Source of the DNA: Limnomonas spitsbergensis
Lineage: Eukaryota; Chlorophyta; Chlorophyceae; Chlamydomonadales
Reading direction: 5' to 3'
DNA length: 64,000 nucleotides
Assembly (NCBI GenBank): GCA_037349105.1
Contig: JAYJMM010000099.1
Span: forward strand, 2,108,001 to 2,172,000
Below the pieces are notes generated by a model. The model made no database searches. It was not told the DNA's origin and was given only the letters and a program-made list of their open reading frames with translations. Shown one piece after another: positions 1-64,000 of the stretch; the stretch's first letter is position 1, and every line of letters starts with the position of its first letter. Both the position numbers and the translations under genes were made by a program.

Positions 1-142
1 CCTTTCCCATGCAGGCCAGTTTCCCTTTCACATACATGTCAGCTTTTCCTTTCCCATGTGTGCCAGATTCTCTTCCCATGCGTGCCAGTTTTCATTTTTT
101 TTTCATGCATGCCCTTTTCCTCTTTGCATGCATGTCAGTTAT
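1..142. repeat. Degenerate 22-25 bp tandem repeat
   Basis: About six pyrimidine-rich units each contain a CATGCATG-like core followed by CCAGTTTT. The copies are imperfect and no gene is visible. The following bases to about 2200 are also rich in GCATGC/ATGCAT palindromes and hold no supportable coding region. Confidence 0.6.
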
Positions 143-445
143 CCTGAAGTAAAGCCCTTACCCTCAAGTGCTCTGAATCTCATAACCAGCATTGGTAGTA
201 TACACCTTTTACAACATGCCTGGCCCTACAAAACAGGCCCATTGGGTGCATGTAGATATGCTAAACTGATGGAATCAGGAACTGACCAACTCACATTTTT
301 TTAGCGCTGATGTCTTGTCAGACGCGGACAGTACCGCCAATTCACCGTCGATGCAATTAAATGGACAGGGGTCTGGTCAAGAAGTTCGTTGATGCCCGGC
401 TCTGTCTCCTAGAGGAAACAATTTAGTTGGGATTCCTTGTCATCA

Positions 446-527
446 GGGTTACCCAGTACGGACCGTATTGGCCTAAAATCCCGTACCGTATCCGTACCGC
501 ACGGTACCGTTTGCAACACGGCCAAGT
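446..527. repeat. CCGTACCG-type short repeat cluster
   Basis: Overlapping copies of TACCGTA and CCGTACCG are packed into 80 bp. A second cluster with the same words lies at 1500-1591, so this is a dispersed short repeat and not a single site. Function unknown. Confidence 0.5.
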
Positions 528-1499
528 ACGGTCGCCATTTCCTACACTGCATGGCTGCTTGAGAGCATAAGTGCAAATATCAGCCAGGCATATCAGATAT
601 TATCAGGATAGAGGTAGAGGCATCGCTGAGAACAAGTCCTAGGAAGGCATAGACTGATGCGCATTGGATTTTGCAGCCGTCATCGAAGGCTGGCCAGGCC
701 AAGAGTATGCGATGCGAATTTTGCGACAAGACTATCGTCGGCACTAAGCGATTTACCACTAGTTTTAAGGTACTGCTCGATTGCGCAGCTCCCTCGTCTG
801 ACAAGTCCACACAGTCCACAGTCCACACCTCCAGGACATCGAAATCTACGTAAACTCGCTCGCTTCCAGAGGTTAAGAGGCATTCGTTGCTCGTAAAAGC
901 CTAAGTCTACCCCCAAACTTAGTGGCAATAAGACACAACTTGGCGCCAAGTCACAATCCAAAGCTGCATGGAGGGAAGAGGCAAGGAGGAGTAGGAGCCC
1001 ATGAGTCCAGGACTCCTAGGAGAGAGGCAAGACACAGGAGCTCCGTGTCTCCTAACGAAGTGATTTTCATGCATGCTATGCAATGATGCAACTCAGCAAC
1101 TCTGCAAGGTGATTCTGAGGCCTCTTGTTTCTATATTCCTGCATGTAAAATTTCATCTGCCATGCTGGTGGGTAGCGTTTATATGGGCTGGCTGAATTGC
1201 TGAAATGCTGAATGGCATGTTGGAACATTGTAATAGCGATGTGTGAGGAGTTTGGGGTTGCATCCGAGGTTGCATCAATGATCATATTTTTTTCTAGCAT
1301 GTCAGCATGGTAAATCTGCATGCATGCATGGAGATCCTTGGTGGTTATTTGGGGGCCATGCAAAATTGCAAGGGGGCTGTCATGCAGCCATGCAGTATGT
1401 CAGGATGTGCATGGGGTCAAACAGCCATGGGAGTGTTGCATGCATGTGTTTCTCTGTGTGGATCCTGCTGTCCTGGGCTTTGAAAATGGGGGGAAATCT

Positions 1500-1591
1500 T
1501 GGACCGTACTGCCCTACCGTATTGTCCCTTTCGTCCGTACCGTATCCGCACCGTACCGTACCGTATTTCCGTACCGTGTTTCCGTACCGGG
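1500..1591. repeat. Second CCGTACCG repeat cluster
   Basis: Same words as at 446-527, here with at least five CCGTACCGTA-like units. Short frames on both strands across it are translations of the repeat and are not supported as genes. Confidence 0.5.
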
Positions 1592-1689
1592 TTACCCTGC
1601 TTGTCATGCCGAAGAGTGCTTCTCTTGACATGCATCGCCCAGGAAAATATATCTCGCATGCTCAGTCTGAGAAGAGAGCAAGCATGCAT

Positions 1690-1880
1690 TGCTTAAATGG
1701 ACCATGCATGCTCAGGTGCCACTAGTGAGCGTGCATGGCAGAAGGACAAACATGAATGACGCATGCTCAGCAGGTGCTGCGAGCGAGCTTGAAAAGCCCA
1801 CGTAAATGGATCAGGCATGCTCAGGTGCCACGAACGAGCATGCATAGCGGAAAGAGTAGGTTCAAGCAAGCTCATGTACA
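1690..1880. repeat. Direct repeats around CATGCTCAGGTGCCAC
   Basis: Three units near 1707, 1761 and 1816 share CATGCTCAG, GTGC and GAGC-GCAT words at about 54-bp spacing. No coding support. The flanking stretch to 2200 shows nothing else that I recognise. Confidence 0.45.
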
Positions 1881-2203
1881 AAAGAGGATTGCACCACCCA
1901 TTTCAAATTTGAAGAGCTCGGTGAGCAAGCACGCACGGGCAGGACAAGGATGCTCGACATAGAAAGCGTTTGTGACTCTTGCTCCTGTATACCTCTTACC
2001 TTTTCTGATGTAACAGTAAGCTAGCTTGACACTAAAAAGGCGCTTGTATAAGTCCGTTCATTCTGAGATCCAGAGCTCTCGGCTGAGCTCATTCAGCATC
2101 AGGAGCAGCGGTGTGGGTCGTGAAGCATTTGTTGAATTTACTTCCGTTCAGTAAAAAGTTAGGCTGCGTGCTTTAATGTGATGGCTTTGTCAAAATAAGC
2201 TTA

Positions 2204-2411
2204 GGGGTCGGTCAGACTATCGCGTTTGGTGGGTTGCGTTTGACATTCATAATCGTAAATAGCCTATCAGACGATACGGGCGCAGTTGATTCCATTTAAA
2301 CATACTAATGTTGTATCCAAATGCTAACCCCCCCCCCCCCCCTGCGTTTCGCGTCTGCGTTTGCGTTTGGAAGTCCAAACGCAACCTCAAACGCAACGCA
2401 GTCTGACCTAC
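2204..2411. mobile_element. PIF/Harbinger-like MITE A (208 bp)
   Basis: The left end reads GGGGTCGGTCAGACT. The right end, reverse complemented, reads GTAGGTCAGACTGCG, giving imperfect terminal inverted repeats followed by subterminal GTTGCGTTTG words. The trinucleotide TTA flanks both ends (2201-2203 and 2412-2414), which is the target-site duplication of the PIF/Harbinger superfamily. There is no internal transposase, so it is nonautonomous. Its right-hand TTA is also the left-hand TTA of element C. Confidence 0.75.
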
Positions 2412-2414
2412 TTA

Positions 2415-3572
2415 GGGCCCAATTCCACTAGGGCGCTCGACGGAACACGTTCCAGTAGCGGTTTATCTGGTTGGGCGAGGCTTCAGCCACGCTGGCTGAA
2501 AAAACTTGAAATGCAATTCCACTTGTATCCGGAATGTGTTCGGGTACGGCTGAGACCGAATCTTTCTAGTGAACAGCCTGACAGGCATTTGCCTTATCGC
2601 TTCGTGTCTCTAGAGTGTTCTGTCTACTTGTCTCGCTTAGGGGTCGGTCAGACTGCGTTACGTTTGAGGTTGCGTTTGGCAGTTGCGTTTGGGTTGCGTT
2701 TGGATTTAGCGTGAATCTGACGCTAAACTGGTCACACTGCGTTTGGGCAAGACGGCAGGGCAAGACGACGTCAGGGCACGGCATGGTACATTTTTGTGCG
2801 CATTCCGTCTCCCAGCGACTCGGGGTTGATGTTTCCTTACATTGTAACATATATATTGTTCGTGTCCAGCTTAAGATCAAGCTTAAGCTGGAATTCATGA
2901 AAAATCTCAAACGCGAAACGTCAACCCCCCCCCTGCGTTTGCGTTTCGCGTTTTGACACGTTGCGTTTGGCGTTTGGGTAGTGTGACCGGCATCGCGTTT
3001 GCACTTTTTCCTGACGCAACCCCAAACGTAACGCAGTCTGACCGACCTCTTAGCATGATAGTCCTGCTTGACAAAATGTCGAGTTGCAAGGTACGTGCAG
3101 CCAGGGATGCCCCGGCACTGTCGAAGTTGGGTGTAGCAAATGCAGGCCGCTGCTAAACGATAGCCCAGGCGATCGGAGGGACTGCTAAGGGGCACACGTC
3201 GACATGCACCATTGGGTTCGCCAGATCGGTGCCAACTTCTACGCGGGAAAGATTCAAATGAGGCTCCTGTTAAGGACAAGCGTCGGCCATGGCAGTAGGA
3301 ACGGGCGAAAAGGAGTATTCAGAACGAACGAAAGATGACGGCGATGAAAATTTGAAGATGAGGACGAAGTTGTCCACGCTGTCGGAGCGTTGATGCGAAG
3401 TATTTTTGCATCGCTCAAAATAGGAGCGATGCAAAATATGGCACTTAACGGGTACGGCAGCGCCACGCTGGCGCCACGCTGGCGTTCCGGTGCCATTCCG
3501 GTGACAAGTGGAATTGGGGAGGGTGAGCTGGCATGCTATTTCCGCGTTCCGGTGACAAGTGGAATTGGGCCC
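2415..3572. mobile_element. PIF/Harbinger-like element C (1158 bp), host of nested MITE B
   Basis: Perfect 15-bp terminal inverted repeats GGGCCCAATTCCACT lie at 2415-2429 and, inverted, at 3558-3572. TTA flanks both sides (2412-2414, 3573-3575). A second partial right end (GACAAGTGGAATTGGGG) lies near 3503-3520, and a related subterminal copy near 2514-2530. Without the nested insertion at 2640-3049 the element is about 750 bp, and no transposase frame is visible, so it is nonautonomous. Confidence 0.75.
2640..3049. mobile_element. PIF/Harbinger-like MITE B (410 bp), nested in element C
   Basis: The ends are strong inverted repeats: GGTCGGTCAGACTGCGTTAC at the left and the same word inverted at the right, continuing into GTTTG-GGTTGCGT. 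TTA flanks at 2637-2639 and 3050-3052. The interior is rich in TGCGTTTG words in both orientations. It is the same family as MITE A, and its insertion splits element C, which gives the order of events. Confidence 0.8.
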
Positions 3573-4560
3573 TTATGGTTCGTGTTGGATACTTGGATCG
3601 CTTAAACGGGCTTGCCGATCCGGCAAGTGATTCAAGTACCTATGTAAAAGAGCACACACCGCGTTATCTGACGTCTTAGAGGTATCATGACTGTGGAGCT
3701 GTGAAAAGCATCAGCATCTAGCTGGTAGGCCCCCCGTCTAACTACGGTGGCCGATCCCGAGCCACCGTAGTGGCCTGTTAGTGGGCGACTGATTGACTTA
3801 CGGTATTGCTGGGACCAACGGAGCCAGTCAGGTATTCTATAGCCGCTAAGCCACATGGGTCTCTTGCATCGCCCAACCCATGCCCAGGCGCACTCAGCAA
3901 TTCAAAAGCGGCACCCCAGGAGGCAGCGATATGTTCGCTGCATGGCCGCCAAGGCACATCACTCCCTCCGGGTCCTTCTGCAGAGTGCACAAGCACCATC
4001 TGCATACACGCATCCAGTTGCCGCGCTTGCGGCCAACTATGAACAAGGGACGTGAGGCACCGAACACCCGTGGCTACAGCACTGCCTCAAGATCTGTAAG
4101 GAGGCAGTCCAGCCTGTTTTATAACCCACGACAGATTGTGGGGCATCCCGCGTCCGCTGCCAGCTAGATAGGGGGGGCATGATGAGGGAGCTTCAGATCC
4201 AGCCAATACAGCGAGACTGATGGCAGAACATGCTTCTACAATGCAGCGGCGGCACCGGCAGCGCAACAAGACTGCAAGACAGCCAAATCAGGGCGGCAGC
4301 CACTGTGGGCAGCTGGCATGCAACAGCTCGCCGGCAGCTGACAGCACTGGAAGGCGCACCTGGTGCAGTGAACTTCGTGTCCCTTTCCCCACTTGCCCTT
4401 CAGTTCCTTTTCTTTTTTTAAATCATACAGTTGAGCGCCCGCGGCCAAGCCTTTTTGAGCAGGGCCCAGAGGTGTTTTGTCATTGACCTGGTACCTGGGC
4501 AATTGGCTTGCAAGCCAACCTTGTCTACATCAAAGTATGACTTCAACTAGGATCGATATT
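3573..4560. other. Gene-free stretch
   Basis: Short frames exist on both strands but none has family similarity, codon signature or splice context that I can support. No RNA gene or clear repeat was seen until the GGCCG-type repeat at about 4430. Confidence 0.4.
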
Positions 4561-4830
4561 CCTGTCAACGATGTTAGACCTCTGGTCCCTGCTCAATATG
4601 GCTTGGCCGTGTGGGTGTCTAAGGGCGACCTCTCGTACAGGGCCCTGCTAGAAATGGCTTGGCCGTGTGTGCGCCCAAATTGCGCCCTCTAAAAAAGGGC
4701 CCTGCGCAAAAAGGCCTGGCCGCGTGGGCGCCCAATTGTTCCATTAGAGGAGAAAGGAAAGATAAGGAAAAAAGGGGGGGGCAAGAAAGGAGGGGGCACG
4801 AGCAGAGAGGAGGGGGCAGGACCAGAGAGG
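4430..4830 (+). repeat. SINE-like GGCCG-GTGGGCGCCC repeat, tandem cluster
   Basis: Three tandem units at about 57-bp spacing (near 4588, 4645 and 4700) carry CTGCTC-AAATGGCTTGG followed by CCGYGTG-GCGCCC. An inverted copy lies at 4432-4485. The last unit runs into a long purine tract (4741-4830). The same core followed by the same purine tract recurs, in either orientation, near 24290, 25030, 30770, 31205, 31420, 32840 and 43840, so this is a dispersed family. TGGCCG-GTGGGCGCC resembles an RNA polymerase III A box, but no tRNA folds from it. Confidence 0.55.
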
Positions 4831-5394
4831 AAAGGGCATTTCTGCAGCCCCCGACGTTGTTGTTTTATTGTGCAGCAAAATTTACGCCAAAAAATATGAC
4901 AAAAAATGCCATTAGTAATGATTAATTCCAAAGTATGCGCACCTCTGCTAAAGATGGCTGCAGAGCACCCCCCTTCCTTACAACTCCTTACTCTGCCCTG
5001 ATGGGTCCTTGAAGGTGGGGCAGTCACGGTGGCGCGTGCTGACGTCTCAGCTGCAGGCTGCAATACGGACAGCCTGGTTGTACCGCCTTGCTGACGTACT
5101 GCTGTACCGCCCTGTAGGTGGTCTCATGGTCTTACCACTGCGCTCCTTCATGCTGCCCAATGTGGTACAGTTCCTGCGGACGCAGATTCAGCTTCTCCTT
5201 TTGAATAGCAGGCATGGGCTGAAGGTAAACTTTCATGGTGGGAGGTTCTGGACCAGGGTCAAGGTTGAAGTTCAGAACGGAGGCATATATCCTGACTTGG
5301 GTTCAGGGGATGGGGAATTGGGGATAAAATTAGAAGGGTGAAGAAGTGTGAACCCTCCTTGCAGGGCCTGCCATACCCGCTACTCTTTGCGCTT

Positions 5395-5640
5395 TATGTT
5401 GCTGGCCACCCTTGACCCTTTCCCTCCCCTCTTTTAAGCTCTCTCCCCAGCCCTCCTCTCAGCCCTCGCATAGTCTCCTCCCCTCATCCCTCCCCTCACC
5501 CCTCCCTCAGACCTCCCCTCAGACCTCCCTTCAGTCCTCTCCTCCCCTCATCTCAGCCCTCCTCTCGGCCCTCCCCTCCCCTTAGCCCTCCCCTCAGCCC
5601 TCCCCTCAGCCCTCCCCTCAGCCCTCTACAGCCCGATTCC
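5395..5640. repeat. Polypyrimidine CCCTCCCCTCAG-type array
   Basis: About 245 bp of almost pure C and T on the plus strand, built from CCCTC and CCCTCAG words. It is low-complexity sequence with strong strand asymmetry and no coding content. Confidence 0.8.
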
Positions 5641-6261
5641 ATTGGCTAAGCAATATACCACCTGACATTGCAGAATAAAATCCCCTCCCTCCCAGTTGGG
5701 CTTCCCATCCCTTTTTCCCTTATTTTAGCGCGGAACCTTGCAGGAGATCCCCCACCCGCCCTGCCCTCCTCGTGTGGACTGCTCCACCCAGATATACTGC
5801 TTGGCATTGCAATAATACACTGTAAGTGTCACGACGTATGACTGCACCGTGCGTTTGACCGCGTCAACTGTTTTTCGGTTGGAAGTTATGTGTGAACCTG
5901 AACGAGTGTTTGTCTGTGAGCCTGAACAACAGAACAAGTGTGTTTGAATCCCGGTTCTGACCCGTTCGTTTCCTTTTTATTTCTTACATTAATTTCACAG
6001 CCTTCGATGTACTCTTAACGTTTCCAGTTGTCGTTCATGAACTTTACTCATGCAAGTTGATCGTCAACCAAGTCTTTTAGGGAGAAGCTGGCAGAGCATC
6101 TAGGCCCACAGTCAACCACTTTATTTGAGCATCAGCAAGTCTCCTGAAACGAAGCTGGCAGAGCGGCTGGGCCAATAGTCGAATATCAGCGGCAACTATT
6201 GTTATTCCTGCCTCTTAAGTCTCAACAAGGCATATCTCCAGCCCTATACCGTAAAACACCT

Positions 6262-6620
6262 TAGACTCCGCGCACCCCCAAAAAAATATTTTTTTTTCCG
6301 TCCGCGCACCCCAAAAAGAATTTAAAAACGGTCGCGCAACGACGAAATTTTAATTAAATTTAACGTCGCGCAGCAGGAAATTTAATTAAACATCGCGCAT
6401 CACTGGAAATAGTTTAAAGTTCACTCCGCGCAGCACTTTCAGCCAGTACGGTACTGTCAAACTCGGTTACAACCGCATACCGTAGCCTCCTTCCCTTTCC
6501 TCCGACGATGCCTGGCCTCAGGAAACGTGTGGCTATTGGTGCCCGGGGGGCTCAGTGGTACTACGGAACTTGGCAGTCCACCCTGAGGTCTGCGGTTCGA
6601 ATCCTGACAATGTTCAGCAC
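6262..6620 (+). repeat. CGCGCA motif array with tRNA-like A and B boxes
   Basis: The motif [CT]CGCGCA recurs at 6269, 6303, 6332, 6366, 6393 and 6427, spaced 27-34 bp apart and separated by AT-rich tracts. Beyond it, GGCTCAGTGGTA (about 6549) and a perfect GGTTCGAATCC B box (about 6593) look like a tRNA-derived promoter, but the bases between do not form a cloverleaf. A related copy lies at 42930-43260, sharing the motif array and the GCCTGAGGAA-CGTGTG block. Probably a nonautonomous retroelement with a tRNA-like head. Confidence 0.5.
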
Positions 6621-6719
6621 TTCCAGCCAGTAGTGCTCATCTGAGTCATCAGTAGTGTTGCTGTGCATGGCTATTTGAGCAGACTTGACAAGTATGGCTG
6701 AACGGATGTCGAATCAAAC

Positions 6720-6895
6720 AGTCGCGCGCTAGCGCGCCATTTTTTTTTGGAGAAAGTGCTGTTTTTAATTCATACCGCGCACCCCCAAAATAGTTGTTTG
6801 GGCACCTGACACACGCTCCGCGCAGCGGCAATTTTTGAATTAATATTAGCGCGCACCCATGTCCGCGCACCCCAATAATTATTTAATTACGAGCG
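6720..6895 (+). repeat. Second CGCGCA motif array
   Basis: Further CCGCGCAC units lie near 6727, 6776, 6827, 6858 and 6866, with AT-rich spacers like those of the array at 6262. Together the two arrays bracket the tRNA-like segment. Confidence 0.5.
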
Positions 6896-7169
6896 GAGTC
6901 AAACCTGTTCTACGGTAGCTGGATATCAATAACCACCATACACCATCACACCTCCAGCCTACAGCCTTTCCATTGGCTCCAAGTCGTCTCTTTGAGTAAT
7001 CAGAGTTATCTTCGTTCACCAGAAATCGCATAGCAAGTGACTCATTACAAGAGATCAACGGCCACAATCTCCCAAGATCCTCCCAGAAGTCACGAGGAAC
7101 CTCGAAGCTCATCGGAATACTGTCTACAACATCGAAGAAGTCCAGGTGAGTAAGGTGAGTTGCATGCAA
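6879..7169 (-). CDS. Hypothetical 96-aa open frame
   Basis: The frame has balanced composition, unlike the low-complexity frames around it, with segments such as SFEVPRDFWEDLGRLWPLIS. No family is recognised. It could be one exon, since a CTGTAG acceptor-like site lies inside it, or a remnant of a mobile-element gene next to the CGCGCA array. It has no clear promoter or neighbour context. Confidence 0.25.
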   Translation of the reverse strand: MHATHLTHLDFFDVVDSIPMSFEVPRDFWEDLGRLWPLISCNESLAMRFLVNEDNSDYSKRRLGANGKAVGWRCDGVWWLLISSYRRTGLTPLVIK

Positions 7170-7611
7170 GAGCTATCACATGTTATCGAGCTGATTTTGC
7201 CGAGTTACAACAGTGATTCGAGAAGCTCCTAATGTAAGCTCTGGAAGAGTTTATTAATACTTGTTTAAGAAAGAAAAAGGGACAAATCCCTTCCTCCCTT
7301 CCCCCCCCAGGCACATACACCCCGGGTCACCCGTTGCACATCTGTTGCTCCCCCTCCCCACTTCCGTCTGCCCCCCCCTCTGATGAGCTCCCGGATGCCT
7401 GTTCTCTACTTTCTGCACCTTCCATCGTTCCATGTCCCCGCCCCCTCGCCCTGTCCCACAGAGACACGTTAGCTGATCGAGGTAAAGCCTATTCCCTGGC
7501 TGACCCCCCACTCCTAACTCCCCGTCCTTACCCTCACCACTGCCAGCCAACCCTCTCCTGGACCTCATCCCCCCCCCCACACCCCACAGCCCCTGCCGTC
7601 TATTCTTGCAG

Positions 7612-7850
7612 CGATGCATCAGCTAATCAAGGCCTCTGCTCCCCGCTCTTGCAGCGATGTATCAGCTAATTGCGGTTGTTTCTGCTGTGGGGGGCAACCA
7701 AGAGGCTGTGCGAGTTGGAGACGCCGCGCCCCGGATCATGCAAGGCGGGGCACCAACCCCGGCAGGCGTGTCACGCCGTACGGCCCTCCTCGGCTTGGCG
7801 TTGTGCATGTTGCCCATTTGGCTACAGAACTCTTATATTACCGGTACCCT
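7612..7850 (+). CDS. Possible exon with twin-arginine, lumen-type signal
   Basis: A frame beginning at the ATG at 7657 includes GVSRRTALLGLALCMLP. The twin Arg followed by a short hydrophobic run is typical of thylakoid-lumen (Tat) targeting sequences in algae. TTGCAG-CGATG-ATCAGCTAAT occurs twice in tandem (about 7606 and 7648), which looks like a duplicated acceptor-side boundary. A donor-like ACCGGTACCC follows near 7842. No mature domain follows, so this may be a gene fragment. The product is not identified. Confidence 0.25.
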
Positions 7851-7985
7851 AAACCCTCACCAATTATCAGATTTCAGCCTGTGTGCGCGAAGTGAGACAG
7901 ATTATCCTCGAACTTCATTCACATCGAAGAGCCCAGCCATCAAGAGTCGACAAGACATTCGCACCCCTGTCCAAAAACTGTTGCG

Positions 7986-8058
7986 TGCTCTCTGACAGGT
8001 TTGAACTGCCGACCTGCACCTTACTAAAGTACCGCTCTACCAACTGAGCTAAGAGAGC
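7986..8058 (-). tRNA. tRNA-Thr (anticodon AGU)
   Basis: The reverse strand folds into a complete cloverleaf of 73 nt. It has a 7-bp acceptor stem (GCTCTCT/AGAGAGC), a 4-bp D stem with an AGTTGGTA loop, an anticodon stem GTACT/GGTGC with loop TTAGTAA, a T stem GGCAG/CTGTC with loop TTCAAAC, and discriminator A. Position 34 is A (inosine in the mature tRNA), reading ACU/ACC threonine codons. There is no intron. The copy at 57255-57327 is identical base for base. A long dispersed repeat begins about 15-20 bp upstream of its 5' end. Confidence 0.93.
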
Positions 8059-8069
8059 TCATACACCAG

Positions 8070-9795
8070 CATTTCAGCAGCCTTGCGGGTTCTGTTCGTG
8101 CCCTGTGGCGCCAGCCGTGCGCGCTTCACTTAGATCAGCCGTACCCCCGGAGAAGCGTCTCTCTTGCTCAGCAATATGGCTGCTGCAGCTCCCACCCGGC
8201 GTCCATGCCTGAGTCTGGGCGGTGGTATGTGCGGCAGCTGTGGAAGCTATATACTGAGGGCGCCGCAACCTCTGGGCGCTGGCTCGGGGCAGCGAGGAGA
8301 TAGAAGACGGGCTTGACCCTAGGGCCTAGGCAGACTGCAATCGCCGCCTTCTTCACAGTCGTGCCAGGAACCTGGCAGCCTACCTGAATGTGGGATCAGC
8401 TGGCTGGTATTTTCCACCTAGTTTTCCACGGGGATGTGCTTACATTTTGGTGTTTTCTGCAAGACTTTGTGTCCCTCTTTCCCCTCGGCGTGGCCAAACT
8501 TGTCTCCATCCCACCCTTTCATTAGTGTGTGACCAGAATACCAGATAGACTTGCGGCTCAAGAGAAGCCGCCTGGGTTAGCCTGGGATGGTGACGTCTCG
8601 AGACTTTTTGCTGTTTGTAGCCGTCTCTTATCTCAACCTTAGGGGCAGTTTCCTTTGCTGGGGTAGTCTCTGTCACGATTGATGAGTATTTTCCAGGCGT
8701 GCTTTACGCTTAGGCACTTGCTAGTTTCTTTGGACCATGCCTTCTGGGCTTTCGATCTCCCTTGACGCTTCATGCATGAGTGGCATATTTTTATTTCGTA
8801 GCCTGACTTTCCTCATGTTGGAGGCTCTCTCTTTAGCTCTTTCAGTGTGTAAGAGATCTCCCTTAGTTCCGTTTCTTTCTTGCTGTTGTTATTGAAATGG
8901 CCTGAGCTAAATCAGCTTTGCATCTCTTCCATTGTCTGTCTGGGATCTGGGCCTCTAGATCTAGCATAAAGGATAACGGCTGCTCAGCGGTCGACACACC
9001 GTTGTTGTCGAAATCCAAAATTAAATCAAATTAAATCAAGGTGAATTAAAAAACAAATCAATTACAGCGCGACCAGGGCGAACCTCTGGTGGATCGCCCT
9101 GCATGCTTGTATCCTACAATCAAATAAAATCTTGCCGCTTGGGGTGACTTGGGAAGGTGACGACAGGTACTTTGTTTTGGTTGAGGCCGGCTTCGGACTT
9201 GATTTCTAGGGCAGTTTCCTTTGCGGTGGATATGTGACAGTTAATGTCTACCTTTCGAATATATTTCAATTTTCAAGACGCGCCTGAAGCTTTAGCTCCT
9301 AGTAGTTTCTTTGGGCCATGTCTTCAGAGCTTTCGGTCTTTGCCTTGGCTCGGTATAATGGAGTAGCAGTTGTTTATTACCCCGTGGACGTCCTTTGCCT
9401 TAACACCTTCTAATGTTAATTGGCCCGCGTGGAGTAACACGCGTTTGATGAATTAATTAATCAAGGGTCGCACGGCTTAACTTCATAATTAAAATCTGGA
9501 ATTTTGCCTGTGAGTACCGATACCGTACAAATTCCCCACCCTTTCCCACATCGGTGCCGGTATTATCATCGTCATGCCCTATGCGTTCCCACCTACCATG
9601 CAGTTATAGCGCCTTATCTGTCTAGCGAAGCGCCAACTTTCCTTCACAGTGGCTTCGTGGATGAACATTGAATTGGTGATGGTCATTGCGGTTTAATAGA
9701 CATTATTTCGGGGCCCTGCTATGGGAACAAACTCTGATTAATTGCCTCAATGCGAAGGCGAACACGCCTATGGTAGCCTAATTTTCCTCGATTGC
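8070..9795. repeat. Long dispersed element, copy 1 (upstream of tRNA-Thr)
   Basis: Blocks align in the same order and orientation with 58826-61190. They include the GCCAGCCGTGCG and AGATCAGCC region, GGCAGCTGTGGA, TTTTCTGCAAG-CTTTGTGTC, GGATAACGGCTGCTCAGC, CAAGACGCGCCTGA, and a distal block with CACCTACCATGCAG and AATTGCCTCA. The copies differ by many substitutions and indels. No intact protein frame is seen. It starts just upstream of the tRNA gene, as expected for a transposon that targets Pol III genes, but the element class is not identified. Confidence 0.65.
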
Positions 9796-10288
9796 AATTC
9801 TCGTCAACGCATATTTGTCCGCATTGTAAATATCTCCCTAGGTTTCAGTTTTCGTTTGCTGTCCCCCCTCTGAAATTGACTTATTACGGTAACCTGCACT
9901 CTTAATTGTGTATGTCTTGCTCTACTTAATTTCTTCGGATTGCTTTCGGCTCTTTGTGGATGGGCTGGAGGTGTTAGTCGCAAGAGGCTTCAATTTGTCA
10001 GGTTGCCGTAAGGAAAACCTGTGACTTCAACTTTATGAAGTATGAGCCTTTCATGGGACGACTATCCTCTTCATTAACATGATTCCGATATTTTTGGTAT
10101 CCATACTGTTTTGTATGCCCGTTTCTAAATCGCTAATTCAGCACTGAAGTCACTCGCTTACATAAGTTTCACATAAGGTACTCATTTCAAGTAATGATTT
10201 ATACACTTTGTAAAACACTGAAGTTTCGCATTACAGTTCCACACCGAATTTCACCTCACTGAACATTCTTGTGTTCATTCCCACTTTT

Positions 10289-10533
10289 CCTAGGCGGTGT
10301 TCAACCGAACTATTTTGAACTTATGTCATATTTTGCGATTGGGGCTTATCTTCTGCACTATGGGGGTCATTCCCATGCTACTGTTCGGCGGTGTGCTACT
10401 TGCTTGTTCAGGAGGGTCACTGTTTTTTCGCCAGCTGTCCTAGTTTATTCGGTGATCGTACCGGTTTATGGGCACGTGTCCCATGCATCTGATGTGATGC
10501 TCTGCTGAACTGTAAAAATCACAACATTCACGG
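10289..10533 (+). mobile_element. 5'-truncated LINE 3' tail, copy 1
   Basis: Aligns with the 3' untranslated tail of the reverse-transcriptase element at 39500-39745, from CTAGGCGGTG through GGGGCTTATCTTCTGCAC and GGCACGTGTCCCATGCATC to the TTCAC-rich end. A further fragment of about 75 bp of the same tail follows at 10542-10616. The same orientation and shared 3' end with different 5' ends are typical of non-LTR insertions truncated at the 5' side. Confidence 0.75.
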
Positions 10534-10989
10534 CGTCACGTGTTGTGTTTGGGGCTTATCTTCTGTACCGACAATGGTTCTGTACAATGGGGAACATTCC
10601 CACGCCACTCATCTGTGATAAATAATACTCAACAAACACCTACGCCAGCCATTATAGGACACGAAGCCACGCGCTTTCGATTTTATTTTCATGGGGAGAC
10701 GAAGCAATGGCCCGTCCTTTAAGAATCTTACATCCCTAGACGGTCCGGGGTTTCACACCCTAAATCTTGAACCGAACAGCAGCGAGCCGTTCCTCCAGGC
10801 GTCCCTTGGCGTTCCAGGATTTCAAACACTAAATACTTGACAACAAAAATAGTCCTGTTGCTCAAGAACTAAGCATGCTGTGACAGTCCAGAGCTTCAAA
10901 TCCTGATCTCTACACCGCACTGCCGGACGTGCTGTGTTATTCCCAGGGTCCAGCCTAAACCACCTGAACCTGGTCCTTGATGCTACCAT

Positions 10990-13900
10990 TTATGAGGCAG
11001 GGGCGCTGTAGCGGTCAGTGTAGTTCAGTAGCAGGTTGTAGAGGATCGTGGCCTCACGGGGCGGAGAGACGGTGCCATTCAGGATGTCGGCAGCGGTGAC
11101 CTGCGAACAAGGATGAGGTTTTGGATTCAAGGTAAATGGTTAAGGGACCTGCGAGCAAGAAAGGGAAGTTGAAGAAAAAGAGGCAGTCAGGTTCACGGGT
11201 AGGGGACGAATGATGTCGTGAGGTATGAGCTAGAATAGGGGGCAGCCTGTAGGTGGAAGCAAGGGCAGGGAAAGGTTTAGGGTTCAGGGTTAAGAATCTA
11301 GGTTTTAGGGTTGAAAACAGAGGGCTAGAATGGGCTAGAATAGGGGGCGACCTGGCGTCAGAAGCAAGGGCAGGGGTAAGAGGCATGGGCTACGGCGTAG
11401 GCTTGGACGTTAAATGGGAATTTGGGGGAGCCGGTGCTATTCAAAATGTTGTCATCGGTGATCTGCTGATAGCAGAGCATGGCAGTCGACGAGGAGAGGC
11501 CGTCAGGGATCGTGGACAAAATAGGTAGTGAGGTGCGGTGGAGTGAGGGTGATCAAGTGAGGGAGGGGTGACCTTTTAGGAGTAGCAAGGGCAGCATGGC
11601 AGTGGGCAAGAGCAGGACTTTGTGTATGGGAAATAATAGGGGGCATGGGCAACGGCAACAGCCTTGACAACGCAAGCATGTGTGTGTGTGTGTGTGTGCG
11701 CATCTTTTAAGGATACACGAATGTCTAAATGGTTTTGGTTAACACATTTTGGAATACGGTACCTTGGCAGCGCAATCCTGTGTCGGATTGCGTCATATTG
11801 TGCCAGCAAGCAGCTGTTTTTGTAGTGAGTGGTGTACCACTATCAGCTACAGTTCAGCTGCACTGTGGCCCCTGGCCACGAGCCCCTGGTGCAGCCAACC
11901 TTGCTGCTTGGGCCACCGGCCGAAGGCCGGACTTGTGGGAATCAGCCCCTGGGCTGATTCCCACCAGTCCGGCCTTCAGGGCGGTGGCCGCGGGGCGGCC
12001 CAGCAAAGGGATTCCGGTACCCTTAAAAATAAACAGTTCTACCAAGGTGGCACAATCTGGCTAAGCCTATGCCGTATCAGGCCCTATTGTGCCATATTGT
12101 GTTATAAAAACACGAATCGCCAGCTCTGCAGGAACCCAATTCACCAGTGCAAAATAAACAAAATAAATAAACAATCACCTCCTGTTGTCCTTTCCTCCTG
12201 TGGGAATGGGAACAAGGAGGCTGCTTAGCTCAGTGCGCACCACCATACCACCTTAAACAGGCTGCTGGTAAGCCACCATGGGGCCCAATGGGGCTAGACC
12301 CGACCCACCCTAAGGCCAGGTCTCGAAGGCGCATAATTCAGGGTTCATACTTTAACCCTTAACTAAACCTGGACCGCACTAAGGCCTGGTGTCAAAGCTT
12401 CAGGGTTTGCTGCTCCATGCCCTGATGCAGCTGAATTGTGGTTGACGTGCGATGACACAATCGCACGCAGCTTCAGGCCGGGGAACACCCCTCGCCAGAA
12501 GCGTCTGCCATATCGTTGTGCATCGCAGGTTTTCATAGCCTCACGTGTCCTCACGCAAAACCCTGAACCCTAGACCCACAGTCTGCAATTTTGTTCTGCA
12601 TGATTTTTTAAGAAATGAGGGTTTCATTGGAACGCGAAAGCACACGGGGCTCACCGTTGGTCCGTATGACGCCTCGATGTCCTCCAGGTCAGCCTCCACA
12701 GACACCCCCTTGAAAGCAACATCCACCAACACTCCCCTGAGGCAATGGAACAAATGAAACAGTGGTGCTCAAGGGATCAGGAGGTCCAGGGTCAAAATAT
12801 AGGTAAACAACTCGCCAAGCACTTCAAGGCAGCCGCCACAAAGTCCCCCTAGGAAGTGACATCTGCCAACACTCCCCTGAGGTGTGGGAACAATGGAGGT
12901 CGGGGGATCGGGAGGCCCAGGGTCTTCATATAGGTAAAACAACGAACTCCGCTAAGTCTCGGCCTCTACAGAGACGGACATCAGAGCGACACCAGATCTC
13001 TGCTCATGCTAGGGGCAAAAATACGTTTAAACACTATTTTCTCAGGGGATCAGGGGGCCTAGGGTCAAAAGATACGTAAAAACGCAAATTTTCCAGGGGA
13101 TCAGGAGGCCTAGGGTCAACGATACGTAACAACACTATTTTCCCAGGGGATCAGGATATCCAGGGTCAAAAGGTTCGTAAAAACACTATTTTCTCAGGGG
13201 ACCGGGAGGTTCAGGGCGGCAGGAAATGTGAGACTTTCTTGCTGTGGCCCTCAACCGCAGTCAGAGGGGCGGTCCAAGGTCACAAAACACGTTTACCAAG
13301 GTGTGTTTCAGCCACGGTTTATGTAAAAACCAGCTACGATTCAATTAAATTGCACATACGATTCAGGTACGATTCAGCTACAAACCGGCCTACGTGCAGG
13401 TGGGGCCAGATGTAGAAAGGCCTGATGCTTGGGCCACCAATTGCAGCCGTTCAAGCTGTCATCCTCATCCGCCCAGGAGGGCTGCCCAACGGCCAGTAAA
13501 AGGTGGTATGATATGCACTGATCATATACACCGGCCACGAGAGAGGGAAGCTGCCTTCCTCTCTTATGGAACTGCAGAGCAGACACCAGTAGTGATTTGT
13601 TGCAGGGTTGTTCACGTCTGACATGTTCCTGCGTGAGAACCGAGTCTTTGCACGTGCTCCTCTTTCTTTAACCTTTTCATTCTGTGCCTGTTTTTGTGGT
13701 CCATCAACGGCAGAAATGCAACCCCAAACCTCCAACTCACTCGCTAACAGTGTAGGTCTTGGTGCGGATGGGGTCGGCAGAAAGCACGCACTCCTCTTCC
13801 TTCAGCTTTTTAATTCTGTACCTATTTGTAAAGGTTCCAACTAATAATGCAACCCGAAACCTGAAACTCACTTGTTAATGGTAAAGGCCTTGGTGCGAAT

Positions 13901-16807
13901 TTGGCCAGCAGATTGCATGTTTGCCGTGTCAAAGCTGTTTGTCTGATCCAGCTTGTCCATGTAGCTGATCCCAATGTCCACTCCGAGCTTCATTGCCTTC
14001 TTTTTCTGCGCACAATTAAGAAAGCATAACGTTTCAGACACACTACAGATTGCCTTCCTTTTCTGTGCAAAACAAAGGGAGCTGAACGCACAGATCGCCT
14101 TCTTTTTCCACGCAACACAGGGCACACAGGACGCTTCAGACACGGATGGACAAAAACTGCAGACATGCTTTGCCCTCCCTCATAATTCCTTGTTTAGGTT
14201 CAAGGTTTTGGGTTCTAGGGTTAACAGTTCAAGGGATCTACTGCCATCTACATGAAAATGCCCTATACGGAGTGTCAACACAAGTTTTCTGTCTGAAATC
14301 CAGAGTTTCTATCTGAAATCCAGAGTTTTTGCCATTCTTGCTGCAACTGGCCCCCGGAGCCGTAGGCCTCGATATGCCGACCGATGTGCGTTTTACGACA
14401 CATGGAAGTAAGTGGGCTGCCACTGTAGCTCGGACTAGAAAAGCTCAAAAGCACGGGGGGGGGGGGGGGTAGCAACAAGGCAGCACCTGGCTGAGGAGCG
14501 CCAGCCAACCATTCTTCACTGTTCAAGAGTACCAAACAGGCACACTCACAAGAAAAGCCGAAAGATTATACCCTGGGCATCTTTAAAATGAATACCGGTA
14601 GCTGGCAGGAATGGTCACGATCCTTGTTTGGTCCACAAACACAAGCATACCTGGAATGATTGCAAGCTTTTCCAGTTTCACCGCCTACATGAGTTTTGAG
14701 GCCAAGCCAACTGAGGACCTCACTGACCTTCCTGTTTCGTTCCCAGGCCTTTGGATCATGCGACTCGTTTTCTTTGGCTCCGATCACTTGCTCCCCTGCC
14801 TGTCCAGTGCCCGAGCCTCCAGCTCCTCCCCCGTCCTTTGGTCTCGGCAGTTTGCTTTTGAAGTTCCTTTCGCTATGGTGGCTGCCTCAGCCAAGGTAGC
14901 CCAGAACAGGGCTTTACGCATGGAGCTCATGCGTGGGCCTCATGTTCGGGGCCCATGCTTGAACCTCACGCTTGGTTATGGGCAACTTTTTTCTTCGTGA
15001 CCCAGCTACACGTCAGCTACACTCCAGCCCCTGACCGGAGGCATCATTTGTGGCCAGCTATGCTGCTTTGGCCACCTGTCGTAGGCTGGTCCAGTTTCGG
15101 TCCCAATCGGGCCATTGGCGACCGCGGGGCGGCCTGCCAAAGGTGGATTTGTAGCCGATAATAAAGCAATGGTCATGGGGCTCAAAGCCAGCTGTCCGAG
15201 GTCCAGCAGCACCAGTGCCGCATCCAAGGTAGGCCGGGGGACCCAGCCGGGACTACAGCCACAGGTTACCCAAGAACCAAGACCAAGACCACGGCAGGAT
15301 GGCCATGCAGAATGGCCATGCAGGATGCCCGTGCAGGGTGCCCAGCGCTCTGGGCCCAATCCCCTTTCCACTCGAGCATGCCTTGCCCACCCACCGCTTT
15401 AAATGCGTCAATGTCGTCATCGTTGGCCAGGCAGACCAGCGTGTCCTGTGATGTCCAACCAATAACGGCACCCACTGAGAAGGCATCCACCTTGATGGGC
15501 AAAGGCGCAGACCTGAACAGAGGGCAAACAATCAAAATGTGTTAGGCTCGGGTGAGACATGGATGAAGTACAGATGAGACACAGCGGGCAAAGTGTCAAA
15601 AGTTAGTCTCAATTTAGCACTTAGATCAGGGACGGAGGGCAGCACTTAGATATATCAAGTCAAATAATATCTCCTCACTCTTAATGGTTCAAGCTACGTC
15701 AATGTGTCGAGACACAATGCTCCCCATGCTCCCTATAGCTCGGTAGCCTACCTAGTGCTACGCCCAAATGTGTGGCTTTTTTTTATCCACGCCTCAGGGT
15801 GCATTTTTTTTTTTATAACCCTAGCTTACCAGCCACTAGGTCTGTGAGGCGCTCTGGCGATGACCAGGCCGTAGCCGTTTGTGATAGAGACCCCGAAGCC
15901 AATCTGGGGGAGAGGGAGGGATAAAAAAAGGCAGTTACAGCCATCAGAGAACAATTACGTTCATACCGTAATCAGGGTTCATACCTTAATTAGGGCTCAG
16001 GGAGCACACACATGCGTTTCAATGCATGGGGCTGTGCAATGAAGGGTGCGCCCAGTGTACTCAGTGACGAGGAGGCGATGGCGTGCTTGGCTGCTGACTG
16101 CTGAGCCAAATGCCGCCATTCAGGCAGGTGCGCTGGGGGCAGATGAGGGAATTAACGTGCTCAGGGGTCAGATGCAATTTGCTGAAAGGCACGACGGTGT
16201 GGCTGTGCGAGAGCTTTGGAGGCATGTAGCCGATGCAACTGTCAAGCCCATGCGCGGCAGCCATGCAGTTTGGGCCTGGGGCAACTCGTTAGCCTTCCAT
16301 GTACCCTGACAATCAGCAGTGGCCAAGTCTGGGTTCTACATGAGATCTATTGGCATTGTGCTGGCAGCAGAATGAGGCATCGTTTGAGTTGATGAAGCCT
16401 TTAGGAAGCCTAGCTGACCATGCGAGTCACCTTGTCAGCCTTCATGAAGAGAAGCGCTCTGCTGTGCACGATGTGCTCGAGGGGCAACTGCGACTTTCCA
16501 TCGAATGCTTTCAGCAGCTCGCAGCTGTTCAGGATGGACACGAGAAGGGGGTTCTTGTGGATGTCGAGCATGGAGCGCCTGTTGTCGAGCTCTGCCAGGC
16601 CGAGCAAGAAAAATCAAGCCAAGGTGCCAATGAAAGGTATTTGGAAGCTATGAGTGAGGAGGTAGGAGCATCTTCGGCGTCGGGTTTCCGTTCATGACGT
16701 TCAGCAACCTCACCTGCGAGAATGGCAGACTCATGGTGTCCTTCAAATACAGAATGGTCTTCCTGCTTTGCATCCTCGGTATGTGCGGCAGCCTCGACGC
16801 TGGTCAT
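10990..16807 (-). CDS. SYLF-domain (Ysc84/SH3YL1-type) protein
   Basis: Spliced model, exons in order: 16714-16807 (start ATG at 16807), 16431-16591, 15830-15903, 15395-15512, one exon ending at 14728 (start uncertain, perhaps 14835), 13872-14005, 12655-12736 and 10990-11100 (stop TAA). Except around the uncertain exon, GT-AG sites and phases agree, and codons split across junctions restore W in PSGW-SAPLP and K in TINK-GVLVD. Product about 290 aa. The SYLF signature is clear: ALLFMKADK, IGFGVS-NGYGLVIAR, GWSAPLPIKV, MKLGVDIGIS, FTINKGVLVDVAFKG, then VTAADILNGTVSPP before the C-terminus. SYLF proteins bind phosphoinositides and link membranes to actin. The Gly-rich stretch before WERNRK is an extra between the halves. 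A TGTAA polyadenylation-like word lies at 10728-10732. Several introns hold copies of adjacent exon boundaries. Confidence 0.82.
11911..11989. repeat. Near-perfect intronic hairpin
   Basis: Arms at 11922-11948 and 11951-11977 pair at 26 of 27 positions around a 2-nt loop. GGCCACCG/GCGGTGGCC words extend the stem. It lies in the last intron of the SYLF gene within a GC-rich dispersed repeat related to sequence near 15040-15140 and 13390-13500. Confidence 0.85.
13010..13220. repeat. Tandem repeat of about 52 bp in SYLF intron
   Basis: Four degenerate units with CAGGGGATCAGGAGG-C, AGGGTCAA and ACACTATTTTC words run through the intron between 12737 and 13871. Related single copies lie at 12766 and 12900. 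Confidence 0.7.
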
Positions 16808-17588
16808 ATTGTGCACGCTACGAGTCGCTGACTGCCGACGATCACGAAACTAGTGTTACGCGTTCAAATCAAATAATTTAATGATGTCGGTTAGCTATAG
16901 TTATTGTGAACGACCTTGGATCGGGAGAAATGGGAGAGGCAAGAAGAGTGAAGCCCCTTTCCACGGATCTGCTCCCCACCGGCTTCCACCCTTTTGACAT
17001 GACATTCTCGTTCGCTAGGAAGCCCAAATCAGGCCCAACTTGACTGGGCTGGCCTGATCAGAACTAGATATAACACTTTGCATGCAGTCCAAACAAATGA
17101 CGCACATCAAGTCCAGGATACCTCATGCCATTATACCAGAGGGGCATGGGGCACCTCACTCCTTACTCCTCTGGATGTGTACGGCGTTTGTTCGTCCGAG
17201 ACTGCTACATTCGCGAATGCATTCATCGTCGACAATCCTAACCATTCGAGGCTCCAATGCGTTGGATTGTAGAATTGTTTTCCCATGAAATCAGAGCATA
17301 CGCTTGCGCAGTAACCATGCTCGCCTGGCTACATCTTGCTTCGATCCGTCTTCAATTATGACTGGAACTCCTAGCTCATATAGTTAATAATTCAACTTCA
17401 AGTTTAACTGGGTAGATGGACGCCTGAGGTGAGTGCTCCATACCGCCTCGAAGGTCACTGCATGCGGCGTAAGCCTCTTCTTGTTTCGATGACAGCAATG
17501 CATCATCATACGTCTCATGCTTTTCTATGCAGGCTCTAACTAGCAGTGGCACCCTGGATAGCACCTCCAGTTGTCCCGCTTCGACGGG
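16808..17588. promoter_or_regulatory. Divergent intergenic region between SYLF and IQ genes
   Basis: The SYLF start codon (minus, 16807) and the start of the IQ-protein model (plus, 17589) face away from each other across 781 bp, so both promoters should lie here. No core element is convincing. A TGCAG/G acceptor-like site at 17528-17532 leaves open an upstream noncoding exon for the plus-strand gene. Confidence 0.35.
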
Positions 17589-18140
17589 ATGCCTCCACCC
17601 CTTTTTGACATCAACAACCCACCGGCCCCCCGAGTCGTCGAGGTCTCCCCCAGGCGCAACCTCATGCATGGAGCTTTGATGCGGCGTCTGTCCGTCTCAA
17701 GCACGGAGGCGGACAGCCGCCTAGGCCTTTCCAAAAGCATGGAACTGGACCTGAAATGGATCTTGGGGGACCTGCCCGCCACCCCGGAGAACCTGGCCCA
17801 GGCGCTGTCGGTCGCCGAGGCGTACGAGACCATGCGGCTGTGGATGGCAGTGTGCTGGGATTCTGTCATCCTCTACCTCAGCATGCATGCGCTCCAGCAG
17901 TGGCACAACAGCAGCGGTGGCAGCCTGATGCTAGAGACAGCAGCAGATGCCATGCACGATGCTGATCTGCAGCCGTTGCAGTGCCTCATGACCCCTCCAA
18001 GCGGCAGTAGAATGCCCCTGGAGACACTTGTGGAGGGTGTGGAGCTTGACATGAGGCAGCCCGTGCAGGACGCCAGTGCCCCCCCTTCAGCAGCTTCCTC
18101 CACACTGGAACCAGCACGAGGAAAAGCAGGGGCAGCAGCA

Positions 18141-18179
<39 letters not shown>

Positions 18180-21100
18180 CAGATTGAATCGAGCAATAAT
18201 AAGGAGGCAGCACAAGGACAAGCAGAGGCAGGAGTAGGAGATCAGCCTGAGGCAGTAGCAGTGGCAGCAGCAGAGCTTGAAGATGAGGCAGAATCAGTTG
18301 CTGAAGAGATGGCACGCCTGGCTGAGGGGGAGGCAGCAGCAGCACAAACTGAGTCAGATGCAGCAGAAAAAGCTGCAGCAGCAGCTGAAAGATCCGAGGC
18401 AGAAGCAGAAACAGCATCTGCACCGACTGAGGTAGCAGCAGCAGCGCTAGCATTGGCGACAGAGGCCTCGGAATCGGATGGAGGAGAGGGTGATGCAGAG
18501 GCTGAGGCTGAAGCAGAGGCAGAAATAGACACAGCGGAGGCTGAGCCAGAGGCCGCAGAAACAGCTGAGGCAAAGGAAGAGGCAGCGGACGCAGCAGAGG
18601 CGGAGGCGGAAACAGCAGAGGCGGATGTGGAGGCAGAAACAGCGGAGGCGGAGGTGGAGGCAGTGGACGCAGCAGAGGCTGAGGCAGAAATAGACACAGC
18701 AGAGGCTGAGGAAGAGGAGGCAGAGGCAGCAGAGGCGGAGGCGGAAACAGCGGAGGCGGAGGCGGAGGCTGAGGCAGAAACTGACACAGCTGAGGCGGAG
18801 GTGGAGGCAGCGGATGCAGTAGAGGCTCAGGTGGAGGCAGACACAGCTGAGCCTGAGGCTGAGGCAGTGGATGCAGCAGAGGCGGAGGCTGAGGCAGACA
18901 CTGCGAAGGCTGAGGCGGAGGCCTCGGATGCAGCAGAGTCTGAGACTGCAGGGTTAGTATCAGCGGCCCGGGCTGGTGCAGACGTAGGGACTGAGGCTGA
19001 GGCTGAGGCTGCAGTGCTAGCATCTGCAGCACGATCTGGTACAGAAGCAGGTGGGGCGGAGGTAGAGACTGCATTGGTGGCTGAAGACCAGTCATCAGGA
19101 GCTGAAGCAGCAGCACATGCAGGGGCCGAGGATGAGGCAGCAGCAGCAGAGCATGCAGGCGAGGCAACAGCAGCAGCAGCGATAGAGCATGCAGTAGCAA
19201 CAGCGACAGAGCACGAAGCTGAGGCAGGTGCAGCAGCAGAGGCTGAGAATGGGGGTGAGGCAGCTGCAGCAACAAGAGCAGTAGCAGAGCATGCAGGTGA
19301 GGAAACAGCAGCAGCAGCAGCAGAGCTTGAGCATGATCCTCAGCTTGATGATGGAGGGGCTGCCACACTCTTGCCTGAGGTCAAGGCCACACTGGCGGAA
19401 TATGAGCAGGAGGAGGGAGAGGACCAAGAGCCGGAGGGAGGAAAGGAGCAGGGGAACGAGGAGGATGAGCAGGAGCAGGAGCATGGGGAGGAGGAGGAGG
19501 AGGATGAGCAGGAGCAGGAGCAGGAGGGGGAGGGGGAGTCTGAAGCCAGGACTACAGCTGTACTGGAGCTGGAGTCTGAGCTGGAGCTGGAGCTGGAACT
19601 TGAGGCTGAGCCTGCGCACCTTTCACTCTCAGTAGAAGCATTGGATTCGCAGCTCAGGCCGGACGCTGAGCATGAGCAGGTTTTGGCATCTGAGGCACAG
19701 CATGACCATGAGCCTCAACCCGAGCCTGTATTCGCCACTGAGGTGGAGGCTGAGACAGTGTCTGAGAGGGTGGCTGAGGCTGAGACGGGGGCAGAGGCAG
19801 AGGCAGAGGCAGAGGCTAAAGCGGGGGCTGAGAAGGAAACCAGGGCGGAGGAGGAGGAGGAGCAGGAGGCGGAAGAGGATGTAAAGGAGGAGGAGGAGAA
19901 GGAGGAGAGGGCGTCTGGACCTGTTTTGGCTGTCAAAGGAGAGGAAACTGCGCCTTGCCAATCAGAGGATGTTGGACATTCCCAGGCTGCCGCGCCGACT
20001 GTAGGTCTGGCAGTTTCTGGGGCAGAGGCGGCTGGCCCGGACAATGTCGAAGAAGCAGCGGCGACCAAGGTGCAGGCCGGCTGGCGTGGGCACCAGGCGC
20101 GTAAAGAGGTAGCTGCCATGAAGGTGGCGGCGGCCGAAGCCGAGATGGCGGCTGTGCTGGTCTGGGGCGAGAGTGGCGATGGCGAAACCTCTATGGAGGC
20201 GGCTGCGGCGACCAAGGTGCAAGCTGGCTGGCGTGGGCACCAGGCGCGTAAAGAGGTAGCTGCCATGAAGCTGGCGGCGGCTGAGGCGGCAGCAGTGCTA
20301 GCTGACGTGTGGGCTGACAACGCCCAAGCTGATGTTCTCCTCCCTCACGAGATGTTTGCGCTGCCCGGAATGCTCGAGGCACCCGGCCCTGACCAACTTC
20401 AACTGAGGACGTCTGGAAGTGACCACCCGCGACCGAGGGCCTCTGAAGCTGACCAACCGGAACCGAGGATGTCTGGACCTTACCAGCCGCCACCAACTTC
20501 TCCTGAGCAGGTGACTGCTAGCTGAGATTCCCGTTGCCATCCTGTCTTGTGGCTGCCAGTTGGGTGACTGACTTATTCATATAATGCGGCCGAAGGCATC
20601 TGGACCTGGCCAGCTGCCACCAAGCACTTCTGAGCAGTTAGCTACATGCCACCAAGCACTTCTGAGCAGTTAGCTACATGCCACCAAGCACTTCTGAGCA
20701 GTTAGCTACATGCCACCAAGCACTTCTGAGCAGTTAGCTACATGCCACCAAGCACTTCTGAGCAGTTAGCTACATGCCACCAAGCACTTCTGAGCAGTTA
20801 GCTACATGCCACCAAGCACTTCTGAGCAGTTAGCTACATGCCACCAAGCACTTCTGAGCAGTTAGCTACATGCCACCAAGCACTTCTGAGCAGTTAGCTA
20901 CATGCCACCAAGCACTTCTGAGCAGTTAGCTACATGCCACCAAGCACTTCTGAGCAGTTAGCTACATGCCACCAAGCACTTCTGAGCAGTTAGCTACATG
21001 CCACCAAGCACTTCTGAGCAGTTAGCTACATGCCGATATTATCAATGTAGTCTTACTGTGGTTTGTTGTCTCCGGGCCCCCCCGATACTCCAGGGGCAGA

Positions 21101-24100
21101 AACTTGGGTAAAGCTTGGGTGCGTGGGTGTGCGCCATGCTTGGGGTGTACCCAGTGCCCGGTCTGCCGCACGGGCGCAGGATGGGTGCATTTTTGAACAC
21201 ACTTCAAAAACTAGGCAGGCCTGGCAGAAAACTGAATTGCGCGCAGCGCAGAACATTTGGGGTTGCACAAGCCACCCCCTCGCGGCCCTGCCCAAGAGAT
21301 AGACAGGATGACTGCTCATCCGCCAGCTACTGATGCTGAGTGCTGATGCGCAAAAGGCCTACAATTGCAGTAAAATGTATTGAAATTAACGAACATTGGT
21401 AAGAAGTACCGTAAACGGTACTGTACATTAGCTTACGCTACCGTCAATCAAACTCAAGGGTCCAATCAAACTCAGGGGTCCATTCAAACTCAGGGGCTGC
21501 TGGTGGTCCCAACCTCTACCGTACCCGCACTGGCATATTTTAGGAGGGATGCGCGATAGGCCGCGGAAACTATACAGTAAGTAGTATCGGGGTGCGCGAT
21601 GACGTCGCTGGGCGGAATGGGTTGACATCAGTCGGAATCGGTCGAAATTGGGCAGTGCGTGAACTATTGGCAATGAAATGTTGCCCTGCAGGACCTAATA
21701 AACAATGAAAAAGGGGTGTGGAGGTTAATATATAGATACATTTTCTTGGGGTTGCGGAAAGGGCATATTTAAACTTCAGTACCGGTAATTTACTTGTCAT
21801 GGAATAAGTTCACGACTGGTGTCGATGATCAGAGAATGCATTAAGATGCAGTTTTGAGTTTGTGTGCATTTTTTTTTTCCAGGTGGCTGAAGCAGCGATG
21901 GCAGCAGCAGGCCCACACGAGGATGCTCCTATCACTCGACGCGTCTCCAAGGCTGCGCTGGCGTCGGCTGCCAAGCTCAAGGCACAGCGGCAAGCCTCGC
22001 AAGACATCTTGGATGAAGGCGTTGCAAGGCGCCTCGCTGCGGATCAGGCGGTGAGGGACGCTGCAGTGGCGGCTGCCGCCGCAGCTGCCGCGGCGGCGGC
22101 GGCCGCGGTGGCGGCCAAGGCCGCTGCCAAGCAGCAGGTGCGTGAGCGGCTGGCGGGGGAGGCTGCCGCACGGGCTGCCTCCGTGCGTGACCATGAGATG
22201 ATGGAGGCCGCACGCGTGTTCGGGGAAAGGCTCTGGGCCGAGCAGGTGGCCGCGGCGGCGGCAGCTACTGCGGTCAAAGAGCGGGCGGAGATGGAGGCGG
22301 TGGATGCGGCGCAGCAGCTCGAGGATGGGAGGTTACTGGCGGCGGCCGCCGTGGCTGCTGCGAAGCTCGCGGCCGCGAATCTGCAGGCCAGGGAGCTTGC
22401 GGTTGCCGCAGCAGCGGCGGCGACCGCGGCGCGGGCCGCTGGCTTGTCGCACCTGGCCGCACGGCTGTCCGAAACAGAAGAGTGCCAGCTAATGGATCAG
22501 CAGGCGCGTCTGCGAGCGTGCAGCGCTGACCTGGCGCAGGTGAGGGGGGTTATATAACGACGCTTCCCTGGATGCGTGTGGGTGCAAGGAACATTGTAGC
22601 CTACATATCACATTTAATTTAAGGGTTCTAAAGCTAGCTCTCAGCCTACCGCACGGCCTGGGGGTCCTGATGCAGCTGGCCTTATCACTTGGGAGATGGG
22701 ACGTAGGTGGATCAAAAGTGGCCGGGTCGGGTCCCCGTAGGCCCAGGGGCTACAAGGACGTGTAGGTGGCGTGGATGCACTTTCAATTCAAATTTGTGAG
22801 CCCAGTTTATTGACATTAATTGACCTAGGGCCTGGGGGGGGTTATATCACGGGGTTGCGGTATATCGAGTCTTTAATTTTAGTTTCAATCCAAAATGTTC
22901 GATCTTTACTGTCCCCGGCCCTTGAATCCCGAACCTTTATTTCCGTAGTGAGATATTGCTTATCGCGGCTTGAATTTCCCTTCCTTCATGCATAAATTTA
23001 TTATTATGACGCTGCCCTCAAAGGGCACAAGTTGTCGATGCTGATCGGGAATCGAGAGTTTGGGTCGATCTTGTACCCCAGGCGCAGCACATTAAGGAAA
23101 AAGAAACCGCCACCACTTTTAAATGAATAGGCTCGATTTTTGGTTTAGGAACAGATTTTGTTGTTTTTGTTTGAGGTTACGGGGAGCTTTAGGGTCCTGC
23201 CTGCTCACTAATATAACGTGTCTGAGGTGTACGCGATAGGCCGAGCAAGTTAAGATACTATGTGACATCAGGGCAGAAACAAGGTTGAGCGAAACCCGGT
23301 TGGAATCAGACGATACGTGTAGTGGTGTACCATCAGACAAGGAACACAATCCTGAGGAATTGAATGTTGAAGAAATCCATGCGGGATACCGTATTCATAA
23401 ACCTTTTTATTTTCTCAGGAGCTTTTTAGTGCCATTCCTTTGCGGTATACCGGTAATGTGTGTTTTAGTGTTGAATTCTTAATCGTCGACCCCCCATCCC
23501 ATACAGGTTAGTAGGGACCTCGACTGCCTGGATTCCGACCTCCACCAGCTCAGCGTCAGCCCCGTCCCCGCCACACCCTCCTCGACCGCCGCCGCCGCCG
23601 CTGACCGCGCGGCCACACCCATCACTTTCACAAACCCCACCATCTCCTTCGCCGCCGCGGCCGCCGGTGCTGCCGCGGCCGTGGAGGCCGCGGTGTCGGG
23701 CCGCAAGGAAGCGGCGTACTCCCTCCTCCTCATGGCTGACGAGCAACGGGAGCAGCTGGACAGCGTGCTGACTGAGCTGAGGGCCCTGGAGAAGCAGATG
23801 AAAGCGACTGAGGAGGCGAGGGCCAAGCGGCTGTACGGCAGCCAGAGGGAACAGGTGAGGAGTGAGGACCAGGATATGTCACAGCTGTACTCTTTTTGAA
23901 GTGGGAACCTGAACCCTGAAACCTGAAACCTGAAACCTGAAACCTGAAACCAGAAACCTGAAACCTGAAACCTGAAACCTGAAACCTGAAACCTGAACCC
24001 CTCTCTCTCGCCGAGGGACAATTCCCTGAGGTATAGGGGCTGCTGGCGGTCCCAACCTCTATCCCCCATCCCTGCCCTCTCTCGCGTCCAGGGATAGTTC

Positions 24101-27100
24101 TCCGAGGTGCAGCGCCTGCTGGCGAGCTGTGAGACGCAGCACAGGCATTCAACCTTACGCTGTTCCACTCGGTTCGTTGATTTCCTCCCGACCAGACAGG
24201 TGCAGCGCCTGCTGGCGAGCTGTGAGGCGCAGCACAGGCATTCGACCTTACATACCACTATGTTTGTTTCTTTTCCTCCCGACCAGACAGGCAGGCGCCC
24301 ATGCGGCCGAGCCTTGTCAGTATGACCACAGATGTAATGTCTTTGACATGCAGTATTACTCTGTCACCTTTGCTCCGGAGCAAATCCCAGCCCCCATCCC
24401 TGCCCCTGTCTCGCGTCCAGGGACAGTTCCCCGAGGTGCATGACATGTTGGCGAAGCTGCAAGGCACAGCGCAGGCGTTTTGGTGTTGCACCTTCCACAC
24501 CTCCCTGTCACCCTTGCTCCAAAACCACGCGTCCCAGCCTCTCACCCCCCCCCCTGCCCCTCTCTTATTCGTCCAGGGACAGTTCCCTGTGGAGCAGGTC
24601 CTGCTGGCTGACATGTCCGTAACCGCTCAGGCGTTGCACCTAGCATACTCATCCGTCACCCTTGTTCCGAAACAACGCGTCCCAATTGTTAACCCCCATC
24701 CCTGCCCCTCTCTCTCTTGTATCACTGGGCTAGTTCTCTGAGGTGCAGGGCCTGCTGGCTCACATGTCCGGAAGTGCTCAAGCGCTGATGCTGCGCTGCC
24801 AGCGCCTGCAGGCGGGGGCGGGGGTGCAGGTGCAGCGGGGGATGATGTACATGCCCGTCGCGGGGCTGCAGGAGGATCTGTGGCGGTGCAGAGATCACGT
24901 GCGGGACATGGAGGAGTGGCTGCAGGTAAGGGGCAATGGCGGAAGGCCTCTGTGGGAGAGGGGACTTATGGGATCTGGAGGAGTGGCTGCAGGTAACGAC
25001 GTCATGGCGGAACGCCTCTGTGGGCCCCGGTGAAAAGGCTCGGCCACGTGGGCACCCGATTGTCTGGTTGGTACTTGGGAGAGGGGGGACTTAAGGGACA
25101 TGGAGGAGTGGCTGCAGGTAACAAGCCAATGTGGATGTTGCACTCCATATGTGGGGGAGTCGTGCCAGGTTCAAAATCCTGAACCCCAAAACCCAAACGG
25201 GGGAGGTTAGATGGCTGAGGCTTGTGCGTGGACCAAACCCTTAACCTTAACCCTACAAGCGTTACCCTTAACCAGCATCAACCCAAACGGAATTCAAAAT
25301 GAGGTCCCGGACCCACAACGTGTACAGCGGGGGGTCAGACACCCCAGCCTGTAGCATTGTTTGCTTTTTTGTGTTTGCGAGACCACCTTGAGGGGCCGCC
25401 GGGCAATCACCAGTTGGCTGCTCGGGTCCAAACCTTCACCAGCCTAAAGGGCTCGCTGCATCAGGCCCCCATGGGTATAGGCCGGTGTGTTGCCGCATTG
25501 CAGCCGAAGTGTAGCTGAAGCGCTACTGAAGAGTAGTTGAAATGTAGCCGAGGCACGCTAGAAGAAGCAGTAGCCTGGGAATTTCGAATCCAGCAGACCA
25601 GCAGGCTTCGACTACTGCTGGGTCAAAACCTGCTGGATTCGAAACTCGTGCTCCAGCTGCCATAGAGCTTGCAGGATGCTCGCTCAACCTTCTCCTTCTG
25701 CATTATAATTTGAATTTTGAATATTGTACCAGCTGGCTATCGTTTCAAATCCACACTGCATTTGTTCCTAAATCTGAATTTCGAAAGGCGTAAGGCTGGT
25801 TCCTTTTTGCTATGCCATAGTCTGAGGAGGAGCAGCTCGAGGCATGGATCCAAGACGTATCTTCACGCCCCGACGGCTGCACTCTGGCCCAAGTCCTGCA
25901 TCGCATCAGCGAGCTGCAGCAGGTGTCGCGGCAGGCCCACGCACACATGGACTCCTTACAGCGGCAGCTAAACTCCATGCAGTCAGTGGTCCTGCAGCAG
26001 CTGAAGGCGATGGCAAACGTGGCGGCGCGGACGTCTCTGCCCAGCCGCAGCGGCGGCAGCCCGGGGCCTGCGCCGATCGACAACACTCGGCGGCAGGACC
26101 TGGACGCACTGATCGCGGACGCTGACGGCCTGACCCTGCGGATGGCCGCCGCCGCCGCGGCCGGCGCCGCGCTGTGGCGTCTGACGCGCGCCGCCGGGGG
26201 ACTCCGCGCACAGGCGGCCACCGTCGAGGGCCTGCCGCTTGCGCTCCGGGAGATGTTGGCGGGGCCGCTGGCGGGTGCGCGGTCCGGCATTGCGCACATG
26301 CGCGCCTCTCTGGCAGCAGTGCTGCAAGAGGCAGGTGGACTAGGCGGCGGCAGTGCGCTGGCCCAGGCGGTGCGGTTGAATTCTGCGGTGCGGGATAAGG
26401 CGCAGGCGATGAACGATACGGCGCTGACGCTGCTTGAGCTCGCTGAGGTAGTGGTTTTGGACACGGGAATCATTCAGGTGAGCTGCGACAACGGCTTGGT
26501 TGCCGCGGCGTTATTGTCGCTCGCTCCCCGCCTCTTTGCTGTTGTTGAGGTTGCGGAAAGGTTTGACAATGATGTTTCACCTCTGGGAGAGAGAAAGAAA
26601 GAGAAAAAGCGGAAGAGCGAAAAAGAGAGAAAGAGAGAAAGAAATCCCCCCTCTTGATAACTGATTTTCAAAGCAATACGCCAAGAGGCCTGAATGCAGC
26701 AAGCCCCAATTCGGCCATACCGGTGGCAAAGAACAGGGTTCAGGGTTTAGGGTTAAGAACCTGCGAAAACCCAAAAACCTAAATCCCCCATTCGGCGGCA
26801 CAGGACATGCAACAGAGCTCTAGCCCACTGAAGCTTCACACACCCTTTGCGCTGCCTCCTTCCCTCCTTGTCCATAGGCGCAACTTGCGTCCGGCGCCAT
26901 CAACGGCATGGCCGAGGAGGCCGCCAGGCTGCGAGACCGCGCGGCGCCCATCGTCCGCGGGGAAGAGGCGTTGCGCAGCTCGCTGGCAAAGCTCGCATCG
27001 AGGCGGGGCGGCGCTCCGTCTCGGGCGTCACCGCCGCAGGTTGGCAACAGCCCGCTGCCACGGGCGCTGCTTTCGCCTGGCCCTGCATTGCCCCAATTTC

Positions 27101-29216
27101 AGCCCACTAACTGGGATGGTGTCCCCTTGGCCTACGGGTCGCACAAGGCAGCGGCAGGTCGCTTCGGAGTGTACGGCTCTGGTGTCAAGGGCCTGCCTCT
27201 GCGTGGCGGAGGCAAAGCCGCACTGCCCGCCATGGACAAGCGGATAAACGGCCAGGTGGAAGGGCTACTGAAACTCTTGGAGGTGTGTGGCTGCTGTTGC
27301 CGGCATTCATAAGGGCAGCGGAGCAAGATTTTGCTCTCACAAACTGAAAGCAAGGGCATTGGAACCGTATTACCGTAGTGAACAACCTGATCCCCATGCT
27401 ATACCCTTCACCCTAGGCTATACCCTTAGCCCTATGCTACACCCTTAGCCCTATGCTATGCCATAAGGTCTATGCTATGCCCTAAGCCCTAGGCTATGCC
27501 CTAAGCCATACACTATTTCATAAGCGCCACGCTATACCCTTAGCCCTACGCTATGCCCTTAGCCCTAGGCTATGACCTAAGCCCTAGGCTAAGTATCCTG
27601 CGGCCCAAGGCCTGAATCAACAAGCCCTCATCCATGGACCATGATGCCCAAGGCCTTAAGCCATGAGCCCTCCCCCCTCTCCACCGGGCCGACCCATTAG
27701 TGTGGTGCCACGCCGTGACCTTTTATCCCTACCCCACCTGAGCCATGAGCTTTTCCCCTCTCCAATGGACAGACCCATTACTGTGGTGCCATGCCCTGAT
27801 CTCTCATCACCACCCCCCTAAGCTATGAGCCATTCCCCTTATGCATAGGGCCGACCCATCACTGTGGTGCCCCACCGAGAATGGGCGGCGTTGGACATGC
27901 TCCGCTGGTCAACTGAGCAGAGCGGGCCTATTCCGGGCTCCAATGCACGTAGGAGTACCGTCGGGTCCGTGCCCAGTGGCGACTCCCTGCAACAGCCACG
28001 AGAGCAGCAACAACAGCAACAACAACAACAGCCCGCCATGGAAGATCCTTTTCCTGGGGCATCGCGTGTGATGAGCCCTATGTGGCATAAACACCATCAG
28101 CAACAACAACAGCTGGAACAACAGCAGCAACAACAACCCACGTTGGGTGCAACATTCCCCGGAGCCTCCCGTGCAATGAGCCCCTTATGGCGGGAGGATA
28201 ACCGGGTGACGGAAAGCGCCACAAGCTCGGAGCTATGCCTTCCGGTAATCGGGGCGGCGGGAGGGCGGGCTGATGTGGACTGGCCTCCGCCCTTCACGCC
28301 ACCGGCTGCCGTCCGTCAGGGTGTCGGCAGCGGAGCGGCGTCAAGGCTGCCCGGCGCGGCAGGCGGCTCGAGGCAGAACAAGGGTTCAGAGGCTGCGCGG
28401 CATCGGCAGTGGAATGCATGGGCAGAGGCAGAGCATGCGGTGGCGGAGGAGGAGGCCTCTGCGGGTTCTGATGACGGGGAGTCGGTGGACACGGACATGT
28501 TGATCGGCGTCAACCGTATGCGAGGGCAAGAGTACAACCCCGAGGCACACGTCAAGCGGATGCGGGTGTTGCGGATGCGGGCCATGAGAGAGCAAGCAAC
28601 GTTGGCAGTCAAGGAGCAACGCAGGACCAAAGCGGCAATGGCGGCGGCATCGGCGGCCGCGACGGCCATGGCCTTCAGCCTGTCCGACGAGGGAGGTCTC
28701 ATGCCATCCACTCTGCAAGGCTTTCTCGCCCGCCCCGGTTTCGGAGCGCGTGGCGTGGCCATGCGCGGTAGCCCAGATCCGGGTGCTGCAACAGGAGCAG
28801 CTTCGAACACTTTCGGAGGCAGCAGGGGAGAGTTTGGAGCGGTTGCACGAAAAAGTAGCCCATGTCGGGCAAGCGCTATCAGCCCTTACCTTAAAGCACG
28901 GGTGGGCAAGCCCAGCTTCAGCATGCCACGGCCGCGCTTCAGCACTGTGCCTGCTGTGGAGGCTGGAGATTTCGCATCGCAAACAATCAGCTCGAACCAG
29001 AAGCAGCTCTCTGTGGAGCAGGAGTTTGGCCGCCTAAGCCCTAACAGAGACGGCGGCACGCATGCCACGTCCATCGGCAGCAGCATCACTCCGGCTCGCC
29101 GTAGCGCGGCTGCGTCCTCCGCTGGGCGGCCCACCGGTGATGGGAAGGCGGCGGGGCATCATGAGTGGATGATGGACAGCCAGGGGATGGAACATCTAGA
29201 TCCGACGCAATTCTAG
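17589..29216 (+). CDS. Giant Ala/Glu-rich IQ-motif coiled-coil protein
   Basis: Seven exons: 17589-20510, 21883-22539, 23507-23854, 24734-24925, 25821-26477, 26878-27282 and 27849-29216, all joined in phase 0 by GT-AG introns. The product is about 2,182 aa. An in-frame TAG at 17541 bounds the start. Residues about 172-777 are an Ala/Glu-rich repeat tract. Two identical IQ motifs (ATKVQAGWRGHQARKEV) lie near 823-840 and 872-890 and predict calmodulin or light-chain binding. Four 10-aa repeats (DQLQLRTSGS, DHPRPRASEA type) close exon 1. Exons 2-6 are Ala-rich, Leu/Gln heptad-like segments suited to coiled coils. Exon 7 has polyGln and basic helices. No catalytic domain is recognised, so a structural role (cytoskeletal or flagellar) is only a guess. 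If exon 1 were unspliced it would stop at 20523. Confidence 0.7.
20391..20510 (+). repeat. Four coding 30-bp repeats at end of exon 1
   Basis: Four in-frame 10-codon units (DQLQLRTSGS, DHPRPRASEA, DQPEPRMSGP, YQPPPTSPEQ) end exactly at the CAG/GTGACT donor of exon 1. The last unit is the apparent source of the intronic minisatellite that follows. Confidence 0.7.
20614..21029 (+). repeat. 32-bp minisatellite, 13 units, in intron 1
   Basis: Thirteen consecutive 32-bp units, twelve of them apparently identical, carry GCCACCAAGCACTTCTGAGC followed by AGTTAGCTAC. The unit aligns with the last coding repeat plus donor of exon 1 (GCCACCAACTTCTCCTGAGC, then AGGTGACT), with small indels that abolish the GT. 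It is therefore an amplified, inactivated copy of the exon 1 donor boundary. Confidence 0.9.
23896..23997. repeat. CCTGAAA heptamer array
   Basis: About thirteen copies of the heptamer CCTGAAA, telomere-like but not the exact green-algal telomere word, in the intron downstream of the exon ending at 23854. Confidence 0.85.
24091..24650 (+). repeat. Decayed acceptor-side copies of exon 24734-24925
   Basis: Four copies begin near 24091, 24199, 24421 and 24577. Three start at CCAGGGA-AGTTC and one at GACAGGTGCAG, and all continue into GTGCAG- or GAGCAG-CTGCTGGC words that match the start of the true exon (AG/TTCTCTGAGGTGCAGGGCC). They carry frameshifts or lack donors, so they are not used as exons in the model. 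Confidence 0.75.
24966..25121 (+). repeat. Donor-side copies of exon 24734-24925
   Basis: Two copies of the last 20 or so exon bases plus donor (GACATGGAGGAGTGGCTGCA, then GGTAA) lie at 24971-24997 and 25095-25121, downstream of the true donor at 24925/24926. Each still has a GTAA donor. Confidence 0.8.
25578..25652. repeat. Intronic hairpin with TTTCGAATCCAGCAG arms
   Basis: A perfect 15-bp inverted repeat (TTTCGAATCCAGCAG and its complement) encloses a second, imperfect inner stem (ACCAGCAG/CTGCTGGGT). It lies in the intron before the exon at 25821, within a dispersed repeat carrying TGTAGCTGAA words. Confidence 0.75.
27400..27600. repeat. CTATGCCCTAAGCCCTAGG-type tandem repeat
   Basis: About ten degenerate units of roughly 20 bp in the last intron of the IQ gene. 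No coding content. Confidence 0.7.
27662..27800 (+). repeat. Acceptor-side copies of exon 27849-29216
   Basis: Two tandem copies (27662-27719 and 27741-27800) repeat the intron-exon boundary found at 27820-27880: CTATGAGC, CCCCTCTCC, then GACCCAT and ACTGTGGTGCC. In the true copy ATGCATAG/GGCCGACCC supplies the acceptor. In the copies the AG context is lost or changed. Confidence 0.8.
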
Positions 29217-29845
29217 ATCCGACAGATAGATGAATTCATAGATCCAGCATGCACGGGGTACATGAATGCTTACGCTGGGTCCAAGATAGATCTAGTTCTG
29301 CCTTAGGGCCCTATCTAACCTGTTCTATTCAGTTGACAGCGACATGCATGTATACACCCTCAGTGGTAAGTTCCATAGTACAAATAAAAAGCCACAACGA
29401 CAAATGTCCAACGACCAATGAATGTTATAGACATGTAGCCATGCCTCAGTATGCCATGGTGCATAAAAAAGTGGTGTACGCACGGCATGCCAAGGGGGCA
29501 TGCATAGGACAAATTTCTAACTGCATAATATGCTTAAATTCATTAACATTTCCAAGCACGCTTAGCTGGAATCCTGCTGAATGCCTCGCTCACATTATGG
29601 CTCAGTTTGTATCTTCAGATTTCCCGTATGGCGGCGGCAGCAGGCAGCCGGCAAAGTCTATGGGCTTGTGATTTTGCAAGCTACCTAGATATACTTATGT
29701 TAACATGCCGTGATGGCGCCCCACATACCCAAGGAGGGGAAGCCCCCTAGATGTAAATGAAGCCCCTCATTTTTACACGCCCATGTGCCTCTCGCGCCTC
29801 ACCCTCCACCCCCATCCTCCATATGTTGCACCGCGCTGCAAGTCC
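29217..29845 (+). other. 3' flank of IQ gene
   Basis: No gene is recognised. A 140-aa frame at 29249-29671 has no family match. A TGTAA word at 29752-29756 is a candidate algal polyadenylation signal, about 540 bp beyond the stop codon. Confidence 0.35.
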
Positions 29846-29850
29846 CTCAT

Positions 29851-30115
29851 GGCCTGCTCAGATCTGGCCGCCCCATGCATGATGGAAATTTGCATTGGTA
29901 CCCCGCCTTAGCTTGCTTCCCTCAGCAACCCCATAGATACACCAACATAAGCCCTTAGGTAAAAGTATTTGTGAACGTCCCCAATGGGCTGCTCAGATAT
30001 GGCTACCCCATGCATCATGCAAGTTTGCAATGGTACCCCGCCTCGGCCACCCCAAAGATACACCACCGTAAACCCTTTGGTACAAGGGGATGCAAACATC
30101 TCCAAAAGACATAAA
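29851..30115. repeat. Two-copy tandem repeat of 135 bp
   Basis: GGCTGCTCAGAT-TGGC, CCCCATGCATCATG and TTGGTACCCCGCCT words recur at an offset of 135 bp. No gene is seen. Confidence 0.75.
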
Positions 30116-30239
30116 ACATTTAAAAGGAAAAGTAAAATACCAGAGTCTCCTGCCATCCATTAAATTGAGCCAACCTAGCAAAGTGGCAAGAGGGTGATTG
30201 AATTAGCTTGTGTCCATGACACAAGTAAGGCAGACTCAT

Positions 30240-31480
30240 GGTATGACTGGGAAGACACATGATCGAGGTTGGGCCGGCTCCCGAAGGGTGCCACGGACTT
30301 TCAACATTTGTGCCAGGGCATACATGAGTGGGAGGCTCGAGCTTTTGCTGAGGATGTGGTAGACTTTGTTGAGGTCTAGTATGCTGTCTTCTTTTGACCT
30401 CCCTCTGTTGGTTCTTTCCCTTTCTGTCTCTCTCTTGCTTTTAGAGGCAGGGATCCTACGGTCGCCTTTTGCGTTTCCGGAGGGGTGTTTGTCGTTGCCA
30501 ATTGTGCTCCTCTCTGTCTTTCCTCTTAGCCTTTAGTTCCTTTCCTTTTCCCTCCCAACCAGGCATGACGTCAGAGAGCCCGCAAGCAGGGGTGGGGTGA
30601 CATGGTTTTCTGCAACTTGTATTTAAACATTTTGAAGGCTAGTATCTTCAAAGGCAGGGGATACAGTTTACCAAACCTTTGTGTTTTTGTTGTTTGGTGG
30701 GTGAACTTGCTATCATTTCTTTCCTCAAATTGTGCCTTCTCCCTTGACTTTCCTAGTTGAATTTTTGATTGCCGACGTGGCCGAGCTTCATTTTAGCATG
30801 GCCCAGAGGTGTAACGTCATTAACATATCTCAAGATGTGCATGCACAAAGCAAGGTACAAAAAGTGAGGCACGTGTAATTTCGGCGGCCACAAAAGAACA
30901 TGTTGAGAGCGGTGCATACTTGTTGGCCCCTGCCCTGTTTGCTTCCAGTGCCCTAGTGGCAGGGAGCATTTACATGAGCGGGGGTGGGCAGGTCCTCCGG
31001 GCGATGCAACTAACTTACACCAGCTGTACCAGGCTGAGCAAGGGTGGGATGCACTTGCTCTTGTGGAATGTGATGTGGACATTGTTGAGGGTTAGTCTCT
31101 AGGGATTCTGAGGCGCCGGTCTCGTTTGCCTTTCCGGCCTTCCCTTTTAATCCTTGTTCTGTTTTTGCCCCCTTTTTAGTTTCTTCTCTTCTCCTTCTAA
31201 TCAGTGAGGCGCCCTCGCGGCCAAGCAAGGGTGGGATACACTTGTTTTTGTATGTGTGTGTGTGTGTGTGTGTGGGGGGGGGGGGGGGTAGGCTTTGTGG
31301 AGGGCTAGTCTCGAGTGGAATTCAGGTGTCGGACTTGCATGGTCTTCTTTGCCTTCCCGGCCTTTTCTTTTGTTCCTGTCCCCCCCTCTTCCTTTTTTCT
31401 CTTCCTTCTGAACAGTTGGGCGCCCACTACCCAAGCGGCCGAGCTTTGAGTGGGCCCAAAGGCGTTACATTATTGACATG
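30240..31480 (-). repeat. Cluster of dispersed SINE-like repeats
   Basis: At least three copies of a unit of roughly 250 bp share GTTGAGG-CTAGT-T, CTTTGCCTTTCCGGCCTTCC, a pyrimidine tract and an inverted GGCGCCC-GCGGCCGAGC core. They belong to the family described at 4430. A GT dinucleotide run plus poly(G) lies at 31250-31288. No gene. Confidence 0.6.
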
Positions 31481-31859
31481 TTGGTCCATGCTGAAAGTTC
31501 GGCCATGTGGGGTTGGTAGGGAATGACTGAGCTCAATTCCAGCTTCCATGCACAACATGGGTCATTGTGCAACCATGTCATCCTCTTATGTGAGGGGGCA
31601 TGAACATGGAGCCCGGCGTTAGTTCTAGGTTGGAGGATGGAGATGATCGTGTGGCGGGTGCGACCCATTAACCATTGGGTATGGTTGCCACTTGTGTTGT
31701 TCCACTGGACCATTTCCCCCCAATAAACATGTGGACGCTTACATCACGGTTAAGGATATATCGCAACCATATATGTTAGACTCTGGCAACATCGCTGCAA
31801 TATCTGCAAATATTCTCCATTACCGGTATATGGGTATGACCCATGATGCAAGTGCAAAC

Positions 31860-32645
31860 TTGGCATGTTGAAAATCAAGGTAAAGAAATAGCCGATGAAC
31901 TACAACACTACATACTACTGATCACTGATCACTGCCGACAAACAACACATCTTCATGGATAGGCAGAAGAGAGAAAACATGGAATAGTTTTCACCCCTTC
32001 CATCGTTGCTCACAATTATGTTAATAAGGATTCAGGCACCTATGGGCCCTACTTATAAAAAGGTCGGCCGAAATTATGTGAGGTAAAAAAACTCAAGGTA
32101 AATTCTAGCTGCCCTCAGTATCCACACCGGCATTTCATACAACCAACAGGCACACGATACTTAGCAACTAAGGTGTCCTTGACGTAAAGAAATATCGTTG
32201 TGACATAAAAATGTATGGCATTTGAAGTACTACCAAAACTCGCATTATGACGGCATTACTATCGCCCATAATAATGGAGGCATAACAAACTTGGAGTGAA
32301 ACTAACATCTCATATTGGAAATCAAGGTCAAGAAATAGCCGACGAACTACAGGACTATTGATCACAGCCGACAGCAACAACCTATAATAGCTAGGCATGT
32401 CTCTCTCTCATCATGCATGCGAGAGAAAATATAGTGTTTTTTATTAACCATCGTCGCTCAGAATTATTTGAGATTGCAAACTCCTAGTTGCCCTCGGTAT
32501 CTATCAACTCTAGCATTTCAAACAACCAACAGGCACACGATACTTAGCAATGTGTCATTGGCGAAAAGAAATGTCGTTCTGACATAAAAGTGCTTGGCAA
32601 CCGAAGTACTACCAAAGATCGCATAATAATCACCCATGATACCAT
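31860..32645. repeat. Direct duplication of about 0.4 kb
   Basis: Blocks such as AAATCAAGGT-AAGAAATAG, CCAACAGGCACACGATACTT and GAAGTACTACCAAA occur twice in the same order, at offsets of 383-447 bp. The sequence is AT-richer than its surroundings and no coding region is evident. Confidence 0.75.
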
Positions 32646-33289
32646 AAGCATGCAAAAACACTTGGAATGGGACAACATCCTAGTCAATCACGGTGTAATA
32701 AATAATCACGGTAGACATGACCTAATGGATTATGTTATGGAGCATGCACAATGTTGTAGTACCAAGCGCCCCTACTATCAAACCACAATGACATGAGCCA
32801 ATGAGTCAATGTGTCTTTACAACTCTGGGCCATGCACACGAAGGCTCGGCCTCGTGAGCGCCCCACTGTCCAGACAATGTAATGAGTTTGGACACGAGTG
32901 GTTAAGGCAAAATGCTACATATTCAAGTTAAATCTGAAGGGCCCCGAGGATTTGGTGAGGGAAGCCTCGGATGTTCATCAATGCATGCAAACCATTGGTG
33001 CACGGCTTTCAAGGGTCCGCATGTTATCCATGCACAATGCTCGTGCATAGGTGCCGCCACAAAGTCTCCATTCAAGGAAAACCGACCCCCCCGAGGCCAC
33101 CCCCCTAGGACGCATCCCCACTATGCTAGTCCACAACAACATGCTAATTGTTGCCCCGGCTTCCACCATGCTTCTTTCCGCCTCTTGTCCTCCAGTTTCT
33201 ACTGTTGCTCCATCGCACCTTACTTCATCCGCATGTCCCGCTCAGCCGTCAATGCCTCCAACTGCCCGACACGCCCCGCCTCCTTCTCA

Positions 33290-34640
33290 CCAGCTGCCCA
33301 CCGTCTCCGCCACCAAGCCCCCCTCCCCCAGCGCACTCCAACCCCCCGCCACCAAGCCCCCCTCCCTCCAGTGCACCCTGACCTCCTCCTCCACTTGTCC
33401 CCCCTCCCCCTGCGCACTATTGACCTCCTCCGCCCCCTCCCCCCAGCGCACTCCGACCTCCTCCGCCACCAGCCCCCCTCCCCCATCGCACTCCTATCTC
33501 CTCAACAGCCCCCCCTCCCCCCAGCGCACTCCGACCTCCTCCGCCACCAGCCCCCCCTCCCCCTAGTGCAGTCCAACCTCCTCCGCCACCAGGCCCCCTC
33601 CCCCCAACACACTCTGACCTCCTCTGCCTCCAGTCTCCCCTCCCCCAGCACACCCTGACCCCCTCCGCCACCAAGCCCCCCTCTCCCAAGCGCACTCTGA
33701 CCTCCTCCGCCACCAGCCCCCCCTCCCCCAACGCACTCCAACCTCCTCCGCCACCAGCCCCTCCTCCCCCAACGCACTCCAACCTCATCGCCACCAAGCC
33801 CCCCTCCTACCAGCGCACTCTGACCTCCTCCACCACCAAGCCCCCCTCTCCCCAGCGAACTCGGACCTCCTCCGCCACCAAGCCCCCCTCCCCCAGCGCA
33901 CTCTGACCTCCTCCACCACCAAGCCCCCCTCTCCCCAGCGAACTCGGACCTCCTCCGCCACCAAGCCCCCCTCCCCCAGCGCACTCCAACCCCCTCCGCC
34001 ACCAGTCCCCCCTCCCCCCAGCGCACTCCGACTTCCTCCGCCACCAGCCCCCCTCCCCCATCGCATTCCTGTCTCCTCAACAGCCCCCCTCCCCCCAGCG
34101 CACTCCGACCTCCTCCGCCACCAGCCCCCCCTCCCCCCAGTGCACTCCAACCTCCTCCGCCACCAGTCCCCCTCCCCCCAACACACTCTGACCTCCTCTG
34201 CCTCCAGTCCTCCCTCCCCCTAGCGCACTCTGACCCCCTCCGCCACCAAGCCCCCCTCTCCCCAGCGCACTCTGACCTCCTCCGCCACCAGCCCCCCCTC
34301 CCCCAACGCACTCCAACCTCCTCCGCCACCAGCCCCCCCTCTCCCCAACGCACTCTGACCTCCTCCCCCACCAGCCCCCCTCCCCCAAACACACTCTGAC
34401 CTCCTCTGCCTCCAGTCCCCCCTCCCCCCAGCGCACTCTGACCTCCTCCGCCACTAAGCCCCCCTCTACCCAGTGCACTCCTGTCTCCTCCGCCACCAAG
34501 CCCCCCTCTCCTCAGCGCACTCCGACCTCATCTGTCACCAAGCCCCCCTCTCCCCATCGCACTCTGACCTCCTCCGCCACCAAGCCCCCCTCTCACCAGC
34601 GCACTTTGACCTCCTCCGCCAGCAGACTCCCTTCCCCCCA
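33290..34640. repeat. C-rich minisatellite, unit about 41-42 bp, about 30 copies
   Basis: The unit is CACCAAGCCCCCCTCCCCC followed by AGCGCACTCTGACCTCCTCCG, with small length variation. G is nearly absent from the plus strand, so the minus strand carries dense G runs able to form G-quadruplexes. Long frames on both strands only translate the repeat. Confidence 0.9.
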
Positions 34641-34649
34641 AATGCTATA

Positions 34650-35330
34650 GATGGGCCCTAGTGGCCCACTTGCTCTATAGATTTTGGTTTAACTCTTTGA
34701 TTCCCCTTCTATAGCCCCCACTCCCCATTTCCTGACTTTCATCATTCCCTCGATCCCCTAAAACACCATCTCCATGTCCTCTGTCCAATGAACCTCCACC
34801 CTACGAGTGTGGCTTTGCCTGCCCTTATAAAACAAGGATTGCTAAAAAGTTAAATGAGGTACATCATGTCGATTGACAAGATTGTTTGCTAATTTTTTGC
34901 CCCATTTGTAGCAACTTGGCTCACTTGGCATTTTTGTAGGGGCTGGACAATAAATGGCAGGTTTTGAGATCTTTGGTAGGGGACTAGGCAAGAAATGGTA
35001 GGTGCAAGCCAATTCTGGTAGGTCGGGGAATCATAGCCCTAATTTTTGGTAAGTTGGCTGAAATCGGTAGGAAAACCTACCAGTTTTGACACCACCTACC
35101 TACCAAAACAGGGGGTTTGAGTAGTAGTGGCAGCTGGCACCAACCGATAATTGCCTGCTCCATTGCCCACTCAACGCGCGGCTCCGCATGAGCCAGCTCA
35201 TTCAATCCATGCTTCGAGCTTATTATGGAAAGCCGCCCAGGATTGCACCATCCCACCGGCATCCTTGTCCATACACTCCTCAAATCGTTGTCGCCTTCGA
35301 TATGTGGACTGATTTCGCACAGCCACCGCC
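34650..35330. other. Gene-free stretch
   Basis: AT-richer sequence with TTGGTAGG words repeated near 34970-35100. No gene, RNA or mobile-element feature is recognised. Confidence 0.4.
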
Positions 35331-35339
35331 GCTTTCAGT

Positions 35340-36450
35340 TGCAAGACGTTCTTGGTCAAAGGGCTTGCCCGACCCGCTCAACCGCCGTTGCCCCCCGCTG
35401 CCAGACGGTGTGAGACAAGCAGATGATCATCTGATGGGCAACAAGGCCATGCCCGACCCACTCAACCGCCGCCGGCCGCTGCCCCCGACTACCAGACGGT
35501 GTGAGACAAGCAACTTATCATCTGCTTGGCAGCAAGGGCCTCCCCGACCCGCTCAACCGCCGTTGTCCCCAACTTCTAGACAATGCGACACAAGTAGATG
35601 ATCATCTGTTGCCTGGGCAGCAAGGGCATGCCCAACCTGCTCAACTGCCACTGCCCTAGCGGCCAGGCGGTGTGAGACAAGCATATGATCATTTGCTGGG
35701 CAGCAACGGGCACGTCCAACACGCTTAACCGCCATTGCTCTCATCTGCCAGACGGTGTTAGACAGTTTGTTGATCATCTGTTGGGTAGCCCGGGACTGCC
35801 CGACCCGCTAAACCGCCGCTAGCCTAGCTGCCATACGGTCTTTGTCAGGTTTTTGATCATATGTTGGGAAACAAGGGCATGCCCAACCCGCTCAACCACC
35901 CATGCCCTTGTTGTTAGTCGGCACGAGACTAGCAGCTAATCATATGTTGGGCCGCAAGCCAGGTCATGCCCCGCCCGCTTAACCACCGCTACCCCCTACG
36001 GCTAGGCGGGTTGAGACAAGCAGTTGGTCATCTGCTAGGCAGCAAGGGCATGCTCGACCCACTCAACAGCCACTACCCCCTGCTGCCATACGGTGTTAGT
36101 CAAGTTGTTGATCATATGCTAGGTGGCCAGGTAGGCCAGGATTTGCCCATCCTTCGCAACCACCGCTGCCCTCAGTGGCTGGCTGGTGTGAGACATACAT
36201 CTGATTGATTGCTGGACAACAAGGGCATGGTTATCAGCCCGCTCAACTGCCGTTGCCCAATCTGTTAGGCGGTGTGAGACAATCATTTGATCATATGCCG
36301 GGCAGCAAAAGCATGTCCGACCCACTCAACCGCCATTGCCCCCACTTGCCAGACGGTTTGAGACAAGCATTTGATCATATGATGGGCAGCAAGGGCATGT
36401 CTTGCCTGCTCATGTGCCTGTGCCCCAGCTGCCAGACGGTGTGAGATAAG
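35340..36450. repeat. Satellite of about 84 bp, about 12-13 units
   Basis: Each unit carries CCCGACCCGCTCAACCGCC, CTGCCAGACGGTGTGAGACA and a palindromic TGATCATCTG followed by GGGCAGCAAGGGCATG. TGATCAT-TG sites recur about every 84-88 bp from 35424 to 36380. The units are well diverged, which suggests an old array. It lies directly 5' of the retrotransposon remnant. Confidence 0.85.
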
Positions 36451-36880
36451 CAGTTGGCAGGGAAAATGACTCTATGACAAGTGGTGGTAGCAGTGTGCAA
36501 ACAATATGCATGGGACATGCATGGTGAGGGGGGGGGGGGGGGGGGTGAAATGGTAATCAAGGTGCGATGCCTCATTAAGATGGGTCCTTAACCGCTGACA
36601 CGCCTCAATTGTGTTATTAGGCTTTACCCTCAAGACGGGGCTCTCACAGATCAAGTAAATGATTTGACGGGGGTATTCATGAACATGCATGACCCCTCCA
36701 CTGCAAACCTTACGAATATTGAAATGTCAAACTGTTTAGATGCCTCACGCATACTGTAGTGGTCAGGTCCCTTAGGACATGACAACACACTATGCTTTTC
36801 ATTCAATCTAGCTCGTTCTTAATCAACGTTCTAAGACGGTATTCCTGGCGTTATTATTAGGAGTTATTCATGAAGTCTCC

Positions 36881-39746
36881 CAACACTTTAGCCGCGCTTT
36901 TGAGTGTGCCCTTATGGATTTACATAGATCGCAGGGTAAAGTTGCTTGCTATCCCAATGAGTCTAAAGTTATCAAACAGGATAGGCCTTGCAATACTTGG
37001 TATGATGACCGGTGCAAAGCTGCTAGGAAAACTTGTTTAGTGGCTGCCCAGTTTTGAGGTGCTGGTTCAGGAGAGGTTAAGTTGGCCATTAGGGAATATC
37101 GACGTATAACTCAGGCTATCAAGCGTGAATGGGAGGGTGTACGAGCAGCGGATCTACTGTCAGATCTTCGGTGCCAGCCTAAGAAATTTTGGTCGGCTTA
37201 TGGCAGTAACAGGAAGATCAGCCCCCTCATAGATGTGGGGGATTGGACTGAATACTTTAAAAAGCTGTTTGAACCTTCAGAGCATGTGCCTTGCCACAAA
37301 GCTGGGGATGAGACTATTCAGGCGTCTTTATTTCCTCTTCCTTTAGAAGTTCATCTTTCTCAAGCAGAGCACCTAAATTGTGTTTTTACGGAAGCCAAGA
37401 TTGTGAAAGCTTTGGAAAAGACTGTGAATGGAAAGTCTGCGGGTGTTGATGGTGTCCCTATGTAGTTTTTGAAACACGCGGTTATTGTGACTCCTAGGGG
37501 ACCTTTTTCTCAAGAGAAGCGGCAGTATGTTTTGGCAAATCAAATTACGTTTTTGTTTAAGAGAGTTTTGGCAGACGGTTACCCTAAGGAGTGGGGCATC
37601 GGAGCACTCGTTCCGGTACCCAAGCCAAAGGGCAGTCCTGCAATCAAAGACGATTATAGGGGTATTGCCGTCGGAACTGCCATATCCAAATTATATTCCC
37701 TCGCCTTATTGCAACGTCTTGATTCTTGGGCAGAAAGTCAGGGTTTCAGAGCCGATGGCCAGGCAGGTTTTCGGCATGGACGGGGAACACCTGATAATGC
37801 TTTCATTCTAAACCACATTATTGAAAAATACCATTAGGAGAAGAAAACGACTTTTGCTGCTTTCATTGATTTTAGGAAGGCATATGACTGCATTGACAGA
37901 GATTTATTGTGGCGGAGTTTACAGAGCATGGGTGTGCACGGCCGGATTTTAGAAAGTTTGAAGGAGATGTATCAGGATGTAAAAATCCGTGTACGGGTTG
38001 GTGGTAAACTGGGAGATAGTTTCTCCTCCTTTATGGGTGTTAAACAAGGAGACCCGCTGTCCCCTCTATTGTTTGGCCTGTTTATCGACCGTTTCGAGAA
38101 GTTTGTCGCAAGTGAGTGCCCTGATATTGGCGCCCGTCTTTCACATGCTTTGGTCAGAGTTTTACTTTATGCTGATGATCTGGTGTTATTCGCTGAATCG
38201 CCGGATGATCTGCACAAACTTCTTGATGCTCTCCATATTTTTTGTCGCCACAATGCCTTGACAGTCAATAAAAAAAAATCTGAAGCAGTTGTTTTTAACC
38301 AGAAATATTGCAGTCATTTGGCATCTCTGTCTTATGACGGAAGCGTTCTTGATATTAAGCCCTTTTTCATCTACTTGGGTATGTTATTTGATGAGGCAGA
38401 GGGTATGAAGGGAGCAGGTAGACGTTGTGTCAACAAAGGGAGGGCAGCTTTGTATGCCATGGTCCGGAGATGTCATGAGCTTGACATACACAATGTTCAC
38501 ATCAAATGTCATCTTTTTGACTCTTTAGTGAAGCCTATTCTGTTTTATGGGTGTGAAATTTGGGGACCAAGTCTCCTTGCGAAAGGAGTCGGCTTGACAA
38601 ATACTGGTTTCTCTAGAGATTTGGAGGTAATTCACAAGGGTTTCCTTAGGCAGTGTCTGGGTCTTCGCAAGTCTGTGGCCGAGTATGTTCTCATGAGTGA
38701 ACTGCACCGTGAACCCCTTATCTTAAGTCTTTTTCAGCAGACCCTGAGTTTTTGGAATATAATTAATCTGAGGCCTGACAATGACCTTGTGAAAATGGCT
38801 ATGCAGAAAAGTTGTGATTTGGCGAAGGCTGGCACTTCACTTTGTTGGGCTGGTTTTCTGTCTACGATATTGATGACTCTGGGTATTGATTTATTGACTG
38901 CATCAGCCAATACCTCTTTGGATATTGAGGTCATTGTGAATTCAGCTAGGGATCAGTGGCTTTCCAAAATTTCCAGGGACATGCCACGTACGGCCCTGTC
39001 AGTACGTGCTACTCCTGACTCAGACCGCTCGGGGTTCAAATTGTTTACGTTCTTTAAGTGGTTCCAAATTAAGCGTGATGTGCAATAGACTTTCTAGTAC
39101 AATTTGAGTAAGCCTAATATTATTTTTGCTGTAGCCCGGTATCGGATGGGGTCGCATTAGCTGAATGTTGAGACGGGGCGCTTTGAGAAACCCTGTGTGC
39201 CTCGTAGCGAGAGGATTTGTAGATGTTGCTATCTTAAATGTCGGGAGGATGAGCTTCACATGATTTACTGCCCGTTCTATACAGACCTTCGTTTTCAGTT
39301 TAACCTTACTTTCCATAATTTCCTAGAGGACGAGGATGAGGCCATGAAACGGTACGCAAATGGAGTGTGGGGCAACCTAAATGCAGCGGCTTCTGCATAT
39401 GTGTTCTGGAAGAAATTTGGTTGTTTTATCTTTCAGTGTATGATGAAAAGAGAGAATCATCTCAAAACTCTGCCAAAATTCCTGTCTCCCCCCTAACTCT
39501 CTAGGCGGTGCTCAATCGAACTCTTTTGCACCCACGTCATGTTTTATGGTTGGGGCTTATCTTCTGCACTATGGGGTTCATTCCCACGCCACTGTCGTAA
39601 TTGTGTGCTAGTTGCTTGCCCAGGGGGGTCACCGGTTTTCGCTTTCTGTCCTAGTGTATCAAGTGCATGTACCGGTTTACGGGCACATGTCCCATGCATC
39701 AAGTGTGATGCTCTGTTGGACTGTAAAAACTTCACAAACTTCACGG
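36881..39746 (+). pseudogene. Non-LTR retrotransposon (LINE) reverse transcriptase remnant
   Basis: One frame runs from about 36881 to the TAA at 39494 with no frameshift, but in-frame stops lie at 37055 (TGA), 37463, 37835, 39086, 39095 and 39158 (all TAG). It encodes a post-endonuclease linker, then reverse-transcriptase motifs: GKSAGVDGVPM, LVPVPKPKGSPA with DDYRGIAV, GQAGFRHGRGTPDNAF, AAFIDFRKAYDCID, MGVKQGDPLSPLLF and the catalytic LLYADDLVLFAE. A C-terminal LNVETGRF and Cys/His cluster (CRCC, C-EDELHMIYC) follow. No endonuclease domain is recognised upstream, so it is 5' truncated or decayed. The tail after the TAA (39500-39745) recurs at 10289 and 42142. The element is AT-richer than the host exons. 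The clade is not assigned. Confidence 0.88.
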
Positions 39747-40260
39747 GAGTTACTCATGCTCTAGAGTAATTATGACGCTCTTATCCTCACACATCTTAAG
39801 ATCGTCTCCTCCAGATGTTTCCTGTGCGTAATCCTTATCGAATCATCTGGTCAAGATAAGACCCAATTTATCAGGTTACAAAGATGGAACACTCTATAAA
39901 ACAAGGTTCACTTCCTATCTGGTACTTTTGAGTATCCGTTGAGCTTCATCGCTCTTCGAGGCCTACAAAGCGTCCAGTACGCACCGAGTCAAGTCCGAAC
40001 CTGTCCTTCCAGTCCAGTATATCCATAAGTAAGTTCGAGGTTGAATCTCATTGAGAGCTGACATCTACATTTGATTTCAGTGCCGTTTTTCGAGTCCTGG
40101 GGCCTTCGGGAACCCACCGACGACGGGATCAACTCAACTCCATGTCGTTCCACGCATTCATTACCCTTCTTGCTTACACCTCTGAATTATAGTGAGCCTT
40201 CGCTCAATCCTGTTAATCTAGCCGCCACTGTCAATTCTATTTATTGCGTCTTGTTCCTCA
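39747..40260. other. Stretch between LINE tail and inverted repeat
   Basis: A frame at 40079-40186 (PFFESWGLREPTDDGINS) follows a TTTCAG acceptor-like site and may be an upstream exon of the gene whose exons continue into the inverted repeat. No family is recognised. Confidence 0.3.
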
Positions 40261-40853
40261 GTGAGCGGCTTGACATTCAACGCATCGCCTTGCGGTGATC
40301 TCTTGTCAGCTGAGTTGTCCGCCAAGACGGCTCTCAATCTGGTCGACTTTGGCAAAGGCAAGATTACCCTGTCTCAGGCAGGCCTCATCCAGCCGCTCGA
40401 CAAGCTGTTCATTTATGACCGTGAGTTTTCTCTTCTTGTTCCTTCTTGTCAATAGCGGCCGAGTGGCTTGCAGTCGCTGGTCTGTCGTACCTACTTTCCG
40501 TAGACAGTGAAGATTGGCTTGGTCCTTTCAACATTATCGAGTTACCATACCAAGGAAAGAGTGTGATATTCGTGCCTTCCAGTCAGAAGCAGTCTCGCAA
40601 AAATCATAAGCTTGCTGCTGACATTCTGTTGGACATTATCGACCACATTTTCAAGCTACCGCTTACGGGTCAGTGCGCTTCTTAATCCGTTACTTTCTGA
40701 CACATTCTGCTACATATCATCTACACATTCGGAAATCGCCTTACCGCAAGCCAGGCCCATTGGCCTGCTACGATTTCGGGTTGGTTGCATGGCCAACCAG
40801 CCGTTGTCTTGCCATCAGCATACTCATTGCTGCCTCCTTCGTCAACTAGTATC
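40261..40853 (+). CDS. Possible spliced gene of unknown function, in left arm of inverted repeat
   Basis: Three coding stretches connect through plausible GT-AG introns. 40261-40421 (LNLVDFGKGKITLSQAG, DKLFIYD) leads into intron GTGAGT to AATAG at about 40455. 40456-40671 follows (EWLAVAGLSYL, NIIELPYQGKSVIFVP, KLAADILLDIIDHIFKLP). After an intron GTCAGT to GCCAG at about 40758, a last piece (GPLACYDFGLVAWPTS) ends at TAG 40849-40851. The same pieces occur inverted in the right arm (41460-41918, minus). It may be a mobile-element gene; the product is not recognised. Confidence 0.4.
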
Positions 40854-41918
40854 CCTCACGGTCCTAGTTTCACTCATCGCCATGCAAACCTTACACCTCA
40901 GGTTCTGATCAACCAGAGGTCCAGGTTTGGACCCCCACTTGGTGCCCTTCATTTTACCCCGCCTCTTGGTGCTCCCCCTCCTTCACTAGGAGGATCTTCT
41001 GGTGCACTGAAATCCATGTCAGTGGGCTTCTTGTGGCCTGTGAGATTGACGATGGGTCGAGAAAGGAGGGGGACGACGCGATCAGGTTGGGCATGCGACG
41101 GTACACGAAGGTGATCCTGAAGTGCAGGAGAAGTTGATGGGGCAGAGAAGGAGCCCATAGGGGGAATGACACCCAACCCACGCAACATGATGATCATGGA
41201 CCTCAGAGACTCAGAAGAGGCCGGCGAGGAGCTGGACGGCTCTATGACAACTCGAGGAATGACCACAGGAGTTGTGACCACCGGGGTAGTGATACCCTCC
41301 ATGGGCTGTGCACCAGAAGATCCTCCTAGTGAAGGAGGGGGAGCACCAAGAGGCGGGGTAAAATGAAGGGCACCAAGTGGGGGTCCAAACCTGGACCTCT
41401 GGTTGATCAGAACCTGAGGTGTAAGGTTTGCATGGCGATGAGTGAAACTAGGACCGTGAGGGATACTAGTTGACGAAGGAGGCAGCAATGAGTATGCTGA
41501 TGGCAAGCCAACGGCTGGTTGGCCATGCAACCAACCCGAAATCGTAGCAGGCCAATGGGCCATGAGGTAAGGCGATTTCCGAATGTGTAGATGATATGTA
41601 GCAGAATGTGTCAGAAAGTAACGGATTAAGAAGCGCACTGACCCGTAAGCGGTAGCTTGAAAATGTGGTCGATAATGTCCAACAAAATGTCAGCAACAAG
41701 CTTGTGATTTTTGCGAGACTGCTTCTGACTGGAAGGCACGAATATCACACTCTTTCCTTGGTATGGTAACTCGATAATGTCGAAAGGACCAAGCCAATCT
41801 TTCACTGTCTACGGAAGGTAGGTACGACAGACCAACGACTGCAAGCCACTCGGCCGCTATTGACAAGATGGAACAAGAAGAGAAAACTCACGGTCATAAA
41901 TGAACAGCTTGTCGAGCG
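40394..41918. repeat. Large inverted repeat, arms about 611-614 bp, 300-bp loop
   Basis: The left arm 40394-41007 and right arm 41308-41918 are near-identical reverse complements. The ends are CGCTCGACAAG outside and GTGCACC/GGTGCAC inside, with only scattered substitutions and small indels. The 300-bp spacer (41008-41307) is unique. A minus-strand frame (40949-41638) reads through the right arm, the spacer and the left-arm edge. Transcription across it would give a long double-stranded RNA. Confidence 0.9.
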
Positions 41919-41934
41919 AGACCTGACCACTACA

Positions 41935-42141
41935 CTATGCCATGCATGAAGGAGAGGCAGCATTAGCACACCTGGCAATGAAGTGCATGAGGGTGAAGCG
42001 CTTGTTGGTGGTGGCCTTGGCATCATTGAGCTTGAGGAATGTGTAAAGTAAAATGGAGGCAAGAGCATTTACATGGTTTGTACCAACATTCGGGAAGTTC
42101 ACAAGTGAAGGCACTATCTTGATGATGAGCTTGCACAACTC
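41935..42141 (-). pseudogene. Formin FH2-domain fragment
   Basis: The frame includes LVNFPNVGTNHVNA and FLKLNDAKATTNKRFTLMHF followed by IARC. This matches the conserved FH2 stretch of formins (N-x-N-x-GT, then LLKL-D-K-T-KTTLLHF). FH2 dimers nucleate and processively elongate actin filaments. Only about 55 residues remain. They are cut at one side by a truncated LINE tail starting at 42142 and followed by TAG on the other. It is a captured or stranded gene fragment, with no sign of the rest of a formin nearby. Confidence 0.5.
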
Positions 42142-42348
42142 CCTATGGTTGGGGCCTATCTTCTGCACTATGGGGTTCATTCTCACACTTTGTTACTGCC
42201 CGGTGGTTGTGTTAGTTTTAGTTGCTAGCCCAGGGGTGTCACTGGTTTTCGCTCGTTGTCCTAGCATATTAAGTGATTGTACCGATTTACCGGCACATGT
42301 CCCATGCATCAAATGTGATGCTCTGTTAGACTTTAAAAACTTCACACA
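42142..42348 (+). mobile_element. 5'-truncated LINE 3' tail, copy 2
   Basis: Starts abruptly at TATGGTTGGGGCCTATC, matching position 39544 of the intact LINE tail, and continues to the TTCACACACA end. The MITE-like repeat at 42349 begins immediately after. Confidence 0.75.
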
Positions 42349-42533
42349 CAAAATGCTTTATCTTACCTCGTAATAAACGTTTTCTCGGGTAGTGGGATCC
42401 ATAAAATGACTAATAATCAATTTGCCGATGCCAGTTTTAAGTAGACAATTACGAGTTTTTGTCGACAGTTTGCCATGAGGGCATCATGAAAAGAAATCAA
42501 TTTTGATGCCCAAGGATGGCAAATCAAATTTAC
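42349..42533. mobile_element. MITE-like repeat, copy 1
   Basis: Member of a family of about 190 bp, also at 52000-52190, 61248-61428 and (partial) 61570-61687. Shared blocks are AATTAACGTTGTTT, GGGATCCA-AAATGACTAAT, ACGCCAG-TTTCAGT, GAGGGCA-CAT and a GGCAAATCAAATCTAC-type right end. This copy is among the more diverged. Confidence 0.6.
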
Positions 42534-42929
42534 GGTACAATTGCAGGTGTTTATATAGTGGCACAATTTAGTTGCGTACCATAAATGCGCTGAAGATTCG
42601 CAAACAGCTAACTGTATGATTGGCTCTATGTTGCGGCCGTTATCAATTTCCTGGTAGAAGCAATCTTAGGGTACTATGCAAAAGAAGGCATAATCATGTC
42701 ATACCCTCGGATGGAGAATTTTGGAGCTATTTTGGAGAATTTTAACTATTCTGGAGAATTTTAACTATTCTGCAGAATTTCATTTTTATACGCTGGGTTT
42801 TGGATTTCAAAAACGGTACCTGTTGCATTAAAGATGAATTATCTTCAACTCTATGCACATTTAGTTTTTGCTCAAGCAAACACCTCTCTTTTCCACTTAA
42901 CATAACAGATTTGTTTCTCCACAAAACAG

Positions 42930-43260
42930 AATTTGAATTTGTATCGCGCAGCTTAAACAGAAGTTTTGAAAGTTTCGCGACGCGACGAATATTTAATTTA
43001 ATGTTAGACCGCGCAACAGATAGTGTAATTTAACACCGCGCATCCGTTAAAATCATTTTAATTTCCGTCCGCACAGCGCTTCCACCCAGTCAAAACCCTC
43101 GTTATATGCGAGGAAGGAGAGGACACAGTCAGCATTACTCAGCATAGTCAACCTCCTCCTCCGCCAGATCCTTTAGCACCCTCCATAACCGAACCCTATG
43201 GAGAAGACCGCCCTGGTCGGTTTCATGCCTGAGGAAGCGTGTGAATGTTGGGGCCCCAAA
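42930..43260 (+). repeat. CGCGCA-array repeat, related copy
   Basis: Carries TCGCGCAGC, CCGCGCAAC and CCGCGCATCC units with AT-rich spacers, then GCATGCCTGAGGAAGCGTGTG, in the same order as the repeat at 6262-6560. The tRNA-like boxes are not evident in this copy. The following stretch to 43735 shows no recognisable gene. Confidence 0.5.
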
Positions 43261-43734
43261 CCGTCAACAGTTGTCAGCACCCGTCTCTGCCCCTAGGATC
43301 GAGCTTCGCTACATGGTCCGTCATTATAGCGGAATTCCATGCAACGCTGATTCTGATCGCAAATATCAGGCTCCGCATACGAACTCCGCTAGGGTTCGTC
43401 CCGTATTCTATCGCACAGGGAGCAAACCCACGGAGCGATCCCGTGACTCGACAAACTGCTGTCAAAGGTCGGTAACTCCGAGACACTTCCGAGGTTCCGA
43501 GACCGGAAAAGAAGGCGGCACGCAGTTGTCACGAGTACGGGTATGTACTGTGTCACCCAGAGTTGTAACATAATTGACATTTTTATCCTTGAAGGGGGGG
43601 AGACAGGTGTTGTTAAGGCACACGAGGTGCAGTACTGGAAACTGGTGTGCAACGCGTTGTGATAGGACGTATTATTATCACTTGATAAACACTACAACAA
43701 TTGGTGGAGTTACTTTGTTTCAGTTGGGGGCTTG

Positions 43735-43895
43735 GGGCTGCACCTTGCACACGAGCTGGATCACAGTGTGTGCATGGGACGCCTTTCGTTCCATTCCCCT
43801 CTTGTCTTCAGTTCCCGTCTCCCAACTTCTCTGTTAAGCGCCCATACGGCCGAGCTTTTTGAGCATGGCCCAGAGGTGTCAAGTCCTTGAAAAGG
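43735..43895 (-). repeat. SINE-like GGCCG repeat copy
   Basis: Inverted copy of the core seen at 4430: AAGCGCCCATACGGCCGAGC, then TTTTTGAGCATGGCCCAGAG, preceded by a pyrimidine tract. The downstream bases to 44180 hold nothing further that I can support. Confidence 0.5.
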
Positions 43896-44179
43896 AGACG
43901 CTAGACACCATGCTGTAAATATTTTGCTCCAACATTTGAGCCAGCATTGTAAATCCCTGTACTTGCAATTTTTTTACCCGGAGCACTTTGCAGTTTATTC
44001 GTACCCCCCGGTGTTGATTAGCACTTTGGTGCACGCATTTCTCTTGCAGTGTTCAATTACCCAAAAGTAAAAATAAACAAGCATGTGGCTAAACAACGCG
44101 CCATACCGAACGCGAGCCTTCTGGCTTTAATCTCCACTATTCCGTATTTGCCGGACACAGATTGCACAGCAGGGTAAGC

Positions 44180-47100
44180 CTAAGCCCTCAACCCGTCAGC
44201 TGCCTGACAGCTTCCATCCGCCGCCGGTAGCGCTCCGAACGTGAGCCTTCTGGCGTGAGCCTCGCCAGGCTTGCTGCCAGCAAAAGGTGACGGCAGCAGC
44301 CCTGTCTGCAGGGACGGGATACAGGGCAGGCCCGACTCCGGCGCCAAGGGCAGCAGGAAGGCTCCGGAATCAGGGGACCTCCCAACCGATCGCTCACCGC
44401 TCGCAGCCGCGGCCGACGGCGTCTCCTTGCTCCCCGCGCGCTGCCCTGGGGCACCCGACAAATCCTGGCCAACACCAGCATGGGCGTCGAGAGCAGTAAC
44501 TACAACAGCTGCGGCGTGTGCTTGCAAGGGAGGCAGGCCCAGCCTGCTGGTGCTGCTGCGCAGCAACGTCGAAAGCGATGCGCCGCCTACGCGGCTCGAC
44601 CGTTGCCTGCCCAGCAGCCCCGTGCGCGTGCGCGGCGAGCAGTCCAGCGCACGCAGCACCGCGCCAATGTCCGCCGCCGAGGGCGTGTCCACTTCCATGT
44701 CCCAGAAGTTCCCATCCTCGTCATCTAGCGCCAGGTCCAGCATTCCCGGCAGGTTGGAGACATCCAGCAGGCCAGGCAGGCCCGTGTACCGCCGCCGCGC
44801 TGGCGAGGCGGGGCCTGCTGCGCTTGCATCCCATGAGGCATCGACCCCCAAGGCGTCGCTCGTCGCACAGTCGTGGCCAGGCTGGCCGGCATCTGCAGGG
44901 CTCTCACAAAACATCTCGGTGTCACGGACATCCGCCGCCTCGCCGACGCCGACGTTGGACGTCGCGTGCGCGTCGAGCTGCAGCCGAAGCTGTCTTGGCT
45001 CTAGCGCACCGGCGTGCTCGGGGAAGGGCTGCCCCTCGGGCTGCAGCTGCAGCTGCCAGGGTGCTTCTGCCCTGCCGGCATGCCCAGGAAAGGGATGTCC
45101 CTCAGGCTGCATCGGCTTAGGTGCTGGCATCCCCACATGTCTAAGGAATGGAAGGCTGTCGGTCTCGGGGCGGGTGGGTGAGGTCCGGTTGATCATAACC
45201 TGCTCCACACGCGGCTCAAGGTCCTTTGCCTGCATGCCTGGGTGGGTGGGTGGGTGGATGGGTGAGTGGCTGGATGGGTGGGTGAGTGGGTGGATGCATG
45301 TGGATGACTGGTGAGTGGATGGTTGGGTGGGTGAGGCCCGGTCGGTGATGACATGCGCCACAGCCCCAAGTCATTGTCCTGCAACCTTGAAATCAGGGAG
45401 GGTTTGTGGTTTCAGTTGAGGCTGCAAGTAGCGGGTGGGCAGGGGTGGTAAGCGTGCAAGCAAGAAGCTTAAACCCTTAACCCTAAAATAGGAAGGGTTT
45501 GGGGTTTCAGTCAAACATGCAACCATCAAGATTGGTGTTAAACCTGCAAGCCACAAGTTGATGGGGGTGAAGTCTGCAATCAAGAAAGGTGTGTGGTTTA
45601 GTCTGCATACGATGAGAGTTTCGGGTTTCGTCTGCAAGCAGGAAAGGTGTAGGTTTAAAGATTCAAGCAATCAGGGCAAGGGTTTAATCTGCAGCAACAT
45701 GATGTAGCCAACAAGTAGGGAGGGTTGGGGAGATGGGTAGATAGGGTCACGGCTATAACCTCTAAGCTGGTATGGATCTGGTGGATGGAAGGGTTTAGGG
45801 TGCAGCCTGAAAGATGGAAGGGTTAAGGGTGAAGTCTGCAAGATGGAAGGGTTAAGGGTGAAGTCTGCAAGATGGAAGGGTCAAGGGTGAAGTCTGCAAG
45901 ATGGAAGGGTTAAGGGTGAAGTCTGCAAAATAAAAGGGTTTAGGGTGCAGCCTGCAAGCTGAAAGGGTTAAGGGTGCAGCCTACACGCATGAATGGAGCA
46001 GGTTAAGGTCTTACAATCAAGTCTACAACAGAGTACCCGGTACATAACTACAGACAAAATAGTAAACAAATGAACAACACGGTATTTCCAAACGGCTGGG
46101 TCAACTGGACGAGATTTGGGCCCAAACAGCCGTTCCTGGGTAACCCTGGTCAGCCTGGTCTGTAGTGTAGGAAGGGTTCAGGAAGGCTCCCAACCTGCGA
46201 GCAATGAGAAAGGAGGGAGGGAAACCCTGAACCCTAACCTGAACCCTACACTGCAGGGCTTAAGGATAGGAAGATGATAATGATCATGGAGGCATATCGA
46301 TGCTTGCAGACTGAAGACTCGTAAAACAGTGGCTTTCTTTAAGACATTGGAGCAAGGTCACTGGTGATTTCTGTGCAGAATTTCGGCCCCAAATGGCGTG
46401 CCGGGAATGATGCATTGGAAAGAGAAAAAGCCGAAACCAAAGAGCTTTTGCGTCGCGAAACTCACAGTGCAGAGTCGCTCCTCAGACCTTGGAGCAATTG
46501 GCTGGTGATCTGGCTGGTGATCTATGAAATCTTGCTCACCCTTCCAAGGACTGCTGCGGGGTCCTAAATGGACCGTCAAGCGCCAGCCCTGAACAGCCTC
46601 CGGCCAAATCCCATAAATAGCGGGGCTTGCCGCACTAGGACCCCACGACCGCATGACGAAATGCAGCTGACATGCACTAAATGAGATAGCGGCCGGTACC
46701 TGCCCTTATTGAATATTAACACCACCAGCGTTAGCGCCTGAAATCGATGTTGGATACTTTATGCTCGACCAAAGCAGGTGCAACTGTTCAGACTACCGGT
46801 GCTTGATGATGGTATGGATGCTGGGCCCTGCACTCACCTACAGCCAACAGCTCCTCGCCCATGTCCCGGACCATGGCCCTCAGCCCTTGCAGCGCGCTGC
46901 GGTGCAAGCCCAGCTGCGTCTTCAGCAGCGCCGCGTGGCTGCCCCGCACGTGGGCCGGGGCCACCAGAGGGTGCAGCGTGCACGCTGCGCTTGCGGCCGG
47001 CCCTGGCCGCAGCCCTGCAGCGGGGGCGGCGGCGCCGCCGCCTGGCCGCTGCGACTGAAGCTTCCAAGGGTCTGCTGCATTTCCCGGCGCAGACGAGAGG

Positions 47101-50100
47101 GCTCCGTACTCGCCGCGGGCCGGCAGGTCCCAGGCGGTGCTGGCTGCGGCAGCTTCTTGCCGGCTCCCAGCCAGCATCCGCAGCGGCTGCTGTTGTGGCT
47201 GCTTTATACCAGCCAGGCTTCTCATGTGCGGGAGGCAGCCTTCAAGACCAGCCGCCCATGCATGCAACAACTCAGCCACATCCACGCCCCCAGCCGCCGT
47301 CCCACCCGCTCCGAACTCCGATGCAGGCAACGGCGGCGCGGCGGTGGCGTGTGCCTGGTCGGAGCCCCGGGCAGCGTTCCGCAGCATCTCTCCGTCCACC
47401 GCATTAGGATGCACCGCGCAAGAGACAACTGAGGATAGCATCTCGCTCAGCGGCCCATACCGCCTCAGCTGCTGCTCCAACTCGCCCAGCATGGCCATCA
47501 CGCGAGCCGGCTGCGGGGCTGCCGGCCAGCTGCCAGCCGCAGCGGCCGCCAGCGCCTCCTCGCTGTCGTCGTCGCCGGAGAGAGACAGAGCGGGGAGCAG
47601 CGGCTGCGGGCCGGCGGCGGCGTCTGGGGGGCGCAGCGCTGACAGCGGGGCGTTGGTTTCGGGGTTTAGGGAGGAGGCTGGTGCGCAGTCATCGAGGGGT
47701 GCGGTGCTATCTAGAAGCTGGCGAGAAGCTGGGTCCTGCAGGATGGTGGTCATTCAGAGAAAGAGCAGGAGAGATATCAAAAAGAGTGGGTGAATAATGA
47801 TTGAATCAACAAGAGGGGGCGAGTGAAAATAAATAGAGTGTGATAACGAAATAAATAAACAAGGGGCCGTGATAAATAATTAAATGAACAAGAAGGTGGA
47901 AGAGACACACAACATAAATGTACCCTAGGGTGTGAAGGTGTTGAGGTGTCAACTTGAGCGGGCTTGTGTTCAGGAGACCGTTTGGCTATGAAAAGGAAAA
48001 GGGAATCATTTCACGACCTCTCCCTCCTTGACTGCCGTCCATATAACCATGGAGCAGAACTTTAGCCGAGCCGCCCGCGTCTTCCTCACGTTTGGCATGC
48101 CCTCAGCACCGGTTGGGCATGCCTTGGAGAGGAAGGAGGAGCAAGGCGACCTCCCTAAACCCTTAACTCAAAACCCACCAGTGAGCTGTGCAGGCCCTGG
48201 CGCTCGGCCTTGAGCGCATAGTACGAGTCCCGGAACTTCGTCGCAGCTGCTTCCTCCTGCCTCTGTGCATGCATGAGCAGAAAAGCGGGACGCTGTGGAA
48301 AAGACACACGGAAGATTGAAATATGTCTTGCAACGAAAGCAAAAGGAGGATTCCCGGAACTTCGTCGCAGCTGCTTCCTCCTGCCCCTGCATTCATCAGC
48401 GGAAACGCGGGCCCTTGTGAAAATAGGTGAAAGTATGGGTCCGCTTCTGGGTTGAAATCCAGCCAGGGCTTTTAGCGTCCAGGCGATGCAGGCATAGCAT
48501 TGTGAAATGGCCCTCAAAAATACTGCTTGTCCGGTATGTAGGCTCATATTGGTCATATATGGGTCCCTCTTAAGGTTTAGGGTTTAGGGCTACGAAGTCC
48601 TAAAACCTGAACTTAATGAAGAGTCATTTACAGGTCCCTCTTAGGGTTAAGGGTTAAGGGTGTACGACTAAGAAGTCCTAAACCCTGAACTCTACGTAGG
48701 CTCATATACAGGTCCCTGTTGGTCAGGTTCAATACTTTCCGTTTATACTTTTGGTCAAATGCTTAAAATGACAAAAATACTTACAATTCTGCGTTTCCAT
48801 AGGTACCGACGTTTTGGCGTGGTGTGCGTGTGTGCTGCTCTGAGCCTGTCAGGTTGTTTCAGCTACACTTCAGCTACCAGGGGGCGACAGCCGTGGGGGG
48901 GCTGGTGCAGCGGTTTTGGATAAACACTTGACTGCATTGCACTGATCAACAGGCAAAGCGAAGCAGAGATCCGTGGACTTTGCAGGGAACAACAGCCCAT
49001 GTCCCCCCAGAGTGCTTAGGGCTTAGGGCTTAGGACTTGAGAGTGTGCAAGGCTTACGGCAGTCTGCATTCTTTCAGGGATTAGGGTTTAGGGCATAGAA
49101 TCAGGGGACTGTGCTGGGGGTTAGGGTTTAGGGCTTAGGATGTGAGAGTATGCATGGTTTACAGCAGCCTGCATTCCTTCAGGGATGAGGGTTAAGGGCA
49201 TGGAATCAGGGGATTATACTGGGCACAGTGTCAGCACATAGTCCTCTGGGGTTGAGGGTTCAGGGACCAAGGGACGTGTGGACTGCGGAGCTTGGCAGGC
49301 AATGCTTTCCCAGGGCTTAGGGTTTAGGGTTCAGGGCTTAGGATCTGGAAGTTACAAGGTACGGCAGTCTTAGTTCCTTCAAGGATAAGAGTTTGGGGCA
49401 GAGAATCAGGGGATTGTCCTGGGGTTCAGGGCTCAGGGCTTGGGATCAGAGAGTATGCAAGGTTGACAGGAGTCTGCGTTCCTTCAGGGATGAACGTAAA
49501 GGCATTAAACCAGAGGGCCATGCTGGGTAAAGCAGCTCACATCCCCTCTTATAAGGGTTTATGGGATAAAAGTCTAGGGTTTAAGTTTTATTCTCACAGC
49601 TCACCTGGGCCGCTGCCGCCAGACGAGAGACCTCGGCGAACTCCATGACCTGGACCCTAACATCCTCTGCCGCAGCCGCCTTCATGGCCTCGGCCAGCTC
49701 GTTGAATACAGCCTGGTGCTTTGGATCCTACGGGGCGGAACCAGCAGCCCAACGGGTGAGGGTTGAGACGATGATGTGCAATCATGCCGTAATTCAGAAA
49801 TGTGAGACATCGTGTAGCTGAATTACTGGCTTCAGTAGCTGAATCACTGGTTAGAGTAGCTGAGTTCCTGTTTAGAGTGGTTGAGTTCCTAGCAAGTGTA
49901 GATGAATTCCTGGTAGGAGTAGCTGAAATCTTGGAATCAGTGGCTGAATGACGTGCAGGAGAAGCTGAATCACTGATAGGGGTGGCTAAAATCCTGGAGG
50001 CATTGGCTGAATGGCGTGCAAGTGTACCTGCATCACTGGTAGGCGTAGCTGCCTTGTGCCTTGGAGTTACAGCGGCTGAAAGCAAGCTGCAGAACTCAGC

Positions 50101-53100
50101 CACCGAAAGGACCCGAATCTGCACAGCACTTACGAGAGTGCAGCCCGGCTACATTTTAGCTATGCTCTGGCTACAGTATCCATCCACCATGACCGTAACC
50201 GGCTCAGCACTGATTTGAGCATGCTTTACAGTGCTGTGCTGAGAACGGTTCTTACGGTGGCTGAATTGCGTAGCTGAGTTTATGGCACCGTAATTTCAAG
50301 GCAAATTCAGATTTTTTTACCAGTAGAAGACTCAGTAGAAGACAGTAATTACAGACACGATGTCTAAATTACGGCGCAAATGCACATCACTGATTCTTTA
50401 GCTACGTTTCAGCAACATCCAGGCCAAGAATCTCAGTCACCGCAAGGACTGCAATTTGTGCAGCACTGGATGGCAACTTAGGCTCCTGGCCCATGGCAAC
50501 GGGGTCATAGAGTAGAGCATTGTAGCAGCTAGCAAGCCGTGCCGCTTGTGGTTTACGGACCTGCCAATCGTAAGCCAGGTTGTAGCTCAAGTGTAGCTCG
50601 ATCACCCGACCATACCAAGCGACGTGCTCACCTTGGACGGCTGGGTTCTGAAGGTGTAGGAGGAGGACAGGTCCGGCTCTATTCTCTGGTAGCTTGCATA
50701 TAGAGCCAGGGAGGACAGATCCAGCAGGGTGCTCACCAGCCTGAAAAACAGACAAACACACACTCTTATGTCCCAGCCTCCCAGGTACAGATACGGCACA
50801 GGTTCAGCCGGATGTTCAGCCGCCATGTGCGAAGCCGGCCAGCACAGCTGCTTGCTGGTCAGCTGGAACAGCAGACAAACGCAAACACGCACACTCGAGT
50901 CTGGTCGAGATTGAGGGATGAAATCTTAAGGAACAGAAACGCACACACACGTGGCGAGGATGCGGGTTTCAGACATGGCGGGACCACTCGGCCCAGATAT
51001 ATGTTGCAAGGCGCGGCAAGACCGGATGAGTAGACTGCGGAATCGAGTATATTTTCTGGTAGCCGTTACCGGCGGTACAGGGCCCATCGGCACATGTCAG
51101 AAAGACAAGCAAATGCGAGCACATGTCAGAAAGACAAGCAAATGCGAGCACATGTCAGAAAGACAAGCAAATGCGAGCACATGTCAGAAAGACAAGCAAA
51201 TGCGAGCACATGTCAGAAAGACAAGCAAATGCGAGCACATGTCAGAAAGACAAGCAAATGCGAGCACATGTCAGAAAGACAAGCAAATGCGAGCACATGT
51301 CAGAAAGACAAGCAAATGCGAGCACATGTCAGAAAGACAAGCAAATGCGAGCACATGTCAGAAAGACAAGCAAATGCGAGCACATGTCAGAAAGACAAGC
51401 AAATGCGAGCACATGTCAGAAAGACAAGCAAATGCGAGTGCTTGTCTTTCAGTTGAGCTTGCATATCTGTGACGGGTTCTGGAGCATCTCCCGATACCTC
51501 CCTGGCTCCTCCCCCCTGATCGACACACTGGACTCAGGTGGCAGGTGTTCCAGTTTGGCCTGCGTCTCTGTGACGGGATCTGGAGCATCTCCCGATACCA
51601 CCCCACACCCCCACGCTTGTCTTTTAGTACCGCCTGTATCGATGCCCAGCAAGCACAAATGATTGAAATGAGGCATGAGCCCAGGGTTGAGGGTTGAGGG
51701 TTCAGGTTGAACCAACAAAACAAACTCAACTCTAAACCCTAAACAGATGTGGCATGTGCCTAGAGTTGCGGTCATTTGGTCTCCGCACTTCATTTAGCGC
51801 ACTTTGGGCTTCACTCCAGCTTTGACTCAGCTACACTTGGACTACAATTCGGCTACAATTCAGCAAAATCACAGGTTCCGGCCGTGAAGACTTTAGGCAG
51901 CAAGATAAAGGTCCTGCTTAGTCCAGCAGCCAGTCAAGTTTTGGGTCCTGTCGGCCCGGTGGTGGATGCCCTGATGCCTAGTTGCCTACCAAATGTAATG
52001 TAGATTTGCTTTGCCGACCCTCATAATTAACGTTGTTTAGGGTTAAGGGATCCATGGATTTGCTAATCATATTGATTGTCGACGCCAGTTTTCAGTCGGA
52101 AATTCAGAGTCTGGTCGATAATTTGCCCTGAGGGCAGAGCATTAAAAGCAATCGTAATTTCATACCCGAGGGGAGGCAAATCAAATCTACGGGAATGGCC
52201 TTGTGTTCAATAAAAGAAATACTTGTCGGCCTGGTGGTGGCTGCCCAGGTGCTTGTCCGCAGAAAAAAAATAGACACTCGTCGGGCCGGTGGTGGCTGCC
52301 CAGGTGCCCGCCAGAGGAAACAGTCTGGTGGGCGCTGGAGAGAAACACTTGTGTGGTGGTGGCGCCTCGATGAGTGGTGCAAATACCTTGATGGAAAATC
52401 TGGGTCGACGTGTCGAGGGTTTTCATGTACATGCACAGGTTCATAGGGTGATATACCCTGAACCCTGAATTGTATGAGTGGCATGTTGACCTGTAATCGG
52501 AAACGGAGCGCAGCTGAGAAACCCTGAACCCATCACCTGGCAGTTATTTATGAAAGCAGGAGTGGAGCGAGGCTGAGAAAGCCTTCACCTGGCACTCATA
52601 ACAGATGCTGGATGCGGAGCACAGCTGAAAAAACTTAATCCTCAAAGTGGCATTCGTACATGAATCCAGAGGGGGGATGCAAATGAGCAGTCCTTAAGCC
52701 TCAAGTTAGCCTTCAAACCTGAAACCCGAGGGTGGAGAGCAGCTGAGAGGCTGTCCAGATGCGATTTGTGCACAGGCGTCTAGTGCTGAAGGTGCAAGCC
52801 TTTCTACCCAAAGCACATCCTCTCAAAACCCTGAATTAGATAAGTAGAATAACGACCTGAAAACGGGGCGGAGCGCAGCGGAGAGGCCGTTGAGAGGCTG
52901 TTCACATCTACGTGTCGAGCGTATTGGGTTAATGCCCTTTCAAACTGAACCCTGTGCTTGGCATTCATACCTGAAGCCAGAGGTGGAGCGAAGCTGCGAG
53001 GCTGTGGAGATGTTGTTCATGGCTAGGTGTCTAGGGTTCAAGGTGCAAGTCCTTTTACCCAAAAAACTTTCTTCCAAAACCCTGAACTAGATGAGCAGAA

Positions 53101-53948
53101 TACCGACCTGAAACCGGCGACGGAGGCAGTTGAAAGGCTGTGAAGATGCTGTTCATGTCTAGGTGTGTGGGGTATAGGTGTAAAGCCCTATTACCCGAAC
53201 CCCGGACTTGGCGTTCATACCTGAAGCCGGAGGCGGAGCGCAGCTGGGAGGCTGTGGAGATACTGTTCATGTCTAGGTGTCCTCTCTCCTTCAGGCTCTT
53301 CAGCCAGTCCGACACCCTCTGCGTGTCCATGCAGCAGAAAGTTGTTTTAAGGGTGGAACAAGAAGGGGCGGGGGGTGCTGTTTTCAGGCTTATATAAGTC
53401 AGCTGGACACGCTCTGTGTGGCCATGTGCAGTATGCCGGGCCACATGGACCACCGGCCCTTGGTCGGGTTCCCACTGGCCCAAGGATGCCGGCTCGCTCG
53501 CCCCCCAATGGTGGTCTTGAGCACACTAAGATAAACACTGACAGTTTTCCCATGCATGATGCATGGGAAATCACGACTTAGGAGCACTTTGCGTGTGCTG
53601 CTCCCACCTGGTTAAATTCTTTCCCTTGGCTTGCGTCCGACACAGGATAGAAGTTTTTGAACTCCTGCGCAGACATGGAATGTTTGGCATGGCTAGGACG
53701 AGGCGGTTGACGTGGCGAAAACATGGAGTGCTCACCTTTTGAGCGACAGCTTCACCCACTACGCAGCCATAAAGATAGAACATGACATATTCGAGAGCCC
53801 GCGAGCTCGGTCGCCGAAACGTAAATCGATTGATATCGAGGCCCACTGGGTTCTTACTGCCTGGACCAACTAAACTCAACAAGCACAGATTGTGGTGCAG
53901 CTGCTGCTCTTCTACTGTGCTACCATCGTCAGCGTGTGTCGTGCTCAT
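44180..53948 (-). CDS. Augmin complex subunit 6 (HAUS6/AUG6) homologue
   Basis: Nine-exon model: 53736-53948 (ATG at 53948), 53608-53664, 53221-53318, 50632-50740, 50441-50560, 49605-49727, 48179-48262, about 46842-47735 and 44180-45229 (stop TAG). The product is about 915 aa, near the family length. Phases agree through the first seven junctions, including an Arg codon split between exons 3 and 4. The N-terminus shows the HAUS6_N pattern: LDINRFTFRRPSSRALEYVM, then EFKNFYPVSDASQGKEFNQ, VSDWLKSLKERGHL, ASQLRSASGFRLVSTLLDLS. Middle exons (LAEAMKAAAAEDVRVQVMEF, QEEAAATKFRDSYYALKAER) are coiled-coil-like. The C-terminal half is low-complexity. Augmin recruits gamma-tubulin to existing microtubules for branching nucleation. 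The exon 8 donor is ambiguous (46838 or 46842; the latter keeps phase 0). Its introns hold many boundary copies and minisatellites. Confidence 0.78.
45236..45375 (-). repeat. GGGT/GGAT microsatellite with an acceptor-side copy
   Basis: A tetranucleotide-like GGGTGGAT run lies just upstream (minus strand) of the last HAUS6 exon. At 45318-45375 a diverged copy of that exon's start reads TTGCAG/GACAATGACTTGGGGC on the minus strand, against GCATGCAG/GCAAAGGACCTTG in the true exon, and both continue to CCTCACCCACCC. Confidence 0.7.
45784..45986. repeat. 29-bp tandem repeat, about seven units
   Basis: The unit GATGGAAGGGTTAAGGGTGA-AGTCTGCAA repeats every 29 bp in the last HAUS6 intron. On the gene's strand each unit contains TTGCAGACTTCACCC, which resembles a splice acceptor. 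Confidence 0.85.
48352..48410 (-). repeat. Acceptor-side copy of HAUS6 exon 7
   Basis: On the minus strand ATGCAG/GGGCAGGAGGAAGCAG and CTGCGACGAAGTTCCGGGA repeat the start of exon 7 (CACAG/AGGCAGGAGGAAGCAG) about 130 bp upstream of the true acceptor. The copy then diverges and lacks the donor. Confidence 0.85.
48570..49560. repeat. Telomere-like and 100-130 bp repeats in HAUS6 intron
   Basis: Runs of TTAGGGTTTAGGGCTTAGG alternate with units containing GCATTCCTTCAGGGAT-AGGG and AATCAGGGGATTGT, in about four degenerate copies (49010, 49120, 49320, 49430). All lie in the intron between 48263 and 49604. Confidence 0.7.
49810..50135. repeat. 21-bp tandem repeat and donor-side copy in HAUS6 intron
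   Basis: About ten degenerate 21-bp units around GTAGCTGAATCACTGGTTAGA give a 7-residue periodic frame. At 50085-50135 a copy of the exon 5 end lies on the minus strand (GTGCTGTGCAGATTCGGGTC, then CTTTCGGTGGCTGAG), matching GTGCTGCACAAATTGCAGTC, then CTTGCGGTGACTGAG at the true donor. Confidence 0.7.
50838..50885 (-). repeat. Acceptor-side copy of HAUS6 exon 4
   Basis: Minus-strand GTTTGTCTGCTGTTCCAG/CTGACCAGCAAGCAGCTG repeats GTTTGTCTGTTTTTCAG/GCTGGTGAGCACCCTGCTG at 50757-50723. It lies upstream of the true acceptor and then diverges. Confidence 0.7.
51092..51439. repeat. 29-bp minisatellite, 12 units
   Basis: Twelve nearly perfect units of ACATGTCAGAAAGACAAGCA-AATGCGAGC. Because 29 is not a multiple of 3 and the unit lacks stops in this orientation, three plus-strand frames stay open. 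The last unit continues into GTGCTTGTCTTTC, making a 12-bp hairpin with GAAAGACAAGCA. It lies in the long HAUS6 intron. On that gene's strand each unit holds a pyrimidine run TGCTTGTCTTTCTGAC similar to the exon 4 acceptor tract. Confidence 0.9.
52000..52190. mobile_element. MITE-like repeat, copy 2, with terminal inverted repeats
   Basis: The left end GTAGATTTGCTTTGCC and the reverse complement of the right end GTAGATTTGATTTGCC form imperfect inverted repeats of about 20 bp. The interior matches the copies at 42349, 61248 and 61570. No target-site duplication is obvious. It is inserted in a HAUS6 intron. Confidence 0.65.
52480..53160 (-). repeat. Array of donor-side copies of HAUS6 exon 3
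   Basis: Downstream of the true donor at 53221/53220 lie at least four clear and several weaker copies of the exon 3 end plus donor. On the minus strand they read like GACATGAACAG-ATCTCCACAG, then CTGCGCTCC-CCTC-GGCTTCAGGTATGAA. They sit near 53105-53160, 52965-53035, 52855-52920 and 52700-52780, with weaker ones near 52620, 52560 and 52490. Decay increases with distance. Confidence 0.75.
53396..53447 (-). repeat. Acceptor-side copy of HAUS6 exon 3
   Basis: Minus-strand CACATGGCCACACAG/AGCGTGTCCAGCTGACTT parallels the true CATGGACACGCAG/AGGGTGTCGGACTGGCTG at 53331-53300. It lies about 90 bp upstream of the true acceptor. Confidence 0.75.
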
Positions 53949-54191
53949 TCGTCTACATCGTCTGCTGACAGCTGAGATCCTGAGCGTCGAATAGAAAATT
54001 GAAAGGCCGAGGTATTAATTATGTAATTAGCAAGGGATCCCGTTGTCGTCATGATTGTTCCGCTTGGCTTGGACCTCAAAAATGTGGTCCTGGAGCACTA
54101 TGGTTTTTGAACAAGTGTTTTGTTTGAAGATTATTATGTGTCCGAGTATATCAGAGCTGGAATGGGATCGCCTGAAATTAAGAGTTCTTAT
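53949..54191. promoter_or_regulatory. Bidirectional promoter region HAUS6 / PARP16-like
   Basis: The two start codons (53948 minus, 54192 plus) are 243 bp apart and divergent, so both promoters must lie in or overlap this interval. The sequence is AT-richer than either coding flank. No TATA box is convincing for either gene. Confidence 0.55.
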
Positions 54192-55483
54192 ATGGATCCC
54201 CTGCGAGAAAATCTCGCAGGGTCTGACCTCCTCCTCTCCGCTTTCGTGGCAGCCAACATGCACTACAAGCGCGCTACAGTCGCCCTGCCGTTCCCATCCG
54301 AGATATTCTCTACAAATTCCAAAGAAAAGGACTACGAGGCCGCTCAGAAAGCCATCGACAGCTTACCTCCCATGCAAGCCCTCCTGGAAGCTAGCGGCAG
54401 TGGCGGGCCATGCGACCCAGCGGCTGGGCCAGCAAGCCAGCTCCTCGACTGGCTCCTCGCCCCCTCTGGCAGACGCGGCCCGCGCATGCACCACATCAGC
54501 ATGCCTGAGCTGAACCGCCAGCTATTGCGATCGCATGGAGCCTCTCCCAACCTCGACCCTCCCCATGGGCAAGCCCCGCCCACATATATCTTCCAGAGCC
54601 TCGCGCCCGCAGCAAGCTTTGAGAACCCACTCCTGGCCTTCCACGGGACCTCCTTTGAGCGTCTGCACTCCATACTCAGCACTGGGCTGCAACCTGCATC
54701 CGGTACGCGCCTGCAACGTAACGGCGCCATACATGGGGAAGGCATCTACTTGACGTCAAACTACGGCGTGGCATTCAGTTTCTGCAACTCTGCGCCGGCA
54801 TGGAAGCGGTCGGCACTGGGATGCAAGCTGAGGGCGATGCTGGTGTGCCAGGTGGAGGCGCGGCATGCATCGCGCATGGGCACTGCTGCTGAGGCTGCTC
54901 CAGGTAGCAGGTGAGCTGATACGCCCTGAGGCGTGGATTAAGGAAGCCACCCGTGCGGCCGTAGCACTAGGTGAGCTCAATCAAGGCACCGGTCTAAGGG
55001 TTGAGGCCTGAGGGGAATGTAGCCGGGGGGCTTGGCGCATTAATTTCTTTGCTGCATGGGCCACTGGCTGTTGTCAAGTCAAATTTGGGTCCCAACTCCC
55101 AAAAAGTTTAGTGGTGGCTGACCAGCGGCCTGCCAAACATGGTCTGATGCGCACTGAAGTAACACACTGCTGACACGGACACGGAGCTGCTGATGTGGAC
55201 ATGTTTCTTGCCCAGTTGCAGGCTGACTGCAGACGACCTCCCTCAGCACTACTTGCTGGTCCAGCGGCCGGATGCCATCCGCATCAGCCACGTCCTCGTC
55301 TTCTGTGACGAGCGCAGCCACGCAGCCTTGCCAGCAACACGGCATAACGAAGGCGGCGGGGCTAGCTGGCTGCCCAAGATGGACCTGGCCAAGGCGATCA
55401 TTTTGGGCTATGCTGTGTGGATGCTGGTTCAGTACCTGATGCAGAATAGGCAGTTCAAGCGGTGGCTGGGGCAGTACTATTGA
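54192..55483 (+). CDS. PARP16-like tail-anchored mono-ADP-ribosyltransferase
   Basis: Two exons, 54192-54910 and 55222-55483, joined in phase 2 (AG+G restores Arg before LTADDLPQHY). The product is 326 aa, the length of PARP16 orthologues. The N-terminal helical part fits (SAFVAANMHYKRATVALPFP, then IDSLPPMQALLEASG, LLDWLLAP). The catalytic domain shows LLAFHGTSFERLHSILSTGL (His of the triad) and GEGIYLTSNYGVAFS (Tyr). The strand RISHVLVF falls where classical PARPs have Glu and human PARP16 has Tyr, and here it appears to be His. A C-terminal hydrophobic segment (AIILGYAVWMLVQYLM) precedes a short basic tail, as in the ER tail anchor. PARP16 marks unfolded-protein-response kinases in animals; the algal role is unknown. 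An in-frame ATG at 54162 is an alternative start. Confidence 0.88.
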
Positions 55484-55487
55484 TGGA

Positions 55488-55690
55488 ACTTCTGGCGGTA
55501 CTTTGTGCAGTACATCGGGTAGCACCTCTGGCGGTACCTCGTACTTCTGGTAGTGCTTCTAGCAGTATATCTGGTGGCGCTTGGTGTGGTACATCTGGTT
55601 GTACATCTAGCAGTTATTATAATGGTAACTCTGTTAGGGCTTATGATAGTACTCCTAGTGGTACATCTGCAAGTGCGTCTGGTATCAATC
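55488..55690 (+). repeat. Degenerate repeat after PARP16-like stop codon
   Basis: TTCTGG-GGTAC-T words recur every 12-30 bp. The first units resemble the last codons of the upstream gene (GGTGGCTGGGGCAGTACTAT, then TGATGGAACTTCTGGCGGTAC), so this may be amplified coding sequence in the 3' flank. The sequence onward to 56134 shows no gene. Confidence 0.5.
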
Positions 55691-56134
55691 CAGGTAGCTT
55701 CAAGCTCGTTCTTTTTTTCGTCTGTCAGGATTTTGCTTTGCTAAATAATTCAATACTGATGTCCTCCATGCCGTTATTATTACCTCCAGAGGCAATAAAA
55801 CTATAATATATGAAGGGATCAGTGGGACTTGAGCAAGACACACATAATATTTTAATGTTCTCGTCTGGTTTTGAGCTTGATCCCTCAAAACTTCAAGACT
55901 ACAGCTTCCTTGCGTGCATATGTTGTTGTTAAGCTGCTGCTAGGCTGTTGCAAACTCCACACACTCATGATGTCATGGCATGCCAGTCATCCCCTTCCTG
56001 TGGCAGCATGAGGCATATTAGTGGGAGGGACCTTGGCCTAGGAAAATGAGACAACCACAAGAGGACAGTGAAGGGGGCACACCAAGTGAGGCAGGCAATG
56101 CCAGCCAGCCCCGGATACTGACAAGTGGGAGGAC

Positions 56135-57304
56135 GTAGGTGGTGGCAGTTCACGGTACCGTTTAGTGCCACTCAGCAAGGTTCAAGTCCATTAGGCCAGG
56201 CCACATCCAGCCCCCCCCTGTCCTCTCCAACTAACTTGTAGCCAGTGAACATGACCCCCCCCCTGTCCACACTCAACACCATGCCCTAGCATTCTTCACT
56301 CGTTGATACGACACAGACGGATCACATCCCCTCAGTCAGACCGCATACAGTACACTTGTCACCTCTCCCCATGCCTGTCCGGCAGTCCATGTGCATGCAC
56401 CCATGTGCCATGCATGGAGAGGTCAATGCACATAATAGTGATGTGATGGAAAATGACGGATGTTGGCATTTTTCATCCACATCTCTCCAGGCAGACACTT
56501 AAATTCGCTTGCACCCGTACCGGTACTCGGGTACCCGGGGAATCTCATTATCAGCACGCCTACTTCTTCAACTATCTTCTTCATTTCCTGCTTTGCCTCA
56601 CGACCTTTCTGCACAGTCAATCTTCCGCACGGTGATGCACAACCAACCCCCTCCCACAAAATCGCTGCATGCTCTCTGACAGGTTTGAACTGCCGATCTG
56701 CACCTTACTAAAGTACCGCGTAGGTGGTGGCAGTTCACGGTACCGTTTAGTGCCACTCAGCAAGGTTCAAGTCCATTAGGCCAGGCCAAATCCAGCCCCC
56801 CCCTGTCCTCTCCAACTAACTTGTAGCCAGTGAACATGACCCCCCCCCCTGTCCACACTCAACACCATGCCCTAGCATTCTTCACTCGTTGATACGACAC
56901 AGACGGATCACATCCCCTCAGTCAGACCGCATACAGTACACTTGTCACCTCTCCCCATGCCTGGCCGGCAGTCCATGTGCATGCACCCATGTGCCATGCA
57001 TGGAGAGGTCAATGCACATAATAGTGATGTGATGGAAAATGACGGATGTTGGCATTTTTCATCCACATCTCTCCAGGCAGATACTTAAATTCGCTTGCAC
57101 CTGTACCGGTACTCGGGTACCGGGGAATCTCATTATCAGCACGTCTACTTCTTCAACTATCTTCTTCATTTCCTGCTTTGCCTCACGACCTTTCTGCACA
57201 GTCAATCTTCCGCACGGTGATGCACAACCAACCCCCTCCCACAAAATCGCTGCATGCTCTCTGACAGGTTTGAACTGCCGACCTGCACCTTACTAAAGTA
57301 CCGC
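56135..57304. repeat. Recent tandem duplication, 585-bp unit, breakpoint inside tRNA gene
   Basis: Copy 1 (56135-56719) and copy 2 (56720-57304) are nearly identical with a few substitutions and 1-bp indels. The right breakpoint falls inside the tRNA-Thr gene after ...AAGTACCGC. The only shared base preceding the two junctions is a single C, so homology at the junction is minimal. Confidence 0.92.
56670..56719 (-). pseudogene. Truncated tRNA-Thr copy
   Basis: Fifty of 73 nt of the tRNA-Thr gene are present (3' end to within the D stem), with one substitution in the variable loop. The acceptor 5' strand and most of the D arm are missing because of the duplication junction. The A box is lost, so it cannot be a functional gene. 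Confidence 0.92.
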
Positions 57305-57327
57305 TCTACCAACTGAGCTAAGAGAGC
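57255..57327 (-). tRNA. tRNA-Thr (anticodon AGU), second copy
   Basis: Identical over all 73 nt to the gene at 7986-8058, with complete cloverleaf pairing and discriminator A. Its 3' portion lies in the second unit of the 585-bp tandem duplication and its 5' portion outside it, so this copy stayed intact. Its flanks differ from those of the first copy up to the long dispersed element at 58826. Confidence 0.93.
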
Positions 57328-58825
57328 TGCTGACCTTCAGCAGGAGCTGATGTCCAAAACCCATTAGCCATACGCCTCGGAAGCCTTACAATCACTCACT
57401 GCAAGCGTTCAGGAGGGCGGTTTCGGAGCTCAGGCTTGACGCAATAACCACATGGCTCGCTGTGCCATGTGGATCAAGCGCCTTGTCAAGGCGATATTGC
57501 CTGAGGCCCCAGCTGAGCAGTACCTCACACCATCAGAGGATGCCCTTGCCCCACCAGCCCAACCCAGCAGCCGCATGCATCCCAGCCAGGGTACTGTTAG
57601 CACGGGACATCATCGCCCGCCTCTGCCCAGCGGTCTACCCGGTCTTTGCTATTTTGGCAATGGCCTCGCCTGTGACCACAGCGGGATCCCTACCTCCTCA
57701 GCTGGCCAGGCGCACGCTGACCGGTCCCTCTCTGCCAGAGGGGCCCCTCTCCCGTTGGATGGGCGGCTGGTTTCCATGCCTTAGGCCCAGTTTTTGATGT
57801 GGCACAGGCAGCTCTCCCACATGCCCATTAGTGTACAGCAGTCCCGCTTTGGGGGAACCCTCTGCTCCAGCTGGAACTTCCCCAACCGGCCCGCTCAGTC
57901 ACATGGGTGTCAGCCTCGTCCTGCCCCCCTGTGAGGTGGGCGGCCGGTTTCCCTGACTTTGTGGGATTCCCAGGACTGCACAGTGCACACTATATGTGAC
58001 CTGGCGGTGCTGTTCCGGGCCATGTCTGCACTGAGCCGTCGTGAGTTTGCCGCAGCTCGTGCTGGCTGGCCCCACGATGGATAGGACACGCGGCAAGCCC
58101 TTCTTTTTGCGGCCATCTTTGGATCACGTCCGTGGCCATTCCTGCCAGCGAGGCTGGCCCTTATGTTCAGCAGCTGGATCCTAACCTGATCTGGTGAGCT
58201 ACATCGACCAGATGAGGACACTGAGTTGGAGTGGATGATCAATGGCATGTGGGAAGCAATCCGTAGGGCATGGCTCAAAGCAGTGTATGATGCCATGCCG
58301 TCGCTGTTGACGCCCCTCACCCTTGTGCCCGACCCTCCTGACTGGTCTCCCTCGGAGGCGGCGGTACGCATTATCGCCAGACGGCTGGGATGGGGCCAGG
58401 GCAACTAGCGGGTGCTAACGGGTCATAGTGGCAGCACAGCGGATGGTTCCGGAGGCGCCTTGGTGACTTCGTCGCTCTCCGCCCTCTCGGTCCGCACCAG
58501 CACCTGCATACTTCTTGCGCCAGCCCAAGAACAGTGCTAAAAGGCGCGAGCCAGCTCCGTGGCATGGGCCTTATCCATGGAAGGTGTAGATGTAGCGGAT
58601 GCGCAGCTTCATGTAGCGGCGTCTGAGCTCAACACCTCCATGCAATCCCTTTGGAAGCTGCCACGGGAAAATTAGCGCAAAAAGACCCTCTGCTTACGGT
58701 CAAGGGCGTCCCAGCAGCTGGAGGTCATGGCATTGCACATGCCGGCCCTTGCCCTTGTGGCTGGCAGGGCTCAACTCCAGCACAGGAGCAACTTCACCGG
58801 GCCCTGCAGTAGTAGGCTCACGTCT
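57328..58825 (+). other. Stretch with degenerate open frames between tRNA and dispersed element
   Basis: Several short plus-strand frames (57452-57784, 57462-57797, 58226-58408 with WMINGMWEAIRRAWLKAVYD) look like fragments of one decayed protein, possibly from a mobile element, but no motif identifies it. The corresponding interval is only about 15-20 bp in the copy at 8059, so this may be an insertion. Confidence 0.35.
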
Positions 58826-61190
58826 TCTGGTCATGCCTAGTGGCGTCAGCCGTGCGAGCTTCAGTTAGATCAGCCTGGCCCCCGGAGACGCCTCTCCCTT
58901 GCTCTTCTGCATGGCTGTTGCAGCCCCCGGCTGCCACTCTTGCCGGCGTATGGTCGGTGGTGTGTGCGGCAGCTGTGGAGGCCATGGAATGGGGGCGTCG
59001 GGTACCTTTGGGCGCTGGTTTCTGATAGGAAAGAGGAGAAACATAGGCTTGACTGCTCCCAGGCTCGCAGCCTTTTTTCCTCTTTCTTTTGCTCCGGTAC
59101 ATTTTGTGCATCGCGCCTCCCACCGGGCTGTTCTGCATTTCTGGTCTTTTCTGCAAGGCTTTGTGTCTTTGGCCTCTGTCTTCTCTGGGAGGCAGAAGGT
59201 GCCCCCATCACACACCTACATTGCTGTCAGAGGACAGGGTGAGCAGGTAGCCTTGCATATCAACTTGCCGCCTGGGGTCACTTGGGATGGGATGGCACTT
59301 TCTGGTAGTTTGTTGTGTGTGGCCAGTTCCCGTCTCATTTTGTTGGGCAGTTCATGTGGTAGTCTCTGTCACGGTGACGGCGCTATTTCAAGACGCGCTT
59401 GACGCTTAAGCTCTTGGCAGTTTCTGTGGGCCAGGTCTCCAGGGCTTTCGGTCTCTGCCTTGACAATGCATATTGGAGTGGCTACCCTACCGGTGCTTTT
59501 TCTTGGCTCTCCACAAGTGGTGTGCTCTCTCTAGCTCTTTCAACATCGTAGAGATCAGTGTTCATTTTAGTACGTGCCAAAGCACCTACGGTGAGCCACC
59601 TGGCGACCATTCCTGGGTCGATTGGGACCACACCTTGTCCGGCCTACAGCCGGTTGCCCGATCAGTAGGGCTTGCTGCACGAGACCCCCACAATTGCAGG
59701 CTGTGATGTAGCTGAATTGTAGCTGTAGTACGCTAAAATAATCAGTGGTAGAGATCGCCCTTGCTTTTGGGTTGTTTTCTTGCTCTCTCTCTCTCTTCTG
59801 AGATTGGCTTGCCTTGTGCTGATCCAACTCATTTGTCTCGGTTTGTCTGTCTGGGATCTGGCTCTCTAGATCCAGCAGTAGGGATAACGGCTGCTCAGCC
59901 GTCGGCCCCCGTTGTGATCAGAATCAAAATCAAACCTCACAACTCAAGGGCACCCAGCTGGCGGTTTCCAGCAGCCTCAGCCCACAGGAGCTCGCTGTCC
60001 ACCGGCAGCTCTGACCGACCTTTCTGGAGCCTCAAGACTGGAGGCGCGTAGGCTGGGCCACCGGGAGCAGTTCAACCGGCGCGCCAAGCTCGTTATCACA
60101 ACCCATACGGCGGATGACACTCTGCCGTCTTTTTACCATCTGCGATGCATGATGTGACTTGCTAGTTGCTCCCCATGGGAGTGGGCCACTTAGCTATCTT
60201 CATGTGGTTAGTGTTGCTCCCTTGTCTCCTACGGCAGCAGGCTTAAGAATGCGCCGTGGCCGTGGTTCTAGCCAAGACCGGGGTGGCCGTGCCCCTGGGA
60301 ATGTGGCGGCTTGTCATGCCCTGACCGTCCGTTGGTGGCCTTTCCGGCTATTTTGCTCATTGCTGATTGGAGGTACGGCATTGTATTGCTCCCCTGGTTT
60401 GCCGTCTCTTGTCATGTGTCTCTCCTTCTAGGGAAGTCAGACTTAAGCTTCTTGACAGTGCCCTTTGCTCTGGTCTTGCCAGATCCCTTTGCTGTTATTT
60501 TTTACTCGCTCAATGATTTAGTTTATGGTCGCTCTATGCTTTAGCTTGGGCTTGCGGCTCTACTCTGTTTTTCGGGTGGGCCCCTAGATCTTATATTTGT
60601 TGCCCCTAGGCCTTGCATTTGCTTTCTATATCGTGTTTAGGGTCCTTCGCCGTGGTTTGTTTTCCAACCTTGTTTGCCATCTGATTTTTCAGATCTAACT
60701 GTTTTAGGGATACACCGGCTGCTCGGTGGCCAGCCTCACGGCTATCATTCCCAAAAATGAATAGTCAGCCCTAAGTCATGTTGGGATGACAGCTGCAGGG
60801 CAGCCGGCCTCCCGTGTAATCCCCCTGAAAGTGAATACAAGCAAATCAGTATAAAAGGCTCAGGGTTGCGCAGCATAACTTAATTACTAAAATCTGCAGT
60901 TTGCACCTGTTAGTACCGATAGTGTACAATTTCACCACACATTCCCACAACGGTACCGGTATTCTAATCGACATGCTCTGTGCGTTGTCACCTACCATGC
61001 AGCTGCTACGCCTAATCTAGCTAGAGAAGCACCAGTTTCCTTCTAAGAGGCTTCGCGGATTCACATTTCACTGTTCATGGACCCTGCGGCTTGATAAAAA
61101 CTACTTTTTGGCCCTGTGGTTAAAAACAACTCTACCAATTGCCTCACGCGAAGGCAAAGTGTATGGTAACATATTTATGGTTTGCCAATC
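58826..61190. repeat. Long dispersed element, copy 2
   Basis: Collinear with 8070-9795 from GCCAGCCGTGCG through GGATAACGGCTGCTCAGCCG (about 59880) to GCACCTGTTAGTACCGATA and CACCTACCATGCAGC (about 60990). It is longer than copy 1 because of insertions around 59900-60860. It contains dispersed TGTAGCTGAATTGTAGCTGT words near 59705. No intact protein frame was found. Confidence 0.65.
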
Positions 61191-61247
61191 TAATGTTTAT
61201 ACCGATAATCAGATTATGAGACACATGGCCGGCACCCTCTAACTACT

Positions 61248-61428
61248 GTACATTTGCTTTGCCTTCCCCCACAATTAACGTTGTTTAGGGATCCACGAAA
61301 TGACTAATTATCGATGGTCAACGCCAGATTTCAGTCAGAAAATAAAAGTTTGGGTTCAAAGTTGGCCCCGAGGACAGCATTAAAACAGATCATGTTTTTA
61401 TACCCGAGGGAAGGCAAATAAAATCTAT
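61248..61428. mobile_element. MITE-like repeat, copy 3
   Basis: Ends GTACATTTGCTTTGCCTTCCC and, inverted, ATAGATTTTATTTGCCTTCCC form imperfect inverted repeats. The interior matches the copies at 52000 and 42349. Confidence 0.65.
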
Positions 61429-61569
61429 GGTGGTGCGCGCGTCAAAAATAGGCCAAACAACAAGTCATCATGATAGCACGACCCTTCCCCTCAATTTATC
61501 CACATAAATATGTGTGGTTGTTAATGCTGTGAACGGTAGTGTGAGACCGGTACACGGAAATACAAATTA

Positions 61570-61687
61570 GTATTTATTCCACGCCTGTTTTCAGTCCGAA
61601 ATTAAGAGTATCCTATTTTTTGGGTTCGGTGAGCAGCTTTCAAACAATTAACAGATCCCTACCCGAGGGAGGAAAATGCATATCTAT
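61570..61687. mobile_element. MITE-like repeat, copy 4 (partial)
   Basis: Retains ACGCCTGTTTTCAGTCCGAA to TACCCGAGGGAGGAAAATGC, then ATATCTAT, the right two-thirds of the family. It ends only 5 bp before the stop codon of the LRR gene, so it may supply that gene's 3' end. Confidence 0.6.
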
Positions 61688-61691
61688 GGTA

Positions 61692-64000
61692 TCAGTCTGC
61701 CCACTCTAGATCTCCCCCATCCACATCGGGGTCCCCTTCTAACTGATCCTCTGAGGAGCCCACGTCCACGTCGTCAGTGAACACAAGCGTGATCATGTTG
61801 GCCGCAGGATGCTCGGCTAATCCGAGCACGGTGAGGCATTGCTTGGCAACATGCCAAGCCTCAAACGGCCTAATCGCAACCAACAGCGGTTGAGCCAGCG
61901 ACATGGCCAGGAGTGCCACATGCTCAGCGTTGAAGGCTTGCATCGATTCCAGACTGCCGTATGAGCTTGATCCAGTCACGAACAACGCTTTAAGCCCAGG
62001 GATATCCCGGAGGGCAGCCCACGCATCAGATTCGACATCCGCGGTCTCAAGCGTCAAGACTGGGAGGCCGTGCGGACACCTTGGCAACATGGACAGGGTG
62101 GTGCACAAGGTCACGATGGAGCTCTGCCGGATTCGGTAGTTCTTCAGAGTCAGGCATCCAAGGTTACATTGCAGTCCTTGCAAGGCCTCAAACAGAAAGT
62201 CTGGCACCTGCCCGCAGTTTGAGGTTGCTTCAAGCTCCAAGATCAAGGAGGTCGAAACGGCCAGTTTTGAGAAGAGCAATCGGATCCGGTCCGCGGTGTC
62301 TCTCAGTAGGTGTTGCTCCCAGTCATCCTCTCCCACAGGCTGCCGCCCACTGGACGGGAACAAACTCAGTCTTTGCGAGGAGAGATGCAGCTCAGACAGC
62401 GATTCCCAAGGCAGGTAGAACAAGGAGTCTGCAGACAGGCTCACAGCCGAATTACGATGGCCTAGAGTCAAAGACCTCAAGCCACAGCGGGCAGGTTGGA
62501 TCACGCCGTCTGGGTACATGCCGTCAACCGTCAGCTGCCGCAGAAGCGGCATGGCTGCCACCCTCTCCGCAGCGCCATCCACCAGCCTCACGCCCGCCAT
62601 GGTCAGAGACACAAGCCCGGAGAGGCGAGTGAGGCATGCCACGTGGCGCACGTTGAGAGTCACGGGGACCCCGGTGCACCAGAGCGGATCGGTCCAGCTG
62701 AGCTCAGTGAGGCAAAGCAGGTCCTGCAAGCATCTGAGGCTGTCAAGGTTGGACTCCAACAGGGATGGGAAATAGCCCTGACCCGTTTGCAGGCTCACTG
62801 AGAGGCAACACAGGCCTTTCAAGCTCTTCAAGTGCAGCAGCACTGCCCTAGACGACATGAAGCGATTAAACGGAACCCATTCTTCGGATCTGGGGGAGCT
62901 GACCTCCAGACGTGACAGGTGTATCAGGTGAGACATAGACGCCGTTGTGACAGGATCTTGAAGCTTGACGTTCGTCAGACGAAGAACACGCAGCCCGGCT
63001 AGATCAGCGAACGACTCGAAGACCGGGCCACTGAAGGCACCCATGTGATGCAGCTCCAGCTGCTCCAAGGAGGGGAAGGCCGCTGCCAAACTTGAAATCG
63101 CATCCGTGTCCACATCCTGTGTACGGGAAGCAATGGAAAGGGCAGCGGCAGGTCAGAGTCAGCAAGGCTGGGGACTTTGGAGGGGCTTTTTGTTTTGAAG
63201 GCGCTTCAGTAGCTACATTAGAGGTATATTGCGGCCTGCGGCTGGGGGAGCCACCGCGGCTGGCCCTATTGCGCGGGCCATCGTCTGTGGGCTGGTCAAG
63301 GTTTGGTCCACATTAGCGCAGTGGGGCCTGCCCGGAGACCTCTTCTACTGGTCTGAAGTGCACCAAAATAAACATAGTAAGATAGGATTGGCGGCTTTGG
63401 CGCAGCAAGTCAGGCCAGCAGTATTTCTCCATTCCAGGATTTCCAACTGCCGCACACATTTTGTATGACAGCAGCCATCAGCATACCACATGCATCATTT
63501 GGTCATGCAAATGGCTCTTTTCCGTTCGCGCAAATTCTTGCGCAGACTCTCTGCCTGGCACCCACTTTTTATTTCTTCCCATGCACCCCTGCCTCCAGCT
63601 GGCCAAGCCTTGGACACAAAAACAGGCAGCATGCCCCCGCCTCATCGCACCAAGGTAGTGCTGACCAGCTTGACATTTGTGAGCGGGAGCAGTCTTCCAT
63701 GCATGCCGACTGCGAAGCTGTTCCAGGCAGGCAGCCAGCCAGCAGACGAAGCACATCCGCGCAGCTCTAGGACCAGCTTTTCGATCTTAGCCAGAGGGAA
63801 CCATGACAACGTTCGCAGCCCGCTCTCAACGGAGGGCGTCCACAGCTCGCTCGAGACAGGCAGTAGCAGCTTGATCTTCATCCAGAGGATACGCTCGGTC
63901 AGGCCACCAAATGTTTCTCTTGACCATCGGCTGGTTGCCATAAGCGCTCTCGAATCCGCGACAGATTCCAGGCGGACATGATCCCAGACGATCTTGAGTG
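61692..64000 (-). CDS. F-box/LRR-like protein (N-terminus beyond window)
   Basis: Two exons are visible: 63651 to beyond 64000 and 61692-63116 (stop TGA), joined in phase 0 across TTG/GTGCGA and ACACAG/GATGTG. The upstream exon begins with a helix-rich LKIVWDHVRLESVADSRALM, then ATSRWSRETFGGLT, which resembles an F-box. The downstream 474 residues are irregular leucine-rich repeats (FPSLEQLELHHM, LAGLRVLRLTNVKL, LSGLVSLTMAGVRL, CGLRSLTLGHRN, LSELHLSSQRLS) with an acidic C-terminus. F-box/LRR proteins select substrates for SCF ubiquitin ligases, but the F-box call is weak because the start is outside. A plain LRR protein is the alternative. Confidence 0.65.

Follow-up and report, generated by a model that had tools for sequence, protein, structure and literature searches.

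Worn tandem copies of exon edges in the adjoining introns of the green alga Limnomonas spitsbergensis

In the genome of Limnomonas spitsbergensis, short stretches of DNA are duplicated side by side almost throughout, and about one exon-intron boundary in six has worn copies of itself in the adjoining intron. The best reading, and a probable one, is a genome-wide tandem duplication filtered by splicing, together with an additional twofold excess at boundaries. The window is a stretch of 64,000 nucleotides (contig JAYJMM010000099.1, positions 2,108,001 to 2,172,000), of which 60 kb, together with 20 ten-kb stretches, form a sample of 260 kb; 26% of this sample consists of local tandem duplications. 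Coverage in shuffled sequence is 0, which rejects chance as the source of the copies. Similar head-to-tail copies at short spacing that are lacking in shuffles are the mark of local tandem duplication or minisatellites, and at boundaries the nearest copy lies at a median spacing of 126 (47 boundaries), the usual range being about 85-240 bp.

Local alignment finds an intron copy that spans the splice site at 8 of 25 exon boundaries in the window (7 HAUS6 edges, 2 edges of a SYLF-like exon and 16 edges of other scanner-predicted exons), each with P 0.0033, the floor of 300 shuffles. A preliminary description of this DNA had proposed that the end of an exon is copied with its donor into the downstream intron, and the acceptor with the exon start into the upstream intron, and both are confirmed. 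It had counted at least twelve such boundaries; the 8 found here come from our own exon choices rather than from its list. Among the genes that it named, HAUS6 stands, with boundary copies and a HAUS6_N match, as does the identity of the IQ-motif open reading frame (ORF; PF00612), but the SYLF gene does not, its best match being Ysc84 with E 0.27; neither edge of the SYLF-like exon (16419-16591) has copies (0/2). The four joined HAUS6 exons form an open frame that matches Pfam HAUS6_N (PF14661) with 27.5 bits, barely over the 26.4 cut-off. Placing the start at the ATG at 53330 is our choice, and upstream exons are probably missing, since the match begins only at profile position 76. When the HAUS6 region is compared with itself by BLAST, 52706-53031 pairs with 52958-53281 at 77% (E 3e-64). 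In six-frame style Pfam scans of the minus strand (7001-16999 and 45001-54999), no family passed its cut-off. Six further copied boundaries come from predicted exons (Table 1).

Table 1. Exons, boundary copies and other features in the window (window coordinates)
Feature	Position	Strand	Basis or remark
HAUS6 exon, labelled exon 1; copied donor boundary at 53221	53221..53330	-	frame, HAUS6_N
Six decayed copies of HAUS6 exon 1 end in the following intron, 3 spanning the donor	52489..53146	-	P 0.0033
The same six copies, singly	53106-53146, 52930-53010, 52855-52895, 52706-52754, 52587-52627, 52489-52519	-	
HAUS6 exon 2	50632..50740	-	neither boundary with a significant copy
HAUS6 exon 3	49605..49727	-	neither boundary with a significant copy
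HAUS6 exon 4	48179..48262	-	acceptor at 48262 copied upstream; donor uncopied
Copy of HAUS6 exon 4 acceptor and exon start in the preceding intron	48349..48423	-	84% over 77 bp
HAUS6 intron duplications away from boundaries, ascribed to the background process	48552-48720, 49016-49527, 49814-50051, 51090-51438, 51444-51603	-	self-comparison
Predicted exon; acceptor copy at 12837-12893	12655..12736	-	exon scanner score 25.6
Predicted exon; acceptor copy at 14049-14088, donor copy at 13715-13780	13872..14005	-	exon scanner score 25.6; donor copy also by BLAST test, acceptor copy by local alignment
Predicted exon; single weak donor copy at 22821-22851	22048..22539	+	local alignment; missed by BLAST test
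Predicted exon	24749..24925	+	exon scanner score 36.2
Acceptor copies of exon 24749..24925	24022-24047, 24077-24123, 24198-24216, 24560-24636	+	
Donor copies of exon 24749..24925	24970-25024, 25095-25121	+	
Long ORF, IQ-motif protein	17562..20525	+	PF00612, two stretches, 44.4 bits

The pattern extends genome-wide beyond the window, as had been supposed, with copies at 52 of 334 boundaries of kinesin genes and predicted exons. The 15 kinesin loci were chosen by coordinates alone, and their splice boundaries were assigned from the DNA by homology, frame and signal. For 10 of the 15 the boundaries were fixed after the repeat list had been viewed, so that the assignment is not blind; that list used match edges for these first 10 loci, and exact edges were placed later. 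Six of the 116 kinesin exon edges could not be placed and were dropped before counting. Intron-side copies occur at 18 of the remaining 110 boundaries (acceptor 6/55, donor 12/55), and the copies are one-sided, none of the 110 having a copy on the wrong side. Among predicted exons elsewhere, a set that includes false exons, the BLAST test finds intron-side copies at 34 of 224 boundaries and wrong-side or exon-overlapping copies at 16, or at 4 of the 130 edges that are kept at score 25 when exons longer than 300 nt or without a neighbour are removed. With kinesin groups left out in turn, the scanner at this score recovers 35 of 52 exons exactly and 15 partially, and makes 17 predictions that match no annotated kinesin exon, some of which are perhaps real exons.

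Arrays at boundaries hold up to 17 copies. At kinesin locus L042 eight additional copies of the exon 4 end and its donor, with a period of 89 and 96-99% identity, come after the original; none of this type is present in the paralogue L043, which is 94% identical in exon 4, and such differences between close paralogues are those of minisatellites. Copies could be compared with a paralogue at 13 of the 18 copied kinesin boundaries, the other 5 having no mapped paralogue edge; in 12 of the 13, one of them nearly tied, they are closer to their own exon than to that of the paralogue, and most of the compared copies are of lineage-specific origin. Recurrent duplication, as the preliminary description had proposed, fits both this and the one-sidedness in kinesin genes. 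Its companion claim, of selection acting on a single copy, is weakly suggested: in nearest copies the exon part has a mean identity of 0.84 and the intron part 0.78, the exon part being higher in 32 of 52, which suggests that the exon part decays more slowly, but after weighting by length the two parts do not differ (0.816 and 0.815). The claimed decay with distance does not hold as a rule: in similarity the nearest copy surpasses the farthest in 15 of 28 arrays, falls short of it in 12 and ties with it in 1.

It could be objected that boundary copies are no commoner than copies of any intron segment. Plain coverage bears this out, with 0.24 at boundaries against 0.23-0.31 in the intron interior, so that much of the signal is the genome-wide duplication background. 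Counted per ancestral position, which allows for the several copies left by each intron event, boundaries are nevertheless duplicated about twice as often, 0.223 against 0.103 (ratio 2.16, bootstrap 1.57-3.11; 242 edges in 31 clusters, the 132 predicted-exon edges being selected by a slightly different neighbour rule). The lowest ratio on leaving out one cluster is 2.06, and donors give 2.02 and acceptors 2.32. Across five settings the excess ranges from 1.74 to 2.16, and from 1.61 to 2.00 without the three richest kinesin loci. A stricter 12-nt test gives 1.90 for kinesins (bootstrap 0.94-2.78); the ratio is 1.34 (0.67-2.13) for predicted exons at score 30 and 2.09 (0.44-6.1) for kinesin pairs with 90% identity or more.

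The model that we favour proposes that short stretches in introns and between genes are continually tandem-duplicated, the copies being made, we infer, by fill-in during the repair of breaks or nicks and later by unequal exchange. A duplication that straddles a boundary would leave the message unchanged if the outer copy stays in use, and such events would therefore survive; the extra copy would turn into intron and decay, while the intron lengthens. Duplications within exons or across a whole exon would be purged by selection, which would also set the side on which copies are found. For the excess, either a duplication rate biased towards boundaries or a longer survival of arrays anchored in the conserved exon end may be proposed.

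Purely neutral spill-over could also be argued, with the background rate holding at the boundary and the conserved copy merely staying recognisable for longer. This is possible, although we hesitate to call it likely. The flat plain coverage, the wide intervals of the stricter tests, which reach 1, and a simulation in which exons are strongly constrained and exchange is absent, yielding an excess of about 1.4-fold and a boundary frequency of 0.14, all speak for it. Yet simulated boundary frequencies span 0.03-0.14, against 0.22-0.23 observed, with an excess of about 1.4 at most; the observed excess is no weaker where pair identity is 80% or more (3.35, 2.14-5.51), and its persistence when exons are masked (1.98, 1.45-2.82) rejects easier detection through the conserved exon as its sole cause. 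The excess was not recovered in simulations that included unequal exchange and a one-way ratchet (boundary frequency at most 0.10), and four other settings erased their own arrays. A contraction-proof ratchet was likewise rejected as the cause: in one of the setting pairs it lifted the boundary frequency from 0.08 to 0.10, and in two it left the value as it was. Duplication may instead be biased towards boundaries, exon edges being more often broken, nicked or re-replicated owing to transcription, R-loops or nucleosome edges, a reading on which we remain doubtful. Duplications would then start preferentially 20-60 nt inside exons; array ends do concentrate 21-40 nt inside the exon, with 26 array starts at -40..-21 (4.6-6.2 per kb, against 1.4-2.1 per kb at +140..+399) and a fall to 5 at -20..-1, in kinesin and predicted-exon sets alike, and donors and acceptors behave alike, but the peak may partly reflect the exon length needed for detection. 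It can be suggested only tentatively that exon edges are hot spots of tandem duplication, with starts 20-60 nt inside the exon on the donor and acceptor sides, in which case introns would grow from their ends by repeated boundary copying and a standing stock of decoy sites would exist at about one boundary in six.

That copies are kept by selection as spare or helper splice sites is unlikely. Intact splice dinucleotides are slightly above the expectation from identity in nearest copies (32/45 against 28.0) and in all copies (91/128 against 85.0), but the farthest copies are at expectation (16/27 against 17.2), and the copies show no clear conservation peak, with 0.91 at the donor GT (exon flank 0.85-0.91) and 0.80 at the acceptor AG (flanks 0.75 and 0.85); these dinucleotides decay neutrally, without preferential keeping. 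The introns might also have arisen when pieces of exons were tandemly duplicated, the copies being what remains of this. Such intron gain is a known route (PMC3443670), but it is extremely improbable in this case and is rejected, as none of 41 kinesin introns shows homology between its donor and acceptor boundaries at P<0.01, and the partners of copies sit within the intron, outside exons. It is very unlikely that exons were wrongly chosen and the copies are ordinary tandem exons, even though for most genes the choice depends on frame and signal. The joined L033 kinesin exons, the one gene checked, align gap-free at their junctions to Haematococcus and other algal kinesins; no nearest copy spans a whole exon at 45 keyed boundaries (representing the 52, with kinesin boundaries merged by locus and side), and exon-exon pairs number 0 of 185 among kinesin repeats. 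Tandem exon duplication, that is, of a whole exon with both splice sites, is thus rejected.

Small within-gene duplications that take in exon-intron borders are of a known kind; the arrays described here share the inclusion of such borders, as partial copies in short local arrays at about one boundary in six. In introners, too, repeated sequences are tied to splice sites, but these elements are scattered across many genes, whereas the compared copies here best match their own adjoining exon edge. Hellsten is said to have reported intron gain by tandem genomic duplication in 2011. In that process, as PMC3443670 presents it, a duplicated AGGT creates a new intron with both ends copies; there too, a duplication overlapping coding sequence is tolerated and splicing hides the extra copy, whereas in the present case an intron that was already there grows longer, and its two ends are unrelated. 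For Drosophila, PMC2891723 gives 9 cases of intron sliding in a set of 31 near intron pairs. There, too, splice sites that are duplicated or shifted offer a way for intron ends to move; the present case differs in its standing decoy arrays, which are seen in the DNA. Fill-in of break ends by Pol alpha-primase, described in PMC8355091 for induced breaks in cells, yields small tandem duplications and could be a general source of such short head-to-tail copies. A description of the boundary-copy pattern itself was not found among the open-licence PMC papers listed in literature searches.

The pattern would offer a countable, ongoing route to intron lengthening and splice-site redundancy. Should the twofold excess hold across the genome, with its 18,277 genes, exon edges would be shown to attract or preserve duplications, and the growth and sliding of introns as well as decoy splicing would be directly testable in a single organism, for which full-length transcripts are already published, PMC11228838 giving 43,157 polished IsoSeq isoforms. 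Duplication also occurs within coding sequence, as in the IQ-motif ORF, which contains an in-frame duplication with a period of 147 nt (20055-20140 against 20202-20287, 93%).

In the window, positions 2108001-2172000 of contig 99, duplicates spanning an exon edge and its splice site were found at 8 of the 25 boundaries tested. The preliminary description had placed such copies in at least three spliced genes, among which HAUS6 stands as described. Its four joined exons carry a single open frame and match HAUS6_N, barely above the cut-off and from profile position 76 on, so that earlier exons are probably missing; as judged from its sequence, the gene is real. Six decayed copies of the end of the first of these four lie at the start of the next intron, and the acceptor of the fourth has a copy upstream. 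The IQ-motif reading frame is borne out by a profile match and itself contains an in-frame duplication, which shows that the duplication process is not confined to introns. The SYLF gene call found no support in the Pfam comparison.

Short-range direct duplications are abundant in the window, both by self-comparison and with Tandem Repeats Finder. When 60 kb from the window was surveyed along with 20 stretches of ten kb each (12 adjoining it, 8 elsewhere), 26% of bases lay under duplications within 1 kb, and none did so after first-order shuffling; coverage of single stretches ranged from 1.5% to 80%. The available portions of the L. spitsbergensis genome paper give 33% repeats, 0.10% satellites and introns averaging 788 bp (PMC11228838), with no mention of boundary copies.

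The whole genome (260,226,709 bases, 124 contigs) was searched for kinesins, and from the 139 matches listed, 15 loci with several close exons were taken from coordinates alone, giving 58 exons and 110 placed splice boundaries. The joined exons of locus L033, the one gene so checked, are gap-free at the junctions against algal homologues, and one joined kinesin has its best match in Haematococcus lacustris (69% identical). When a reach of at least 12 nt on either side and a partner in the adjoining intron are required, 18 of the 110 boundaries carry intron-side copies (acceptors 6/55, donors 12/55) and none carries a copy on the wrong side. These are uneven across loci (6/8 boundaries in L040, 4/10 in L030, none in 8 of the 15), and 12 of 41 inter-hit introns have one. 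The loci also served to train an exon scanner, which was exact for 38 of 52 exons in leave-group-out runs (35 at score 25) and was applied to 264 kb (the window, 120 kb adjoining and 80 kb elsewhere). It predicted 112 exons at score 25 or above, with intron-side copies at 34 of 224 edges and wrong-side or exon-overlapping copies at 16, 14 of them in exons of at least 290 nt.

By plain duplication coverage the boundary is not special, as its 0.24 lies within the intron range of 0.23-0.31. Because an intron event leaves at least two covered positions, and a boundary event one true boundary, first copies were counted over the sum of first copies and uncovered positions. Between -20 and +20 this frequency is 0.22-0.23. 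It has dropped to 0.12 at +100 and levels off at about 0.10 (0.06-0.14) farther on; inside exons it is 0.05 at -60 and 0.01 at -100. The boundary/intron ratio is 2.16 (bootstrap interval 1.57-3.11), or 2.57 (1.67-3.92) for kinesins only, 1.88 (1.17-3.38) for predicted exons only and 1.98 (1.45-2.82) with exons masked. The excess persists after removal of any single cluster, and ratios of 1.61-2.00 are kept over five settings without the three richest kinesin loci. Under a stricter 12-nt test it is weaker in kinesins, at 1.90 (0.94-2.78), and in predicted exons it is 2.04 (1.16-3.03) with a score cut-off of 25 and 1.34 (0.67-2.13) with one of 30. Neutral duplication with exon constraint, when simulated, gave ratios of 0.85-1.29, with boundary frequencies of 0.08-0.12 in a second simulation; a further one without exchange reached 0.14, about 1.4-fold, and unequal exchange, with a ratchet or none, gave 0.03-0.10. 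On these figures a boundary excess is likely. Array ends are concentrated 21-40 nt inside exons (26 starts), with few at 1-20 nt (5 starts), and where the period is at most 200 the exon makes up on average 0.39 of the copied unit, and more than 0.67 in 1 of 41. A twofold boundary excess with a preferred offset inside the exon is possibly new.

None of the nearest copies at 45 keyed boundaries spans a whole exon. Splice dinucleotides are intact in 32/45 nearest copies (28.0 expected from identity), 91/128 of all copies (85.0) and 16/27 farthest copies (17.2), and the identity profile has no clear peak at the splice site, which is consistent with neutral decay. By plain average the exon part is better kept than the intron part (0.84 vs 0.78; higher in 32/52), as expected if the copy alone drifts, a difference absent under length weighting (0.816 vs 0.815). 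In 12 of 13 comparisons the copy is closer to its own exon than to that of the paralogue; the exception is L032, and one L033 case is almost tied. Decay with distance, proposed earlier as a rule, does not hold: similarity falls in 15 of 28 arrays, rises in 12 and ties in one. Intron birth by duplication is rejected, since none of 41 kinesin introns has homologous ends.

The copies are likely accounted for by frequent tandem duplication together with a splicing filter. Short tandem duplications would arise at a high rate throughout the genome, possibly from DNA breaks or nicks, a step borrowed from the literature (PMC8355091), and those straddling a boundary would be made harmless by splicing, on one side only. 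In the kinesin L042, eight near-identical copies with a period of 89 follow the end of exon 4, and its paralogue L043 has no array at the corresponding place. The L043 variant is present in the two most distal units, an arrangement suggestive of recurrent copying from the exon side in L042. All nine units of L042, that of the exon itself among them, have a GC donor (GCAAGT), and L043 has GT.

Other features are collected below. Nearly all matches of the 2-kb query used for the interspersed element fall in that part of it, and the reverse-transcriptase frame is probably a piece of a retroelement.

Coordinates of features (window positions, except L042)
Feature	Position	Remarks
HAUS6 exons, minus strand	53221-53330, 50632-50740, 49605-49727, 48179-48262	copied donor 53221, copied acceptor 48262
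L042 exon 4	G000:C124:7568400-7572400	
Telomere-like CCCTAA/CCCTAAA-type runs	27392-27591, 48552-49527	within duplicated units of introns and spacers
Array, 32 bp x 13	20615-21034	100% matches; much fresher than most surrounding repeats
Array, 29 bp x 12	51090-51438	100% matches; much fresher than most surrounding repeats
585-bp tandem duplication	56134-57304	98.6% identity; end overlaps tRNA-Thr(agt)
tRNA-Thr(agt)	57255-57327	
Second tRNA-Thr(agt)	7985-8058	
C-rich array, 42 bp x 32	33305-34638	strong GC skew (-0.38 over 32001-36000)
Interspersed element	about 11800-12046	at least 55 matches, including self and a nearby tandem copy
Reverse-transcriptase ORF	37838-39085	RVT_1, 81 bits; neighbouring frames 36812-39493
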